A stretch of DNA of 64,000 bases. It comes from Planctomycetaceae bacterium. Its GTDB lineage: Bacteria; Planctomycetota; Planctomycetia; Planctomycetales; Planctomycetaceae. Location: NCBI GenBank assembly GCA_021732415.1, contig JAKFVC010000092.1:1-64000 (forward strand), given 5' to 3'. Position 1 is the stretch's first letter. The number at the start of each line of letters is the position of its first letter. The position numbers and the translations under genes are program-made. Shown one piece after another: positions 1 to 64,000 of this stretch. The notes under the pieces are model-generated. The model was not told the DNA's origin, did not search any database, and saw only the letters and a program-made list of their open reading frames with translations.

Positions 1-224
1 GCTGTCGGCGTCGGCGAAATCGGCACCGGTTGTGACGTTGACTCGAGACTTTCCAGCGCCGCTTGAATCGATTCTAAAGCAGCCTCTATCGCGAACTGTA
101 CCTCGATTGAACAGTCTTCAAACAAAGCTTCCTCATTGATCACTTTTGCCAGACGCTCTTTTGCGTCTACCAATAGAGTTTGAATTCCTGGAGACCTGGA
201 ACCACGTTTTCCGGGGCGATTCAT
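1..224 (-). CDS. Hypothetical protein, 3' end beyond window edge
   Basis: The reading frame starts at the ATG complementary to 222-224 and stays open to the left edge, giving 74 N-terminal residues beginning MNRPGKRGSRSPGIQTLLVD. The visible part has a basic N-terminus, then a segment of predicted helix rich in Glu, Ala and Leu, then a Ser/Thr/Pro-rich stretch at the cut edge. No signal peptide or membrane segment is visible. I do not recognise the family. A weak AGGA-like ribosome site lies about 14 bases upstream. Confidence 0.5.
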   Translation of the reverse strand, partial: MNRPGKRGSRSPGIQTLLVDAKERLAKVINEEALFEDCSIEVQFAIEAALESIQAALESLESTSQPVPISPTPT

Positions 225-445
225 TTCAGAGATATTCCTGTTGATGTCTCATGCGGATACGCCGATCAACGGTCGGCAATCAGTTAAACACATCATCGGG
301 TGGGCCGGGTGCTGTAGGGCCCGGACAATTCGTTTCTTCGGTTACTCTCAATCGGTCCGGGGCCTTATGGCACCCTGCCCTCTTGGTCAATTAAGTGTTG
401 CGGCTCCATCCAAAACAACGCCGCAATTCTGGCATCTTACACCGG
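225..445. other. Intergenic region, nothing recognised
   Basis: This stretch lies between the 5' end of the partial left-edge gene and the 3' end of the FGE gene. I see no RNA gene, long hairpin or credible small gene. Open frames here have no ribosome site or family similarity. Confidence 0.4.
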
Positions 446-1492
446 CTACTTTGCCTTCGCCGACATCACACATCGAAATCCGACATGCGACATCCCCGTA
501 TCGGGACTGCAGCCATGCCGGGCACTTGGTCGATAGCGTGAGCAATACGCGTCATTGCACAAGAAGGAGCCGCCGCGCTGGGCGCGTTGCTTCATAAACG
601 GCTGGGTGGGATCCGCACTGGCGGCGGGACTTTGTGGGTCATCGATCACAGATTGGCTGGCCCGTTGGCTGTATAAATCTCGCACGTACCAGTCATCGCA
701 CCACTCCCAGACATTCCCCGCCATATCGAACAGACCATATCCGTTAGCCGGGAAGGACTTCACCGGAGCCGTCCGCACATATCCATCGGCTTGAGTGTTC
801 TTGAAGGGGAACTCCCCCTGCCAGATATTTGCTCGCCGCTCGTCGAGAGGCTCGTCGCCCCACGTGAATTTCTTGCCCGGCAATCCACCGCGAGCTGCAA
901 ATTCCCATTCCGCTTCGGTCGGCAACCGCTTCCCGGCCCACTTGGCATAGGCCTGGGCATCATCCCACGAAACCTGCACGACCGGATGTTGTTCGCGCCC
1001 CGTGAGATCACTGTCCGGTCCTTCGGGATGCTGCCAGCAGGCTCCGGGAGTCCATTTCCACCAGTTGGCTACGTTGTCTAAGGGAACGGCCTCTTGTGAC
1101 TGGGTGAATACTAATGCCCCTGGCACCAATAACTCTGGGGAAGGGGCAGGTGTTCCGGGAGGGGACTGCGCCAGGATCTCTTCGGCCGTAGGCGATTTCT
1201 CGGCCGTGGTGACGTACTTCGTGGCGGTGACGAATTTGCGGAAGTCGGCATTCGTCACCTCGGTCATATCGATGAAGAAGCCAGGAACGCGGACCCTGTG
1301 CTGAGGCTGCTCATCGGGCCACGCATCCTCGCCTGAGTTACCCATCGCGAATTCTCCGCCGGGAACCCAGACCATTCCCTCAGGAGGCTTGACCGATCGA
1401 AATGATTGACTCCAACGCACCGCCCCGAATGCCACGCAGAAGGCGAGCAGACCCCAGACGAGCGGCACCAGGTATTGTTTAGCGGCAGGCAT
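446..1492 (-). CDS. Formylglycine-generating enzyme (SUMF1/FGE family), membrane-anchored
   Basis: The 348-residue protein has one N-terminal hydrophobic segment (about residues 7-25), so the enzyme domain probably faces the periplasm. The FGE-sulfatase fold follows from about residue 38 (GMVWVPGGEFAMG), with family blocks PVVQVSWDDAQAYAKWAGKR, LPTEAEWEFAARGG and DMAGNVWEW. Near the C-terminus, RGGSFLCNDAYCSRYRPSAR holds Cys312 and Cys317. These match the catalytic cysteine pair of true FGEs that oxidise a sulfatase cysteine to formylglycine. Many bacterial SUMF1-like proteins lack this pair, so a genuine sulfatase-activating role is likely. It lies 45 bases downstream of the porin gene on the same strand and probably shares its transcript. 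No sulfatase gene is in the window. Confidence 0.88.
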   Translation of the reverse strand: MPAAKQYLVPLVWGLLAFCVAFGAVRWSQSFRSVKPPEGMVWVPGGEFAMGNSGEDAWPDEQPQHRVRVPGFFIDMTEVTNADFRKFVTATKYVTTAEKSPTAEEILAQSPPGTPAPSPELLVPGALVFTQSQEAVPLDNVANWWKWTPGACWQHPEGPDSDLTGREQHPVVQVSWDDAQAYAKWAGKRLPTEAEWEFAARGGLPGKKFTWGDEPLDERRANIWQGEFPFKNTQADGYVRTAPVKSFPANGYGLFDMAGNVWEWCDDWYVRDLYSQRASQSVIDDPQSPAASADPTQPFMKQRAQRGGSFLCNDAYCSRYRPSARHGCSPDTGMSHVGFRCVMSAKAK

Positions 1493-1537
1493 GCGCGATG
1501 AACCGGTTGAACTGGGACAGACCTGTTGTGACCTGCT

Positions 1538-2941
1538 TTAGAATGTCAGCTTGGCTCGCAGGCCGACGACGACCGCCGTGTTGTTGCCGACCACCGACGG
1601 TTGAATCACCTGTAAATCGGGGGTCAGGTTGAACCACGGGGTCACGGCGTAATTGTAATAGACTTCGCCTCCTTGGACATCTCGAACATCGATCAATGGG
1701 CTAACCAAGTTTTTGAATTCGCCACTGAGGCTCGTGTAGAAGTAGCCGACCCCTGCCGTGTCGGCGGGGCGGCTGTCGATCAGGCCTTGCCCCTGCAACG
1801 ACACGTTACTCGACCAGCGGACGGGGTTCGGGTTGCCGTCTGAGATGCCCCAGCTCGTGAACAGACCAACGTTGCGTTTGGGGTTGCAGGCATCCTGCCA
1901 GAGGCGTTGTTCGCCGAAATAGTTAATGGCCCACGTCCCCGATTCTTTCCCTGCCACAATTCCGACCGAGGGTAAGAAATAAAAGTTCTCACGATCGAGC
2001 GAAGTAAAACTCTTGGAAGAATACTCGCCCAGAATTGCGTGTGAACCGGGCAGTCCGTGGAACTCGGTGAAGTGGCGCCAATAGGCGATGATCGTCGCAC
2101 CATTCTCGAAGAGATTCCCCACGCCGGCCGTCGTGGACGAATTATTCGGATCGACGACTGACAGGGACCCTTGCACTTGCCCTTGGTGTAACTTCGTGAT
2201 GCCCACTCCATTGACGCTCAAGTTGATCGGCCGCGCGGCCGTGAGCGGGATGAGGATCGAGGCATTCATGAAGCCATCAATCCCACGGCCGTTCTGTGGG
2301 TAGAGCGAATTGAACAGGTCCAAGGTATTCAATTTACCAGCCGTCACCAGCCACTCTTCCGAGAGCATCTGGTTGACGGTAAATCCCGAGATCGCTGTCG
2401 TCTGGTCCTGCGAGGGCCACAGCATGTTGGTATTCACCGGTGCGAGGCCCACGGCATCGAAGTTCGAGTCCTGGCCGAAGCGGGTTTCTGCATGCATGCT
2501 GATCAGCAGCCCCTTCCACAGTCCGAGCTTTTCACCCTGGAATGTGAAGAATTGATCGACCTTTCCACCGTACTTGAATTGCTGCTCGGTCCCCCCGCTG
2601 GCGACTCCCTGGTAGAACTGGGTGAGGTACCCCTGGTAGATGATGCCATCTTCCATGAGGGACGTGCGGAGTCCGCCCCAATCGCCGGTGAGGGTTGGAG
2701 AGGTCATCAGCTTTTCGCACCACGACGGGCCACAGTCACACGGGATAGCTGCACACTCGGAAGCAACCGGGGTCGTTTCGGCGAAGACGGTGTCAGCGAT
2801 CACCGATTCCGCGACGGGTGGGGCAACCTCGACGGGCGGGACGACATCCACGGGCTCTTCGTAGGGACGTTCAGCGGGGGTCTGGCCGGTTAATAACAGG
2901 CAGAATATGGCCAAACAGGCCCATGACAAACGGCGGACCAT
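1538..2941 (-). CDS. OprB-family carbohydrate-selective porin
   Basis: The 467-residue protein has a typical signal peptide (residues 1 to about 23, MVRRLSWACLAIFCLLLTGQ) and a Pro/Val/Glu-rich linker to about residue 75. The OprB-type barrel follows, with hallmark segments LTGDWGGLRTSLMEDGI, GYLTQFYQG, ETRFGQD and LNLTPDLQVIQP-like strands near the C-terminus (FNLTPDLQVIQPSVV). The protein ends in LRAKLTF, with a terminal Phe as in many outer-membrane barrels. OprB porins pass sugars through the outer membrane. The FGE gene follows after 45 bases in the same direction. The family call is firm; the sugar specificity is unknown. Confidence 0.88.
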   Translation of the reverse strand: MVRRLSWACLAIFCLLLTGQTPAERPYEEPVDVVPPVEVAPPVAESVIADTVFAETTPVASECAAIPCDCGPSWCEKLMTSPTLTGDWGGLRTSLMEDGIIYQGYLTQFYQGVASGGTEQQFKYGGKVDQFFTFQGEKLGLWKGLLISMHAETRFGQDSNFDAVGLAPVNTNMLWPSQDQTTAISGFTVNQMLSEEWLVTAGKLNTLDLFNSLYPQNGRGIDGFMNASILIPLTAARPINLSVNGVGITKLHQGQVQGSLSVVDPNNSSTTAGVGNLFENGATIIAYWRHFTEFHGLPGSHAILGEYSSKSFTSLDRENFYFLPSVGIVAGKESGTWAINYFGEQRLWQDACNPKRNVGLFTSWGISDGNPNPVRWSSNVSLQGQGLIDSRPADTAGVGYFYTSLSGEFKNLVSPLIDVRDVQGGEVYYNYAVTPWFNLTPDLQVIQPSVVGNNTAVVVGLRAKLTF

Positions 2942-3202
2942 GAGTGGTCTCCAGAAACGAATATCCCGACAAGTGCGTAGGTGACTGACATTCCAATAGA
3001 TCGGATGTTAAGGATCGAAACTCGGGCAACGCTTGTAGCGTCTTGTCCGATTTCCGCGGCGCGGTAGCGGTCCTGCGGCGCGTGCCGACTAGACGGCCTT
3101 TAAAGATTGTGGCGGCAGAGGCTGGAAGTGGGCGTCCGCCCTGCAGGCTGTATAACCGCAGCGATCGATACAATCGATACAGACCGCAATACGATCCGGA
3201 TG

Positions 3203-3249
3203 CAAAGAACGTAGCCTTCACGCTCTCCGCGTGAAGGCTACGTTCTTTG
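3203..3249. terminator. Perfect 21-bp hairpin after the LRR-permease gene
   Basis: Bases 3203-3223 and 3229-3249 are exact reverse complements separated by 5 bases. The structure begins 5 bases after the stop codon of the minus-strand gene ending at 3255, so it probably acts as a transcript end or 3' stabiliser. No U-run follows the stem, so a classic intrinsic terminator is not shown. It lies in the 313-base gap upstream of the porin gene; I see nothing else in that gap. Confidence 0.6.
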
Positions 3250-3254
3250 AGACT

Positions 3255-5360
3255 CTACGCCAGTTCCCGGTCTTCCCAGTAGTGCTTCAGACCGAGGAGA
3301 CTGAGGGCCGCTAGAACGCACCCCACTGAAAGCACCACAATTGACCAGATCGGACTCCAATTCTCGTGCGTTGACATGGCCAGGGTCACCTGAATAGCAG
3401 CAAGGAAGATGATGACGAACATCAACCCCAACAGCATGCCGAACTTCAACTCACCGCGTACCGACATTATTAACAATATGCTGGCGTAGATGACCAGTCC
3501 GCGAAAGAGGCAATAGCACAAGACCACCGGGATGACCAGCGGCGAAAGTCCGCGGCCTGCGATCATCCCGACTAGCGCCCCCGCCAGTAACGAATGTAAG
3601 ATCACGACCGGCAACAGATCTCGTCCGACGGCTAAAAAGAGCTGTCGCACAAATCCTTGCCGGCTGACGGGGCGCAATGATTCAAAACCCAACATGACAC
3701 GCCGGGCGCGCCAAACACCAACTAACGCACTCAAGATGGACAAGTCGAGCCAGGCCGCAGCGAAACTGCCCCAGAAGAGAACTGTCGATTGATCCAGAAT
3801 AAAATCAAGTCCGGCCGGTCGCACTATCACACAAAACACGATCACCGTCATGATACACAAGCGTAACACGGCCCACGCAATGGCCGAGCCGCTAGAACTG
3901 TTACCCGCAATCCAAAGTCGTGACAGGGAGTGAGGTTTCGGCTCAGCCAACGCGGCATCCAGGCGAGCGATCGGATCGCGGCCGAACCAGGACCGCCGCT
4001 TCCCTCGCTGGGAATTCGCATATCCTCGATTCCATTCGCGCAGTGACTTGAGGTCCAAGGCCAAAGGTGGCATGCCCGCAGGGCACTCCGCAAAAGCCGC
4101 ATGCAAGCGTGGCAAACGCCGGAAGACCAGCAGCGGCGGAATCAGGCTGCAGGCCACGATTCCCCACGCCAGCCACGGTTGCTTACCTTGTAGGAACCAA
4201 TCCACATCGGCAAGAAACCAGCTCGTGAGTCCCACCAAATAAGGCGTCTGCATCAACAAAATGAGCGCCATCGCAGGATTGAGCCTGGCTGCCAACTGCC
4301 GATCGTCGGACAGCCACATCGTGAGGGCCACCACTCCCCACAATACCCCGGGAGCCAACAGGCTTCCAGCCAGGCTGGCCGAGAACGACACACCGCAGCT
4401 CCACAGGATCAGGGTGTGCATGACTGTCGTCCCCAGCATCAGTGCCGCCGCGACGCGCAGATGATCTCGGCTGTAGTGGGGGATCAATCTGGATCTCGCG
4501 TGCGAAAACTGCCAATGCAGTTGCACTGCCAAGGCAGCCCAGATCAGAACGCTGGCGCCGCTAATCCAGCTCCACGCCTGAGACCGCGTGCGCGAGACTT
4601 CGGCGGGACGGACCTTAATGTGTGGCAGCAAGTCCTGCACACGAGCGATCTCAATCTGTTCGGGAAGATGGCCATACCGCACGCCGCGCAGATCGAGCCG
4701 CGTCAGACGAGGCAATGTTCGGAGACGCTCCCAATCTGCCGGCTGAAACTTCGCCACGGACTGGCCCGGTAGCACTAATGTGTGCAGATTGTGGAGCTGA
4801 CAGATCTCATCGAGCACACGCGGATAGCCGTCAACCTGGCCGATATCGAGAATTTGCAATTGCGTGAGACGGCGTAGCTGTGGTAGCCCGCGATTGTCTA
4901 CCAAACCAGGCACACGAAGATATTGCAGTTGAGGAAGTTCGGCGGCGAGCTGCAGGCTGTTCGACGGCAGATTGCTGGAGAAGGTCAGCGCCTCGAGCTG
5001 CGGCATGGATCGCAGGACTTGCAGGTCCTCGCTGGACTTCAGAGTGCCCCAAATGTTCAAGGTCTTCACGTTTGGAAATGGCCGCGCTGTCACGGGTGCT
5101 GAGGGTGACCGCAGAGCGACATTCCAATCGATCGTACGCGTTGCGCGGCTCGCTTGATCCAAAGTTTGGGTATTCGCGATCATTGCTCTGGGACTGGGAT
5201 TCGGAGGCTTCGGGGCCACGTCTACCCAGTGATCATAAGTTCCGAAAAGCTGATTGTTGCAGCACGCGATCAGGCAGATGCCGAAGTAGATCAAGATCAC
5301 GAACCATTGGGCCCGACTCCGCACATAGGTCAGGCAGACTTGCTGGAGGCTTTTGTCCAT
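3255..5360 (-). CDS. Multi-pass membrane protein with LRR-like domain, likely ABC permease subunit
   Basis: The 701-residue protein starts with one membrane segment (about residues 18-36). An extracytoplasmic domain follows with leucine-rich-repeat-like units at about residues 95-240 (examples: LPQLQYLRVPGL, LTQLQILDIGQV, LHNLHTLVLPGQ, LPRLTRLDLRGV). About eleven further hydrophobic segments then fall into two groups of five to six, divided by a basic cytoplasmic loop near residues 425-485. The gene is third in a GntR / ABC-ATPase / membrane protein series, which is where YtrA-type operons place the permease. No ATPase motif is present. I infer an ABC-2-like exporter half fused to an LRR sensor or binding domain; the substrate is unknown. 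Confidence 0.7.
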   Translation of the reverse strand: MDKSLQQVCLTYVRSRAQWFVILIYFGICLIACCNNQLFGTYDHWVDVAPKPPNPSPRAMIANTQTLDQASRATRTIDWNVALRSPSAPVTARPFPNVKTLNIWGTLKSSEDLQVLRSMPQLEALTFSSNLPSNSLQLAAELPQLQYLRVPGLVDNRGLPQLRRLTQLQILDIGQVDGYPRVLDEICQLHNLHTLVLPGQSVAKFQPADWERLRTLPRLTRLDLRGVRYGHLPEQIEIARVQDLLPHIKVRPAEVSRTRSQAWSWISGASVLIWAALAVQLHWQFSHARSRLIPHYSRDHLRVAAALMLGTTVMHTLILWSCGVSFSASLAGSLLAPGVLWGVVALTMWLSDDRQLAARLNPAMALILLMQTPYLVGLTSWFLADVDWFLQGKQPWLAWGIVACSLIPPLLVFRRLPRLHAAFAECPAGMPPLALDLKSLREWNRGYANSQRGKRRSWFGRDPIARLDAALAEPKPHSLSRLWIAGNSSSGSAIAWAVLRLCIMTVIVFCVIVRPAGLDFILDQSTVLFWGSFAAAWLDLSILSALVGVWRARRVMLGFESLRPVSRQGFVRQLFLAVGRDLLPVVILHSLLAGALVGMIAGRGLSPLVIPVVLCYCLFRGLVIYASILLIMSVRGELKFGMLLGLMFVIIFLAAIQVTLAMSTHENWSPIWSIVVLSVGCVLAALSLLGLKHYWEDRELA

Positions 5361-5379
5361 AGGATTCTCATTTGGATTC

Positions 5380-5550
5380 TCAGCCCCAACGGGGCGCGCT
5401 AGGCCAGCCTAGGGCATCGCCCTAGGTGGACGTCGCATTCGACTGGGTGAGCCCTGAAGGGGCGCGCCCCTTCAGGGCTTAAGGACATATTCTGTATCGT
5501 GTACCCAGGGCGTTGCCCTGGGCTGGCCTAGCGCGCCCCGTTGGGGCTCA
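5380..5550. repeat. Nested palindromic element between ABC ATPase and permease genes
   Basis: Bases 5380-5427 and 5503-5550 are 48-base inverted arms with about five mismatches, each carrying GCCCCAACGGGGCGCGCTAG. Inside lies a perfect 30-base palindrome at 5450-5479. The right arm overlaps the stop codon of the ATPase gene (5548-5550). The element fills nearly all of the 187-base gap within the presumed operon. It resembles REP/BIME-type intergenic palindromes, though the exact family is not identified. Confidence 0.75.
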
Positions 5551-6441
5551 AGAATGATGCAATTCCAAAAAGATGTCTTCCAAGTTGAGGTCTTCGACGC
5601 TGACCTCGGCTTGCCATTTTGCTTTGATTTCTTCGATCATGTGCGGTTGCAGGTCGCTGACCGCGACGAGCGCTCGGGGGCCATCGACTTCTGTTCTTAA
5701 GGCGCCGGTGATGGCGAAGTCAGGGGGGAAGTCTTCTGCTGCGGAGATTCTTAAGCGTTTGACTTTGTCTTTTAGAACGTCGAGTTCGTCGAAGAACTCA
5801 AGCCGTCCGTTACGCATCACTGCCACGTGCGAGGCCACTCGTTCCAGGTCGGAAGTAATGTGCGTTGAGAACAGGACCGTATGCCGTTCGTCCTGGGTGA
5901 TTTCCAGGAGTGATTTTAAGAACTCGCGGCGGGCCAGCGGGTCGAGACTCGCGACTGGTTCGTCGAAGACCAGGAGTTCGGGACTGTGCCCCAACGCCAA
6001 GATTAATGCCAGTTTTTGCAACTCACCTGGGGACAGCGTGCCGACTTTATCAGGGGAGTCCAACTGCCACTCTTGCAACAGGCGATCGGTCAGAGAGAAG
6101 TCCCAGCTGGGATAGAAGGCGGCGGTGTAGGCGATAATCTGCCGGACCAGCATCCACGGGTAAAGCTGGATCTCTTGCGGCACATAGCCCAAGCGAGCCT
6201 TCACGCTCGCACTGAGATCCCACGCGTCTTCGCCATAGATCCTGGCCTCGCCCTGTGTAATCTTTAGTAACCCCAATAGGCACTTGATGAGGGTCGACTT
6301 GCCTGACCCGTTGGTCCCTATCAGGCCGACGATCGCGCCTTGAGGAATCTCCAGGCTCACGTTGCGCAGGACGCGGTTCGAGCCGAAGGATTTGCTGAGA
6401 TGCGAGATCTGGATGATCGGGTCGGCTGTAGTCGTGATCAT
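5548..6441 (-). CDS. ABC transporter ATP-binding protein
   Basis: The 297-residue protein has Walker A GTNGSGKST at residues 42-50, the Q-loop around VPQEIQLYP, signature LSPGELQK, Walker B LLVFDEP with the D-loop ASLDP, and the switch His in STHITSDLE. The C-terminal 75 residues form an accessory region seen in drug or antibiotic-type export ATPases. Its ATG overlaps the stop of the GntR gene by four bases (ATGA), so the two are translationally coupled. It probably energises the membrane protein encoded at 3255-5360, with both parts in the cytoplasmic membrane. Confidence 0.9.
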   Translation of the reverse strand: MITTTADPIIQISHLSKSFGSNRVLRNVSLEIPQGAIVGLIGTNGSGKSTLIKCLLGLLKITQGEARIYGEDAWDLSASVKARLGYVPQEIQLYPWMLVRQIIAYTAAFYPSWDFSLTDRLLQEWQLDSPDKVGTLSPGELQKLALILALGHSPELLVFDEPVASLDPLARREFLKSLLEITQDERHTVLFSTHITSDLERVASHVAVMRNGRLEFFDELDVLKDKVKRLRISAAEDFPPDFAITGALRTEVDGPRALVAVSDLQPHMIEEIKAKWQAEVSVEDLNLEDIFLELHHS

Positions 6442-6830
6442 GGCTGCTCCTTAAGAACCGATTCGACGAGGGCCCGAATCTGGTCGGGGGACAGATTGCA
6501 CAGCATGCCACGCTTCACCAGGGCTTCCGCGAGTGGTCGGAGTTCCTGCTGCCTCTGTGCCAGCGTGCCGGGTCCGGTTTGCTCGGCGACCCGCATCCCG
6601 CTGCCGCGTGAATGCTCCAGCAGACCTTCCGCTTCGAGTTTCGCGTAGGCCTTGGAGACGGTCATCATGTTGACCTGCAGTTCGAGAGCCATCTGCCGGA
6701 TACCCGGCAGGACATCCCCCGGCCGCAGCTTGCCCCCCGCCACCAGCGCCCGGACCTGGTCCATGACCTGACGATAGATGGGGACCCCGGATGAGGGTTG
6801 GATTTCAAATTGAAAATTCAGATTATGCAT
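6438..6830 (-). CDS. GntR-family regulator, YtrA type
   Basis: The 130-residue product has an N-terminal winged helix-turn-helix (PIYRQVMDQVRALVAGGKL, then PGIRQMALELQVNMMTVSKA) and only a short helical tail, as in YtrA regulators that sit in front of ABC transporter operons. I place the start at the ATG complementary to 6828-6830 (MHNLNFQFEI). The upstream in-frame ATG at 6854 would fall inside the predicted promoter. The predicted transcript begins about six bases before this ATG, so the message may be nearly leaderless. It probably represses its own operon through the palindrome at 6832-6855. The effector is unknown. Confidence 0.85.
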   Translation of the reverse strand: MHNLNFQFEIQPSSGVPIYRQVMDQVRALVAGGKLRPGDVLPGIRQMALELQVNMMTVSKAYAKLEAEGLLEHSRGSGMRVAEQTGPGTLAQRQQELRPLAEALVKRGMLCNLSPDQIRALVESVLKEQP

Positions 6831-6831
6831 G

Positions 6832-6855
6832 AGTGTATTACAACAGTAATGCACT
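6832..6855. promoter_or_regulatory. Predicted GntR operator (24-bp palindrome)
   Basis: AGTGTATTAC-AACA-GTAATGCACT is an inverted repeat with 9 of 10 matching positions per arm. It overlaps the predicted -10 box and transcription start of the GntR operon, where repressor binding would block polymerase. Location and symmetry fit autoregulation by the adjacent YtrA-type protein. Confidence 0.65.
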
Positions 6856-6871
6856 TTGGCGTGAGTGTCAA
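6843..6871 (-). promoter_or_regulatory. Predicted sigma-70-type promoter of the GntR/ABC operon
   Basis: On the minus strand, TTGACA (6866-6871) and TACTGT (6843-6848) are separated by 17 bases. The -35 is a consensus match and the -10 matches four of six positions. The predicted start near 6836 leaves a leader of about six bases before the chosen ATG. Confidence 0.6.
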
Positions 6872-6887
6872 GCAGGGGATCATTATT

Positions 6888-7127
6888 GGCAGCGAATTAA
6901 AGGAGACAGCGAATGGGGTAAATTCGGGGCAGCCGAGGACCAGTTTCAAGAATCGCCCAATATGAAATTGCGAGTCAAAATGAGACTGATTCTGGCCCCC
7001 TCGCCCTGGTACTCCAGGGCGAGGGGGGCCAATTTCACGCAAAAAACCCTTGTAACTTGATGGCGTTGATCATCCGATACACCCTCTAACCAATGCCTTC
7101 ATTCGCTGCCTCTTTTAATTCGCTGCC
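6888..7127. repeat. MITE-like element, 240 bp with 27-bp terminal inverted repeats
   Basis: Bases 6888-6914 and 7101-7127 are inverted repeats matching at 25 of 27 positions; each carries GGCAGCGAATTAAA. An internal GC-rich hairpin occupies 6994-7030. No coding capacity is evident and no target duplication is obvious. It sits in the gap between the GntR operon and the first giant gene; the rest of 6872-7199 shows nothing recognised. Confidence 0.6.
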
Positions 7128-7199
7128 GCACTAAGCCGTGTTCATGCGTAGCAAGTGGGAATCGTGTCAAGACTTATTGACAATTGTTGTTGAATCCGC

Positions 7200-7409
7200 G
7201 CGCTTTCTATGAAGAATCGGGATTTTTTCCGGCTTTCAATTTCCTTTCGTTCGTACGGTCTGTACGATTCGTTGCGTTCAACATTTGTCTATCTGATTCT
7301 CAGATAGCGGCCTCGACACTTTCTCATCAGTATCTGCCGGTTCATAGACCGACGCCAACCCACGTACTCGGGCCCAAGTTCCTTTCCCGCTCCAAGGAAT
7401 CTGCTTACC
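7200..7409 (+). promoter_or_regulatory. Leader region of giant gene A, homologous to that of gene B
   Basis: This region aligns with 23216-23405 upstream of the second giant gene. Shared blocks include a run of six T, CTGTACGAT, and the identical 17-mer CATTTGTCTATCTGATT (7282-7298, with its copy at 23279-23295), at 128 and 127 bases before the two start codons. Both end in an AAGGAA ribosome site (7394-7399 here) 9-10 bases before GTG. The region is presumably a promoter or leader shared by descent; no single promoter is assigned. Confidence 0.6.
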
Positions 7410-10400
7410 GTGTCATTGTATTCTCGCGGCCACTCGCGCTTCGGATATTTGCAGGCCGCTCAACTGTTTTTCCAAAGCCTGCTGCGAGGCCGCCAGCGGC
7501 GTCTGAGCCGGTGTGCGCGTTTCCGAGTTGAGGGCCCGATTGCCATTCAAGTCCTGGAGGAACGCGTTCTGTTGTCGGGATCGCCGCTGGATGACTCGGC
7601 ACTGAATTCGATCGTCATCTCGCAGCCAGTTGCCGACGGTGTCTTCATGCTGTATCAAAATCAGCCTGGAACTGTCACGCCGTCGGATTTGGCGAGCACT
7701 CATCCACTTGGTCAGGTCAGTTCGAATCTCAGCGCCGTCGTCCAGAATCAACCCGGCTCGTTTGATATCGTCCTGCACTATGGGTCACAGATCAGTTCCA
7801 ATTCTGCGGCGATGAGTGCGTTCCTGCGTGCGGCACAGTTCTGGGAGTCCCAATTCACCGACCCCGTCACCATCAACATTGATGCCGAGTTCGGCACCAG
7901 CGACATTTTTGGAACGGCATTTGGCGCGACGACTCTGGGGAGCACGCAGTCCTTCACGACCGGCTATGCCTATAGCGATATCCGCGATGCGTTAATTCAA
8001 GACGCGTCATCAGACGAGTCCGTCACCAGCTTGCTGCCAACCGTGGGGGCGTTGACCTTCAATAGTCCCGCCGGAATCACTCCCTACCCGTATGCGGGAC
8101 AAACACTGATTGGCATTAATCGGGCGAATGCTCTGGCGCTGGGGTTCACCAATATTCCGGGTGCGGCGTCGATCGCTGAACCGGGCGCCGTGATTGATGC
8201 GTCGATCAGCTTCAACAGTCAGTTTGCGTTTGATCTGGATAATTCGAACGGAGTCAGCGCCGGGACCTATGACTTTGAGGCGGTCGCTTTGCATGAGATT
8301 GGTCACGCGCTGGGCTTCGTTAGCGCCAACGACACGGTCGACTATGCGGTCTCGCACGGCCAAACGGGAAATCTGGCACCCGCCCCGATGGACCTGTTTC
8401 GAGTTGCCCCGGGGCAGGGCGCCAATTTCTCGACAGCCACACGTATCATGAATACGGGGACCGCGTTCTCCACGCAGGTCTTTTACGACGGCAAATTCAG
8501 TGTCTCGGCGTTTGCCGGAAAACCGGGCGTCTCGGGCCTGGCGACGGGGGACATTCCGATGTCTACGGGGGTCAGCCTGGGTGACGGCAACCAGGCGAGC
8601 CACTTCAAGGCGGATGATATTACCGGCGTGAATATCGGCGTCATGGACCCGACTCTGACCAGTGGAGTCCTGGGTGCGGTGACGCGCAACGATTTGCGGG
8701 TCCTGGGACTGATTGGCTGGGACTGGAAGGACAATGGTTCGTTTTCCACGGTCAAACCGACTGTGACCGTCACGCCCACCGCGACATTTGACACGACGCC
8801 GGCGTTATCGGGCACTGTGAGCGAATCCGGAGCCAACGTTTATATCCGCCTGCCTGGAGTGTTCGGGAACGACGTCACCACTCTGACCTTGGACGGGCAG
8901 TTGGGCGGGGTGAATCATGGAACCGGGTCCTTCACGTTGACCAACTCCGCGGCGTCTGCCACCGATATTGTCCGCATGGATTTGATCCTCTCCGACGATC
9001 CGAACAACAATTCGTTCGGAACCGACCTGAACGAAGGAGATTTTGTCGCGGTCAGTTCCACGTCGGTTGTCGGGTTGCTCACGCCGCAGAATGACACCAA
9101 CTACACAGATCAGGACGTTCGCACCCGGACCAAATTGTTGACGTTAACATTCAACAGCTTCAATCCGGGGGACGCATTTACCTGGGATATCTGGGTCTGG
9201 AACGGAACGACACTGCAGGCGACCACGGCCGATGCCTTGATTGGCTCGCTGGTCAAGATCACGTATAGCAACGGGATTACGGTAACCAACACGCTGGCCG
9301 CAGTCAGCGGCAATCCCACCGCCGCCAGCACCACGCTGACGGTACCGCATTATTTGCCCACGACAAATAATGGAGTTCTCTGGAACCTGGCCGATAATCT
9401 TCTGCCAACTTTAACTGTCGGCCAGACGTATGACGTTCAAACTCTGATCGTCGACAGCTCGGGTGCGCAAGCGACCGACTCGTCCTCTAGTGAACTGTCG
9501 ATTCAAAGCACTGCGACGATCTCGGTGTCGATCGTGAAAGTGACCGACGGCGCCGAGGCCAGCGCGCCGACGAATGGTTTATTCCGAGCCACGCTGTCAT
9601 CTGCCAGCCCCACCGACACGATCGTGAATTACTCGGTCTCCGGGACGGCCACACCCGGTTCAGGGAACGACTACACGGCGCTGTCGGGCACTGTCACCAT
9701 CCCGGCGGGACAGCTCACTGCCAATATCACGGTCACGGTCCTGAATGATGCGACCGTGGAAGCCACCGAGACGGTCGTGGTGACCGTAACCAGTGTGAGT
9801 GGCGATCCGTCGCTCCAGATTGGCGGGACCACGTCGAGTAATTTTCAGGGGACATTCGCTCCGGTCACCTGGTTCACCAATTTCACCCCGGGAGGCACGG
9901 TCAATACGACCAATGCACCGGCTTCGATCAGCGTGACCTCACCCAATGCCGGTTCCAACGGGTATGTCGAATATGGCCACTCGCTGACGACCAGCGGAGT
10001 TATCAGTTTCTCCTGGAGTTACACGACCGGTAACGGAGCTGCAGCGGACTATCCGCAATATCGGCTCAATGGGGTCTACACGCTGATGCCAGGCTACAGT
10101 ACCTCGGGCAGCGGCACCCAGAGCGGCACGGCGGTCATTCCCGTGAAAAGCGGAGACGTGTTTTACTTTGACATGGAGACCGTGGACGGGCTGGGGGGAT
10201 CGGCGACGACGGTCTTCTCGAACTTCGTCATGACCACCTATTCCAATGCCACCTTGAATATTACAGACAACGACACGGCGACCGTGTCGATCGCGAAGAT
10301 TACCGACGGCATCGAGACCAGTTCGCCGACAAACGGGTTGTTCCGCGTGACGCAGACGGCGGCCAGTTCCACTAATACCGTTGTGAGTTACTCCATTGGG

Positions 10401-13400
10401 GGGACGGCTACACCTGGGTCAGGTCTGGACTATACCACGTTGACCGGCTCCGTCACGATCCCGGCCGGGCAGCTGACGGCCGACATTACGGTGGCGGTGC
10501 TCAATGATGCCATCGTGGAAGCCACCGAGACGGTCGTGTTGTCACTGACGACGCTGGTGGGAAACTCCGGGATCACGATCGGTTCCGGGACGACCACTGG
10601 ATTTCAGGGAGCCTTCGCTCCCGCTACCTGGACCTTCAGCGCGGGTCCCGGGGGGACTGTCAACACGTCGAGCGCCCCGACGTCGATCTCCCTGGTTTCC
10701 GGAAACAGCAGTACCAGCGGGAACACCGATTACACGCACACTGTCACGTCCAGTGGAACCATCAGTTTCTCCTGGAGCTATTCCACGGCCGACGGGGCGA
10801 GTTGGGATTATCCGCGGTATTTGATCAATGGAGTCGCCACCACGCTGCCTGGCTACAGCACGAGCGGATCCAACGTCCAGAGCGGCACGGCTTCAATCCC
10901 CGTGACTGCTGGAAGCACCTTCGGCCTGCGCATGTATACGGTCGATGGCGCGGCGGGCGCAGCAACAACCGTGTTCTCGAACTTTGTCGCGGCGTCACTT
11001 TCCAACGCAACCGTGAACATTACGGACAACGATTCGGCGACGGTCACCATTGCGAAGTTGACCGACGGAACCGAGACCAGCACGCCGACGAATGGCTCGT
11101 TCCGCGTCACCCAGACGGCGGTCAGTTCGATGAACACCGTCGTGAGTTATGCGATCGCCGGAACGGCCACCTCCGGGAGTGACTACACTACGCTCACTGG
11201 CACCGCGACCATCCTGGCCGGGCAACTCACGACCGACATCACGGTGCCGGTACTCAATGACAACATCGTGGAACCCACCGAAACTGTGGTGGCAACGCTG
11301 ACTGGACTGACAGGAAATTCACTCGTTACGCTCCCCGCGACCTCGGTCAGTAATTTTCAGGGGACATTTGCTCCGGTCACCTGGTTTACCAATTTCACCC
11401 CGGGAGGCACGGTCACTACGACCAGCGCACCGGCTTCGATCACCCTGACCTCACCCAATGCCGGGTCCAACGGCTATGTCGAATATGGACACTCGGTGAC
11501 GTCCAGTGGAACCATCAGTTTCTCCTGGAGTTATACGACCGGTAACGGAGCTGCAGCGGACTATCCGCAGTATCGGCTCAATGGGGTCTCCACGCTGTTG
11601 CCCGGTTACAGTACCTCGGGCAGCGGCACCCAGAGCGGCACGGCGGTCATTCCCGTGAGTAGCGGAGACACGTTTTACTTTAAAATGACGACCGCGGACG
11701 GACTGGGAGGATCCGCGACGACGGTCTTCTCGAACTTCGTCGTGACCACCTTGCCCAGCGCCACCGTGAACATTACTGACAACGATTCGGCGACCGTGAC
11801 GATTACGAAGATTACGGACGGGGCCGAGACCAGCACACCGACGAACGGCGTGTTCCGAGCCACGCTGTCGGCCGCCAGTTCCGTGAATACCGTGCTGAAT
11901 TACATCGTCGGCGGCACAGCCACCCCCGGCTCAGGACAGGACTACACGACGCTGTCGGGTACAGCCACCATCCCGGCCGGACAGTTGACGGTCGACATCT
12001 CGGTGCCCGTACTGAACGATGCTCTCGTCGAAGGGACAGAGACTGTCATCCTGACGCCGACCACACTGACGGCAAATCCGCGCATCGCCTTCGCTGGTAC
12101 CGCGTCCAATGATTTCCAGGGGACATTCGCCCCTGCCACCTGGACCTTCAGCGCGGGGCCCGGAGGCACCGTCAACACGGCCAGCGCTCCGGCCACCATT
12201 TCCCTGACTTCCGGGAACTCCAGTTCCTCTGGCGGCACCGATTATACACACTCGATCACGGCCATCGGATCGATCAGTTTTTCCTGGAGCTACTCCACGA
12301 ATGATGGGGCACAGTGGGACTATCCGCAGTACCTGATCAACGGGGTCGCCACACTGCTGCCTGGTTACAGTACCTCGGGGGCCACCAGCCAAACCGGCAC
12401 CGCATCCATCGCGGTGAATGCCGGAGACGTCTTCGGGTTGCGAATGTATACTGTGGACGGAGTCGGCGGGGCTGCGACGACGGTGTTTTCGAGCTTTGTC
12501 TCGGTCGCCATCTCCAGCACCACGCTGAACATTACCGACAACGACACCGCGACGGTGTCGATCGCGAAAATCCTCGATGGGGCCGAAACTGCCAGTCCAA
12601 CCGCGGGCAAGTTCCGCGTCACCCAGACCGCCGTCAGTACCACGGATACTGTGGTCACCTATTCAGTCACCGGGACCGCTCTGCCCGGGACGGGTAACGA
12701 TTACACGACGCTCACCGGGACCGTCACCATCCTGGCTGGTCAGACTACCGCCGACATCGACGTAACCGTGTTGAGCGACGCAGTCGTCGAACCAACCGAG
12801 ACCGTCATCGTCACGCTGACCGGTTTCGGGGCTCATGATGCTGACATCACACTGAACGCAGTGGCGGCCAATAGGACCGCGACCGTCAACATCACCGATA
12901 ATGACACAGCGACCGTCTCCATTGCGAAGATCACCGATGGGGCCGAGCAGATCACGCCCGTCAATGGACTGTTCCGAGTCACCCAGACGGCCATTAGTTC
13001 CACAGACACGGTTGTCACCTATGCGGTGACCGGGACTGCGACCCCCGGCGTGGGGAACGATTACAGCACGCTCACCGGGACTGTGACCATCCTGGCCGGG
13101 CAGACGACCGCCGATATTATCGTTTCCGTGCTGAACGACTCGATCAGTGAGTCGACAGAAACGGTCATCCTGACACTGACCGGCTTCGGGTCTCATGACG
13201 CCGACATTACGCTGGATGCACTCGCCGCAAATCGGACCGCGACCGTCAACATCGCCGACATTAACTTGTCGAAGGTCTCCATCACGAAAATCCTGGATGG
13301 GGCCGAGACAGATACTCCCACCAACGGCAAATTCCGCGTCGCGCAGACGCTCACTGTGGCCATCGATACGGTCATCAACTATGCGATTACCGGTACGGCG

Positions 13401-16400
13401 ACCGCAGGTGGTGATTACACCACGCTGACGGGCACGGTGACCATCCTGGCCGGGCAGTTGACGGCCGATATCGACGTGACCGTGCTGAACGACGCGATTG
13501 TCGAAGGGACCGAGACCGTTGTCGTCACGTTGACGAGCCTGGGCGCTCATGATCCGACGGTTGCACTCGACGGCGTTCCGGCCAATCTGACCGCCACGGT
13601 CGCCATCACGGATAATGACACGGCGGCAGTTTCCATTGCTCAAATCGGCGACGGAGCCGAGCGGTCCACGCCGATCAACGGCCTGTTCCGAGTGACCCAG
13701 ACTGCCGTCAGCTCGACAAATACCGTTGTCACCTATTCGATTGCTGGTACTGCCACGCCCGGTGTGGGGAATGACTACACCACCTTGTCGGGAACCGTGA
13801 CGATCCTCGCCGGGCAGACGACGGTCGATATTGTCGTCCCCGTGTTGAACGACGCGATTACCGAAGTGCCCGAAACGGTCATCCTGACATTGACCAGCCT
13901 CGGAGCCCACGACTCCGACATCACGCTGGATGGAGTCGCCGCGAACCTGACCGCGACGGTCAACATCGTCGACATTGTTCTGGCGACCGTCTCCGTGGCA
14001 CAAATCCAGGACGGCGCCGAGACCAATACGCCCACCGACGGCAAGTTCCGCCTCACGCAGACCGCAACCGTAGCGACTGACACCGTTGTCAACTATGCGA
14101 TTACTGGAACGGCGACGAACGGCAGTGATTACACGACGCTGACGGGGACGGTCACGATCCTGGCCGGCGAGACGACCGCCGATATCGATGTGACCGTGTT
14201 GAATGACGCGTTTGTCGAAGGGACCGAAGGTGTCGTCGTGACGCTGACCGGGTTTGGCAGCCACGATCCGGGGGTCTTTCTGGACGTCATTCCCGCGAAT
14301 GTGACCGCGACGGTTAATATTACAGACGATGACACAGCGACCGTCTCGCTCGCGATGATCACCGATGGAGCTGAGACCAACACGCCGACCAACGGCCTGT
14401 TCCGAGTCACCCAGACGGCGATCAGTTCGACGAATACCGTTGTCAACTATTCGATTACTGGCACGGCGGTCGCCGGCGCGGGGAAGGACTATACGACGCT
14501 GACTGGAACCGTGACGATTCCCGCCGGACAGACGACGGCTGATATCAGCGTCCCCGTGCTCAACGACTCGATTATCGAAGGTGCCGAAACGGTCATCCTG
14601 ACACTGGCCAGCTTCGGAACGCATGACTCCGATATCACACTGGACAGCGTCGCAGCCAATCTGACCGCGACGGTCAACATCACGGATGATGACACGGCGA
14701 CCGTCTCCATTGTGAAGACCAGCGACGGGGCCGAGCAGGCCACACCGCTCAACGGCGTCTTCCGCGTGTTCCTGACGGCGATTAGCTCGAGCGATACTGT
14801 TGTCAATTACGCGATTGGCGGCACCACCACCGCGGGCGCGGGGAACGATTACACCACGCTGACGGGGACCGTCACGATCCTGGCCGGACAGACGACCGCT
14901 GATATTATCGTTCCCGTGTTGAATGACGCGATCGTGGAAGGCAGTGAAACGGTCATCCTGACGCTGAACGGTTTCGGGGCCCATGATCCCGATATCGCGC
15001 TGGATGGGGTAGCGGCCAATCGGACGGCCACGGTCACGATCACCGACAACAACACGGCGAAGATCACTCTGGCCAAAATCCAGGATGGTGCCGAGACGAA
15101 TACCCCCACCGCTGGCAAGTTCCGCGTCACGCAGTCGGCTGTCGCCACGACCGACACCGTGATCAACTACAGCATTGCCGGAACGGCCACGGCGGGGAGC
15201 GATTACACGACGCTCACGGGGACCGTCACGATCCTGGCCGGGCAGACCACAGCCGATATCGACGGGCTGGTCCTCAATGACGCGCTCGTCGAAGGGGCCG
15301 AGACTGTCATCGTGACGTTGACCGGGCTGGGGGCACACAACCCCAGTGTCACGCTGGACTCGATCCCGGCGAATCTGACGGCGACCGTCAACATCACTGA
15401 CGATGACACGGCGACGGTCTCCATCGCGAAGATCACCGACGGGTCTGAAACCAACACGCCGACGAACAGCCTGTTCCGAGTCACCCAGACGGCAATCAGC
15501 TCCACGAACACTGTTGTCAACTATTCGATTGCTGGTACGGCAATCGCCGGCGCCGGGAAGGACTACACGACGTTGACCGGGACCGTGACGATCCTCGCCG
15601 GGCAGACCACGGCCGATATCAGCGTCCCCGTGCTGAACGACGCGATTGTCGAAGGGACGGAGACTGTCGTTGTGACACTGACCACCTTCGGGACGCACGA
15701 TCCGGAGATCATGCTGGACGGGAACTCGGCCAACCTGACCGCGACCGTCAACATCACTGATGACGATACGGCGACCGTCTCGATCGCGAAGATTACCGAC
15801 GGGGCCGAGCAGGCCTCGCCGGTCAACGGGCTGTTCCGAGTCACCCAGACGGCGATCAGTTCGTCTGACACCGTTGTCAACTATTCGATTGCCGGTACAG
15901 CCACTCCCGGTGCCGGGAACGATTACACCACGCTGACGGGAACGGTAACGATCCTCGCGGGGCAGACTACGGCCGATATTAGCGTCCCCGTGCTCAACGA
16001 CGCGATCGTCGAAGGGAACGAGACGGTCATCGTGACGTTGACCGACTTCGGTGCTCATGACCCCGACATCACGCTCGATGCGAACCCGGCCAACCTGACC
16101 GCCACGGTGACTATCACCGACATCAACACGGCGAAAATCACGCTGGCAAAAATCCAGGACGGGGCCGAGACGAATACTCCCACCGCTGGCAAGTTCCGCG
16201 TCACCCAGTCCAACGTTGCGGTCACCGACACGGTGGTGATCTATGCCATGACCGGTACGGCCACGGCGGGAAGTGACTATACGACGCTGACCGGAACCGT
16301 CACCATCCTGGCCGGTCAGACCACGGCTGATATCGATGTCCCGGTCCTGGATGACGCGCTTGTCGAAGGGAACGAAAGCGTCGTGGTGACGCTGACCGGG

Positions 16401-19400
16401 CTGGGGGCTCACGATCCACGCGTTTCGCTGGACTTGATCGCGGCCAACTTGACGGCGACCGTCAACATTACGGACGATGATACGGCGACCGTTTCGATTG
16501 CGAAGATCACCGATGGCGCCGAGACGAACTCGCCAATCAACGGTGTGTTCCGCGTGACCCAGACCGCGATTAGTACGACCAACACGATCATCACGTATGT
16601 CATCACAGGTTCGGCCGTGCCCGGTGCGGGGAATGATTACACGACTCTGACGGGAACCGTGATGATCCCGGCCGGTCAGACCACCGCTGATATCAACGTG
16701 GCCGTGCTGAACGATGCGATCGTCGAAGGAACCGAGACCGTCGTCGTGACGCTGAACGGACTTGGCGCTCATGACCCTGATATCTCGCTAGATGGCGTCT
16801 CGACCAATCTGACCGCGACCGTCGACATCACCGACAACGATACGGCGACGGTCTCTATCGCGAAGATCGCTGATGGTGCCGAGCAAGCCACGCCGACCAA
16901 CGGCCTGTTCCGAGTCACCCAGACGGCCATCAGCACGACCGATACGGTGATCACCTATGCGATTGGCGGGACGGCGACTGCCGACACCGATTACGTCGCG
17001 TTGTCCGGCACAGTGACAATTCCCGCCGGTCAGACAACGGCCGATATCAGCGTGCCGGTGCTGGACAATCCCGAGATTGAAGCTGAGGAGACTGTCGTGG
17101 TGACGTTGACTGGTTTTACCAGTCACGATCCGGACATTACATTGGATTCGAACTCGGCCAATCGGACGGCAGCGGTCAAGATTACCGACAACGATAAGGC
17201 CACATTCTCAATCAACGACGTCACCGCAATTGAGAGCGACGGAGTGCTGGTGTTTGCCATCACCACGGACGTTCCCATGGAGATTGATATTGTTGTCGAT
17301 GTGACATTCACCGACGGAACAGCCATTGGGGGCGCAACGGACTATGCCAGCTCGATCCAGCACATCACCTTCCTGGCAGGCCAGATCAGCCAGACAGTTT
17401 CTGTCACGCTGAATGACGATCAGCTCGTCGAAGCGACCGAGAAGTTCACCGCGGCACTGAGTACCGCAACGCCTCTGGGTGGCCGTACCGTGGACCTTAG
17501 CGATACGGGGACTGGCACGATCACCGATGACGACACGGCCGTGTTTACGCTGGATGATGTGACGGCCAATGAGAGCGACGGAGTGCTGGTCTTTAATCTC
17601 TCGACCGATACGCCGCTGGATACGAATGTCACTATCAATGTCACATTCACGGATGGCACGGCAACCGGTGGGACCGACTACACCAGCACGTCTCAACAGA
17701 TTACGTTTGTCGCCGGCCAGACATCCAAATCGGTGAGCGTGCCTCTCATCAATGACAGCGTGGTGGAAACGACCGAAGCCTTCACCGCTGCCCTGCGGCT
17801 CAGTTCCGCCATCGGCGATCGCCAAACCAACGTTTCCGATACCGCCATCGGGACCATCATCGACAATGACGCTGCGACCTTCACGATTACGAATGCGGCG
17901 GCGAATGAAAGTGCCGGACTGCTGGTCTTCAATCTGTCGATGAACAATGCGCTCGATGTGGATGTGACGGTCGATGTCACCTTCACGGACGGCACGGCCA
18001 CCGGAGGAACCGACTACACGAGTGCTGTCCAGCACATTACGTTCCTCGCCGGCCAGACCAGCCAGGCGGTGATTCTCACGCTCACTGACGACAACGAAGT
18101 GGAGGCTGCCGAGACCTTCACCGCGGCCTTAAGTACCAGCACGCCACTCTCTGGCCGCAACGTGGACCTCAGCGATACCGGGGCCTACACGATTACCGAT
18201 AACGACGTCGCCACGTTCACTATGAACACCGTGACGGCGACCGAGACTGCCGGTGTGATGGTGTTCAATCTCACCACTGACAAGGCGCTCGATATTAATG
18301 TCACGATTGATGTGATCTTGATCGATGGGACTGCCACCGGCGGCGGGACCGATTTTTCGAGCACCGTGCAACATGTGACTTTCGTTGCCGGCCGGACCAG
18401 TCAATTGGTCAGCGTGACGCTGATCAACGACAACATCGTCGAGGCCACAGAAACCTTCACCGCAACCATGAGCACGGCGAGCGCGCTCGGTGGCCGCAAT
18501 ATCACATTCAGCGGCACCGGTACGGGCACGATCACCGATGACGACGCAGCCACCATCTCGGTCACCCCGATCAAGGACGGCACCGAAACCGATACCCCAT
18601 TCGTCGGCAACGGCAAGTTCCGAATCGCGCTGTCTGCAGCCAGTTCGACGAACACCGTAGTGACATACTCGGTAGGGGGAACCTCGACAGCGGGAAGTGA
18701 TTACGCGACGCTGTCCGGGACTGCCACAATCCCGGCCGGCCAGACATTCGTTGACGTCGACGTGCCTGTCTTCAATGACGCGCTTCTCGAAGGGACCGAG
18801 ATCGTCATACTGACCGTGACTGGGTTGGGAGCTCACAACCCGGCCATCACTTTGAATCCCATCGCGGCCAACCGTACCGCGACTGTCAGCATCACGGACG
18901 ATGACCTGTTGATGATCATCAGCGCGAACACCGCGGCCGAGTTCGAGAACAGCCCCGCCTCGAATCCAGTCCTGACTGTGGCTGTCAATAATGCTCCCAC
19001 CAACGCCGTGACCCTGTCTTTGTCCGGCCCGGATGCGGCCTTGTTCAAGCTCAACTCCGCCACCGGCCAGTTGACTTTCCTGAACAGCCCCGATTTCGAA
19101 TCGCCTCTCGACCAGGGAGGCAACAATCACTACGACCTGACCGTGACTGCGACAGACAGCCTGGTTCCGACGCATACGGCGCCGCAGAACCTGGTCATCA
19201 TCGTGGCCAATCAGAATGAAGCGCCGACCGTTCTGGCGTTGTCCGGAATTAACACGATTGCGGAGAACCAGCCGGCGGGATCTCCGATCGGTACTTTGTC
19301 CACGACCGACCCCGATAGTGGCGACACCTTTACATATGGGCTGACCCCCGGTGTCGGCAGCGCCGATAATGGATTCTTCCAGATCGTCGGCAATCAGGTG

Positions 19401-22400
19401 CGAACGGCTCAGCCGCTGAACTTCGAAGCCCAGTCCACTTATAACATTCGGATCCGCACGACAGACTCGGGTGGACTGGCCGTCGACAAATCCTTCGTCA
19501 TCTCGGCCACCAACCTGAACGAAGCCCCGACCGACATTGGATTGTCGGGCACGACCGTTCCCGAGAACCAGTCGGCAGGAACCCCCGTCGGCACGCTATC
19601 CAGCACCGACCCCGATGCCGGCGAATCATTTACGTACAGCCTCGTCACGGGGACGGGCAGCACCGATAACGGCCTCTTCCAGATCGTCGGCAATGCCCTG
19701 AAGACCGCCCAGCCGCTGAACTTCGAAGCGCAGTCGGCCTACTCCATTCGGGTCCGCGCGACCGACCTCGCCGGTTTGACGTTCGACAAGATCCTGACCA
19801 TCACGTCCACTAACTTGGATGAAACGCCCACGGGCCTCGCCCTGGCTGGCAACACGGTCGCGGAAAATGAATCCGCGGGCAAATTGGTCGGCGATCTGTC
19901 ATCCACCGACCCCGATTCCGGTGATACGTTCATCTACACGCTGGTCACAGGTGCGGGTAACACTGATAACGCCTTGTTCCAGATCATTGGCAATACATTG
20001 CGGACCGCGCAACCGCTGAACTTCGAAACGCAGCCCACCTACACCGTCCGCATTCGCACGACCGACTCTGGCGGATTGTCGTTCGAAAATACTTTCACCG
20101 TCACGGCGACCGACGTCAACGAAAGGCCGACTAACCTGAACTTGCTGGGCACGACGGTCTCAGAAAACCAGCCAGCCGGAACAGCCGTCGGCACGTTCTC
20201 CAGTGCCGATCCGGATGCCGGAGACTCGTTCACCTACAGCCTGGTGACGGGCTCTGGGAGTACTGATAACACCGCGTTCCAGATTGTCGGTAATTCGCTG
20301 CAGACAGCGCAGCCGCTGAATTTCGAAGCCCGGGCCGTGTACTCGATCCGAGTTCGCACGACCGACCTCGGCGGGCAGACGTTTGAGAAAACCGTGACGA
20401 TCACGGCCACCGATGTGAATGAGGCGCCGACGGATCTCGGCTTGTCTTCGTCTACGGTCGCCGAGAATCAACCCGCGGGAACTACGGTGGGGACGTTGTC
20501 GGGCCTCGATCCCGATTCCGGCGACAGCCTCACCTTCGCCTTGGTCGCAGGTGCCGGCAGTGCTGATAATGGCTCGTTCCAGGTGGTCGGCAACTCGCTG
20601 CGGACATCCCAGCCGCTGAACTTCGAAACCCAGGCCACATACTTAATCCGCCTCCGCGCGACAGATCTCGGTGGACTGACCGTCGAAAAAACGCTCATCA
20701 TCACCGCGACCAATACGAATGACACTCCCACCGATTCTGCCTTGTCTGGTTCCACGGTCGCGGAAAACCTGCCGTCGGTGACCGCAGTCGGTACCTTGTC
20801 CAGTACCGATCCGGATGCCGGCGACACGTTCACTTACACGCTGGTCTCGGGAACAGGCAGCACCGATAACGCCTTCTTCCAGATTGTTGGAAATACGTTG
20901 CGCACTGCGCAACCGCTGGACTTCGAAACGCATGCCGCGTACTCGATCCGCGTCCGCACGACCGACTTCGGCGGCCTGACCTTCGAGAAGATCTACACTA
21001 TTCATGTCACTAACGTCGATGAAACCCCGACGAACCTGGCCCTCTCCGCCAGCACCGTTGCGGAAAGCCAGCCGGCAGGATCAGCGGTCGGGCAACTGTC
21101 GACCACCGACCCCGATCTCGGTGACACGTTCGCCTACACGCTGGTCTCGGGATCAGGCAGCACCGATAATGCGCGATTTCAGATTGTGGGTAATGCGTTG
21201 CAGACCGCGCAACCGCTCGACTTCGAATCTCAGTCTGGATACTTCATTCGCATCCGCACGACTGATGTCGGCGGGCTGAGTGTTGAAAAGACATTTACGA
21301 TTGCGGCTCTCGATGTGAATGAGAAGCCGACGAATTTGATCTTGTCGGCCGATACTGTCACCGAGAATCAACCCGCGGAAACCACGGTCGGCACGCTCAT
21401 CGGGAGCGATCAGGATATTGGAGATTCGCTCACCTATTCGCTGATCTCGGGGACCGGGGGCAACGATAACGGGTTCTTCCAGATCTTCGGCAATACGCTG
21501 CAAACGAGCCTGCCGCTCGACTTTGATACTCAGCCCACGTATGCGGTCCTGGTCCGCGTGACTGACCGCGGCGGATTGACCTTCGACAAATCGTTCACGA
21601 TCATCGTCACCAACGTGAATGAAGCGCCGACCAGTCTCGTCCTGTCCGCCGCGTCGGTCGCCGAAAATCAGATTGCGGGAACGAGTATCGGGACGTTCTC
21701 CACCACCGATCCCGATCTCGGCAATACGTTTACCTATGCCTTCGCCTCGGGAGCAGGCGGCAACGATAACGCACTGTTCCGAATTCTCGGCAACAGTCTG
21801 CGGACCTCCCAGCCGCTCGATTTTGAAGCTCAACCGACGTACTCGATTCGTGTGCGGACGACAGACGGCGAGGGATTAACCTTCGACAAATCGTTCACGA
21901 TCACGCTCACTAATGTCAATGAGGGACCGACCAATCAGGCCCTGTCCGCCGCGACCATCGCCGAGAATCAACCCGTGGGCTCCTTCATCGGCACGTTGTC
22001 CAGCACCGATGTGGATGCGGGCGACACGTTGACCTACACGCTGGTCTCGGGGACGGGTAGTAATGATAACTCGTTCTTCCAGATCGCCGGGAACACTCTG
22101 CGAACATCCCAGGTCCTGAACTTCGAAGCCCAGTCCACGTACTCCATCCGCGTGCGGACCACCGACAGCGGTGGCTTGAACGTGGAGAAAGCCTACCTCG
22201 TCACGGCGACCAACATCAACGAAGAGCCAACCGACCTCACCCTGTCTGACAACAGCATCGCGGAGAACCAGCCGGCGGGAACCGTCATCGGTACGCTCTC
22301 CAGCACTGATCCGGATGCGGGCAGTACGCTGACCTATAGCCTGGTCTCGGGGACTGGTGACACTGGGAATGCGGCATTCGGCATCTCGGGGAATCATCTC

Positions 22401-22976
22401 ACCACGTCGCAGATCCTCGATTACGAAACTCGAGCCAGCTACTCCGTTCGCGTGCGATCGACAGATGCCGGCGGCCTGAGTACCGAGCAAGTCTTTACGA
22501 TCGGCGTCACCGACACCCCTGATGCCCCGCAAATCACGCTGGCATCCGGGACCGGCCGGCTGCCGAATGGGCACATCGGCCCCATTGACTCCAGCAGCAC
22601 GGTGACGGATCAGGACTCGACGAACTTCAAGAACAATCGACTGGTCGTCACAATTCAGTCCAGCAGTATCAAGCCACCGGACAAACTGTTTGTGATCGCC
22701 TCGGGCAGGAGTACTGACAGCCTGAAGGCCTCCCGCGGCCTGCTGCTGTTGGGCAAGACGCAATTGGGGACCGTGACCGGAGGTCTCGGCGGCCAACCCC
22801 TGCAGATCACCTTCACCGCAGACATCGAAGCGCCGCTGGTACAACGCCTGCTGCGGCAAATCGGCCTGAAGACCCAAAAGTCTGCGGCGGGTGTGCGACA
22901 CATTCAATTCCAGATCTTCGACGCCACGGGGGCCAGCAAGCCGCCGGTGGTTCGAGATGTCGCAGTGGGGGGTTAG
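7410..22976 (+). CDS. Giant extracellular protein A: metalloprotease head, 22 Calx-beta units, 12 cadherin-like units
   Basis: The protein has 5188 residues and starts at GTG behind AAGGAA. Residues 1-57 are basic and end in IQVLEERVLLSG, the LEPR-XLL-type planctomycete N-terminal motif. Residues about 60-450 form a metalloprotease domain with HEIGHALGF (His295, Glu296, His299) and a later Met-turn-like GVMDPT. Residues about 450-700 are beta-rich and unassigned. Calx-beta units follow from about 703 to 3832: 17 of the SIAKITDGAET type, four of the NESDGVLVF type (from about 3263), then one more of the first type. Units 1-4 carry an inserted beta-sandwich domain of about 100 residues. A cadherin domain (about 3834-3935) and 11 exact 100-residue cadherin-like repeats (AENQPAGT...PLNFEAQ) follow, then a 150-residue C-terminal domain. 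It is probably secreted, calcium-binding and involved in surface adhesion or matrix processing; protease activity is inferred from HExxH only. The gene lies in tandem with paralog B. Confidence 0.9.
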   Translation: MSLYSRGHSRFGYLQAAQLFFQSLLRGRQRRLSRCARFRVEGPIAIQVLEERVLLSGSPLDDSALNSIVISQPVADGVFMLYQNQPGTVTPSDLASTHPLGQVSSNLSAVVQNQPGSFDIVLHYGSQISSNSAAMSAFLRAAQFWESQFTDPVTINIDAEFGTSDIFGTAFGATTLGSTQSFTTGYAYSDIRDALIQDASSDESVTSLLPTVGALTFNSPAGITPYPYAGQTLIGINRANALALGFTNIPGAASIAEPGAVIDASISFNSQFAFDLDNSNGVSAGTYDFEAVALHEIGHALGFVSANDTVDYAVSHGQTGNLAPAPMDLFRVAPGQGANFSTATRIMNTGTAFSTQVFYDGKFSVSAFAGKPGVSGLATGDIPMSTGVSLGDGNQASHFKADDITGVNIGVMDPTLTSGVLGAVTRNDLRVLGLIGWDWKDNGSFSTVKPTVTVTPTATFDTTPALSGTVSESGANVYIRLPGVFGNDVTTLTLDGQLGGVNHGTGSFTLTNSAASATDIVRMDLILSDDPNNNSFGTDLNEGDFVAVSSTSVVGLLTPQNDTNYTDQDVRTRTKLLTLTFNSFNPGDAFTWDIWVWNGTTLQATTADALIGSLVKITYSNGITVTNTLAAVSGNPTAASTTLTVPHYLPTTNNGVLWNLADNLLPTLTVGQTYDVQTLIVDSSGAQATDSSSSELSIQSTATISVSIVKVTDGAEASAPTNGLFRATLSSASPTDTIVNYSVSGTATPGSGNDYTALSGTVTIPAGQLTANITVTVLNDATVEATETVVVTVTSVSGDPSLQIGGTTSSNFQGTFAPVTWFTNFTPGGTVNTTNAPASISVTSPNAGSNGYVEYGHSLTTSGVISFSWSYTTGNGAAADYPQYRLNGVYTLMPGYSTSGSGTQSGTAVIPVKSGDVFYFDMETVDGLGGSATTVFSNFVMTTYSNATLNITDNDTATVSIAKITDGIETSSPTNGLFRVTQTAASSTNTVVSYSIGGTATPGSGLDYTTLTGSVTIPAGQLTADITVAVLNDAIVEATETVVLSLTTLVGNSGITIGSGTTTGFQGAFAPATWTFSAGPGGTVNTSSAPTSISLVSGNSSTSGNTDYTHTVTSSGTISFSWSYSTADGASWDYPRYLINGVATTLPGYSTSGSNVQSGTASIPVTAGSTFGLRMYTVDGAAGAATTVFSNFVAASLSNATVNITDNDSATVTIAKLTDGTETSTPTNGSFRVTQTAVSSMNTVVSYAIAGTATSGSDYTTLTGTATILAGQLTTDITVPVLNDNIVEPTETVVATLTGLTGNSLVTLPATSVSNFQGTFAPVTWFTNFTPGGTVTTTSAPASITLTSPNAGSNGYVEYGHSVTSSGTISFSWSYTTGNGAAADYPQYRLNGVSTLLPGYSTSGSGTQSGTAVIPVSSGDTFYFKMTTADGLGGSATTVFSNFVVTTLPSATVNITDNDSATVTITKITDGAETSTPTNGVFRATLSAASSVNTVLNYIVGGTATPGSGQDYTTLSGTATIPAGQLTVDISVPVLNDALVEGTETVILTPTTLTANPRIAFAGTASNDFQGTFAPATWTFSAGPGGTVNTASAPATISLTSGNSSSSGGTDYTHSITAIGSISFSWSYSTNDGAQWDYPQYLINGVATLLPGYSTSGATSQTGTASIAVNAGDVFGLRMYTVDGVGGAATTVFSSFVSVAISSTTLNITDNDTATVSIAKILDGAETASPTAGKFRVTQTAVSTTDTVVTYSVTGTALPGTGNDYTTLTGTVTILAGQTTADIDVTVLSDAVVEPTETVIVTLTGFGAHDADITLNAVAANRTATVNITDNDTATVSIAKITDGAEQITPVNGLFRVTQTAISSTDTVVTYAVTGTATPGVGNDYSTLTGTVTILAGQTTADIIVSVLNDSISESTETVILTLTGFGSHDADITLDALAANRTATVNIADINLSKVSITKILDGAETDTPTNGKFRVAQTLTVAIDTVINYAITGTATAGGDYTTLTGTVTILAGQLTADIDVTVLNDAIVEGTETVVVTLTSLGAHDPTVALDGVPANLTATVAITDNDTAAVSIAQIGDGAERSTPINGLFRVTQTAVSSTNTVVTYSIAGTATPGVGNDYTTLSGTVTILAGQTTVDIVVPVLNDAITEVPETVILTLTSLGAHDSDITLDGVAANLTATVNIVDIVLATVSVAQIQDGAETNTPTDGKFRLTQTATVATDTVVNYAITGTATNGSDYTTLTGTVTILAGETTADIDVTVLNDAFVEGTEGVVVTLTGFGSHDPGVFLDVIPANVTATVNITDDDTATVSLAMITDGAETNTPTNGLFRVTQTAISSTNTVVNYSITGTAVAGAGKDYTTLTGTVTIPAGQTTADISVPVLNDSIIEGAETVILTLASFGTHDSDITLDSVAANLTATVNITDDDTATVSIVKTSDGAEQATPLNGVFRVFLTAISSSDTVVNYAIGGTTTAGAGNDYTTLTGTVTILAGQTTADIIVPVLNDAIVEGSETVILTLNGFGAHDPDIALDGVAANRTATVTITDNNTAKITLAKIQDGAETNTPTAGKFRVTQSAVATTDTVINYSIAGTATAGSDYTTLTGTVTILAGQTTADIDGLVLNDALVEGAETVIVTLTGLGAHNPSVTLDSIPANLTATVNITDDDTATVSIAKITDGSETNTPTNSLFRVTQTAISSTNTVVNYSIAGTAIAGAGKDYTTLTGTVTILAGQTTADISVPVLNDAIVEGTETVVVTLTTFGTHDPEIMLDGNSANLTATVNITDDDTATVSIAKITDGAEQASPVNGLFRVTQTAISSSDTVVNYSIAGTATPGAGNDYTTLTGTVTILAGQTTADISVPVLNDAIVEGNETVIVTLTDFGAHDPDITLDANPANLTATVTITDINTAKITLAKIQDGAETNTPTAGKFRVTQSNVAVTDTVVIYAMTGTATAGSDYTTLTGTVTILAGQTTADIDVPVLDDALVEGNESVVVTLTGLGAHDPRVSLDLIAANLTATVNITDDDTATVSIAKITDGAETNSPINGVFRVTQTAISTTNTIITYVITGSAVPGAGNDYTTLTGTVMIPAGQTTADINVAVLNDAIVEGTETVVVTLNGLGAHDPDISLDGVSTNLTATVDITDNDTATVSIAKIADGAEQATPTNGLFRVTQTAISTTDTVITYAIGGTATADTDYVALSGTVTIPAGQTTADISVPVLDNPEIEAEETVVVTLTGFTSHDPDITLDSNSANRTAAVKITDNDKATFSINDVTAIESDGVLVFAITTDVPMEIDIVVDVTFTDGTAIGGATDYASSIQHITFLAGQISQTVSVTLNDDQLVEATEKFTAALSTATPLGGRTVDLSDTGTGTITDDDTAVFTLDDVTANESDGVLVFNLSTDTPLDTNVTINVTFTDGTATGGTDYTSTSQQITFVAGQTSKSVSVPLINDSVVETTEAFTAALRLSSAIGDRQTNVSDTAIGTIIDNDAATFTITNAAANESAGLLVFNLSMNNALDVDVTVDVTFTDGTATGGTDYTSAVQHITFLAGQTSQAVILTLTDDNEVEAAETFTAALSTSTPLSGRNVDLSDTGAYTITDNDVATFTMNTVTATETAGVMVFNLTTDKALDINVTIDVILIDGTATGGGTDFSSTVQHVTFVAGRTSQLVSVTLINDNIVEATETFTATMSTASALGGRNITFSGTGTGTITDDDAATISVTPIKDGTETDTPFVGNGKFRIALSAASSTNTVVTYSVGGTSTAGSDYATLSGTATIPAGQTFVDVDVPVFNDALLEGTEIVILTVTGLGAHNPAITLNPIAANRTATVSITDDDLLMIISANTAAEFENSPASNPVLTVAVNNAPTNAVTLSLSGPDAALFKLNSATGQLTFLNSPDFESPLDQGGNNHYDLTVTATDSLVPTHTAPQNLVIIVANQNEAPTVLALSGINTIAENQPAGSPIGTLSTTDPDSGDTFTYGLTPGVGSADNGFFQIVGNQVRTAQPLNFEAQSTYNIRIRTTDSGGLAVDKSFVISATNLNEAPTDIGLSGTTVPENQSAGTPVGTLSSTDPDAGESFTYSLVTGTGSTDNGLFQIVGNALKTAQPLNFEAQSAYSIRVRATDLAGLTFDKILTITSTNLDETPTGLALAGNTVAENESAGKLVGDLSSTDPDSGDTFIYTLVTGAGNTDNALFQIIGNTLRTAQPLNFETQPTYTVRIRTTDSGGLSFENTFTVTATDVNERPTNLNLLGTTVSENQPAGTAVGTFSSADPDAGDSFTYSLVTGSGSTDNTAFQIVGNSLQTAQPLNFEARAVYSIRVRTTDLGGQTFEKTVTITATDVNEAPTDLGLSSSTVAENQPAGTTVGTLSGLDPDSGDSLTFALVAGAGSADNGSFQVVGNSLRTSQPLNFETQATYLIRLRATDLGGLTVEKTLIITATNTNDTPTDSALSGSTVAENLPSVTAVGTLSSTDPDAGDTFTYTLVSGTGSTDNAFFQIVGNTLRTAQPLDFETHAAYSIRVRTTDFGGLTFEKIYTIHVTNVDETPTNLALSASTVAESQPAGSAVGQLSTTDPDLGDTFAYTLVSGSGSTDNARFQIVGNALQTAQPLDFESQSGYFIRIRTTDVGGLSVEKTFTIAALDVNEKPTNLILSADTVTENQPAETTVGTLIGSDQDIGDSLTYSLISGTGGNDNGFFQIFGNTLQTSLPLDFDTQPTYAVLVRVTDRGGLTFDKSFTIIVTNVNEAPTSLVLSAASVAENQIAGTSIGTFSTTDPDLGNTFTYAFASGAGGNDNALFRILGNSLRTSQPLDFEAQPTYSIRVRTTDGEGLTFDKSFTITLTNVNEGPTNQALSAATIAENQPVGSFIGTLSSTDVDAGDTLTYTLVSGTGSNDNSFFQIAGNTLRTSQVLNFEAQSTYSIRVRTTDSGGLNVEKAYLVTATNINEEPTDLTLSDNSIAENQPAGTVIGTLSSTDPDAGSTLTYSLVSGTGDTGNAAFGISGNHLTTSQILDYETRASYSVRVRSTDAGGLSTEQVFTIGVTDTPDAPQITLASGTGRLPNGHIGPIDSSSTVTDQDSTNFKNNRLVVTIQSSSIKPPDKLFVIASGRSTDSLKASRGLLLLGKTQLGTVTGGLGGQPLQITFTADIEAPLVQRLLRQIGLKTQKSAAGVRHIQFQIFDATGASKPPVVRDVAVGG
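9840..12505 (+). repeat. Two-copy 1512-bp duplication inside giant gene A
   Basis: Calx-beta units 1-4 carry inserted domains of two alternating subtypes (WFTNFTPGG, WTFSAGPGG, then the same order again). The FQG codons that open the inserts give spacings of 759, 753 and 759 bases, so the pair repeats at exactly 1512 bases (504 codons). The two WFTNFTPGG inserts are close to identical at DNA level. Confidence 0.85.
13980..17195 (+). repeat. Threefold higher-order repeat of three Calx-beta units (1074-bp period)
   Basis: Units 9, 12 and 15 share the signature IQDGAETNTPT-GKF with the short TAGSDYTT loop. Units 10/13/16 and 11/14/17 match each other in the same way. The CAG codon of IQDG is at 14007, 15081 and 16155, a period of exactly 1074 bases (358 codons). 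Within the first 85 bases of units 12 and 15 I count eight differences, all synonymous. Confidence 0.85.
19221..22520 (+). repeat. Eleven 300-bp cadherin-like repeats, gene A
   Basis: The segments encoding TDPD-G-TFTY...FFQIVGN...QPLNFE recur every 300 bases without a single insertion or deletion, from the first repeat to the last. The final copy is more diverged (AFGISGN, ILDYET), but keeps the register. Confidence 0.92.
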
Positions 22977-23405
22977 TTCAAAGCCGGAGCTGCAAGTCCG
23001 AACGTCAAAACAGAACCGAGGTCGTGCGGGATACAACATTACCCCGTCACCCCTAGGCCTCCCAGACCCCCACGCTGTCGTCCCTCATCACGCGATTTCG
23101 ATCGCGCCAGCGTCAAGTGAATCCGCGGTAGCACTATTCTGCACATTACTTGGGGGATTGTGTATACGCTCGTTATCATTCTTGAGATCCGGGGCGCATT
23201 CGTTGAGCAATGCGGGTTTTTTGTGAAGAATTGAATTCTCTTTCACTCGCGCGGCCTGTACGATCATCCCGGTTTCTCCATTTGTCTATCTGATTGTCGT
23301 ATCAGATCGGCCACAGATCGCCACATCTATCTGGCGGTTCACTTAGTGACACGCAATCACGTATTCGGACGACGTTTCTGACCAACGCTCAAGGAAACTC
23401 ACACC
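22977..23405 (+). other. Gap between the giant genes; leader of gene B
   Basis: The second half (23216-23405) is the duplicated leader described for gene A, with the 17-mer at 23279-23295 and AAGGAA at 23391-23396. At 23195-23220 a short stem (CGCATT / AATGCG) precedes GGTTTTTT. It could be a weak intrinsic terminator for gene A, but the T-run is also present in the gene A leader and so may be part of the duplicated leader. Nothing else is recognised. Confidence 0.5.
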
Positions 23406-26400
23406 GTGTCTTTACACTCTTGCGGTAACTCCCGATGCGGATATTTGCAATACGCTCAATTGTTTTTCCATAGCCTGTTACGAGGCCGCCGCCAACGTCT
23501 CACGCGGCGTGAGCGGTTCAGGAATCTCGGCACACAGGCCATTCAAGTCCTGGAGGACCGCGTCCTGCTGTCCGGATCGTCGATCGATCTGGACACCAAT
23601 GATCCGATTGTGATCTCGCAGCAAGTGGCCCCCGATACCTATATGCTGTATCAAAGCCACCAGGGAACAGTGAGACCTTCGGACCTGAATGGGACTACCG
23701 GCGGGCTCAATGGCCCAGGTGGTTCGAATATCAGCACGGTGATCCAGAATCAGCCGGGCACGTTCAACATCGTGTTGAACTACGGGCCGCAGCTCGCCCT
23801 CAATCCGGCTGCGATTGCTGCATTTGAGGGTGCCGCGTCATTTTGGGAAACGCAATTTTCCGATCCGATCACGGTTTACATCGATGCCGAGTTCGGTACG
23901 AAGGATCTTTCCGGAGCATCGTTTCCCGCCAATGTGCTCGGCAGTACGGGATCGGTCGATTCCTTCTTTCTGTATAGCGACATCCGCGACGCGTTAATCC
24001 AGGATGCTTCCAAAGATGAGTCTCTGGTGAACTCGCTGCCGTCGGTCGCCGGTCTGACCTTCAATACGGCTGCGGGACTGCCCGCCATTCAATTTGCCGG
24101 CCAGACCGCCATGGACGTCAATCGCGCGAATGCCATGGCGCTGGGCTTTACAAACGTCCCCGGCGACGTCTCGGTGATCAACTCGAGCCTCATCATCGAC
24201 GCTTCGATCAGCTTCAACAGTGGTTTTTCGTTTGACCTCGATAGCTCTAATGGGGTCACCAGTGGTGCGTACGACTTCCGAGCGGTCGCGTTGCACGAAA
24301 TCGGCCACGCCCTGGGATTCGTCAGCGCTGTGGACGCCGTCGACTACTACGTCGACAATAGCATTTCGACCACCATCATCCCGGCCCCGATGGACCTGTT
24401 CCGGCTGGCCCCCGGCCAGGGAGGCAGTTTCTCGACCGCCCCGCGCATTCTCAATACGGGTGCGGCGGTCCCCACGCAGGTCTTTTATGACGGACAATTC
24501 AATGTCTCGGCATTCGCTGGAAAACCCGGAGTCTCAGGCCTGACAACGGGTGACATTCCGATGTCCACAGGAGTCGGTGTGGGCGATGGGAATCAAGCCA
24601 GCCACTTTAAATCGGATGACATTACCACGGTGAACATCGGCGTGATGGATCCAACCCTGGCGAGTGGTGTCGTCGGCGTGGTGACGCGGAACGACCTGCG
24701 AGTCCTGGGGATGATTGGGTGGGACTGGAAAGACAATGGCGCGTTCTCTACCGTGACGCCGATTGTCACCGTCACTCCCACGTCGACCAGCGACACCACC
24801 CCCGCCCTGACAGGCACAGTCAGTGAGTCGGGAGCAGACGTGTATGTCCGCCTGCCGGCACTATTTGGCAACGATTCCGCGACGTTACTGGCCGACGGGC
24901 AACTGGGCGGAACAAGCCAGGGAACCGGTTCATTTACGCTCTCGAATTCCGTATCGTCCACAGCGAATATCGTGCGCATGGATCTGCTGGTGCCCGGCTC
25001 GGTGAACGGCGGCTGCTTTATGACAGACTCCAGTAACGGCGACTTTATCGCCCTCTCGGGAGCTGCCGCGACGGGATTGCTCTCGCCGACCAGTGACAAC
25101 TCGTTCAACGATCAGGACGTGCGGACCCGGACCGACCTGCTGAGCTTGACGTTTAGCGACTTTAATCCCGGTGAATCTTTCTCCTGGGACATTTATGTCT
25201 TGAACGAGGCTCGTACCAATTTTGTAACCGGCGACTATCTGATCGGCGGCCTGGTCCGGATCACTTACGACAACGGGATCACAGTCACGAACACTCTCGC
25301 GGCAGTCGGCGGCAATCCGACGGCTTCGAGCACCACGCTGACTGCTCCCCATTATTTGGCCACCACCAATGATGGCAGCACCTGGACGCTCGCTGATAAT
25401 TTGCTGCCGGCCCTGACCGTCGGCCAGACCTATGAAGTTCAAACTCTGATCGTCGATAAGTCGGGTGCGGAAGCGACTGACTCGACCTCGAATGAACTGG
25501 TGATTCTCGCCAATGGAGCGATCTCCCTGTCTATCGTGAAGGTCACCGACGGGACCGAGACCAGCACGCCGACGAATGGCTTGTTCCGAGCCACGCTGTC
25601 GTCCACCAGTCTGACGGATACCATCGTGAATTACCTGGTCGGGGGAACCGCCACACCCGGGGCCGGCAACGATTACACGACCCTGTCCGGCACCGTGACG
25701 ATCCTGGCCGGACAACTCACGGCCGACATCGTCGTTCCGGTGCTGAATGATGCCGTCGTGGAAGGGACCGAAACGGTCGTGGTGACGCCGGCCAGTGTGA
25801 TTGGAGATCCGATGATCGTGGTCTCCGGGACCCCGTCCAATGATTTTCAAGGGCTCTTCGCCCCGGGCTTCTGGACTTTCTTCGGGGGTCCCGCGGGGTC
25901 CGTCAATACGGCTGGCGCTCCCGCTTCCATCTCCCTGACTTCTGGAAACGTCGGTGTCGCCGGCAACAGCGATTACATCCACATCATCAGCGCCCCGGGT
26001 TCCATCAGCTTCGCCTGGAGCTACACGACCTCCGACAGCGCTGCAGCGGATTATCCACAATATCTGCTCAACGGCGTCGCGACGATCTTGCCCGGTTACA
26101 GCATAGGCGGAGCGACCACCCAGAGCGGAACGGCTGTGATCCCCGTGAACGTGAGCGATTTCACCTTCGGGCTCCGGATGGCGACCACAGACGGGAACAA
26201 CGGAGCGGCGACGACCGTGTTCTCGAATTTTGTCTCGACCGCCTATACCAGTACCAGCCTGAACATTACCGACAATGACACGGCAACCATCAGCCTCGCC
26301 AAGCTTCTCGACGGGGTCGAGTCCAACACACCGACGGATGGCGTGTTCCGAGTGACACAGTCGGCGGTCAGTTCCACGAACACCGTCGTGAACTATACGA

Positions 26401-29400
26401 TCTCGGGAACTGCCGTGGCCGGAACGGATTATACGACGCTGACGGGATCCGTCACGATCCTCGCCGGCCAGACCACCGCCGACATTACTGTGGCCGTACT
26501 CAATGATGCGATCCTCGAAGGGACCGAGGCCGTCTCGGTGACGCTGACCAGTGTCACCGGCGATCCACAGATCTCGATTCAGGCGATCGTTTCCAGTGGT
26601 TTTCAAGGGACCTACGCGACAGCCACCTGGTTCCCCAGCACGAACGCGGGCGGAACATTCACCACGAACGCACCGACTTCGATTTCCTTGACTTCCGGGA
26701 ACAGCAGTTCCGCCGGGAACATGGATTACACGCACTCGATCCCAGCGAACGGAACGGTCAGTTTCTCCTGGGCCTACTCCACCACTGATGGCGCTCAATG
26801 GGACTATCCGCTGTACTTGCTCAACGGAGTCGCCACGATCTTGCCTGGTTACAGCACTTCGGGAGCCTCGATTCAAAGTGGATCAGCGGTCGTTTCGGTG
26901 AATGCCGGAGATGTCTTCGGCTTCCGAATGTATACATTAGACGGGTTTGCCGGAGCCGCGACCACCGTCTTCTCGAACCTGAGCGCGCCCGCTAACCCGA
27001 GTGCCTCGTTGAACATTACTGACACTGATACGGCCACGGTGTCGGTCGCGAAGATCCTCGACGGGGCCGAGACGGCCACGCCGACGGCGGGCAAATTCCG
27101 GGTCACTCAATCGGCAATTAGTACCACCGATACCGTCGTCAACTATTCCATCGGTGGTACCGCTGTCACGGGGGCGGGTAACGACTACACCACGCTGACG
27201 GGAACCGTAACGATTACCGCCGGCCAGACCACCGCCGACATTGATGTGACGGTGCTCGGCGATGCCCGCGTGGAAGCCACCGAAACGGTCATCCTGACGC
27301 TGAGCAGTTTAGGCGCGCACGATCCCGATATCTCCCTGGATGCAGCCAACCTGGCGGCGACAGTCAACATCACCGATGACGACACCGCCACGGTGTCGCT
27401 CGCGTCCATCACGAATGGAGCGGAAACGAACACGCCGACCAGCGGCAAGTTCCGCGTGACGCAGACCGCGATCAGTTCGACTGACACCGTGGTCTTCTAT
27501 TCGATTGGCGGCACGGCCACACCCGGAGTCGGGAAGGATTACACGACACTGACGGGGAGCGTGACGATTACGGCCGGACAGACTACCGCCGACATCAATG
27601 TGACTGTGCTGAACGATGCGATCGTCGAAGGGACCGAGACGGTCGACTTGACGCTGACCGGCTTCGGGGCCCATGATTCCGATATCACGCTGGATTCCGT
27701 GTCGACCAATCTGGACGCGACCATCAACATTACGGACAACGACACGGCCAAGGTCTCGATCGCGAAATTCCTCGATGCCACTGAGGGGACTACACCGATC
27801 GACGGCAGGTTCCGCGTCACGCAGACGGCAATCAGTACGACCGACACTGTGGTTAACTATTCGATCGCCGGGTCGGCCACCGCCGGCGGCGATTACGCCA
27901 CCCTGTCGGGAGCGGTCACGATCTTGGCCGGCCAGACGACGGCTGATATCGACGTGGCGGTGATCGACGACGGGTTCATGGAAGCAAACGAGACCGTCGT
28001 GGTAACGTTGACTTCGCTCGGGGCCCACGATCCGGACATCGCGTTGAATAGTGCCTCGGCCAATTTGACAGCGACAGTCACGATTTTCGACGACGACTTC
28101 GCCACGTTTACGATCAACAACGTCACGGCCAATGAGAGCGCCGGAACGATGACATTCGCGCTGGCGACCGACCGGGCCCTCGACATTGATGTGGTCATCG
28201 ACGTGACGTTCACCGATGTCACGGCTATCGGCGGCGGAACGGATTATGCCAGCACGACGCAGCACATCACGTTCCTGGCGGGCCAGACCGATCAGACGGT
28301 CACCTTGTCGTTGAACGACGACAATCTGGTGGAAGCCACCGAAACGTTCACCGCAACGTTGAGCACGGCGACGAACCTCGGTACCCGCACGTTGAACCTG
28401 AATGATACCGGAACGGGTACCATTACCGACAACGACGCGGCCACGTTCACTATTGATGACGTCAGCGCCAATGAGAGTACCGGAGTTCTGATTTTTAATC
28501 TCTCGACTGACAAGGCATTCGACATCACTGTCGTTGTGGATGTGACATTCACAGGTGGTACGGCCACCGGGAGCGGGATCGATTACGCCAGCACGTTCCA
28601 ACATATTACGTTCCTCGCCGGCGAGACCACACAGTCGGTAAGCGTGCCACTCAATAATGACAACGTGGTGGAGGCCACCGAGACATTCACCGCCCAGTTG
28701 GGGACCGGCACGGCACTCGGCAACCGCAGCGTAGATCTCACCGATACGGCGACCGCTACCATCCTCGACGACGATACGGCGACCTTCACGATTAACGATG
28801 TGACGGTCAGTGAAAGTGCCGGAGCGATGGCCTTTACGCTGGCGACCAGCAGGCCTCTCGATATCGATGTCATCGTGGATGTCACCTTCACCGATGCAAC
28901 GGCCACCGGCGGCGCCGACTATGCCAGCACGGTGCAGCACATTACGTTCTTGGCGGGACAGACCAGCCAGACAGTGAACGTCGCACTCAATAACGACAGT
29001 GTGGTGGAGGCCAGCGAAACATTCACCGTGGCCCTGGGCACGACTACGCCACTGGGTAACCGCAGCGTGAGTCTCAGCGATACCGCCACCGGCCTGATTA
29101 ACGACAACGACACCGCCACCTTCACCCTCGACAACGTGACGGCCAGTGAGGATGCCGGGGTGCTCGTGTTCAACCTCGCAACCGACAAGGCCCTGGACAT
29201 CGACGTCATCATCAATGTGACATTCACCAACGGCACCGCGACCGGCGGGGGGACCGACTATGTCAGCACGTCCCAGCAGGTGACGTTGCTCGCGGGACAG
29301 ACCAGTCAATCGGTCAGCGTAACGCTCAACGACGACGGCCTCGTCGAAGCCAGCGAGACCTTTACCGCAGCCCTGAGTGCGCTGACCGTGCTCGGGAGCC

Positions 29401-32400
29401 GCACCGTCATCCTGAGTGACACCGGCACTGGTACCATTACCGACAATGATGCGGCCATCGTATCAATCACCCAAGTCGCGGACGGGGCCGAGACCAACAC
29501 TCCCACGAACGGCAAATTCCGCATCTCACAAACGGCCCCCAGTTCGACGAACACCGTAGTCACGTACTCGATCGGCGGCACCGCCATCTCCGGCAGTGAC
29601 TATGTCGCGCTGACTGGAACGGCCACGATTCTCGCCGGCCAGACGACCGTCGATCTGGATGTGACGGTCTTCAATGATGCCGTTCTGGAAGGCACCGAAA
29701 CCGTGGTCGTGACACTGCTGGGATTTGGGGCTCACGATCCCGACATCACATTGAATGGCACTCCTGCCAGTCAGACAGCCACCGTCATAATCACCGATGA
29801 TGACCCGCTGGTGCTCACGGGTAACGGCACCGCAGACGTGGTCGAAAACACGCCTGCGTCGACGGTGCTCCTGGTGGTCGGTGCCAACAATAGCCTGGGC
29901 AATTCGCTGACGATGACCTTAACCGGCCCCGATGCGGCGTTGTTCAACATCGACTCCGCGACTGGCAGCCTGACCTTCATCAACAGTCCGAATTTCGAGA
30001 CGCCGCTCGATCAAGGGACCGACAATCAATACCACGTGACGGTCAACGTGACGGACTCCTTGACACCGACCCATGCGACATCACGCGGCCTGGTGATCAA
30101 TGTCACGAATGAGAACGAAACCCCGACCAACCTGGCCCTGTCGGCAGCCATCATCGCCGAGAATCAACCCGCGGGAACGACTGTCGCCACATTGTCCACG
30201 ACCGACCCCGATGCCGGTAGCACGTTTACCTATGGCCTGACCTCCGGCGGCGGCAGCATCGACAACGCCTACTTCCAACTCGTCGGGAATTCCCTGCGTC
30301 TGACTCAACCGCTGAACTTCGAAGCCCAGTCCACTTACTCCATCCGTATCAGTAGCACGGACTCCGGCGGACTGTCGATCAGCAAAGCCTTCACGATTAC
30401 GGCCACTGATGTCAATGAGACTCCCACCGCGCTGGTACTGTCGCCCACGACCATTGCCGAGAACCAGCCAGTTGGAACCACCGTCGGCCTCTTGACCAGC
30501 ACCGACCCTGACGCCAGCGACACGGCGACTTATGGATTAGTCGCCGGGTCGGGCAGCACCGATAACGGTTCATTCCAGATTGTCGGCAATGTGCTGCGGA
30601 CAACACAGCCGCTGAACTTCGAAGCTCAAGCGGCCTACACCATCCGCGTCCGCGTCACCGACCTCGGTGGCTTGAACTCCGAGAAATCCTTCACGATCAC
30701 CGCCACGAACGTCAACGAAACCCCGACCGATCTCGCGCTGTCTGCCAGCACGGTCGCGGAAAATCAACCTGACGGAACATTGGTCGGAGCCTTGTCCACG
30801 ACTGATCCGGATTCCGGCGAGGCGTTCACGTACTCCCTGGTTTCCGGCACGGGCAGCGCCGATAACAGCCGCTTCCAGATCGCCGGCACAACTCTGCGAC
30901 TCGCACAGCCGCTGAACTTCGAAGCTCAGGCGACATACTCGGTACGCATCCGCACCACCGACAGCGGCGGGCTGAGCTTTGAGAACACGTTTACCGTCAC
31001 GGCGACGGATGTGAACGAGAAGCCAACGAGTCTGGCGTTGTCAACCAATACAGTTGCGGAGAACCAGCCGGCCGGAACCGGCATCGGCACTTTGTCCAGT
31101 ACGGACCCGGATGCCGGCGACACGTTCACTTACACCCTGGTTGCAGGCACGGGGAGTGGCGATAACGCCTCCTTCCAGATCGTCGGCAACACTCTGCAGA
31201 CCGCACAACCGCTGAACTTCGAAGTCCGGCCCACCTATTCGATCCGCATTCGCACGACCGATCTCGGCGGACTGACGACGGAGAACACGTTCACTATCAC
31301 TGCCACTAACGTCAACGAAACACCGACTGGCCTCGGACTGGCGCCGTCTGCCGTCGCGGAGAATCAGCCGGCCGGAACCGGGGTCGGTACGTTGTCCGGA
31401 GTCGATCCGGATGCCGGAGACACCTTCACTTACACCTTGGTTGCGGGCCCCGGCGGCACTGATAACACCTTGTTCGCGATCGTCGGCAACTCGCTGCGAA
31501 CGACTCAGCCGTTGAACTTCGAAGCCCAATCCGCGTATTCGATCCTCATCCGCACAACCGACCTGGGCGGGCTGACGTTCGACAAAACCTTCGTCATCAC
31601 CGCCACCGACGTGAACGAGGCTCCCACCGACCTCACGCTATTGACCACGACAATTGCCGAAAGCCCCCTTTCCGGAATACAGGTTTCGACCATCACCACC
31701 GCCGATCCGGATGCCGGGGACATGTTCACCTATACTCTGGTCTCGGGTTCGGGCAGCACCGATAATGCCTTCTTCCAGATCGTCGGCAATGCCTTGCGCA
31801 CGGCCCAACCCCTGAACTTCGAAGCCCAGTCCACGTACTTCATCCGCATTCGTACCACCGACTTCGGCGGGCTGACATTCGAGAAGACGTATACGATCAC
31901 CGTCACTGACGTCAACGAAGCCCCGACGATTCTCGCGGTCTCCGGCAATACCGTCCCGGAAAATCAGCCCGCGGGAACGCCAGTCGGCACGCTCTCCACC
32001 ACCGATCAAGATGCCGGGGAATCATTTATCTACACCCTGGTCACCGGCACTGGGAGTGCCGATAACGCCAGCTTCAAGATTGTCGGCAACCAACTGCAAA
32101 CGGCGCAGCCATTGAATTTCGAAGTCCAATCCGGTTACGCCGTTCGCATTCGAACGACCGATCTCCGCGGACTGACCCTCGAGAAATCGTTCACCATTAG
32201 TGCCACTAACGTGAACGAGGCTCCCATAAATCTGATCCTGTCTTCCAACACCGTGGCCGAGAACCAGCCGGCCGCAACGACCGTCGGCCTCCTGATCGGC
32301 ACCGATGCGGATGCCCCCGATACGCTCACGTATTCCCTCGTCTCGGGCCCTGGCGATACAGATAACAGCCTGTTCCAAGTTGACGGCAATCTGCTGCAAA

Positions 32401-33872
32401 CCGTGCAGCCGTTGAACTTCGAGGCCAAGTCCAGCTACTCGGTGCTGGTCCAGACGACTGATTTGGCCGGATTGACCCTGACCAGATCCTTCACGGTCAC
32501 CGTCACCGATGTCAACGAGGCCCCCACGGGACTCGCCTTATCGGCCGACACGGTCCTGGAGAAGCAGCCGGCCGGAACGGTCGTCGGCACTCTGTCCAGC
32601 ACCGATCCGGATTCTGGTGAGGCCCTCACGTACTCGCTGGTCGCGGGTGGCGGCAGCACCGACAACGCGTTCTTCCAGATCGTGGGCAATAGTCTTCGTA
32701 CAAGCCAGCCGTTGATCTTCCAGGACCAGGCCACGTACTCGATCCTCGTGCGGGTCACTGACCACGCCGGGTTGAAACTCAACCGGTCCTTTACGATCAC
32801 GGCCATCCGGCAAAATGCCGCCCCCACTGGCCTGGCACTCTCGGGTAACTCGGTCGCTGAAAACCAGAACATCGGGACCTCCATCGGAAATCTGACCACG
32901 GTCGATGCCGACACCGACGACACGTTCACCTACGCACTGGTCACGGGCAGCGGCAGCGACGATAACTCGTTCTTCCAACTTGTTGGTAACACCTTAAAAA
33001 CCAGCCAGTCGCTGAACTTCGAAGCTCAGCCGACATACACGGTCCGGATTCGAACAACCGACTCGGGCGGACTGATGCTCGAGAAGGCGTTCACCATCAA
33101 CGCCACTAACGTCAACGAGACTCCCGCCGCACTCGCGTTGTCGGATAATACCGTCGCCGAGAACGAGCCCGCGAATACCTTCATCGGCACCTTGTCCAGC
33201 ACCGACCCCGATGTCGGCGATACACTCACCTACACGCTGGTCTCCGGAACGGGTGACGCGGGGAACGCGGCATTCGTCATCTCGGGCAACAGCCTCAGCA
33301 CGTCGCAAAGCCTCGATTTTGAGACTCAAGCCAGTTACTCCATCCGAGTCCGCACGACAGACGCAGGTGGCTTGAGCGTCGACAAGGTCTTTACGATTCA
33401 AGTCACCGACACCCCCGACGCACCGCGGATCCAGACGTCTTCCGGCACGGGGACCTTCCCCAACGGACACAGCGGAAGGATCGATGCCGGCGCGATCGTT
33501 TCCGATCAAGATTCGACTAACTTCATCAACAACCGGATCGTCGTCACGATCGATCCCACCACAATCAAGACACCCGATACCCTGCTGGTGTTCGCCTCCG
33601 GTCGCGGCACCGACAAGCTGAAGGCGTTGCACGGAAATCTCCTGCTCGGCAAAACACAACTGGGCACGGTCACCGGCGGTCTCGGCGGCCAACCGCTGCA
33701 AATCACCTTCACGGTCGACATCGATGCTCCACTGGTGCAACGCGTCCTGCGGCAAATTGGCCTGAAGACCCAAAAGTCCGCTGCCGGCGTGCGACACATC
33801 CAATTCCAAATGTTTGATGGGACGGGAGCCAGCAAGCCGCCGGTGGTCAAGGACGTCGCCGTGGGGAGTTAG
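23406..33872 (+). CDS. Giant extracellular protein B: metalloprotease head, 10 Calx-beta units, 12 cadherin-like units
   Basis: This 3488-residue paralog of protein A also starts at GTG behind AAGGAA. It has the same order: basic N-terminus ending IQVLEDRVLLSG, metalloprotease domain with HEIGHALGF (His297, Glu298, His301) and GVMDPT, a beta-rich segment, and Calx-beta units from about residue 704 to 2134. Next come one cadherin domain, 11 cadherin-like repeats and the same C-terminal domain (ends KPPVVKDVAVGS). The Calx-beta array has five SIAKI-type units (the first two with inserted beta-sandwich domains), four NESAG-type units and one final SIAKI-type unit: 5+4+1 against 17+4+1 in A. No membrane anchor or sortase signal is visible at the C-terminus. 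It is probably secreted, with calcium-dependent folding; its substrate or binding partner is unknown. Confidence 0.9.
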   Translation: MSLHSCGNSRCGYLQYAQLFFHSLLRGRRQRLTRRERFRNLGTQAIQVLEDRVLLSGSSIDLDTNDPIVISQQVAPDTYMLYQSHQGTVRPSDLNGTTGGLNGPGGSNISTVIQNQPGTFNIVLNYGPQLALNPAAIAAFEGAASFWETQFSDPITVYIDAEFGTKDLSGASFPANVLGSTGSVDSFFLYSDIRDALIQDASKDESLVNSLPSVAGLTFNTAAGLPAIQFAGQTAMDVNRANAMALGFTNVPGDVSVINSSLIIDASISFNSGFSFDLDSSNGVTSGAYDFRAVALHEIGHALGFVSAVDAVDYYVDNSISTTIIPAPMDLFRLAPGQGGSFSTAPRILNTGAAVPTQVFYDGQFNVSAFAGKPGVSGLTTGDIPMSTGVGVGDGNQASHFKSDDITTVNIGVMDPTLASGVVGVVTRNDLRVLGMIGWDWKDNGAFSTVTPIVTVTPTSTSDTTPALTGTVSESGADVYVRLPALFGNDSATLLADGQLGGTSQGTGSFTLSNSVSSTANIVRMDLLVPGSVNGGCFMTDSSNGDFIALSGAAATGLLSPTSDNSFNDQDVRTRTDLLSLTFSDFNPGESFSWDIYVLNEARTNFVTGDYLIGGLVRITYDNGITVTNTLAAVGGNPTASSTTLTAPHYLATTNDGSTWTLADNLLPALTVGQTYEVQTLIVDKSGAEATDSTSNELVILANGAISLSIVKVTDGTETSTPTNGLFRATLSSTSLTDTIVNYLVGGTATPGAGNDYTTLSGTVTILAGQLTADIVVPVLNDAVVEGTETVVVTPASVIGDPMIVVSGTPSNDFQGLFAPGFWTFFGGPAGSVNTAGAPASISLTSGNVGVAGNSDYIHIISAPGSISFAWSYTTSDSAAADYPQYLLNGVATILPGYSIGGATTQSGTAVIPVNVSDFTFGLRMATTDGNNGAATTVFSNFVSTAYTSTSLNITDNDTATISLAKLLDGVESNTPTDGVFRVTQSAVSSTNTVVNYTISGTAVAGTDYTTLTGSVTILAGQTTADITVAVLNDAILEGTEAVSVTLTSVTGDPQISIQAIVSSGFQGTYATATWFPSTNAGGTFTTNAPTSISLTSGNSSSAGNMDYTHSIPANGTVSFSWAYSTTDGAQWDYPLYLLNGVATILPGYSTSGASIQSGSAVVSVNAGDVFGFRMYTLDGFAGAATTVFSNLSAPANPSASLNITDTDTATVSVAKILDGAETATPTAGKFRVTQSAISTTDTVVNYSIGGTAVTGAGNDYTTLTGTVTITAGQTTADIDVTVLGDARVEATETVILTLSSLGAHDPDISLDAANLAATVNITDDDTATVSLASITNGAETNTPTSGKFRVTQTAISSTDTVVFYSIGGTATPGVGKDYTTLTGSVTITAGQTTADINVTVLNDAIVEGTETVDLTLTGFGAHDSDITLDSVSTNLDATINITDNDTAKVSIAKFLDATEGTTPIDGRFRVTQTAISTTDTVVNYSIAGSATAGGDYATLSGAVTILAGQTTADIDVAVIDDGFMEANETVVVTLTSLGAHDPDIALNSASANLTATVTIFDDDFATFTINNVTANESAGTMTFALATDRALDIDVVIDVTFTDVTAIGGGTDYASTTQHITFLAGQTDQTVTLSLNDDNLVEATETFTATLSTATNLGTRTLNLNDTGTGTITDNDAATFTIDDVSANESTGVLIFNLSTDKAFDITVVVDVTFTGGTATGSGIDYASTFQHITFLAGETTQSVSVPLNNDNVVEATETFTAQLGTGTALGNRSVDLTDTATATILDDDTATFTINDVTVSESAGAMAFTLATSRPLDIDVIVDVTFTDATATGGADYASTVQHITFLAGQTSQTVNVALNNDSVVEASETFTVALGTTTPLGNRSVSLSDTATGLINDNDTATFTLDNVTASEDAGVLVFNLATDKALDIDVIINVTFTNGTATGGGTDYVSTSQQVTLLAGQTSQSVSVTLNDDGLVEASETFTAALSALTVLGSRTVILSDTGTGTITDNDAAIVSITQVADGAETNTPTNGKFRISQTAPSSTNTVVTYSIGGTAISGSDYVALTGTATILAGQTTVDLDVTVFNDAVLEGTETVVVTLLGFGAHDPDITLNGTPASQTATVIITDDDPLVLTGNGTADVVENTPASTVLLVVGANNSLGNSLTMTLTGPDAALFNIDSATGSLTFINSPNFETPLDQGTDNQYHVTVNVTDSLTPTHATSRGLVINVTNENETPTNLALSAAIIAENQPAGTTVATLSTTDPDAGSTFTYGLTSGGGSIDNAYFQLVGNSLRLTQPLNFEAQSTYSIRISSTDSGGLSISKAFTITATDVNETPTALVLSPTTIAENQPVGTTVGLLTSTDPDASDTATYGLVAGSGSTDNGSFQIVGNVLRTTQPLNFEAQAAYTIRVRVTDLGGLNSEKSFTITATNVNETPTDLALSASTVAENQPDGTLVGALSTTDPDSGEAFTYSLVSGTGSADNSRFQIAGTTLRLAQPLNFEAQATYSVRIRTTDSGGLSFENTFTVTATDVNEKPTSLALSTNTVAENQPAGTGIGTLSSTDPDAGDTFTYTLVAGTGSGDNASFQIVGNTLQTAQPLNFEVRPTYSIRIRTTDLGGLTTENTFTITATNVNETPTGLGLAPSAVAENQPAGTGVGTLSGVDPDAGDTFTYTLVAGPGGTDNTLFAIVGNSLRTTQPLNFEAQSAYSILIRTTDLGGLTFDKTFVITATDVNEAPTDLTLLTTTIAESPLSGIQVSTITTADPDAGDMFTYTLVSGSGSTDNAFFQIVGNALRTAQPLNFEAQSTYFIRIRTTDFGGLTFEKTYTITVTDVNEAPTILAVSGNTVPENQPAGTPVGTLSTTDQDAGESFIYTLVTGTGSADNASFKIVGNQLQTAQPLNFEVQSGYAVRIRTTDLRGLTLEKSFTISATNVNEAPINLILSSNTVAENQPAATTVGLLIGTDADAPDTLTYSLVSGPGDTDNSLFQVDGNLLQTVQPLNFEAKSSYSVLVQTTDLAGLTLTRSFTVTVTDVNEAPTGLALSADTVLEKQPAGTVVGTLSSTDPDSGEALTYSLVAGGGSTDNAFFQIVGNSLRTSQPLIFQDQATYSILVRVTDHAGLKLNRSFTITAIRQNAAPTGLALSGNSVAENQNIGTSIGNLTTVDADTDDTFTYALVTGSGSDDNSFFQLVGNTLKTSQSLNFEAQPTYTVRIRTTDSGGLMLEKAFTINATNVNETPAALALSDNTVAENEPANTFIGTLSSTDPDVGDTLTYTLVSGTGDAGNAAFVISGNSLSTSQSLDFETQASYSIRVRTTDAGGLSVDKVFTIQVTDTPDAPRIQTSSGTGTFPNGHSGRIDAGAIVSDQDSTNFINNRIVVTIDPTTIKTPDTLLVFASGRGTDKLKALHGNLLLGKTQLGTVTGGLGGQPLQITFTVDIDAPLVQRVLRQIGLKTQKSAAGVRHIQFQMFDGTGASKPPVVKDVAVGS
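30120..33419 (+). repeat. Eleven 300-bp cadherin-like repeats, gene B
   Basis: The repeats keep an exact 300-base register throughout and are colinear with those of gene A. Copy 3 ends SFENTFTVTATDVNE in both genes, copy 6 carries TDFGGLTFEK in both, and copy 11 is the diverged terminal form in both. Confidence 0.92.
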
Positions 33873-33883
33873 TCGCGATTGGG

Positions 33884-33955
33884 GTAGCGGAATCTCGTAA
33901 GAGTTCCGCCCGGGCGTCTGCAGACTTCGGCGGAACTCTTACGAGATTCCGCTAC
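33884..33955. repeat. Dispersed 27-bp-arm hairpin, copy 1
   Basis: Bases 33884-33910 and 33929-33955 are exact reverse complements around an 18-base loop; the arm starts GTAGCGGAATCTCGTAAGAG. It lies 12 bases after the stop of giant gene B and before the convergent gene ending at 34003, so it may serve both as a terminator. Related sequences are at 49384-49458 and 61092-61118. Confidence 0.8.
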
Positions 33956-34002
33956 ACAGATATTGGACCCGCGCGTATGAATGAATCTCCCCTCGGCCAT
34001 CG

Positions 34003-34515
34003 TCACGGAGCAACGATCGGCCGGATCATCCAGTTGCCGTCAAAATCCACGTCGCTGGCCGCAATCCCGGGCAGCCCGGTCTTGGACCGCTTCCGGCCGC
34101 TCTCCTTGTCATAACTGACATAGACCCCCTTGGTCCGCCCCGCTCGAAAGTCCACGGCCAGCCACCCGTTCTTGGGGAACTCGATCGCCTTCTCAAACTT
34201 GATCGCCACCCAGCGCTCCTCGCCACGTTCAAACAACGAGTACGGCGCCATCTCCACGGCCACCACTTTCGACAGATCCTCATTCAGGATGTAGATCAGA
34301 AATTTCTCCATCGGCGGCGCGGGCGTTCCATAGCGGGATCCATGCACCTCAATACCGGCCAACATCCGCGAGGCCTCCGGCAATTCCAGTTGAATCATTT
34401 CCCCCGAGCCGCCCAGGCTCTTCTTACCAGCCGGTACAGCATTCCCTTCGGCCGCGAAGGTGGTCACGAGGCACCAGCCGAGTAACACTGCCAGGCCTGT
34501 CACGGAGAGTTTCAA
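34003..34515 (-). CDS. Secreted hypothetical protein
   Basis: The 170-residue protein has a clear signal peptide (MKLSVTGLAVLLGWCLVTTF, cleavage near residue 21-23). The mature part is beta-rich, with alternating hydrophobic strands such as KFLIYILNEDLSKVVAVEMA and GWLAVDFRAGRTKGVYVSYD, and it ends VDFDGNWMIRPIVAP. I do not recognise a named family; the pattern suggests a compact extracytoplasmic beta-sandwich. It converges with giant gene B across a strong hairpin. Confidence 0.7.
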   Translation of the reverse strand: MKLSVTGLAVLLGWCLVTTFAAEGNAVPAGKKSLGGSGEMIQLELPEASRMLAGIEVHGSRYGTPAPPMEKFLIYILNEDLSKVVAVEMAPYSLFERGEERWVAIKFEKAIEFPKNGWLAVDFRAGRTKGVYVSYDKESGRKRSKTGLPGIAASDVDFDGNWMIRPIVAP

Positions 34516-34560
34516 TGTCGCTGTGATGAGTAGCTCCTTCTGTCTTTTGAAAGATGCACG

Positions 34561-34630
34561 TAGGTCGGGCTGTGCCTGACGTTGTTGACTTGAGCCGTAA
34601 ATACGGGAGCGTCACGCACAGCCTGACCTA
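34561..34630. repeat. Inverted repeat with 21-bp arms
   Basis: Bases 34561-34581 and 34610-34630 are inverted arms with two mismatches, beginning TAGGTCGGGCTGTGC. The element lies between two minus-strand genes, just downstream of the thioredoxin-like gene and upstream of the secreted-protein gene. It is probably another short palindromic intergenic element. Confidence 0.65.
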
Positions 34631-34647
34631 CCTTGCTGAACTCCGAA

Positions 34648-35157
34648 TTAACCCGTTTGTTGTGTCCCAATACTCATCGAGAACAGCGAGTCGGTTTTAG
34701 CGATCAATTCCGTTTCATCCTTGTAGTTCAAAGGTCGCTCGACATGGACCACATCGCCGTGATCCATCCAGACCAGTTCGCCGTAGCCATGGATCAGCGC
34801 ATCACCGCCACGCTGTTGCCGAAGCTCGGCCCAACCGGGGAGCGAGAAGAGCTGCGGATAGTCTCCACTCACGTCCGTAAAATCGATATATCGAAAACAG
34901 ATCACGCCGGGATATTTGTTTTTACAAACTGCGGCAAATCGAAGAAACAGGTCACGCTGTCGATTCATGGGTGCCCAACTCACGTGGACAAATAAGACGG
35001 ATAACTTTGCCGCCGTCGCTTCACCCATTGCGGCGTCAATGTCTGTTCGAATGTTGAAGGCATCTGAATTCAATTCCTGGACCTCACGGTGAATCTCATT
35101 TCCAGCGGGGCGATCAGACTGCTGGGGGGGGACGCCACACGAGCCATTTGTGTTCAT
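34648..35157 (-). CDS. Hypothetical protein with thioredoxin-like segment lacking CxxC
   Basis: The 169-residue protein has a central stretch typical of a thioredoxin fold: AAKLSVLFVHVSWAPMNRQR, then a helix and the strand VICFRYIDFTD, then a Pro-containing LPGWAEL and GELVWMDHGDVVH. Where thioredoxins have WCxxC it has WAPM, so redox chemistry is unlikely. The first 30 residues are low-similarity and polar, and the start could be internal. It overlaps the upstream gene by 44 bases, suggesting a coupled pair. The fold call is tentative and the function unknown. Confidence 0.55.
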   Translation of the reverse strand: MNTNGSCGVPPQQSDRPAGNEIHREVQELNSDAFNIRTDIDAAMGEATAAKLSVLFVHVSWAPMNRQRDLFLRFAAVCKNKYPGVICFRYIDFTDVSGDYPQLFSLPGWAELRQQRGGDALIHGYGELVWMDHGDVVHVERPLNYKDETELIAKTDSLFSMSIGTQQTG

Positions 35158-35494
35158 CCATCACATCAATGTCCTGGGACCAACAGAATGTCGCAGACTC
35201 GGCACGAAACCCTGCAGCAGCGTCTTCGAGGTGAAAACGCCAATCCGACCAAGTTTCGCTCGAATTCAAATCCCGACTGACTTTGAGCCGTTGATGGGGC
35301 CAGTCGGTCGGGCCGGCCAAGTATTTCGTATGAAACAGCATGATGGCGACATTCTTCCCGGTCGGTTCGCCAATGACGAGTCTGAAGTGATTACACGGCG
35401 GCCCAAACGACCACCAGCGTGCTTCGCAATCGCCATACGCAGCGAGTGTCTCATTGGCCTCGGCAATCCATCTTGACCACGCATCGTCCAGCAC
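35114..35494 (-). CDS. Hypothetical protein, Trp-rich
   Basis: The 126-residue protein is rich in Trp and acidic residues (WSRWIAEANE, CEARWWSFGPPCNHFRL, TWSDWRFHLEDAAAG). It has no signal peptide or membrane segment. It overlaps the start of the following minus-strand gene by 44 bases. I do not recognise the family; the conserved-looking aromatic pattern and good coding bias support it as a real cytoplasmic protein. Confidence 0.5.
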   Translation of the reverse strand: MLDDAWSRWIAEANETLAAYGDCEARWWSFGPPCNHFRLVIGEPTGKNVAIMLFHTKYLAGPTDWPHQRLKVSRDLNSSETWSDWRFHLEDAAAGFRAESATFCWSQDIDVMDEHKWLVWRPPPAV

Positions 35495-35582
35495 GCATTG
35501 ACCTCCGCTCTCAGTAACCCCATACGGGATCGAGGAACTGCAATGAATCCCACAGCGATGTCGAAATCACCTGGCACCCATG

Positions 35583-35933
35583 TTACCCGCCAAAGAGTTT
35601 AACGATCTCTTGAGTCTCTTTTGAGAACCCTGAAAACTCCTCGTCGGAGATCAGGTTCAGAGATCGCATCACGCCCAGGCGCTCATATGCCTTCGATCTG
35701 CTCAGTTCGTCGAATGCGTCCGCGATCTCCCGGTCACGCTTTTGGACAATATCAAATATGGCGAGGTAGCGGTCGTAGTATGAGCCGGAATCCGCGGCAG
35801 CCACGGCAATTTCCTCGAGGATCCGGTGGCACAGGCGATCCAGCACCAGCGGTTTCAGCTTACTAAGCCGTTTCCAATCCGACTCTGCAATGTTCCGCCA
35901 CATACTTTGAGTTCTCTTTGTTTCGATTGACAC
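35583..35933 (-). CDS. Hypothetical helical protein
   Basis: The 116-residue protein is predicted mostly helical, with repeated charged heptad-like stretches (WKRLSKLKPLVLDRLCHRIL, FDIVQKRDREIADAFDELSR) and the terminal segment EEFSGFSKETQEIVKLFGG. It resembles small cytoplasmic partner proteins, but no family is recognised. It begins a run of three minus-strand small genes, transcribed away from the potassium transporter gene. Confidence 0.55.
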   Translation of the reverse strand: MSIETKRTQSMWRNIAESDWKRLSKLKPLVLDRLCHRILEEIAVAAADSGSYYDRYLAIFDIVQKRDREIADAFDELSRSKAYERLGVMRSLNLISDEEFSGFSKETQEIVKLFGG

Positions 35934-36159
35934 CCGGAATAGTCCGCGTGTGCCAGAACACAGGGTCCATCATAACCCACCGTCGGGTGTTGGCCAAATT
36001 CGCCTTTTCGAATCGCGTGTCGAAATGGACCAAACCCCTTGGCGATGTTCAGAAAACGCACGCTCCACTACAATTCGAAGCATTGACTTACCACTCAAGC
36101 GGCCGCCAGTACCCTGGTCTTGGCGAGCCGGCTTGAAGTACCGTGGATTGCAATTTTTC

Positions 36160-38457
36160 ATGAATAGTACAAGCAGTGTGCCATCCGGCGATTCATCCGA
36201 ACCCCGAGGCCCTATGGAGAGTCCAGAACCGATCGGCAAAATTGATCCGCCACCACGCAGCCTGTGGGTGCGTATTCGTGAAGCCACGGGAACTGTCTAT
36301 GGCGATATCGGGACCTCCGTGCTCTACACGACGATGGAGATCACGCGCGAGGCCATTCTGCTGAAGAATCATCACTTGCCCCCAGACCAGCTTGCCGCGT
36401 TGCTGCAGCAGGGTGGTCCAGACTTGCTGAGCCGCACCGATCTGCTCGGCGGGCTGAGCCTGGTGTTTTGGGCGCTGATCTTTCTGACCGTCAAATACGA
36501 CCTGTTGGTGATGCGTGCGGATGATCGCGGTGAAGGGGGCACGTTCGCGCTCTGGAGCCTGCTGCTCGGATACACGGGTAAGATTGCGGGCGTGACGCTG
36601 CTGGGTTACCTGGTCGTCGCGGCTGCGGGGTTGCTCGCGGCTGACGGCATCATTACGCCGCCCATCAGCATGCTCGGCGCATTTGAACCGCTGGGGGAAA
36701 CCCCGGCCATCGTGGTGACCCTGATCTGCCTGTTCGTCATGTTCAAAGCCCAATGGCGCGGTACCAGTAAGATCGGTGGATTCTTCGGCTGGTTCATGTT
36801 GCTGGTCTGGTTCCCCTGGATCGCCATCAAAGGGCTGCCCTGGATCTTTCGGCACCCCGAGGTGTTCGAAGCCATCAACCCGTTGCTGGGTTGGCATTTC
36901 CTGGTCAGCTTCCCCAGTGCGGGCGCGTTCGTCATTCTGGGAGTCGTCGTCCTGGCGATCACCGGTGGCGAGGCCAAGTTTGCGGACATCGGACATTTTG
37001 CGGTCTCGAATCACGATCACACCTCCGAAAGTGAGAGCCTGCCCGCAGCCATGTCGGGGCGGCGTCCCGTGATGGTCTCGTGGCTGGTGTTTGTCTTGCC
37101 TTGTTTGCTGCTGAACTATGCCGGACAAGTCGGATACATGCTGGAGAAGGGGATCCCGCCGCGCGCCAACAGCTTCTATGCGCTGACCCCGCGTTTCGGT
37201 ATCGAGGCGGTCGACTTCAGCATCTTGACCGTTGACCTGTGTATTTCGGCGATTGCGGCATTCATCGCCTCCCAGGCCTTGATCACGGGGCTGTTCTCGA
37301 TCACCAAGCAAGCGATCGGGTTGGGATTCATGCCGCGCTTTGAAGTCATCTATACCAGCCACGAGGCCGAGGGCCAGGTCTATCTGCCCGCGATCAACTG
37401 GTTGATGTTTATTGGCTGCGTGGTCGTGACGCTGTCCTTCCGCAACGCCGGCAATCTGGCAGCCGCTTATGGGATCGCGGTGACTGCGACGATGGGGATC
37501 ACCACCCTGCTGTTTGGTTGTGTGGCCGTTTATCGCTGGCGCTGGCCCGTCTGGGTCAGTGTCGTTGTTTGTGCGCCGTTGCTGGTGATCGATCTGACGT
37601 TCTTCGCCAGCAACCTGTTGAAGTTCACGCATGGCGGATACTTCCCCGTCATGGTGGCCATTGGATTGACCGTCATCATGCTCACCTGGCAATGGGGACG
37701 CACGCAACTCGGTGCCGCCTTCTATCGCTTTGGAGTCCGCGACGGCAAGAAGATCGATTGGTTGATTGCCCTCCGAGATATGCTCGATGACATGGAAATT
37801 GCCATGCAGGAGAATCTCCCTTTTGCCCGGCAACTGGTTCAGGGCCGACGTCGTATTGTCGAGAGCGACCGGGCCGCGGTATTTCTCTGTTCCAGACCCA
37901 TCAGGTCGGCTGAAGACTACGTTCCAGTAGTGATGCGTGTTTTCTTGAAGAAGTATGGCGTGCTGCCGTCGTATGTCGTGTTTCTGCATATGCGACAGAC
38001 TTCGCAGCCCTATGCCAAATTGAAGTCCCGTTACGAGGTCATCCCCATTGGGCACGACATTGACTCGGTCGTGGCAACGTACGGCTACCTGGAGCAACCG
38101 TCGGTTCGTCAAGCCCTGCGCGAGTTGCAAACGGCCCAGGCCATCAAGATTGCCGCCGAGCGTTGGATTGTCGAAGTGGGTGAGGAAGATGTCATCGCCG
38201 GCGAGGGCTTGAGACCGCTCCAACGAGTGAGGCTGTGGATCTTCCGCTGGATTCTGCGGATCTCGACTCCGGCTCACAAGTATCTCGGTCTCGTCTATGA
38301 CGCGGCCATTTCGAAAGAGATTATCCCGGTAGTGTTCACGAGTCACTATGCCAAGGTGGCTCTGCCGGAGCTCGAAATTGATTCGCCGTCGCACCCCTCC
38401 ACCACCATGACTCCGATCCTGAAGCCACCTGCAGGACCGGAGGCACAACCGACGTGA
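36160..38457 (+). CDS. kup: KUP-family potassium uptake transporter
   Basis: From the ATG at 36160 the protein has 765 residues, against about 620-650 for typical Kup. It includes about 12 membrane segments and a long cytoplasmic C-terminus. Family motifs are GDIGTSVLYT near the first helix (usually GDIGTSPLYT), ADDRGEGGTFALWSLL, and ADGIITPPISMLGAFEPL. Kup proteins import potassium with protons across the cytoplasmic membrane. The frame is open upstream to about 35950, but that part is unlike Kup and overlaps no ribosome site, so I use the ATG before STSSVPSGDS. An internal start at MESPEPIG is also possible. The Pro-to-Val change in the signature is unusual. Confidence 0.85.
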   Translation: MNSTSSVPSGDSSEPRGPMESPEPIGKIDPPPRSLWVRIREATGTVYGDIGTSVLYTTMEITREAILLKNHHLPPDQLAALLQQGGPDLLSRTDLLGGLSLVFWALIFLTVKYDLLVMRADDRGEGGTFALWSLLLGYTGKIAGVTLLGYLVVAAAGLLAADGIITPPISMLGAFEPLGETPAIVVTLICLFVMFKAQWRGTSKIGGFFGWFMLLVWFPWIAIKGLPWIFRHPEVFEAINPLLGWHFLVSFPSAGAFVILGVVVLAITGGEAKFADIGHFAVSNHDHTSESESLPAAMSGRRPVMVSWLVFVLPCLLLNYAGQVGYMLEKGIPPRANSFYALTPRFGIEAVDFSILTVDLCISAIAAFIASQALITGLFSITKQAIGLGFMPRFEVIYTSHEAEGQVYLPAINWLMFIGCVVVTLSFRNAGNLAAAYGIAVTATMGITTLLFGCVAVYRWRWPVWVSVVVCAPLLVIDLTFFASNLLKFTHGGYFPVMVAIGLTVIMLTWQWGRTQLGAAFYRFGVRDGKKIDWLIALRDMLDDMEIAMQENLPFARQLVQGRRRIVESDRAAVFLCSRPIRSAEDYVPVVMRVFLKKYGVLPSYVVFLHMRQTSQPYAKLKSRYEVIPIGHDIDSVVATYGYLEQPSVRQALRELQTAQAIKIAAERWIVEVGEEDVIAGEGLRPLQRVRLWIFRWILRISTPAHKYLGLVYDAAISKEIIPVVFTSHYAKVALPELEIDSPSHPSTTMTPILKPPAGPEAQPT

Positions 38458-38646
38458 AGGCCTGACAACCGTTATCAGCCGCCGGGCGCCAGCCCACGGT
38501 TCGGAACAAGATTCGACTGGGGTTTGAAGCCGTAGGAAAGAACCGGACGCTAGCGCGTGCCGGCTGATTTGGCGGATGGCCGCAGTCACAACTTGATCAC
38601 TATTGACGCAATACGATTGATTCGTCTCTGATAGGAAACTCATATC

Positions 38647-39594
38647 ATGTCTGCCAAAAATGGTTCGCGAGAGCTGATTTGGATAGGCGCTGGCGTTCTG
38701 GGATTGCTGCTCCTCTTTTTCACGGTTCTGTTCTTCCGGGCAGAACGCGATCCCGTGGCTCAGATCAAGTTCAAGGAAAAACGGGTGGCGCTCGTGAATG
38801 CCATGCGACTGGCACTCGCCGCAAATTCCGAGGCGCAGAATAGCGCCGTGATGTCCGCCGGCGAGCAAGATCTGCTGTCCTTCGCCGATCAAGCCCGAGC
38901 TGCAACTGCGGCACTCGAGCGTGAGCAGACCGAGCTCGACAAACTTCTGAAGGAACGTGGCAACGCACAGGAAGTGGAATTGATGGCCCGTGTCGCCCAG
39001 ACCTTAGGCGACTTTCAACGGATCGATAAGGAACTGCTGGACCTGGCCACGCAGAATTCGAATCGCAAAGCGTACCGTCTGACGTTCGGTCCGGCGACGA
39101 AACTCCTGCAGGAGATGGATGAGGCACTGTCCCGTATCGCCGCCAATGAGGGCGACTCGCCGCCCGACAACAAACTGCAGGTGTTAAAACTGACCAGCGA
39201 CGCGCGGATCGGAGCCCTGCGCATCCAAGTCGTGTTGCTGCCGCACATCGCCGAGGAAAGCGACCGCAAGATGGACGAATTCGAGGCACAGTTAGCAACG
39301 GAAGATCGAAAAATCCGTGACAGTTTTGCATCCCTGAGCTCACTCTTACCGCCGGACGACAAACCGAAACTCGCCATCGCGACGTCCAAGTACGAGGACT
39401 TCGACAAACTGAAGTCCCAAATCATCAAGCTCTCACGAGCCAATACCGATGTCAAAGCGGTGGCCCTGGCCTTGAACGAAAAGCGGAAGGCGATGCTCGC
39501 GTGCCAGGACGCCTTGGTCGCGCTGGAACACGCCATTCAAGCCGAGCCGATCACGACGACGATTCCCTCGGGCCGTTCGCCATCGATGCCGTAA
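38647..39594 (+). CDS. Membrane-anchored helical protein of unknown function
   Basis: The 315-residue protein has one N-terminal membrane segment (about residues 9-30, LIWIGAGVLGLLLLFFTVLF) and a long, almost entirely helical soluble part rich in Glu, Lys, Ala and Leu. The pattern resembles a four-helix-bundle extracytoplasmic domain, but no second membrane segment or signalling domain follows. The start is supported by AGGAAA about 12 bases upstream. It ends in a Thr/Ser/Pro tail. It lies 189 bases after the potassium transporter gene on the same strand. No family is recognised. Confidence 0.7.
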   Translation: MSAKNGSRELIWIGAGVLGLLLLFFTVLFFRAERDPVAQIKFKEKRVALVNAMRLALAANSEAQNSAVMSAGEQDLLSFADQARAATAALEREQTELDKLLKERGNAQEVELMARVAQTLGDFQRIDKELLDLATQNSNRKAYRLTFGPATKLLQEMDEALSRIAANEGDSPPDNKLQVLKLTSDARIGALRIQVVLLPHIAEESDRKMDEFEAQLATEDRKIRDSFASLSSLLPPDDKPKLAIATSKYEDFDKLKSQIIKLSRANTDVKAVALALNEKRKAMLACQDALVALEHAIQAEPITTTIPSGRSPSMP

Positions 39595-39689
39595 TTTGGG
39601 AAGCAGACATTCCTGGCAAGTGCCGGAACGCACTGCGGGCTGATTCACAGACGTGTCTCTATGTGCATTCTTTGACTTCTTTGAATACC

Positions 39690-40480
39690 CAAAGTCCCAA
39701 GTACCCCCGTGGCGGACGCTGCCAGCGTCCGAGATTACAGACGCTGGCAGCGTCTGCCACGGGGGCCGGATCTGGATTGTTACGGCGCGACTTCTTTGAA
39801 CTCTTCGATTTCTTTGATCTCTTTGAATTCTTTGATTTTGGCTCTCCTGTCTTCAAATCTGCGTCATCTGCGAAATCTGTGGATGATTCCGATTTGATCC
39901 ACAGATTTCGCAGATGACGCAGATAGAACAAGGAAAGAACCGGCGGTTTTGATCCCTTTGATTTCTTTGAACTCTTCGACTTCTTTGATCTCTTTGAATT
40001 CTTTGACTTCTTCGACCGCCCTAAGTCCCAGCTGCCTCCGTGGCGGACGCCGCTAGCGTCGGTGGACGCAGACGCTGGCAGCGTCTGCCACGGGGGTTAG
40101 AACTGGATTGTTGCCGCGCGACTTCTTTGAACTCTTCGACTTCTTTGATCCCTTTGAATTCTTTGATTTTGGCTCTTCCTGTCTTCAAATCTGCGTCATC
40201 TGCGAAATCTGTGGATGATTCCGATTTGATCCACAGATTTCGCAGATGACGCAGATAGAACAAGGAAAGAACCGGCGGTTTTGATCCCTTTGACTTCTTT
40301 GAACTCTTCGACTTCTTCGACCGCCCTAAGTCCCAGCTGCCTCCGTGGCCGACGCCGCTAGCGTCGGTGGACGCAGACGCTGGCAGCGTCTGCCACGGGG
40401 TTAGAACTGGATTGTTACCGCGCGACTTCTTTGAACTCTTTGATTTCTTTGAACTCTTCGAACTGTCTGAAATCTACTCT
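39690..40480. repeat. Tandem 0.3-kb repeat block with 9-bp minisatellite
   Basis: Copies start near 39690, 40021 and 40323. The segment beginning CAAATCTGCGTCATCTGCG is at 39855 and again at 40196, a period of 341 bases; the third copy is partial. Each unit carries a GC-rich hairpin with CTGGCAGCGTCTGCCACGGG. The complete units also carry a 27-base perfect inverted repeat (ATCTGCGTCATCTGCG arms with a 14-base loop) and runs of a 9-base motif close to TTCTTTGAN. Frames through the block give only FFELFD-like low-complexity peptides. I take it as noncoding. Confidence 0.85.
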
Positions 40481-40490
40481 CTCGCCAAAG

Positions 40491-40759
40491 GCGCACGATG
40501 TGCGCCCTCGAACTGTCGCGCAGATCAAGTCCCCCGCTCCGCGTTTCACCGAACCTCAGTCGCACTCGACGGCCAGCGGCCTGAGCCCTCAGGCAGCGTA
40601 ATGATGCCTGATCAGAGCTCCAATTTCCTCATGTTCCATCTGGCGTTTCCGAAGCCCACGTTCTTCAGTACAGATCACCCCTGAATGATAAACTCAGGCG
40701 TCGATCTCACCAAAATGGTACAGGCCTCGCCAACATGATCTCATGCACAGAGAAGAAGG
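40491..40759. other. Intergenic region after the repeat block, nothing recognised
   Basis: Unique sequence continues from the repeat block to the 3' end of the DUF1080 gene. No RNA gene, credible small gene or strong hairpin is visible. Confidence 0.4.
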
Positions 40760-41857
40760 CTATCGGTAACGTTTCACGCGCCCGCTACGGCACTTCATTT
40801 CGGGGACACAAGTCGGGACTGCACTGCCGCAGCAATTCGTCGCGGCGAGGGAGGGAGTCGGCGTGGCGTTGCGGTCGATCAGCCAGACGTTGCGGAAGTG
40901 GACCGGGTTGCTGTGATTCTGGAAGAGGATCGGCAGCGGATTCGGTCCCTCGGGCGAGCCGCCTCCCGTTTTGTTCTCCAATTCCAGATTGTTGTGAACG
41001 ACAACGCCGTTGTGTCGCACGGTGATGCGCCCCTTGACGGTTCGCTGGCCGTCGACATCGAACTGCGGTGCGGCGAAATCGATGTCGTACGTCTGCCAAC
41101 TGAGCGGCGGGAAGCTCATGTTCACGTCGGGAGCCTTGAACTTGTAGAGCGACGCGCAGTCGTTTTTCTGAAGTTCCAGGCCGAACGAATCGAGGATCTG
41201 CACCTCGTACCGCTTCTGAAGATAGAAGCCGCTGTTTCCGCGAGCCTGTCCCTTGGCGTAGGGCATGTAGGGTGTGCGGAATTCGGCGTGCAGCGTGAAG
41301 TTCTGGAACGAGTCTTTCGTCTCGCACCCGACCTCCAGCAAACCGTCCGGCGTGACCTTCACGCTCTGCAGTCGGTCCGTATTCTGCCCGTCAAACAGCA
41401 CGATGGCGTTCGCGGGAGGAGCGGCTCCGGTGGTGAGGCTGTAGCGGTGCATCGGCGACAGATAGCCAATAACGCCTCCCGCCGAGTTCTTTACGGTCGC
41501 AGCGTATCCCGGCTGCAACTCGACAGTCTGCCCCTCACCCGCCAGCGTGACCTTGTCACCCGCGCGTTGACCGCTCAGCGCGAATCGCGTCGAACCATCG
41601 TAGCCGTTTCCCGGCAGACCGCCCTGATACCAGAGCGCGTCGAACTTCCCCTCTCCCAGCGCCACGACCTGCAATCCTACCGTTCGATAACGGCCATCCG
41701 CATGCGTCACGTTGCCCGAGTACTCGCCCTGAATGTGAAAGTCGACATCAACGTGTGCGAGATCGGTCACACCTTTCTTCAAGTCCTGGCCGTAAGTGGT
41801 GGCAGTCGACAGTACGCAGCAGCACGCGATGGCAAGGTGAACAACTCGGAAGTTCAT
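40760..41857 (-). CDS. DUF1080 (3-keto-disaccharide hydrolase-type) secreted protein
   Basis: Counting from the ATG at 41857, the 365-residue protein has a signal peptide (MNFRVVHLAIACCCVLSTAT, cleavage after TYG). The frame also allows a start eight codons earlier, but GGAAAGGA lies about 11 bases before the chosen ATG. The C-terminal 200 residues carry DUF1080 hallmarks: IVLFDGQNTDRL, FTLHAEFRTPYMP, GNSGFYLQKRYEVQILDSFG, WQTYDIDFAAPQFD and PILFQNHSNPVHFRNVWL. The N-terminal 130 residues are a separate beta-rich domain. The family includes hydrolases and lyases of 3-keto-glycosides. An unusual Cys-containing basic tail closes the protein. The cupin gene lies 181 bases upstream on the same strand. 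Confidence 0.85.
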   Translation of the reverse strand: MNFRVVHLAIACCCVLSTATTYGQDLKKGVTDLAHVDVDFHIQGEYSGNVTHADGRYRTVGLQVVALGEGKFDALWYQGGLPGNGYDGSTRFALSGQRAGDKVTLAGEGQTVELQPGYAATVKNSAGGVIGYLSPMHRYSLTTGAAPPANAIVLFDGQNTDRLQSVKVTPDGLLEVGCETKDSFQNFTLHAEFRTPYMPYAKGQARGNSGFYLQKRYEVQILDSFGLELQKNDCASLYKFKAPDVNMSFPPLSWQTYDIDFAAPQFDVDGQRTVKGRITVRHNGVVVHNNLELENKTGGGSPEGPNPLPILFQNHSNPVHFRNVWLIDRNATPTPSLAATNCCGSAVPTCVPEMKCRSGRVKRYR

Positions 41858-42038
41858 GCAGGTCGCAGTCCTTTCCAACAAGGAGGTGAAGTTTGAAATC
41901 GGATGCCTGGGAACGGTCGCTCCGGGGCGTGCTCAAGGAGTCACGGCCAGAAGAGTGATCCCTGCGCAAGCTACGTGTTGGAGAGTCGAAAGTCCAGCGG
42001 ACGGCTGAAGTAAACGCGGGCCCGTGAGGGATGTCGTA

Positions 42039-43391
42039 TCACCCACGTGTGCCGCGAGTGTTGGCAACCAGACTTCCGGGCGTCTTGGTATGCGCGTGCT
42101 GCGGGAAGTCGAAGGTCAACACGAGCGGTTCAGTTCCCGTGTTCTCGATTTCCACGCCGCCGTTCGCCAACGCCACCTGAGTGATGAATCCGATCTCCGG
42201 ATAGATCTCGCCGAGAATCATATTTTGGTGATAGCGCACGTTGAGCTTTCCGACGCGACCGCTTCCGCCATTCGTGTGGAACAGCGCCGGGCACTCGGGG
42301 CGAAAATTCGTCTTGGCACCAGGCTGCACAGTGAGCCGGAGAATCGAGCACTTCTGGTCGCCGAGGAAATCACCGTAAACGATCCACTTGGCGTCGACCC
42401 CGTGGCCTTTAAATTCTTCGGCCGGGATTGCCGGACGCGAATTCTTCAAGACGAAGTCCGGGTCCTGGTTCGCTGCGAAGTCGAACTTTTCAACCAGGTA
42501 ATCCCAGTCTTCGTGCCGAGCCTTGGGATAGTCCTCTTCCCGGCAAGCGTAAAACGCATCCCTGGCACCGATACGTCCGTCAAGCGTCAGGTCCTCGGCC
42601 AGGAAGTGCTCATCCATCGTGACGTGCAGTTCGTGCGTGCACAGGTTCGTCGGTGAATGCAGCACACCATTCGGCATCACGAAGCCGTCATCAAGTTTCA
42701 TCATCACGTGCGGTGCCAGGTGGCGGATCCCGTTATACTCGCCCTTTCCGAAGCTCTTCATACAGGCGAGGAACTTTTCCTTCGTCACGAACGCGTACAG
42801 ACCCATCGCCGTGGTGTGATAATGCGACGCACTGACTCCGGGATTGTCGAAAGAATTGATGTCATACACTTCCCACTTTGACCAGTGGAGGTGATCCGGA
42901 ATCGGATTCAGATTGTCAAACTTCTTTGACACAATCGGCCAGGTCGGGTTGCCGAACAGCTCTTTCGAAAAAGCCGAAATCTTGTCACCGATGACCGCCT
43001 GCGGATTGGCGGCGATCAAATCCTGTAGCGAGATGACTTGACCGTCCGAAGTGAGGACGTGCGCTTCTCCTTCGCGAAACGGCGCCTTCTTCGTGCGCGT
43101 ATCGACGACACCCGTGACGATGGGGACGGTGCAACACATCCAGAGTTCATCGAGACCGGTCCCGCCCATGTAGTCCGGATAGTACGATCGCGCATCAAGG
43201 CGAAGGCGTCTACCTGGGGTACAAAATGTACGGCCGGCGTAGCGGTGCAGCAGTTGCAACACCCCGCCGCACTTGTTGAGGCAGTCATCGAGAATCGAAG
43301 CGGTTCCTCCGCCGGTTCCGTCGATCACATTTTGTTGGGGGTATTCGTGCAGTTTATCCGCGAGGATTGACGTCGAAGCAGCCATGAGCAT
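42039..43391 (-). CDS. Cupin-fold protein, possibly sugar isomerase-like
   Basis: The 450-residue protein has no signal peptide. A central segment has cupin-type His/Glu spacing (ASHYHTTAMGLYAFV, then PHVMMKLDDGFVMPNGVLHS, then HELHVTMDEHFLAED), and a second beta-rich part near the C-terminus also looks cupin-like (CSILRLTVQPGAKTNFRPEC, GFITQVALANGGVEIE). This two-domain plan resembles cupin sugar isomerases or mannose-6-phosphate isomerase relatives, but I cannot place it firmly. The neighbouring DUF1080 gene supports a role in sugar conversion. The start could be either Met of MLMAAS. Confidence 0.6.
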   Translation of the reverse strand: MLMAASTSILADKLHEYPQQNVIDGTGGGTASILDDCLNKCGGVLQLLHRYAGRTFCTPGRRLRLDARSYYPDYMGGTGLDELWMCCTVPIVTGVVDTRTKKAPFREGEAHVLTSDGQVISLQDLIAANPQAVIGDKISAFSKELFGNPTWPIVSKKFDNLNPIPDHLHWSKWEVYDINSFDNPGVSASHYHTTAMGLYAFVTKEKFLACMKSFGKGEYNGIRHLAPHVMMKLDDGFVMPNGVLHSPTNLCTHELHVTMDEHFLAEDLTLDGRIGARDAFYACREEDYPKARHEDWDYLVEKFDFAANQDPDFVLKNSRPAIPAEEFKGHGVDAKWIVYGDFLGDQKCSILRLTVQPGAKTNFRPECPALFHTNGGSGRVGKLNVRYHQNMILGEIYPEIGFITQVALANGGVEIENTGTEPLVLTFDFPQHAHTKTPGSLVANTRGTRG

Positions 43392-43789
43392 TACTCTTCA
43401 ATGAGCCTAAACGAAACGAGTCGGTTCCAAAACATCTTGGAGAGACGAATGATATTTTTATTTTGCCAAAACACAACGTGGCGGGCGATGGGCCGAATTT
43501 GCCGGAGTTATAGCAAAGGGCTGAGTCTAAGGAAAAAGGTGGCAGGAGGGAATGGCATTTGAATTGGCGTAAAACGCACAAGAGAAAGGAGATCGACCGA
43601 ACGCCATGTCTTTCAAACCGTGGACTTGTGTCGTTTTGTGAAATCAGCGCTGTGGTCCCTTTCAAAAAAAAAGCTGCCAGTGCGACGCTACTTTCCATAT
43701 ATTGATGATCCGAAGACGCGTGACAAGTCAGATGTGCGTCGATCACAGACTGGCGGGGACAGAATCATCCGACCCACGGAGAGCTGGAA
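43392..43789. other. Divergent intergenic region
   Basis: This 398-base AT-richer stretch separates the minus-strand cupin gene from the plus-strand 540-residue gene, so it should hold both promoters. No clear promoter pair, hairpin or RNA gene is visible. A GGAG just before 43790 is a likely ribosome site. Confidence 0.4.
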
Positions 43790-45412
43790 ATGCAAACAGT
43801 TGTCGTTGTGATCGTCGAAGAGGACGGCTGTCGCTTGGGAGTATCGTTAGACGAGGATGAGGCGCTGACACTCGTCGCGGTGGCTTCTGAAGATCCAATG
43901 TGCTGGGACGATGTGGTCGCCTATTGGCCGCGCTACCGTACGCCACCGGTGCCTGAATTCGCCGACAGCCTGGCGATCGAACGTGTCGACTTTGCCGCCG
44001 CTCGCGGTACGTTGGACCGGCACGAGTCGTGGGTGGTGATCGACCTGGTTCGCAGGCGAATCATCACCGGCTCCGGTATGATACCGATCGGTCGTGATCA
44101 GGCGTTTGCCATGGTGGTTGAGGAGTCGGGGGAGCAGCATTGTCCGCTCAGCGTTCACCTGCCGCCGTGGTGGGAGATGTTCGAACAGACCGATCCCAGT
44201 GCGATGGACCGAGTCCGCGAAACTCCGCTTGCGGTCCGTCGAGTCAATCGCGAAGTGCTGTTCGGCGAAGCAATGATCGAAGACCTGGCGAGGCGAATTC
44301 TGGACATCGTCGAGTCGGACGAGTGGCGATCGAGCGGTGCGAACGAGCAAGATCGTGCGCGATACGCCTTCACCGTGCGAGTCCATCGCGACTGGCTCAT
44401 GACGCCTCGCCCAGACCTGGCCGGGCTGATACCGCGGCAGATGCTGCACGGCGCCGTCAGCTGGCTCGACCGCGTTGAATGGGCGCAGCGGCTGCGGTTC
44501 GAGGACCGAGGAGAAATTGTCGCGGTGTCGACCAGCGTTTCGGGCTACGACGAGGCGCCGATGGGCCGAGAAGAAGTCGCGATCTATTTCGACATGTGCC
44601 GCGAGTTAATTGGCGCCGGCTGGGAGTGGTGCGTCGCGCAGGGAATCGAATTGCAGGACGTCGCGGGCCGTCTGTGGCGTGAGCACGAGCTGGTGGCATT
44701 TCTCACTGAGGTAAAGGATGAGTGGCTCATGAGTCCGTTCGAAGGCGGTTCGCCGCCGCAGTTCATCATCGAATGCAGCCGTCGCCGAGTACCGCGGGGA
44801 GCAGGTGTGGCCATTGCCGGGATGACCGAGCGTGAGGCCGAGCGGCACGAGATCGATTGCGATTGCCCCATTTGTAACATGATGGCGGAGGGGATGTTTG
44901 GAACGGCTTTCGTGGGCATCGACGGGCACCACCTCGAATTGGACGACGAGTTCGCATTTTCTCTGCACGAGACGCGCGAGGAATGGGAGGAACAGCAGCG
45001 CGAGTTCGCCAAAATGTCCGCCGACATGGATCGCAAACATGCCGAGCGTCAAGCTCGCGGCGAGACGGAACTGGACCCGTTCACTTCGGCGTGGTCTGGG
45101 CACATCTCCGATGATCCTTTGCCGGGTGACCCGAAAGGACACCTCAAGCTGGCATTCCTGCTCGCCGAAGTGGTCGGGATACTTGAATCTGCGGGCGCCC
45201 CGCGTGAAGACCTTCAAGAGCTCAATGAAAGTTTCAGCGCTTTCCGCAGTTGCGACCGAGCGGAGCTTCCGGCTTGCGGCAAGCAACTCGAAGAACAGTT
45301 GGAGGCCATAGCGAGTCGCTATCCAGAACTCGTTTCACGCCTCGCCGACTTACAAAGCCGCATCGACGAACAAATCCGCTCGCCGGCATGCGACAACGAC
45401 CAGCCGTTCTGA
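43790..45412 (+). CDS. Large hypothetical protein
   Basis: The 540-residue acidic soluble protein has no signal peptide or membrane segment. It reads as three parts: a beta/alpha N-terminal region (MQTVVVVIVEEDGCRLGVSL), a Trp- and Arg-rich middle (VHRDWLMTPRPDLAGLIPRQ), and a C-terminal helical half. A compact Cys cluster CDCPICNMM near residue 360 suggests a small metal site. The segment HHLELDDEFAFSLHETREEW and the long terminal helix could mediate partner binding. No family is recognised. Codon use and an upstream GGAG support expression. It stands alone between a divergent cupin gene and tRNA-Pro. Confidence 0.7.
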   Translation: MQTVVVVIVEEDGCRLGVSLDEDEALTLVAVASEDPMCWDDVVAYWPRYRTPPVPEFADSLAIERVDFAAARGTLDRHESWVVIDLVRRRIITGSGMIPIGRDQAFAMVVEESGEQHCPLSVHLPPWWEMFEQTDPSAMDRVRETPLAVRRVNREVLFGEAMIEDLARRILDIVESDEWRSSGANEQDRARYAFTVRVHRDWLMTPRPDLAGLIPRQMLHGAVSWLDRVEWAQRLRFEDRGEIVAVSTSVSGYDEAPMGREEVAIYFDMCRELIGAGWEWCVAQGIELQDVAGRLWREHELVAFLTEVKDEWLMSPFEGGSPPQFIIECSRRRVPRGAGVAIAGMTEREAERHEIDCDCPICNMMAEGMFGTAFVGIDGHHLELDDEFAFSLHETREEWEEQQREFAKMSADMDRKHAERQARGETELDPFTSAWSGHISDDPLPGDPKGHLKLAFLLAEVVGILESAGAPREDLQELNESFSAFRSCDRAELPACGKQLEEQLEAIASRYPELVSRLADLQSRIDEQIRSPACDNDQPF

Positions 45413-45517
45413 GGGCGTGACGGCGACCGAAGTGAGCGGTGATAATTCGCTCACGAGAAAACAACGCATCCTGCCCCTTTCGATTTGCCCGAAAAGGAAA
45501 CGCCATCCCACTACTCA

Positions 45518-45634
45518 AAAGAAGAGAGTAGAAAGTAGTGAGTAGACCGAGTAGAGGTGGAGAAAGTGCAGAGTTGAATGGTGAAATTCTACTCTCTACT
45601 TTCTCCCCTCTACTCTCTATTGGCCTCTGGCCAA
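45518..45634 (-). repeat. tRNA-linked palindromic element, copy 1
   Basis: Immediately 3' of tRNA-Pro (minus strand) lies TTGGCC-AGA-GGCCAA (45620-45634), abutting the discriminator base and able to form a terminator stem. Beyond it, a purine/pyrimidine-biased inverted repeat built from GAGTAGAGG-GGAGAAAGT-like arms spans 45549-45622. A homologous arrangement follows tRNA-Ser at 63672-63786. Confidence 0.7.
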
Positions 45635-45709
<75 letters not shown>

Positions 45710-46179
45710 TGAGTGTTTTGAACACGACGTAAATGACACCCTTCAGGCGAGTTAAGTTCGCGCCCAAATGAGATACGGTTACGTGCGTCGGATTGTAGCA
45801 GGATGGAAAATGGCGTCAACCGTGAAGACTCGCGGGGAATTGAGATCTCCGACTCGTGTCGATCGGCCGCTCGTGGCGAGGGCGGATCGTGTCTCGTCCA
45901 GGAGTCTTCTGCTCGCCCTAACCACCCAATCTGCCAACCAGTTACGTTTCCACTGCGGTGGTGATTCGCGACCGTCAGCGGACAGCGAGTGGCGTCGCCA
46001 ACCTCTTCCATGAGCCATTTTCCCTGGGCGGTCTACGGCAATCGGTGACTGGGGCTCATCACAGTCCCCCTTTGGGTTTGCAGGGCGAGCTCACAACGCT
46101 TAAGGTGAGACGACTTCGACGAAAAAGCGTTCGCTGCAGACTGTTCTGTCATTCATTTGTTCGAAAGCATGCTCATTCC
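45710..46179. other. Intergenic region before the cytochrome gene
   Basis: This region lies upstream of tRNA-Pro and of the plus-strand cytochrome/PSD1 gene, so it should contain promoters for both. The cytochrome frame is open back to 45958, but that part has no signal-peptide character. No hairpin or RNA gene was recognised. Confidence 0.4.
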
Positions 46180-49100
46180 GTGAGTTCGATTCGCCATTAC
46201 CTGAGCGGTCTGCTGTTGTGGCTGGCGGCTGTTGGCCCCTGCCTGGCCGAGAACGAAGTCGATTTTGCGCGTGACGTTGCGCCTATTTTTGAAAAACGTT
46301 GCCTGCTGTGCCATCGCTCGGGCGATCCGGCGGGCGACTTGTCGCTGTCGACGCGTGATGACCTGACGGAGCTGGGTTTCATTGAGCCGGGGAAGCCGGA
46401 GTCGAGCCAGTTGCTGAAGGTTGTGACGGGATCGAATGGCAAGCGGCCGCAGATGCCGAAAACTGGCGAGCCGTTGTCGCCAGCCCAGATTGACGTGCTG
46501 ACACGCTGGATCAAGAGTGGTGCGAAATGGCCCGCCGAGGCGAAGTTGCCGCGACTGTGGTCGCTGGCCTCGCTGACTCCGCCGGCGATTCCGGAGAGGG
46601 CAGGGGCCGACGCGGGGCAGGCCGGGGTGCAGTCTCCGATCGATCGGTTTGTGCTGCAACGATTGAAAGCGGAAGGGTTCGAACAGGCGCCTCAGGCAGG
46701 GCGGGTGGAACTGATCCGGCGGTTGAAGTTTGATTTGCTGGGACTGCCTCCCACGCCTGATGAAATTGAGGCCTTCGTTGCGGATCCTCGCGAAGACGCT
46801 TTTTCGCGCTTGGTCGAGCGCTATCTGGCGTCGCCACAATACGGCGAACGCTGGGGACGACATTGGTTGGATGTCGTGCGGTTCGGCGAGAGCGATGGCT
46901 TCGAAGACGATGATCCGCGAAATCATGCCTGGCCGTATCGGGATTATGTCATTCGCAGCCTGAATGCGGATAAGCCTTATGATCAGTTCGTGCGTGAGCA
47001 ACTGGCTGGAGATGTGCTGGAACCGGTCACTCCGGAGAGTACGATCGCGACATCGCTGTTAGTGAACGGTCCGTTTGACCGTTCGGCGGCGGTCTCGGCT
47101 AGTAAGATCGAAAAGCTTCGCTCGCGCGAAGAGGTTCTGGAGGAGATGCTGACGACTGTTGGGCAGACGTTTCTCGGTCTGACGGTGAACTGCGCCCGCT
47201 GTCACGATCATAAGTTCGATCCCATTCCGCAGACCGACTACTATCGGATGAAGGCGGTCTTCGAAGGCGTTGTGCAATCCCTCAGTTCGCGATTCGAACC
47301 GAGCCTCGTGTTGTCGCCCGCCGGCGTCGCTGAGCATGAGAGATTGCAGGGGGAAACGATTCGCCTCGCGGATAAGCTTAGTCATTTCAAGACTGACCAG
47401 GCCGCGATCGAGGATGACCTTAATTCCCCGTTGCTGGACCGGGCTGCGGCACTGTGGCATTTCAACGGTGGCGGGGCGACCAGCCAGACTGAGCCAGACC
47501 GCAAGGGGGCTCGCAATCTCCTGGAAGCGAAGTGGTCGGGACGATTTGGGAGGCCGGCCAGGTCGCTCATTGGTGCCGCGAATTCGGATCAGCGGGTGTT
47601 CGATACGGGCGAGGGAACGATCACTAATAATGTGGAGGGTGGGGCGGGCTATGCGATCATCCCCTCGTTGGACAATTCCAGTTTGCTGCAGCGTGGGGAG
47701 TCTTTATCGATCTTTACTCGTGTCCGATTTACAGGGAAGTTTAATGGCACTGATGACGTGCTGCGGATCGGTGATGTCGGCGATCGCAATAAGGACACCC
47801 TGGGCTTCGAGATAGTCGCGACCGGGGAGAACCAGCAACAGGCCGTCGCCCGGTTCGTGGTGACGGGCAAAGGTCAAACGGCCGAGGTGGGAGTCTCGTC
47901 AACGACGCTGTTGAGTCTGAATAAGTGGTATGACCTGGTCGGTGTCTTCACTGACAGTCGGCTGACTTTGTGGGTCTCGGATCCGAACACCGGTAAGTTG
48001 ATCGGTACCCCCGCGTCAAAGGATGTGCCGTTCAAGTCGCTCGAATCTGGGGGAAACCAGAATCTGCTCGTGTTCGTCGCTCCGGGCTTTCAGAATGGTC
48101 CGCAGCCCGGAGCCCAGATGGACATTGCCGCGGTCTGGCAGTCGTCCCTCTCTCAGGAGGACGTAACGAGTCTGTCGGCTCAGCGGAAAGTGGACTCCCA
48201 GAACAAGCCCTCACCCGAAATACGGCTGGCAGAACTGGCGACTCGAATCATCGAGACCAACACGCAAATTGCGGCCGTGAAATTGCAGATCGAACAACTG
48301 CCGCGGGCCCTGATTGGTGTCCGTCAGCAGCCGGGTCCGACCGTGGTTTTTGAACGCGGTGATATCCGATCACCGGGAGCGGCGGTATTACCGGGCGGAC
48401 TGTCGGCCATCCATCAGCAATCTGCGGAGTTGAAGCTGACAGAGACGTCGGATGATGCGACTCGCCGCCGGGCGTTTGCGGCCTGGGTCACCGATCCGCG
48501 GAATCCGCTCACGGCGCGCGTCATCGTGAATCGCGTCTGGCAGTGGCATTTTGGAGTGGGAATTGTCGATACGCCGAGTGACTTTGGAGTCAACGGCGGT
48601 CGCCCCAGTCACCCGGAATTGCTCGACTGGCTGGCGACTCGATTCATGGAAGATGGGTGGTCGTTGAAGCAACTGCATCGTCGTATTCTATTGTCGGCAA
48701 CCTGGCAGCAGTCTTCGAAGGCGAATCCTCAGGCGGCGAAGGTCGATGCCGATAACCGGTTGCTGTGGCGGTTTGCTCCGAGGCGGCTGGATGCAGAGTC
48801 GACGCGGGATGCGATGTTGTTTGTCAGCGGCGAGTTGAATCCGCTCATTGGCGGTCCCAGTTATCAGCCCTTTAAGATGACCAAGTTTAATACGACGTTC
48901 TATCATCCGATTGAATCAGGCGAGCCGCAGTACAACCGGCGGACGATTTACCGGATGAGTATCAATACGGGCCGCGATCCGTTGCTGGATGCGTTGGATT
49001 GCCCGGCGCCATCTGTGTTGACGCCCGTTCGTCGACAGACCGTGACGCCCTTGCAGGCGTTGTCGTTGATGAATGATACGTTCGTCCTGAGACAAGCGAA

Positions 49101-49293
49101 GAAGCTGGCGGAGCGGGTCGCGGTGGAGACCTCGAATCCACAGCAGCAGATTGTGTTAGCGTGGCAGCGGACGTTGGGGAGGGGGCCGACTGAAGAGGAA
49201 GTCGCCAGCGCGGTGGAGATGATTAAAGATTCGAATTTTGAAACGTTATGTTGGGTGTTGTTTAATAGCAGCGAGTTTTTGCAAGTTCGATGA
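46180..49293 (+). CDS. Planctomycete cytochrome / DUF1549 / LamG / DUF1553 protein
   Basis: Starting at GTG 46180, the 1038-residue protein has a signal peptide (SSIRHYLSGLLLWLAAVGPC, cleavage near LAEN). A PSCyt1-type haem domain follows with CLLCH (Cys41, Cys44, His45). The PSCyt2/DUF1549 domain has PIDRFVLQRLKAEG, LIRRLKFDLLGLPPTPDEIE, YGERWGRHWLDVVRFGESDG and NCARCHDHKFDPI, a second CxxCH. A LamG-like beta-sandwich sits in the middle (around SLSIFTRVRFTG), then PSD1/DUF1553 (NPLTARVIVNRVWQWHFGVG, RRLDAESTRDAM, LQALSLMND). It is probably periplasmic. The DUF1501 gene follows 226 bases later, the usual planctomycete pairing. The electron partner and substrate are unknown. Confidence 0.9.
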   Translation: MSSIRHYLSGLLLWLAAVGPCLAENEVDFARDVAPIFEKRCLLCHRSGDPAGDLSLSTRDDLTELGFIEPGKPESSQLLKVVTGSNGKRPQMPKTGEPLSPAQIDVLTRWIKSGAKWPAEAKLPRLWSLASLTPPAIPERAGADAGQAGVQSPIDRFVLQRLKAEGFEQAPQAGRVELIRRLKFDLLGLPPTPDEIEAFVADPREDAFSRLVERYLASPQYGERWGRHWLDVVRFGESDGFEDDDPRNHAWPYRDYVIRSLNADKPYDQFVREQLAGDVLEPVTPESTIATSLLVNGPFDRSAAVSASKIEKLRSREEVLEEMLTTVGQTFLGLTVNCARCHDHKFDPIPQTDYYRMKAVFEGVVQSLSSRFEPSLVLSPAGVAEHERLQGETIRLADKLSHFKTDQAAIEDDLNSPLLDRAAALWHFNGGGATSQTEPDRKGARNLLEAKWSGRFGRPARSLIGAANSDQRVFDTGEGTITNNVEGGAGYAIIPSLDNSSLLQRGESLSIFTRVRFTGKFNGTDDVLRIGDVGDRNKDTLGFEIVATGENQQQAVARFVVTGKGQTAEVGVSSTTLLSLNKWYDLVGVFTDSRLTLWVSDPNTGKLIGTPASKDVPFKSLESGGNQNLLVFVAPGFQNGPQPGAQMDIAAVWQSSLSQEDVTSLSAQRKVDSQNKPSPEIRLAELATRIIETNTQIAAVKLQIEQLPRALIGVRQQPGPTVVFERGDIRSPGAAVLPGGLSAIHQQSAELKLTETSDDATRRRAFAAWVTDPRNPLTARVIVNRVWQWHFGVGIVDTPSDFGVNGGRPSHPELLDWLATRFMEDGWSLKQLHRRILLSATWQQSSKANPQAAKVDADNRLLWRFAPRRLDAESTRDAMLFVSGELNPLIGGPSYQPFKMTKFNTTFYHPIESGEPQYNRRTIYRMSINTGRDPLLDALDCPAPSVLTPVRRQTVTPLQALSLMNDTFVLRQAKKLAERVAVETSNPQQQIVLAWQRTLGRGPTEEEVASAVEMIKDSNFETLCWVLFNSSEFLQVR

Positions 49294-49383
49294 GGCGATC
49301 GTGAGCGGCACGGCGCTAGCCGCCGGTTCTTTCGGGTTCGACATCGCACGAAGAACCGGTGGCTAGAGCGTTTCCAAGATTGG

Positions 49384-49458
49384 TGTAGCGGAATCTCGTA
49401 AGAGTTCCGCCCCCAAAGTCTGGAGACTATCGCGGAACTCTCACGAGATTCCGCTACA
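49384..49458. repeat. Dispersed 27-bp-arm hairpin, copy 2
   Basis: Bases 49384-49410 and 49432-49458 are inverted arms with one mismatch, nearly the same sequence as the hairpin at 33884-33955. It lies between the cytochrome gene and the DUF1501 gene. Confidence 0.8.
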
Positions 49459-49519
49459 GAGATTCTGGAACTGCTCTAGCGCCATTCCGCTCACATACTG
49501 AGGCGAGCACAATACAACC

Positions 49520-50944
49520 ATGACACATCCCTTACTAACACGACGCAAATTCCTGGATGATGCCGGGCTGGGACTCGGGTCGATTGCGCTCACGTGGTTG
49601 ATGGCCCGAGATCGGTTGCTGGCTGATGAAAAGCAGGCTGGGGAGATCCCTCACTTTCCCCCGAAGGCGAAGCGGGTCATTCATATCTTCTCGCCGGGAG
49701 GTGTCAGTCAGGTCGACACGTTTGATTATAAGCCGGAGCTGGAACGACTCGATGGGATGCCGATCAGCGGCAAGGGAGAAATTGATACCTTCTTCGGTAA
49801 GCCGGGGAACCTTAAGAAAAGTGCCTTTAAGTTTGCTCAGCACGGGCAAAGCGGGCAGTGGATTAGTGACCTGTTTCCGCACCTCGCGACCTGTGCCGAT
49901 GATCTGACGTTTATTAAGTCGATGGTGACGAAAAGCTCGTCACATCAGCCGGCCGGCTTTCAGATGAATACCGGCTTCACGATGAACGGCTTCCCGAGCC
50001 TGGGCGCCTGGCTGTCTTATGGGCTGGGGACCTCGAACGAGGAACTGCCGGCGTTCGTGGTGCTGCCCGATCCGCGGGGTCTGCCCAATGGGGGCTCGAA
50101 TAACTGGAGCCAGGGGTTCCTGCCGGCGCAGCATCAAGGAGTCGCCTTCCAGACGGGCAAGGCCGATGCCATCGCTCATTTGGAGACTCCATCCGCGGTC
50201 ACTCCGGCACACCGTCAAAAGGGTCTGGACGCGTTGCTGAAGATGAATCGTCGCTTCGCAGAGACCCATCAAGAGGACGACACATTACTGGCCCGGGTGC
50301 GATCCTATGAGCTGGCAGCGCGGATGCAAGTCAGCATCCCCGAAGCGGTGAATTTTCGTGACGAGACAGCAGAGACACAGAAGGCCTATGGACTCGATCA
50401 TCCCACGGTGGGGGCGTCGGCCCGGAATTATCTGTTAGCTCGGCGGCTGGTGGAACGGGGTGTCCGGTTCGTTCAGATTTTTAATGGCGGGGCACTCGGT
50501 TCGCCGCGGATTAGCTGGGATGCGCATGAGGATGTTCGCATGAATCATACTGACCAGGGACTGCTGTTGGATCAGCCCTGTGCCGCATTATTAAAGGACC
50601 TGAAGCAGCGCGGATTGTTAAAGGATACGCTGGTCATCTGGTCGACGGAATTCGGCCGCACGCCGTTTACGGAAGTGAAGGGGACGGCCCTGGGACGGGA
50701 TCATCACCCGCATGTTTTTACGGTCTGGATGGCCGGAGCAGGGCTGAAGCCGGGATTTGTTTATGGTCAGTCGGACGAATTGGGTTATAAGCCGGCGGAA
50801 AAACCGGTAACCGTTTACGACTTCCACGCTACGATCCTGCACTTGCTGGGGATCGACCACGAACGGCTGACGTACTATCACAACGGGATTGCTCGCCGTC
50901 TGACCGACGTGCATGGGCATGTCGTACGCGAAGTCTTGGCGTAA
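49520..50944 (+). CDS. DUF1501 Tat-exported protein
   Basis: The 474-residue protein has a twin-arginine-like signal (LLTRRKFLDDAGLGLGSIAL) and the DUF1501 sulfatase-like fold: HFPPKAKRVIHIFSPGGVSQ, DTFDYKPELERLDG, KSMVTKSSSHQPAGFQMNTG, VIWSTEFGRTPF, GRDHHPHVFTVWMAGAGLKP and ATILHLLGIDHERLTYYHNG. It partners the upstream cytochrome/PSD1 gene in many planctomycete genomes; the joint function is unknown. The full length and conserved DHHPH-type motif suggest an intact protein. The 226-base gap carries a hairpin, so co-transcription is uncertain. Confidence 0.9.
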   Translation: MTHPLLTRRKFLDDAGLGLGSIALTWLMARDRLLADEKQAGEIPHFPPKAKRVIHIFSPGGVSQVDTFDYKPELERLDGMPISGKGEIDTFFGKPGNLKKSAFKFAQHGQSGQWISDLFPHLATCADDLTFIKSMVTKSSSHQPAGFQMNTGFTMNGFPSLGAWLSYGLGTSNEELPAFVVLPDPRGLPNGGSNNWSQGFLPAQHQGVAFQTGKADAIAHLETPSAVTPAHRQKGLDALLKMNRRFAETHQEDDTLLARVRSYELAARMQVSIPEAVNFRDETAETQKAYGLDHPTVGASARNYLLARRLVERGVRFVQIFNGGALGSPRISWDAHEDVRMNHTDQGLLLDQPCAALLKDLKQRGLLKDTLVIWSTEFGRTPFTEVKGTALGRDHHPHVFTVWMAGAGLKPGFVYGQSDELGYKPAEKPVTVYDFHATILHLLGIDHERLTYYHNGIARRLTDVHGHVVREVLA

Positions 50945-50965
50945 GTGAGTACCCGACTCAGAGAG

Positions 50966-52075
50966 TCAGGCTACAGGTAGCGTGAACCGGAACGTGGCTC
51001 CTTGCCCCGGTTGACTGGTGACGGTCACCTGTCCTCCGTGGGCCTCGACGAACGTCTTGACGATCGTCAGCCCGAGGCCTAATCCGCCTTCATGCAGATG
51101 GTCGGATTCCAGCTTGTCGAACACGATGTCGAGTCGGTCGGGTTCGATGCCTGAGCCGTTGTCGCTCACCCAGCACTCAACGACACCCTCGTGGCTGCGA
51201 CTTTCAGCCCCGATGATGATTTCGCCGCGCGGTGTGTATTTGATCGAATTAGCAATTAAATTCTGGAAAATTCGCCGCAACAGGCTGGCATCGGCGTATG
51301 CCACCAAGTCGTCCGGTACTTGATTCAACAATATGGTACTGGAGGTCCCTGCCACGGGGTGCAGGTCGTGAATGAGTGACTCGACCAACGGCCACAGATC
51401 AAATTCGCGGCGCTCCAACTTAATGCCGACTTCGGTCTGGAGGTTGGTGTTTTCCTCGATCACCTTACCGACCAACAACTCCAGATGACGGACGTTCCGG
51501 CGCAGCGTCTTCAGCATCTGAGATGCTTCCGCACTGCGATCGGGAAGAGTCATCTCCAGGACGCGAGTCGCCAGAGCAATCGCATTGAGCGGCGTGCGAA
51601 GATCGTGCGCGACGAAAGCCAGGTATTCTTCCCGCTTCTGTTGTACTTCCAGAGCTTTCTGGGTCGCGTAGGTCTGCACTGCCAGTCCGATCGCCCCGTC
51701 GAGGACGCGATTGAGAATGTGAAACGCCCGCCCCTGGAGCACCAGCCCATTGCTGTCTGCCAGGTCATGAATGCACCCTCGCAGGATGTTGTACTCAGCG
51801 ACCACTTCCGTGATGTCAAATCCGTCCCAGACGCGTTGCAGCCCATGGGCTGGCGGACTGGCTTCGGTCAGGGCATGAGCGATGGACTCGAAGGATTGCT
51901 CTCGCAGAGCCACGGCCAATTCGTCCAGGAATCCGGGAATATGGTCGTTGAGAGTGGGGGTATCCAGCTGTTTGGCCGAGGGCAACTGACGGACTTGCAA
52001 CCGCCACAGTGTGAGCATCGCATCCCGCTGCTGCTGAATGAGTGCCGCGAGTTGATCGAGATTGTTAATAGCCAT
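50966..52075 (-). CDS. Soluble sensor histidine kinase with RsbRD-type N-terminus
   Basis: The 369-residue protein has no membrane segment. The N-terminal helical domain (about residues 10-135) resembles the RsbRD_N co-antagonist domain seen in stress regulators. A HisKA domain follows with phosphorylation site His157 in FVAHDLRTPLNAIAL, then a HATPase_c domain with N box RRIFQNLIANSIKYT, G1 VSDNGSGIE and G2 GGLGLGLTIV. It should autophosphorylate in the cytoplasm in response to an unknown signal. No response regulator is adjacent, so it is an orphan. It converges with the DUF1501 gene, 21 bases apart. Confidence 0.88.
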   Translation of the reverse strand: MAINNLDQLAALIQQQRDAMLTLWRLQVRQLPSAKQLDTPTLNDHIPGFLDELAVALREQSFESIAHALTEASPPAHGLQRVWDGFDITEVVAEYNILRGCIHDLADSNGLVLQGRAFHILNRVLDGAIGLAVQTYATQKALEVQQKREEYLAFVAHDLRTPLNAIALATRVLEMTLPDRSAEASQMLKTLRRNVRHLELLVGKVIEENTNLQTEVGIKLERREFDLWPLVESLIHDLHPVAGTSSTILLNQVPDDLVAYADASLLRRIFQNLIANSIKYTPRGEIIIGAESRSHEGVVECWVSDNGSGIEPDRLDIVFDKLESDHLHEGGLGLGLTIVKTFVEAHGGQVTVTSQPGQGATFRFTLPVA

Positions 52076-52310
52076 TTCGCCTCGGTATTTACGTCGTATC
52101 GATGCAGTGGATGTCGTTCCGTCTGTCGCGGTCCAGCACCGGGACCATGCCCATCATACCGCCGAATCGCCCGTGGACGAAGTCGAACAAAACAGCAGTA
52201 TGAAGGATAATGCCGACAAAGACTAATGGCTGCGTTCCACCGAACGCAGCCCCAAAATGCCTGACGAGGTCCGATTTGGGGGAGAGCATTCCCCCAATTG
52301 GCTACGTCAA

Positions 52311-53120
52311 TCATGTCCTGCGTACGAGTTCATACAGCATGACGCCGGTCGCCACGCCGACGTTCAAGGAATCGGCCAGTCCGACCATCGGCAACCGTAC
52401 CATCGTGTCGCACACGCTGCGGAGACGATCCGACAGACCGCGGCGTTCCTCACCGATGACCAATGCAATGGGGCCAGCGGGAACCAATTGCGTCCAGAGC
52501 TGCGTCGCTTCCAGCGCCAGGCCGACGACCTGCACGCCGTGCCGTCGGACCCACTGACGGAACTCCTCATGTGTGGCACGGATCAATGGCAAATGAAAGA
52601 TGCCCCCCATGCTGGCCCGCACCACGGCAGGATCGTAAGGGTCGCAGGGTGAATCGACCAAAATGATGCCGCTGACCCCAGTGGCTTCGGCCGTGCGGAG
52701 AATGGTTCCGAAGTTGCCAGCCGAACGCAACTCCTCAATGACCAGCCAGCAGAGTCCTTGGTGTGGCTCGGGATCATTCAACGACGCCCAGCGCTGTTGA
52801 GCAATGGCACCGATCCCTGAAGCTCGCGTGGCCGTGCAGACCGAGCGAAATTCCTCGGGACTGACTCGCACTCGCCGCACACCAGTCCGCACGAGGCGGC
52901 GAATCAACATCTCGGCCAGATCACTCTTGAGCAACCGGCGGGAATAGATCACGGTCTCAAAAGAGAACCGCGCGTCATATGCCTGAACGAAGTTGCGAAC
53001 CCCTTCGATCCACAGACAGCCACTCGACTGACGACCGTCCCGCCTGGCCAGAGAGCGGGCTCGCGAGAGAAATTCGGAAACGGAAGGGCTCTGTGAATGC
53101 GGTGGCTCAGTGTGATTCAT
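52311..53120 (-). CDS. TrmH/SpoU-family RNA 2'-O-methyltransferase
   Basis: The 269-residue protein has an N-terminal substrate-binding region and the C-terminal knotted SPOUT domain. Motifs are LVIEELRSAGNFGTILRTAE, GIILVDSPCDPYDPAVVRAS, ALVIGEERRGLSDRL and MVGLADSLNVGVATGVMLYE, which contain the conserved Asn, Glu and Ser/Asn residues of SpoU enzymes. It transfers methyl from S-adenosylmethionine to ribose 2'-OH of rRNA or tRNA; the target is not predictable here. GGAGG touches the ATG directly, which is too close for a normal ribosome site, so the start may be later. Confidence 0.88.
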   Translation of the reverse strand: MNHTEPPHSQSPSVSEFLSRARSLARRDGRQSSGCLWIEGVRNFVQAYDARFSFETVIYSRRLLKSDLAEMLIRRLVRTGVRRVRVSPEEFRSVCTATRASGIGAIAQQRWASLNDPEPHQGLCWLVIEELRSAGNFGTILRTAEATGVSGIILVDSPCDPYDPAVVRASMGGIFHLPLIRATHEEFRQWVRRHGVQVVGLALEATQLWTQLVPAGPIALVIGEERRGLSDRLRSVCDTMVRLPMVGLADSLNVGVATGVMLYELVRRT

Positions 53121-53291
53121 CCTCCGGGCTGGTCAAAAGCCAGCGATAACAAAGCAGGGATTTTTCGATAACCGATTCGATGATACGGTCGGAGCGTTGA
53201 TCGATCAAGTCGTCAAATCACCGGTGAGGGGAGCGCGATGGAAGTGAAGAGGAGTTTTTAGCCACGGATTGACACGTAATATCCAGGCTGG

Positions 53292-54248
53292 TCACTTCTT
53301 CAAGAACTTCTGAAAACGGGCACCCGCGACTTCGGCGAGGTAGAGGTTGTCGGCGGCATCGAAGGCCAGCATGTGTGGCAGATCGAATTCGCCGGGGGCG
53401 GTCCCTTTCTGGCCCCAGCGTTGGACGACTTTGCCCGCCGAATCCAGACGCAGGATTTGATTGGCCCGGGCGTCGGCGACGAAGATCTGGCCGGCTTTGT
53501 TCATCGCCAGACCGTACGGGGCAAAGCCGTCCCAATGAGCTATGAGCTGGCCCTCGAAGTCGAAGATCTGGATGCGGTTGTTCTCACGATCGCCCACGAG
53601 CAGCCGCTGGTGGGAATCGACCAGGATCGAATGGGGCAAATGGAACTCGCCCGGTTTCTTGCCCGGTGTTCCCCAGGCTTTGACGTAGCGTCCGGCCGCC
53701 GTGAATTGGATCACGCGACTGTTGCCGTAGCCGTCGCTGACATAGACCGAATCGTCGGGGCCAAACGCCACATCGGTCGGCTGATCGAACTGATCGGTCC
53801 CGGTCCCTTTCTGCCCTGTTCCCAGGGCAAGTAACAGTTTTCCGGTCGGATCAAACTTCAAAACGCGATGGCGAGCGATGTCGGTCACCCAGACGTTTTG
53901 TTGCCGATCAACTCGCAGGCCATGCGGCATGGTAATGAGATCGTCGCCCCAACTGCGGAGGAATTTTCCGTCAGCGGTGACGCAGATGATGGGATGCTTA
54001 CCGCGGTGAAACAGGTAGATCTCATCCTTAGCGTTCGTCGCGACGGCCGAACACCGGCCGAGAGGATACTCGGCCGGCAGTTGCGGAAATTTTCCTAGGG
54101 GTTCGTAGACGATGTCGTCTGCGGCGAGGATCTCATGCGGAAGGGTGACGAGCACCGCGGCGATCAGGACTGTCGCCCAAATCACCCACGCTCTGGCGAG
54201 CGTGGCTACATATGGGTGTGACTCGCCGCTTGAAGGTGATGATCTCAT
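53292..54248 (-). CDS. Secreted NHL-repeat beta-propeller protein
   Basis: The 318-residue protein has an N-terminal signal or membrane segment (about residues 22-42, WVIWATVLIAAVLVTLPHEI). About six NHL-type blades follow, each with GxFxxPxG/I and strand patterns such as MPHGLRVDRQQNVWVTDIAR, FDQPTDVAFGPDDSVYVSDG and FHLPHSILVDSHQRLLVGDR. NHL propellers bind ligands or proteins and some are peptidylglycine lyase-like; catalytic residues cannot be assigned. The gene follows the creatininase gene by 27 bases and probably shares its transcript. Confidence 0.85.
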   Translation of the reverse strand: MRSSPSSGESHPYVATLARAWVIWATVLIAAVLVTLPHEILAADDIVYEPLGKFPQLPAEYPLGRCSAVATNAKDEIYLFHRGKHPIICVTADGKFLRSWGDDLITMPHGLRVDRQQNVWVTDIARHRVLKFDPTGKLLLALGTGQKGTGTDQFDQPTDVAFGPDDSVYVSDGYGNSRVIQFTAAGRYVKAWGTPGKKPGEFHLPHSILVDSHQRLLVGDRENNRIQIFDFEGQLIAHWDGFAPYGLAMNKAGQIFVADARANQILRLDSAGKVVQRWGQKGTAPGEFDLPHMLAFDAADNLYLAEVAGARFQKFLKK

Positions 54249-54275
54249 GCGAGGCCTCTAGGTTGAGTCGGGGAT

Positions 54276-55034
54276 CTACGCCATGTCCCAGCTATGTCCA
54301 TCCCAGGCTTCGACCTGCTCCAGGAACTTGATGACGCCCGCGGTGAACGTCTGGAAGAGGTACTCGCCCTTTTCCACCGAGGCGTGCTGCGGACTGCCGA
54401 TGTGGCCGGGAATGGTGCGGTCCTTGGTGATCCAGCCGCGATAGGCCGGTTCGAAGGCGAAGCCAAACGGGACTTCTTCCAGCTTGGAAATATCCTTCAC
54501 CAACTGCGGAGCAATTCGCATGATCATCGACGTTTCCCACTCGCAGGCATGCCCCATCTGCGACTGAACGAGGTCGGGCCGGCCGGCGTTGGGGCTGGCG
54601 CTGTCCCAATAGGTCGCGAACAACAGCAGCAAATCCTTGCGGCTGCGCTGCCGTTGACGGACTTCAAAAATGGCCTGCTTGCCTGGAGTGGAGTTTCCAC
54701 CGTGACCATTCAGGAACACGATCCGCTTGAAGCCGTGCGTGAGGAGATTCTCGGTGAGATCGTTCAACAGATCGAGATAGACCCGCGGGCTGGCCGAGAG
54801 CGTGCCGGGAAAATCCATGTGATGGTGCGAGTTGCCCCACCACATCAGCGGGGTCGTCAGGATGCGTTTCCCCAGGCTGAGTTCCACGCGCCGCACAACT
54901 TCGCCCAGCAGCATGCTGTCCGTAAATACGGGCAGATGCCCCCCATGTTGTTCGAGAGCCGCTACCGGGACGAGCACCGGGAGATCTCGTGACAACTTGT
55001 CGACTTCATTCCAATTCAATTCTTGCAGCAGCAT
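54276..55034 (-). CDS. Creatininase-family amidohydrolase
   Basis: The 252-residue protein matches the family's usual length. Likely metal ligands are visible: Glu28 and His30 in ALEQHGGHLP, Asp39 in FTDSM, His111 in LNGHGGN, and a Glu in HACEWETSM. The family hydrolyses creatinine and related cyclic or linear amides with a dinuclear metal centre in the cytoplasm. Many planctomycete members have unknown substrates, so the specific reaction is not claimed. It is co-directional with the NHL gene 27 bases downstream. Confidence 0.85.
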   Translation of the reverse strand: MLLQELNWNEVDKLSRDLPVLVPVAALEQHGGHLPVFTDSMLLGEVVRRVELSLGKRILTTPLMWWGNSHHHMDFPGTLSASPRVYLDLLNDLTENLLTHGFKRIVFLNGHGGNSTPGKQAIFEVRQRQRSRKDLLLLFATYWDSASPNAGRPDLVQSQMGHACEWETSMIMRIAPQLVKDISKLEEVPFGFAFEPAYRGWITKDRTIPGHIGSPQHASVEKGEYLFQTFTAGVIKFLEQVEAWDGHSWDMA

Positions 55035-55202
55035 CGGTGTCCCATTCGTATCTGTAAGCAGTCAGCGGGAAATTCTTTCCGGCGCGGGGTGTCGGCAATC
55101 GCGACCCCAACGCATCAATGGGTGAGTATGGAATCCCCAACCGCCTCGGTCAATGGTGACGCCGCTCGCATACGTGAGATGCCACGATCCAGACAGACGC
55201 CC

Positions 55203-55565
55203 TCATGGCTGCGGTGGGACGTCTGGTGGTGCTCCACAGTAGATGCAGACCTGATAAGTCGCACTGACCCGATGGCCGCAGTTATTGCAGAGGAACACCG
55301 GCTTCTTGATCTTGCCATCGGCCTCGCCGTCGCGGAGATCAATCTCCTGCATTTTGTCGTACATCTGCTCTTGAGTCAGATTGGTGTGCTGTTCCAGAAG
55401 TTCCCAGAGCGTTTGAGTCACCAGAGTCAGATGCTCAAACCGGGCAGACAGCACACGCAGTTGATCTTCGACTTGAAACGCCTTACGCTCGGCATTGTCA
55501 GCGGTTTTCGCGACTTCGTAGAAATTGGAATGCGAAAACACAGGATAAAAAGTCATCACAAGCAT
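55203..55565 (-). CDS. Small coiled-coil zinc-ribbon protein
   Basis: The 120-residue protein has a helical, probably coiled-coil centre (AERKAFQVEDQLRVLSARFE) and a C-terminal zinc ribbon with paired CxxC knuckles in FLCNNCGHRVSATYQVCIYC. The start may be the first Met or the fourth residue (MTFYPVF). The ribbon could bind nucleic acid or protein. No specific family is recognised. It is transcribed towards the creatininase gene, with a 168-base gap. Confidence 0.7.
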   Translation of the reverse strand: MLVMTFYPVFSHSNFYEVAKTADNAERKAFQVEDQLRVLSARFEHLTLVTQTLWELLEQHTNLTQEQMYDKMQEIDLRDGEADGKIKKPVFLCNNCGHRVSATYQVCIYCGAPPDVPPQP

Positions 55566-55702
55566 CGCATTCTAATTGAGGAAATTGCGCCGGCCTAAAT
55601 GTATTACTCGTCCGCTCGCAAACATGTTGGTAGCGGCACATTTCCCTGCATTTGAATATAATCACCGCGTGTACTCAATGCTGATCAACCAGGACAAACA
55701 CA

Positions 55703-56215
55703 ATGACAACCACACCACTCACAGGTACCACCCAACGTGGCGATCTATCCCCGACGCCTGATGAACTCATCACGGCCTATGAGAAAGGTGTAGACGATCT
55801 GGCAGCGGCGGTCACCGGTATGACGGCCGAGCAGTTGCTGGCACGCCCGATTGCCGGCAAATGGAGCACGCTCGAGGTCGTCTGCCACATTGCCGATTGC
55901 GAGCAGTTCTTCGCGGACCGCATCAAACGGACCATCGCCCTGGAACGCCCTCTCTTGATAGGAGCTGATAGCGATCTCTATCTCGAGTCGCTGATCTATC
56001 AGCAACGAGACCTCAAGGAAGAATTGGACCTCGTCGCGGCAACTCGACGCCAGATGGTGCGAATTCTACGTACGTTGCCCCCAACCAGTTGGCAGCGTAC
56101 TGCGGTCCACAGCGAGAAAGGCCTGATGACGTTACACCAACTGCTGCTATACCCGACGAATCATCTCAACCATCATCTGAAATTTATCGCGGAAAAGCGG
56201 GCGGCGATGAAATAA
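55703..56215 (+). CDS. DinB-like metal-binding protein
   Basis: The 170-residue protein is a four-helix bundle of the DinB_2 type: KWSTLEVVCHIADCEQFFAD carries His62, and YPTNHLNHHLKFI carries His154 and His158. Together these make the typical three-His metal site. Family members act in the cytoplasm, some as thiol-dependent transferases, most uncharacterised. The gene is intact and lies just upstream of the inverted-repeat-bounded IS4 region, on the same strand as its transposase. Confidence 0.82.
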   Translation: MTTTPLTGTTQRGDLSPTPDELITAYEKGVDDLAAAVTGMTAEQLLARPIAGKWSTLEVVCHIADCEQFFADRIKRTIALERPLLIGADSDLYLESLIYQQRDLKEELDLVAATRRQMVRILRTLPPTSWQRTAVHSEKGLMTLHQLLLYPTNHLNHHLKFIAEKRAAMK

Positions 56216-56419
56216 GGAGTGTTTGGCCGATGTGCCAGTCACGGAGTGACCGCGAATACAAGTTCGAAACGCAAATTTTGAAGTTGCGCTATTTGTGACG
56301 AAACAGCGACCTCGGTTGATTGAAGTCAGGTTGAATTTCGAACCTGGAGAGTTCGCAGAGAGTAGCCGGTGGTTGAGGAGCGGAGCGACGACACCACCGG
56401 TCAAGTCGTCATCATGTTC

Positions 56420-57921
56420 GCATCCTGGAGGGACAGGGCTTCCAAGGTGAGCGATATTGCCATAAATCATTGATTTGTCGGAGAATAGGACTCACTTCTA
56501 TTCTCTGGAGGCGACAAGGATGTTGCTTAACAAGTTACTGCAGTCGTTTTTGAAAGAGCGCCCGTACTGCGTTTTGGTACGGGCCGCCTTACAACGCATG
56601 CTTTCGCCGTCACGCCTGAACCAAGTCTTTCAGGATCATGCGATCGAACAGTACGAGCGCGAATTGCTGTTCTCGTCGCTGGTTGAACTCATGGCGCATG
56701 TCGTCACGCGGGTTGAGCCCTCGGTGCTGGCAGCCTATCGTGCTATGAGGTCAGAGTTAGGAGTCAGTGACGAGGCGGTTTATCAGAAATTACAGCATGT
56801 TGAAACCTCTGTCTCGGAAGCGATGGTGCGGGACTCTTTTGCCGTCGCACATCCGGTCCTGCAAGAGCTCCAGGCGTGCGATCGATCGTGGGTCCGTGGC
56901 AAGCGGGTGAAGGTGTTGGACGGCAACTATTTGCAGGCGACAGAACGGCGAATTGCCGAATTGCGAAATCTGTGGGATGCACCCCTTCCCGGCCGTGCAT
57001 TGGTTGTCTGGGATCAGCAAACCCGGCTGATCGAGAACGTGTTCCTCACCGAACATGGGCTGGCCTCGGAGCGATCGTTGTTGGGCGACGTTTTAAGTCG
57101 TGTTATGAAAAGGGACCTCTGGATTGCTGATCGCAATTTTTGCACGCTCGGATTTCTCTTCGGGCTGGCCTCTCGCTATGCGCGATTCGTCATCCGACAA
57201 CATGCTCAACTCCAAGGAGTTCCTCAAGGAAAACGCCGCTTTGTCGGCTACACAGAGAAACTAGAGAAACTGTGGGAGCAGGCGGTCGTCATCACCTATC
57301 AGGGACGGTCGCTGACCATTCGTCGCATCACGGTAGAGCTGAAAGTCCCCACACGTGACGGAGATCGAGAACTTCACATTTTCACCAACCTGACCCAGAG
57401 CGAAGCGAGCGCCAAGAAGGTTGCTGAACTCTATGGCAAGCGTTGGACTATTGAGGTCGTGTTCCTGGAAATGCAAACGGCACTCTCTTGTGAAGTGAAA
57501 ACACTGGGCTACCCACGAGCCGCTCTGTTTGCGTTTTGCGTGGCGTTGCTGCTCCAGAATGCCTTCTCCATGCTCCACGGCGCTCTCCGTAGCGTTCATG
57601 GTCAACAGAAAGTTGATGATGAAGTTTCCGCGGTGTTGCTGGCTCAGGAATTGCGAAAGGCGTATGACGGAATGATGGTCCAGGTTCCCGCCGTCCACTG
57701 GGAGGAAATCTCAGAGATCTCGCTCAAGCAGTATGCGAATCTGCTGAAAGGCTGGATCTCAAAGCTGGATTTGGAACGTTATCGTAAGACACCTCGCAGC
57801 ACCCCCAAAGTCAAACCGAAGAGGAAAGCGCGAAGTAAAAGCGGCCGCATCTCAACTGCTGTCGCTATCGGTCGTTACAAGCCTCCATCGTGACCTTGGA
57901 AGCCCTGTCCCTCCAGGATGC
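56420..57921 (+). mobile_element. IS4-family insertion sequence
   Basis: Perfect 29-base terminal inverted repeats lie at 56420-56448 and 57893-57921 (beginning GCATCCTGGAGGGACAGG). They enclose one intact transposase gene, giving an element of 1502 bases. The right repeat starts within the transposase stop codon. No convincing target-site duplication is visible directly outside the ends. Confidence 0.88.
56520..57893 (+). CDS. IS4-family DDE transposase
   Basis: From the ATG at 56520, preceded by GGAGG at eight bases, the protein has 457 residues and appears intact. An upstream TTG at 56475 would add 15 residues. The catalytic triad is readable: Asp134 in VLDGNYLQA, Asp204 in LWIADRNF, and Glu312 in ELYGKRWTIEVVFLE. 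That last block is the IS4 YREK signature, with Gln in place of the final Lys. The C-terminus is Lys/Arg-rich. The enzyme should bind the 29-base ends and move the element by cut-and-paste. Confidence 0.92.
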   Translation: MLLNKLLQSFLKERPYCVLVRAALQRMLSPSRLNQVFQDHAIEQYERELLFSSLVELMAHVVTRVEPSVLAAYRAMRSELGVSDEAVYQKLQHVETSVSEAMVRDSFAVAHPVLQELQACDRSWVRGKRVKVLDGNYLQATERRIAELRNLWDAPLPGRALVVWDQQTRLIENVFLTEHGLASERSLLGDVLSRVMKRDLWIADRNFCTLGFLFGLASRYARFVIRQHAQLQGVPQGKRRFVGYTEKLEKLWEQAVVITYQGRSLTIRRITVELKVPTRDGDRELHIFTNLTQSEASAKKVAELYGKRWTIEVVFLEMQTALSCEVKTLGYPRAALFAFCVALLLQNAFSMLHGALRSVHGQQKVDDEVSAVLLAQELRKAYDGMMVQVPAVHWEEISEISLKQYANLLKGWISKLDLERYRKTPRSTPKVKPKRKARSKSGRISTAVAIGRYKPPS

Positions 57922-58232
57922 AATAGTTCATCCAACTGGCACTGTAACGGAATCAATTGAGCAACTTCAAAACTTGCTTTTTGAACTTGTATTCATTAAA
58001 TACGCCCTGGCGCCGTGGGGAAATGTCGAACTCAATCGTCGTTTACCCATCTCCGTGGATCCTTAACCGAATCCTCACGTTATCCACTTCATTTTCTGCC
58101 ATAACTCGTCGCGAGAACTCTTAGTGACAAAACAAGCAGGTCATCGAGTCTCGCCGTCAGACAGGAACTTCCAGCCTGTCTGCCAGCTCTAAATAGAACA
58201 CACTGGACGCCTTACCCCCGCACAGGAATTTC
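57922..58232. other. Intergenic region with a small hairpin
   Basis: It contains the outer arm described above (57961-57994) and the short hairpin CAGACAGG-9-CCTGTCTG at 58158-58182, which may end transcription or be another palindromic repeat. Nothing else is recognised. Confidence 0.5.
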
Positions 58233-58883
58233 ATGGGCTACCAACATATGTTTTACGGGCTGGACCTGGATCGCCTCAATGCGGTTTACGGATCTGGCGA
58301 TGAAAAATTGCTGGCCGAGGTTCTCCAGGCCCACCGCGAAGATCTAGAGGGCAATGACGGGTTCTTCGAAGATGAGATCGAATCTGGCGACTGCCTCAAT
58401 TCCGAGACGGCACTCCGTAACATTTTTGCCGGCAAGATGGAGGCGTCTGGAAAAGACACTCCCTATGGAGTTGCCGCCGTCTATGGATATGTCTTCAAGA
58501 TTTTGTGTGAGCACGTGGGGACTTCCATCGGCGATGACGTGGCGGCCGTTCGCGACCATCCGTATCAATCGAAACTTGTCGCATCGGGACCACCGATTCC
58601 GATCCCCTACGACCGGCAGGGCGCTCCCCAAATCGGCTACCTCACCTTGCAGGAAATCCCCGACGAAATCAAGCGAATTGATGCCGCTCCGAAGAGGGCC
58701 ATACGGACCTTTCAGTCTGTCATCGTGTGGCCACTGCTGGGGTGGATGATTTCGTTCTTGATGAAGGGTTTTAGGTTCCGGCAGATGGATGATGCAGCCA
58801 CCGTGAGAGATATGAATGCCTATCGCAACACCTTGCAGGAGGCGCTCGACAAACGTCTGGCCGTGGTCTCATTCAGACATTAA
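58233..58883 (+). CDS. Hypothetical protein (DUF7691-like)
   Basis: The 216-residue soluble protein opens GYQHMFYGLDLDRLNAVYGS, with acidic helical segments (DEKLLAEVLQAHREDLEGND) and a later YGVAAVYGYVFKILCEHVG. The opening resembles DUF7691-type bacterial proteins, which are also uncharacterised; I hold that link loosely. A weakly hydrophobic stretch near residues 160-175 is too short for a sure membrane segment. It lies downstream of the IS4 region, on the same strand as the transposase. Confidence 0.65.
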   Translation: MGYQHMFYGLDLDRLNAVYGSGDEKLLAEVLQAHREDLEGNDGFFEDEIESGDCLNSETALRNIFAGKMEASGKDTPYGVAAVYGYVFKILCEHVGTSIGDDVAAVRDHPYQSKLVASGPPIPIPYDRQGAPQIGYLTLQEIPDEIKRIDAAPKRAIRTFQSVIVWPLLGWMISFLMKGFRFRQMDDAATVRDMNAYRNTLQEALDKRLAVVSFRH

Positions 58884-59182
58884 AGCCTGTGGATGCACGA
58901 GGCCAACAAGCATCGTCTGGAATCTCTCACAGACATACCGACTGACACGCCGCTCCTGGCAGATCAGCAATCATTTTGAGTGCCGAACGAGCAACCAGAA
59001 TCCATCAAAAAAGCCGCCCCAGACGCTCTGTTTATCGGGAGGGATGAGCAAAACCGATCTCACAGAGCGTCTAGTGCGGGTCTCTGGTCACGAGAGGCCA
59101 GTCGCGGATCACAGAGGGATGAGCAACGCCAATTCAGGCAAGCTCTTGCGACACCAGTCTCGTGGGCGTCACTGGTCGACGG
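58884..59182. other. Intergenic region between convergent genes
   Basis: This gap separates the 3' ends of the plus-strand hypothetical gene and the minus-strand Tyr-rich protein gene. Open frames here are uncharacteristic. No RNA gene or clear terminator stem is visible. Confidence 0.4.
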
Positions 59183-59485
59183 TTACCACCAACCAAAGTT
59201 TAACCGTCCAACGTTCACGCCAACACCAGGATTCACATAGACGTTCGGGCCATAATAGCCTTGGCCATAGTAGCCATTATAGTATCCGTTGTTGTAGTAC
59301 CCGTTGTAGTACGGGCGGTAATAGCCTCCATAGTAGTTGTTGTAGTACGGGCGGTAGGTGTTGTCATACCAGCCCCAGTGATTGTTCCAGTAGGGATGAC
59401 GTTGAGCATTGGCCGTTGCCGGGCCGCTTAGCATCACCACGGTCAAGGCCGATGCGACGAACAGCGCTTTCATCAACGATTTCAT
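59183..59485 (-). CDS. Secreted Tyr/Asn/Gly-rich small protein
   Basis: The 100-residue protein has a signal peptide (residues 1-27, ending ATANA). The mature 73 residues contain about 20 Tyr, mostly as YY doublets in NGYYNNGYYNGYYGQGYYGP, and close with LNFGWW. Such composition suggests a self-associating or matrix-bound structural peptide, possibly crosslinked through tyrosine; that is inference. The ribosome site AGAGGA precedes the ATG. The gene lies 35 bases after the two-PDZ gene and is probably co-transcribed. Confidence 0.75.
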   Translation of the reverse strand: MKSLMKALFVASALTVVMLSGPATANAQRHPYWNNHWGWYDNTYRPYYNNYYGGYYRPYYNGYYNNGYYNGYYGQGYYGPNVYVNPGVGVNVGRLNFGWW

Positions 59486-59520
59486 GGAAATATCCTCTCA
59501 AATTCTGTGTGCGAAATGGT

Positions 59521-60576
59521 TTACTTCTTCTCGAGCAGAGCCCGCAGTTGTTTGATTTCTTCACGCAATTGACGGATTTCGTCTTCGATACGCTCGTGTT
59601 GTTCGAAGTTCCGGCGTTCGCTTTCCAACTGCATGGCATGCGGCGGAACACCGTTGAACTGATTGTCTTCTTGATCTTGTCCTTGGGCCTGCTGACCTTG
59701 TCCCTGAGGCTGCTGATCTTGTCCCTGGCCCCGGTAGCTGCTTTGATAACGCGCGTTCTGCGGGCCACCCTGGAAGTTCTGCTGGAAGTCACGGCGACTG
59801 CCAATCGTGACCGGAATCTTCATTTCTTCCTTGCCGCGTTCAATGACGAAATTCACTTGAGCTTGCGGCTGGAATTCACGAATCAACATCACGGCATCGG
59901 CTGATCCGGCGATCTGTTGATCATTGATCTGCTTGATCACGTCACCGAGATGCAGGCCAGAGCGCGCCGCCGGGCCACTCGGGTAAATCTGGGCAATTCG
60001 GGCCCCTGGGGTATTAGGATCACCCTCATCGAGGAAGACACCCAGCCAGCCGCTGTTCGTACCATGCTGCGGAATCACGGCCTGAATCGTATATTGCTTG
60101 CCACCACGCTCGATGATGACCGGAACCGTACGGCCCGACTGAGCCCACAAATAGGCTTCGAACTGCCGGGAATTGTTGAAATTCCGGCCATCCGCACTAA
60201 TAATGCGGTCGTCTTGTTTCAGGCCAGCATGTCCCAGCATCCCGTTCTGATCGACGGATGCAGCGCTGATACCCTGATCGCCCTTCGCCTCGAACTGAGC
60301 TCCCAACGCGGCTGCTCGCTGATTCTCAGCGGGCGTCTTTTCGTCGGAATTCCGGTCGGCATTCTTGTCGGCCGCAGACTTATCCGCCGAGTTCTTCGAC
60401 GCATCTTTCGCAGCAGCCCCAGTCTTCTGATTTTGGTTCTGATTCTGCGTCGCATTATTCTTGTTCTGAGCCGGTTTCTCATCCTGATCCTGAGCGAACG
60501 CGATTCCCAATGCTGCTGTTGAAGCAACTCCCACCGCAAACAGTGATGCCGGAACAAACGAACGTATCCATTTCAT
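59521..60576 (-). CDS. Periplasmic protein with two PDZ domains
   Basis: The 351-residue protein has a signal peptide (residues 1 to about 28, ending IAFAQ). A low-complexity Asn/Lys/Gln/Asp linker follows, then PDZ 1 (about 88-170, GISAASVDQNGMLGHAGLKQ) and PDZ 2 (about 175-255, GARIAQIYPSGPAARSGLHL, GDVIKQINDQQIAGSADAVM). A Gln-rich stretch and a charged coiled coil at the end (EDEIRQLREEIKQLRALLEK) close it. No protease domain is attached, so it probably works as a scaffold or adaptor. The Tyr-rich protein gene directly downstream may encode its partner. Confidence 0.85.
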   Translation of the reverse strand: MKWIRSFVPASLFAVGVASTAALGIAFAQDQDEKPAQNKNNATQNQNQNQKTGAAAKDASKNSADKSAADKNADRNSDEKTPAENQRAAALGAQFEAKGDQGISAASVDQNGMLGHAGLKQDDRIISADGRNFNNSRQFEAYLWAQSGRTVPVIIERGGKQYTIQAVIPQHGTNSGWLGVFLDEGDPNTPGARIAQIYPSGPAARSGLHLGDVIKQINDQQIAGSADAVMLIREFQPQAQVNFVIERGKEEMKIPVTIGSRRDFQQNFQGGPQNARYQSSYRGQGQDQQPQGQGQQAQGQDQEDNQFNGVPPHAMQLESERRNFEQHERIEDEIRQLREEIKQLRALLEKK

Positions 60577-61242
60577 GTGATTACTCCGTCAATGAGCCTT
60601 GGCACGAGAGCCAGCGCAAACTCTCGAGATTCTGCCCCTTCGACCGGCGATTAGAATCACCACCCCAAAGCCGAAGGTAGATGCTCTAACACATGGCAGA
60701 TTTTGTGCCGATTTGTGTTGAGAATTGGCCCCCAGAAGGGGGACGCGAATCTCAAGTTCCGCTCAAATAAGCGGTTGCAAATCTCAGCGATCACCGCCGA
60801 GGAAGAGGCGGCATTCTCACCCCTCCGGGCAAGGCCATAGCGAATTTGAGGTAGCAGAATTCGTGAGAATTGTGACGCGGGCCAGTATTGTCGCGATGCT
60901 CAAAGGACTTACAAATTCACTGACCCTAACGGATTGCGGGTGTTCATAGAAAACGCAGGAAAAGCGTGGGTGCGATATGACTGTTGGTGACTTGCCGTCG
61001 GCCTAAATCCCACTTTTTGATCACTTTGCCGTCGGGCCGACGAAAACTCGCACCTGCAACCCGTTCGAGTCAGCAAATTCAAATGGCAATCGGCGGAACT
61101 CTGACGAGATTCCGCTACGGCGTTACCCTCCGGGGTGATGACCGGCTCCCTCCGATCTGTACATGAATATGCAAGACGAAGAGCGATAGGTGCGCATACA
61201 GTTTTCAGGAATTGGATTCGTGTCATTAGTGTGATTCGTAGT
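60577..61242. other. Long intergenic region with diverged hairpin arms
   Basis: Bases 61092-61118 hold one arm of the dispersed hairpin seen at 33884 and 49384. A diverged opposite arm may be at 60851-60877 (GTAGCAGAATTCGTGAGA), 215 bases away. No credible gene is visible. The 5' part should contain the promoter for the PDZ gene. Confidence 0.5.
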
Positions 61243-61860
61243 TCACAATCTCGCGATCAATCGAATTCTTAATCGCTGCACATACCGACGCGCATATTCG
61301 GACGATCTCAAGAATTTGCCGATCTCGTCCTTCTCTCGTTCCGCCCACAAGATGCGGCGCCCCAGCACACGCTCAAAATTGGCGATCGTCTTCATCGCCA
61401 CTGCATACACCAACTGCTGATGAAATTGCGGATTGCCAATCGACGGAGTCAACCCGTCACTGGCCAGCAGCAGCGGATCATTCAAATCCACGGGGGCATA
61501 CATACAATCGCTCGACGGATCAATATCGATGACTTCGATATATTCTCCGATCGGACCGGGCTCCAGATCGCCCAGCGTATCCGCCCCGGAGAGACAGTCC
61601 ACGACCGAATTCCCGGCTTGCGAATCTGGCGCCGCGCCATCCGTTCCGGATGGGCATCTGCAAGTCTTCCCTTCCCAGGGGATGCTCAATACACAGCGGC
61701 TGAAATGTTCCGTGGCCAGGCTGGTATCGGCACTCGGATCTAATGCGTAAACCTGCAACCGGCGACTCGTCGGACGGGGAACCGGGGGAACCGTGGGAAC
61801 GTTGGTTGCCGACGTTTCCCCCACCGTTTCCGCGGTCGCCGCCGGCTCGGCCTGTCGCAA
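61243..61860 (-). CDS. Hypothetical protein downstream of the patatin gene
   Basis: The 205-residue frame uses a TTG start; an in-frame TAA lies just upstream, so a TTG or the GTG at residue 13 must be used, or the upstream part is frameshifted. The N-terminal 35 residues are Ala/Thr/Pro-rich. The rest includes SRCVLSIPWEGKTCRCP, a Cys-containing segment, and a conserved-looking helical end (VYAVAMKTIANFERVLGRRI). No family is recognised. It lies 26 bases after the patatin gene, so a shared transcript is likely. Confidence 0.55.
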   Translation of the reverse strand: MRQAEPAATAETVGETSATNVPTVPPVPRPTSRRLQVYALDPSADTSLATEHFSRCVLSIPWEGKTCRCPSGTDGAAPDSQAGNSVVDCLSGADTLGDLEPGPIGEYIEVIDIDPSSDCMYAPVDLNDPLLLASDGLTPSIGNPQFHQQLVYAVAMKTIANFERVLGRRILWAEREKDEIGKFLRSSEYARRYVQRLRIRLIARL

Positions 61861-61886
61861 GGGAACGGCTTATGGCTTGTTGCGTT

Positions 61887-63095
61887 TCATCGTTCAACCC
61901 CCGTACCGGGATACATGAAGCCCGTCGGCGTCGGCCTGTCCTTAAAGTCTTTCATATAGGCACGAACGGCCACATCGCAGACCGCGAATCCCCAGTTGAT
62001 AATCCGCTCCTGATCGTGGTTACTGAGCGCCGTCAACCGCGTTTCGATTTCGGCGATGGCCGTAGTCTTCTCGTGCGGACAATCCAAAGCCGACGCGACG
62101 GGATATTTTTTCATGTCTGTTTGGATACCCCAATAGGTTCCCGGACGAGGCGCAGTCGGATCCGTGAACGCGCCGATTAACTGCCGGCGTCGCAGATTCG
62201 AGACCTGATGCTGCAGCAGATCGATCAGCCGGCGTGAATGACGCGCCCAATCGGTCGCCGGGGCGAGATCATCCGACATCCGCCGGCCTCCGTCGCTCAC
62301 CAGGACCGTCTCGTAGCGTTTCCAGACCGGTTCCAACCCCAGATTGTCGTAGACGCCGCCGTCGGACAAAATGGCGCTGCCGCGCAGCGATCTTAACGCT
62401 TCCTCGGGAACACCCTCGGGGACATTATCCCGAAATTTCATGTGGTCCAGGGGGATGTGAGTCGGCGACAGAAATGGCGGGAAGGCACTCGACGCCGCAA
62501 CCGCGCGGGCTAAAGAAACGGTCGGCTTGTCAACGATACCCACCCGATAATCGGCCATGTACGGCTTGGCAAAACGCCACAGCGAACCGGTTTTCACATT
62601 CGTCGCAGTAATGACAAATCGGGGACCATCCGCCTCGTCAGGCAAATCCTGCAGAGTGGCTCCGTGAAACAAGACCTTATCATACGCCGCCACAATTTCG
62701 TCACTAATTGTGGACCACGGCGACAGCATCCCCCAGCCAACGGAACTCACATCAATGCTGGTCCCCGCCATCTGGCGAATGGGGGCCACAAAATTCTTAT
62801 TCAAGCTTTCCGGCTTGATGCTGTCACCATTCCACTCCAGCTGCGACCAGTGCAACCCGAGCACCCCCGCCGTGATGGAACCGCCTGAAACGCTGGAAAT
62901 ACGTTTGAGTGCCGATTTCTTCAACAGCCCCAACTGATTGAGCCGCCAGATGGCCCCCACATGAAAGAGCATGGCGCGATATCCGCCACCCGACAAACAC
63001 AGCGCAATTCCCGGCTCCAGGTTTGATGGGCGTTGGTCGTCGAGTGCTGACGATTCCGGTCCAAGCCCGCTGCCCAAATGGTCTTCGTTCGACAT
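61887..63095 (-). CDS. Patatin-like phospholipase
   Basis: The 402-residue protein has the patatin fold. The oxyanion motif is LCLSGGGYR (residues 33-40), the nucleophile elbow SSVSGGS points to Ser70, and the dyad Asp is in LSDGGVYDNLG. It should hydrolyse acyl esters of phospholipids. There is no signal peptide, so the site is cytoplasmic or it is delivered by other means. AGGAGA precedes the ATG. The downstream gene of unknown function may be a partner. Family call firm, substrate unknown. Confidence 0.88.
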   Translation of the reverse strand: MSNEDHLGSGLGPESSALDDQRPSNLEPGIALCLSGGGYRAMLFHVGAIWRLNQLGLLKKSALKRISSVSGGSITAGVLGLHWSQLEWNGDSIKPESLNKNFVAPIRQMAGTSIDVSSVGWGMLSPWSTISDEIVAAYDKVLFHGATLQDLPDEADGPRFVITATNVKTGSLWRFAKPYMADYRVGIVDKPTVSLARAVAASSAFPPFLSPTHIPLDHMKFRDNVPEGVPEEALRSLRGSAILSDGGVYDNLGLEPVWKRYETVLVSDGGRRMSDDLAPATDWARHSRRLIDLLQHQVSNLRRRQLIGAFTDPTAPRPGTYWGIQTDMKKYPVASALDCPHEKTTAIAEIETRLTALSNHDQERIINWGFAVCDVAVRAYMKDFKDRPTPTGFMYPGTGVER

Positions 63096-63671
63096 GGTTG
63101 ACTGTCTCCTGCCGTCTATTGGCCGATGTTAAACCGCCTTAACATAAGATATTCATTCGAGTGCCGGACCGGGCCGATGGGAGGGTGAGTCTCCTGCTGA
63201 ACCGCAAGCGTCATTCGGCCCTCACGAGACCACGCAGTTCCGCGGGAGACTCACCCCCCAGTGACAGCAATGGCGAACTTCAATCCCCCATTGGCAGGCG
63301 AAACCGGAATGGCTCTAGTGCAGTTCACATTTCATTATTCAGGACATTAGTCCATACTACAATCCGTGTCATAGTTTGCAAGCGATCAGTCAATCGAATC
63401 GACTGCGGATCCGTTTCTTCACATTTCCTGATCCTCGAAACGCACTAAGCCGACGACCCAGGCCATGAGCGCCTGCGAATCCTAGTGATCCTGCACAATG
63501 CGTTTGCCGCACTCGCATTGGCGTTCACGGCTTACGTGGGATATCTGACTGCAACCAACGACTTGAATCGCAACACTTGAGCATCCGAAGAGTGCAGAAA
63601 AATTGTGCTGCGGAAAGGATGACCGAATGAAGACCATTCAGCAATCACCGTTAGAGAGGAGGTGACGTCAC
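63096..63671. other. Intergenic region with inverted repeat
   Basis: An inverted repeat with 15-base arms, one mismatch, lies at 63183-63197 and 63242-63256 (GGGTGAGTCTCC arms). The rest of the region, upstream of the patatin gene and before the tRNA-linked element, shows nothing recognised. Confidence 0.5.
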
Positions 63672-63786
63672 CGAAGAGAGTAGTGAGTAGAAAGCAGACC
63701 GCAGTAGATCGGAGAAAGGCTGAGCCGAACTGTTCTGTTCTACTCTCGTCTTTCTCCCCTCTACTGCTCTCTTGGCCTGTGGCCAA
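63672..63786 (-). repeat. tRNA-linked palindromic element, copy 2
   Basis: TTGGCC-TGT-GGCCAA (63772-63786) lies one base beyond the tRNA-Ser discriminator. A GAG/AGA-biased inverted repeat homologous to the one beside tRNA-Pro spans about 63672-63771. On the minus strand this sits directly 3' of the tRNA. Confidence 0.7.
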
Positions 63787-63787
63787 G

Positions 63788-63874
63788 CGGAGGGAGGGGG
63801 ATTCGAACCCCCGCTACCCTTGCGGGCAGGCCGGTTTTCAAGACCGGTGCAATCAGCCGCTCTGCCATCCCTCC
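63788..63874 (-). tRNA. tRNA-Ser (TGA)
   Basis: The minus strand forms a class II tRNA: acceptor GGAGGGA pairs with TCCCTCC, the anticodon stem CCGGT/ACCGG encloses CTTGAAA with anticodon TGA, and a long variable arm follows (CTGCCCGCAAGGGTAG). The T arm is GGTTCGAATCC and the discriminator is G. CCA is not encoded. It reads UCA-family serine codons. Confidence 0.95.
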
Positions 63875-64000
63875 GTTGATCTTATGTCTTGAGGCACATC
63901 ACGTTAGGCCATTTGACCGGATGCGTCAAGATTTCGTTTGTCGATTTCGATGATGGTGGCGGTAGCGGAGTTTATCGGATGGCGAAAAACCTCGCCAGTC

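What the first reader, a model, noticed from the sequence alone, without database searches (positions are those of the whole stretch)
19221..33419. Eleven cadherin-like repeats of exactly 300 bp in both paralogs
Across 22 repeats (6.6 kb) I see no insertion or deletion, and the copies are colinear between genes (copies 3, 6 and 11 share private features). The array predates the gene duplication and its length is strictly conserved, unlike the Calx-beta array.
Basis: seen in the sequence. Interest (0 to 1): 0.65.

Follow-up and report, generated by a model that had tools for sequence, protein, structure and literature searches.

The report
Paired calcium-binding cadherin stalk arrays
Two neighbouring giant bacterial surface-protein genes each carry eleven cadherin domains that were already laid out in one shared parent gene and probably form a calcium-stiffened stalk; this is a well-kept example of a known kind of protein.

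Summary
The array is real. Gene A (7410-22976) and gene B (23406-33872) are adjacent paralogues, each with 11 cadherin (PF00028-type) repeats. All 11 of B and 10 of 11 of A are exactly 300 bp; A's first copy is 303 bp, so "no insertion or deletion" is wrong by one codon. Copies are colinear: same-position A-B DNA identity 69.5% against 64.7%, 0 of 20,000 permutations as high. Clustering by gene is rejected (AU p 2e-6 DNA, 2e-3 protein); clustering by position is accepted once copies 7, 9 and 10 are freed. A same-genus genome has copies 1-10, each exactly 100 aa, 10 of 10 matching A's same position best in DNA. So the array predates the duplication. Cadherin calcium ligands are nearly invariant (E15, D30, D32, D82 in 32 of 32 copies); the predicted fold matches four-domain cadherin strings (Z 20.8). 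One junction, B9/B10, has lost four ligand positions: a candidate hinge. Fixed count and order are not special here: another family keeps 14 copies in order across two genomes (14 of 14). Most likely a fixed, Ca-stiffened stalk between a variable Calx-beta section and a recurrent C-terminal domain. New member of a known kind.

The parts
7410..22976 (+). Gene A, 5188 aa: N-terminal metalloprotease-like domain, 22 Calx-beta units, copy-0 cadherin, 11 cadherins, C-terminal domain
   Evidence: open frame; Pfam Calx-beta and Cadherin on the part from 9000; Calx-beta count; NF038122 225 bits vs cut-off 80
7806..8723 (+). NF038122 metallo_LGF metalloprotease domain of gene A (HEIGHALGF)
   Evidence: motif read
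9516..18905 (+). Calx-beta region of gene A: 22 units (18 type I, 4 type II; types are my own two seeds), with ~150-aa stretches after each of the first four
   Evidence: phmmer segmentation
18906..19217 (+). Gene A 'copy 0', divergent cadherin-like domain, 104 aa
   Evidence: 54% identical to B's copy 0
19218..22520 (+). Gene A cadherin array, 11 copies: copy 1 303 bp (19218-19520), copies 2-11 300 bp each (19521-22520)
   Evidence: PF00028
19248..19250 (+). Probable extra codon in A copy 1, the only indel among the 22 copies
   Evidence: best deletion point; absent in B01 and C01
22521..22973 (+). C-terminal ~150-aa domain of gene A (77% identical to that of B)
   Evidence: no match in NCBIfam or Pfam
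23406..33872 (+). Gene B, 3488 aa: same architecture with 10 Calx-beta units
23808..24725 (+). NF038122 metalloprotease domain of gene B
25524..29804 (+). Calx-beta region of gene B: 10 units (6 type I, 4 type II)
29805..30116 (+). Gene B 'copy 0' cadherin-like domain, 104 aa
30117..33416 (+). Gene B cadherin array, 11 copies of exactly 300 bp
   Evidence: PF00028
32721..32819 (+). B9/B10 junction: four calcium-ligand positions changed (67 I, 69 Q, 98 R, next unit's 1 A; linker AIRQNAAP)
33417..33869 (+). C-terminal ~150-aa domain of gene B
   Evidence: no NCBIfam match

Best explanation
A and B are adjacent paralogous giant proteins, probably secreted to the surface of a planctomycete. Each array is a string of eleven cadherin (EC-type) beta-sandwich domains whose junctions bind calcium as in animal cadherins, giving a stiff stalk of fixed length (about 50 nm at roughly 5 nm per domain). 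The stalk joins a copy-number-variable Calx-beta section and an N-terminal metalloprotease-like domain to a C-terminal domain shared by many large proteins of this genome. The 11-copy array formed by tandem duplication and had already diverged copy from copy before the gene duplicated; purifying selection on the fold and calcium sites has since kept unit length and order. Shown: repeat number, order, ligand conservation, homology to PF00028, predicted fold, array older than duplication. Inferred: calcium binding, stiffness, secretion, adhesive or matrix role. The loss of four ligand positions at B9/B10 would make one flexible hinge in gene B only.
For: Colinearity A-B and with a same-genus homologue, DNA best match at own position for 10 of 10 copies. 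Gene-wise clustering rejected. No sign of recent conversion: same-position A-B synonymous difference is near saturation (pS 0.49-0.76, dS 1.25 over copies 1-10), and the longest identical in-register DNA run between any two of the 32 copies is 29 bp. Ligands E15, D30, D32, D82 in 32 of 32 copies, E1 in 30, E69 in 29. The profile finds 150 distinct PDB sequences at E<=1e-3; the 60 shown bear cadherin-superfamily names or entry titles, best CELSR1 8vy2 at 5.6e-74, EP-cadherin 1l3w at 2e-28, whose aligned linker also reads VNEAP. Model of B04-B07: pLDDT 94.0; best VIA-align match CELSR1 EC4-7, Z 20.8, 382 residues, rmsd 6.0; Foldseek has 514 matches at E<=1e-3, the 50 shown all cadherins. Aligned gap columns in copies 1-10: 1, 1 and 0 of about 1000 (A-B, A-C, B-C) against 2, 14 and 22 in the ~440-aa N-terminal part.
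Against: No calcium, localisation or adhesion experiment. pTM 0.62 and 0.43, so the relative placement of domains is not well determined. Copies 7, 9 and 10 give little or no positional signal between A and B, and some tree pairs are off-position (A04-B07, A03-B10, A01-B07). Low gap counts are not confined to the array: A-B gap columns are also 0 of 257 in the region after the metalloprotease, 0 of 104 in copy 0 and 0 of 151 in the C-terminal domain. The model containing B9/B10 deviates no more from cadherin strings than the canonical one (rmsd 5.9 vs 6.0 to CELSR1 EC4-7), so a bend is not predicted, though the method places no ions. The homologue in G003 breaks off in copy 11, so the full 11 copies are shown only in A and B.
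Confidence: 0.75

Rival explanations
1. The two arrays expanded independently, or are kept alike by gene conversion between the adjacent paralogues.
For: A and B are adjacent and in the same orientation, which favours conversion; B07, B09 and B10 do not pair with A07, A09 and A10. An unrelated cadherin protein in G001 also has 11 copies but in no matching order (permutations at or above the diagonal: 18606, 9803 and 17716 of 20,000), so 11 can arise separately.
Against: Gene-wise trees rejected; a genome of another species of the genus shares the order; synonymous sites are nearly saturated and in-register identical runs are short.
Confidence: 0.05
2. The array is mainly a polysaccharide-binding surface (each cadherin domain a carbohydrate-binding module), with stiffness secondary.
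For: Cadherin domains of Saccharophagus degradans are reported as carbohydrate-binding modules: Fraiberg et al. 2011, seen only as a title in the reference list of PMC12153261. Planctomycete giant proteins are annotated with glycosyl hydrolase or carbohydrate-binding roles (PMC7717043 passages). An OprB-type carbohydrate porin gene lies at 1538-2941.
Against: Of the 17 columns conserved in at least 31 of 32 copies, four are calcium ligands and most others glycine, proline or hydrophobic; three are aromatic (F53, F68, Y74), whose exposure was not computed.
Confidence: 0.2
3. The constant length and number are only a fold constraint plus common descent, with no selection on copy number as such (compatible with the stalk reading; it denies only the 'ruler').
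For: Near-constant period is found in other arrays of these genomes: 10 of 11 units of 100 aa in L064, runs of 99-aa units in L047. Fourteen copies are kept in order in another family between two genomes (14 of 14), though with unit lengths of 98-103 aa.
Against: The Calx-beta arrays of the same proteins differ in copy number (22, 10, 12), so loss and gain do occur in these genes, yet the cadherin count is equal in A and B.
Confidence: 0.45

Closest known systems
Animal cadherin EC-repeat ectodomains (CELSR1, protocadherins, C-/EP-cadherin)
   Same: PF00028 domain; counterparts of the motifs XEX, DRE/DYE, DXNDN, DXD and XDX; tandem string; structural match Z 20.8 over 382 of 400 residues. Motif names as in PMC5120219 passages (DRE is recalled).
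   Different: 100-aa units of nearly constant length; linker (D/N)xNExP instead of DXNDN (though EP-cadherin 1l3w has VNEAP too); position 67 is usually N where animals have D (recalled); bacterial; ends in an unrelated C-terminal domain.
Giant cadherin-domain proteins of Planctomycetes, e.g. Stieleria varia (PMC7717043, passages read)
   Same: Genes over 15 kb annotated as cadherin-like, calcium-binding adhesion proteins; one is a 6858-aa 'Matrixin' with cadherin-like and calcium-binding annotation.
   Different: No repeat-by-repeat comparison appeared in the passages read; homology to those particular proteins was not tested here.
Bacterial Calx-beta/cadherin-like adhesins: BapP of Pseudoalteromonas tunicata, LapA, CabC/CabD, SiiE, MpAFP (PMC12153261 and PMC3492233, passages read)
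   Same: Long proteins with strings of beta-sandwich domains (Calx-beta or cadherin-like in several), serving as calcium-dependent extenders or adhesins.
   Different: MpAFP RII is about 120 DNA-identical 104-aa repeats, a recent expansion, whereas here copies of A and B differ by at least 26% in DNA and are old. No RTX family was reported for B or for A from 9000 on.
Calcium-free linkers of protocadherin-15 EC9-10 and Drosophila N-cadherin (PMC5120219 abstract and passages); LI-cadherin (PMC8427231, listing only)
   Same: Ligand motifs lost at a single junction inside an otherwise canonical string (B9/B10).
   Different: In PCDH15 EC9-10 all five motifs are replaced; at B9/B10 XEX, DXD and XDX remain and only the DRE-like and linker motifs are lost.

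Membership tests
Cadherin domain family PF00028 | Profile score over the curated cut-off (28.8 bits) | tested here: met
   16 of the 22 units appear's list (150 of 219 candidates scored), all 16 over the cut-off singly; A06, A07, A08, B05, B06 and B09 are not in it. Whole proteins score 301 (B, 12 stretches) and 324 bits (A from 9000, 11 stretches).
Cadherin domain family PF00028 | EC-type beta-sandwich fold | tested here: met
   Predicted model of B04-B07, pLDDT 94.0; CELSR1 EC4-7 Z 20.8, rmsd 6.0 over 382 residues. A prediction, not a solved structure.
Cadherin domain family PF00028 | Inter-domain calcium ligand motifs | tested here: met
   24 of 29 fully scored junctions have every scored position in the allowed set (my sets; N allowed at 67 and 98); four have one deviation, B9/B10 has four. 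The half-scored junctions to the C-terminal domain have P at 100 in both A and B.
Cadherin domain family PF00028 | Actual calcium binding and stiffening | not testable with these tools
   Needs protein.
Classical (type I/II) cadherins of animals | Single membrane span and catenin-binding cytoplasmic tail | tested here: not met
   Both proteins end about 150 aa after the last cadherin, in B in a predicted mostly beta domain; the Pfam scans of B (E<=0.01) and of A from 9000 (E<=0.001) list no cadherin cytoplasmic domain. No membrane-span predictor was run.
NF038122 metallo_LGF metalloproteases | Curated cut-off 80 bits | tested here: met
   225.1 and 224.9 bits; HEIGHALGF present in both. Catalytic activity not tested.
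LEPR-XLL (NF012209) domain proteins | Curated cut-off 17 bits at the N-terminus | tested here: inconclusive
   16.1 bits (A) and 12.4 bits (B), below 17; QVLE(E/D)RVLLSG is visible there.
RTX/type I-secreted giant adhesins (LapA, MpAFP) | C-terminal RTX nonapeptide repeats | tested here: not met
   No hemolysin-type calcium-binding family listed in the Pfam scan of B (E<=0.01) or of A from 9000 on (E<=0.001).
Calx-beta PF03160 | Profile score over cut-off | tested here: met
   350.8 bits (B), 624.4 (A from 9000) and 452.2 (G003 homologue).

The most novel reading that the evidence does not exclude
The cadherin array is a molecular ruler: its domain number is held fixed while the adjoining Calx-beta section is the adjustable part, and gene B has evolved a programmed calcium-free hinge at its ninth junction, so the two paralogues present the same stalk with different bending: a bacterial parallel to the calcium-free elastic linkers of animal tip-link cadherins.
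Probability: 0.2. Interest if true: 0.55.

Novelty: new member of a known kind. Interest (0 to 1): 0.3.

Why it matters
It gives a clean example of an old bacterial cadherin array that has not been homogenised, next to a Calx-beta array that has changed copy number, inside one pair of genes. That makes it usable to ask whether bacterial stalk length is under selection. The B9/B10 junction is a specific, cheap test of whether bacteria use calcium-free cadherin hinges. The family itself and the general layout are known.

Tried and rejected
Independent expansion or clustering by gene: rejected. Recent gene conversion: no support (near-saturated synonymous sites; longest in-register identical run 29 bp).

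The equal number 11 in another protein (L064, G001): tested as a possible relative of the array in the same order and rejected, no positional signal. I count it as coincidence.

Uniqueness of near-constant period and kept order: rejected as a special trait.

'Planctomycete' rests on gene content (DUF1501, PSD1/PSCyt2, PSCyt1) and a below-threshold LEPR-XLL hit. In the 59-genome search, own genome included, 18 had a match at E<=0.001; besides the own genome only G003 (57%), G028 (41%) and G058 (38%) matched over most of the domain. The cadherin arrays, if any, of G028 and G058 were not analysed beyond a motif scan.

Papers: seven searches in all. Those nearest this pattern found nothing on it: 'Calx-beta' with 'Planctomycet' (one paper, on Zobellia) and six terms on cadherin tandem-repeat copy number (four unrelated papers). 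'cadherin', 'Planctomycetes', 'giant' gave five papers, of which PMC7717043 was read in passages. This does not show that it is unpublished; most subscription papers are not held.

Fold of the C-terminal domain: the second look at Foldseek's matches for the B08-to-end model returned cadherin strings, mostly over residues 1-400, so its fold is untested.

Full report
WHAT IS THERE. The window holds two adjacent giant genes on the + strand, A (7410-22976, 5188 aa) and B (23406-33872, 3488 aa). Each has, in order: a short N-terminus with a below-threshold LEPR-XLL motif; an NF038122 metalloprotease domain (225 bits each, cut-off 80); Calx-beta units; a divergent cadherin-like domain ('copy 0', 104 aa in both); eleven cadherin repeats; and a C-terminal domain of about 150 aa, 77% identical between the two. 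Of 9 NF038122 matches in this genome, only these two pass the cut-off.

THE OBSERVATION. Registering every unit on the E of the ExPT motif gives 11 units of exactly 300 bp in B (30117-33416) and, in A, a first unit of 303 bp (19218-19520) followed by ten of 300 bp. It is absent in B01 and in the same-genus copy C01. The claim therefore holds for 21 of 22 units.

COLINEARITY. Mean same-position identity A-B is 69.5% DNA and 66.8% protein against 64.7% and 60.4% at different positions; 0 and 1 of 20,000 permutations reach the diagonal. Own position is the best DNA match for 7 of 11 A copies and best in protein for 4 of 11; copies 9 and 10 show no DNA preference (rank 10 and 9). The 22-copy trees are weak: one starred pair each (11-11), lesser same-position pairs 1, 5, 6 (DNA) and 3, 8 (protein), and also off-position pairs (A04-B07, A03-B10 in DNA; A01-B07 in protein).

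A THIRD ARRAY. The only close homologue among the 58 other genomes searched lies on a contig of a same-genus genome, G003 (L044; copies called C). Its N-terminal domain is 57% identical to B's in the search, 67% to A's and 60% to B's in pairwise alignment of a slightly longer stretch. Its middle is different: Big_5 and DUF5122 modules, then 12 Calx-beta units. Its cadherin copies 1-10 are each exactly 100 aa; copy 11 breaks off into unrelated sequence, which may be a real truncation or an assembly fault. Each of the 10 copies has A's same-numbered copy as best DNA match (10 of 10; 9 of 10 in protein); against B the figure is 4 of 10 in DNA and 3 of 10 in protein.

TREE TESTS on 32 copies (22 from the window, 10 from G003). 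Clustering by gene is rejected: A+C against B, AU p 2.1e-6 (DNA) and 2.2e-3 (protein); three gene clusters, 2e-37 and 8e-5. Clustering of all copies by position is rejected in DNA by AU (0.024; SH 0.30) and accepted in protein (0.29). With positions 7, 9 and 10 freed it is accepted in both (0.12 and 0.40); those three were chosen. So the array predates the duplication, while the exact pairing of B07, B09 and B10 is open. Copies 8-10 have a larger A-B non-synonymous difference (0.25-0.27) than A-C (0.08-0.15), and B-C is equally large (0.25-0.27), so the excess lies on B's side.

AGE AND CONVERSION. Over copies 1-10, dS is 1.25 (A-B), 0.85 (A-C) and 1.24 (B-C). Same-position A-B pS (0.49-0.76) is hardly below the off-position mean (0.64); at this saturation the time between array growth and gene duplication cannot be told. 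The longest identical in-register DNA run between any two of the 32 copies is 29 bp, so there is no sign of recent conversion.

IS STRICT LENGTH SPECIAL? Within the pair, yes against the Calx-beta section: 22 (A), 10 (B), 12 (G003) units by my segmentation (21, 10 and 11 Pfam stretches), with several of A's units grouping among themselves. In gap columns the array is lower than the N-terminal part in A-C and B-C (1 and 0 of about 1000 against 14 and 22 of about 440), but A-B alignments of the other conserved domains are also nearly gapless (0 of 257, 0 of 104, 0 of 151; 2 of 439 in the N-terminal part). Across the genus it is not special: a different cadherin family keeps 14 copies in the same order in this genome (L065) and in G002 (L066), 14 of 14 best matches at own position, mean 63.2% against 38.8%, with units of 98-103 aa. 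L064 in G001 has 11 copies, ten of them 100 aa and one 102 aa, but no positional match to A, B or C. That also serves as a control that the positional signal is not an edge effect.

HOW IT PROBABLY WORKS. The profile of four-repeat stretches (alignment of 18 rows) finds 150 distinct PDB sequences at E<=1e-3; the 60 shown bear cadherin-superfamily names or entry titles, CELSR1 (8vy2) at 5.6e-74 and EP-cadherin (1l3w) at 2e-28. EP-cadherin's aligned linker also reads VNEAP, like the bacterial one. AlphaFold2 on B04-B07 gives pLDDT 94.0, pTM 0.62; best VIA-align match CELSR1 EC4-7, Z 20.8, rmsd 6.0 over 382 residues. The five ligand motifs named for animal cadherins in PMC5120219 (passages) have counterparts at E15, 67/69, 98-100 with E1, D30/D32 and D82. 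E15, D30, D32 and D82 are present in 32 of 32 copies. From this I infer calcium-filled junctions and a stiff stalk. PMC3492233 (passages) gives about 5 nm spacing for cadherin domains, so 11 units would span about 50 nm.

ONE ODD JUNCTION. Of 29 fully scored junctions (10 in A, 10 in B, 9 in G003), 24 are wholly within the allowed sets (which I set, admitting N at 67 and 98), four have one deviation (A8/9, C2/3, C6/7, C8/9), and B9/B10 has four: 67 I, E69 to Q, 98 R, E1 to A. The other nine internal junctions of B have none. Loss of both the DRE-like and the linker ligands should weaken or remove calcium there. PMC5120219 (abstract and passages) describes a calcium-free, bent linker in protocadherin-15. 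Against a bend: the model spanning B08 to the end (pLDDT 90.3, pTM 0.43) fits CELSR1 EC4-7 no worse (rmsd 5.9, Z 15.6). A plainer reading is relaxed selection in B's faster-changing copies 8-10. No B orthologue turned up for checking conservation.

C-TERMINAL DOMAIN. Searched alone it has 42 matches in this genome; a seven-row profile finds 52 (95 of 127 candidates scored) and matches in 7 of 41 family genomes, this one included. It has no NCBIfam match (A and B) and no Pfam match (A). Of the 42 I inspected 26, and 19 end within 25 aa of a stop codon; the other 7 are inner copies or have long tails. It is a plausible common end or attachment domain; its fold was not tested on its own.

KNOWN OR NEW. 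Planctomycete giant genes with cadherin-like, calcium-binding and 'Matrixin' annotation are in print (PMC7717043, passages), and Calx-beta/cadherin-like adhesins are known elsewhere (PMC12153261, passages). This is a new member of a known kind, faithfully inherited, with one junction worth a bench test.

Noticed in passing
22521-22973 and 33417-33869; also ends of L047, L048, L064, L065, L066: A ~150-aa C-terminal domain without a Pfam (A tested) or NCBIfam (A and B tested) match recurs in this genome (42 matches by single sequence, 52 by profile), is present in 7 of 41 family genomes (own included), and ends within 25 aa of a stop in 19 of 26 inspected matches: a candidate sorting, anchoring or capping domain of large proteins.
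   Followed up: partly
L044 (G003 contig C136), cadherin copies 1-10 against the N-terminal part: The A-homologue looks mosaic: A-C synonymous divergence is low in cadherin copies 4-10 (pS 0.38-0.56) but higher in copies 1-3 (0.57-0.70) and, in the N-terminal part, equal to A-B (dS 1.40 vs 1.41), with a different middle section; possible recombination between paralogues.
   Followed up: partly
L044, copy 11: The G003 array breaks off into unrelated sequence inside copy 11; real truncation or assembly join unknown.
   Followed up: no
39667-40475: Intergenic tandem repeat: two 331-bp units (91% matches) plus runs of a 9-bp TTCTTTGAT-like unit.
   Followed up: no
L064 (G001 contig C973): Another cadherin protein with exactly 11 copies and the same C-terminal domain, but unrelated order.
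   Followed up: yes
A 9516-12545 region; B 25524-27029 region: About 146-160 aa without a Calx-beta match follow each of the first four units of A and the first two of B, which are themselves shorter than the rest (92-104 aa): an inserted module (...FQGTFAPxTW...LPGYSTSG...), perhaps lying inside the Calx-beta unit.
   Followed up: no
A Calx-beta units 10/13 and 12/15: These pairs, each three units apart, group in the Calx-beta tree (SH-aLRT 82 and 95), a hint of triplet-block duplication in A.
   Followed up: no
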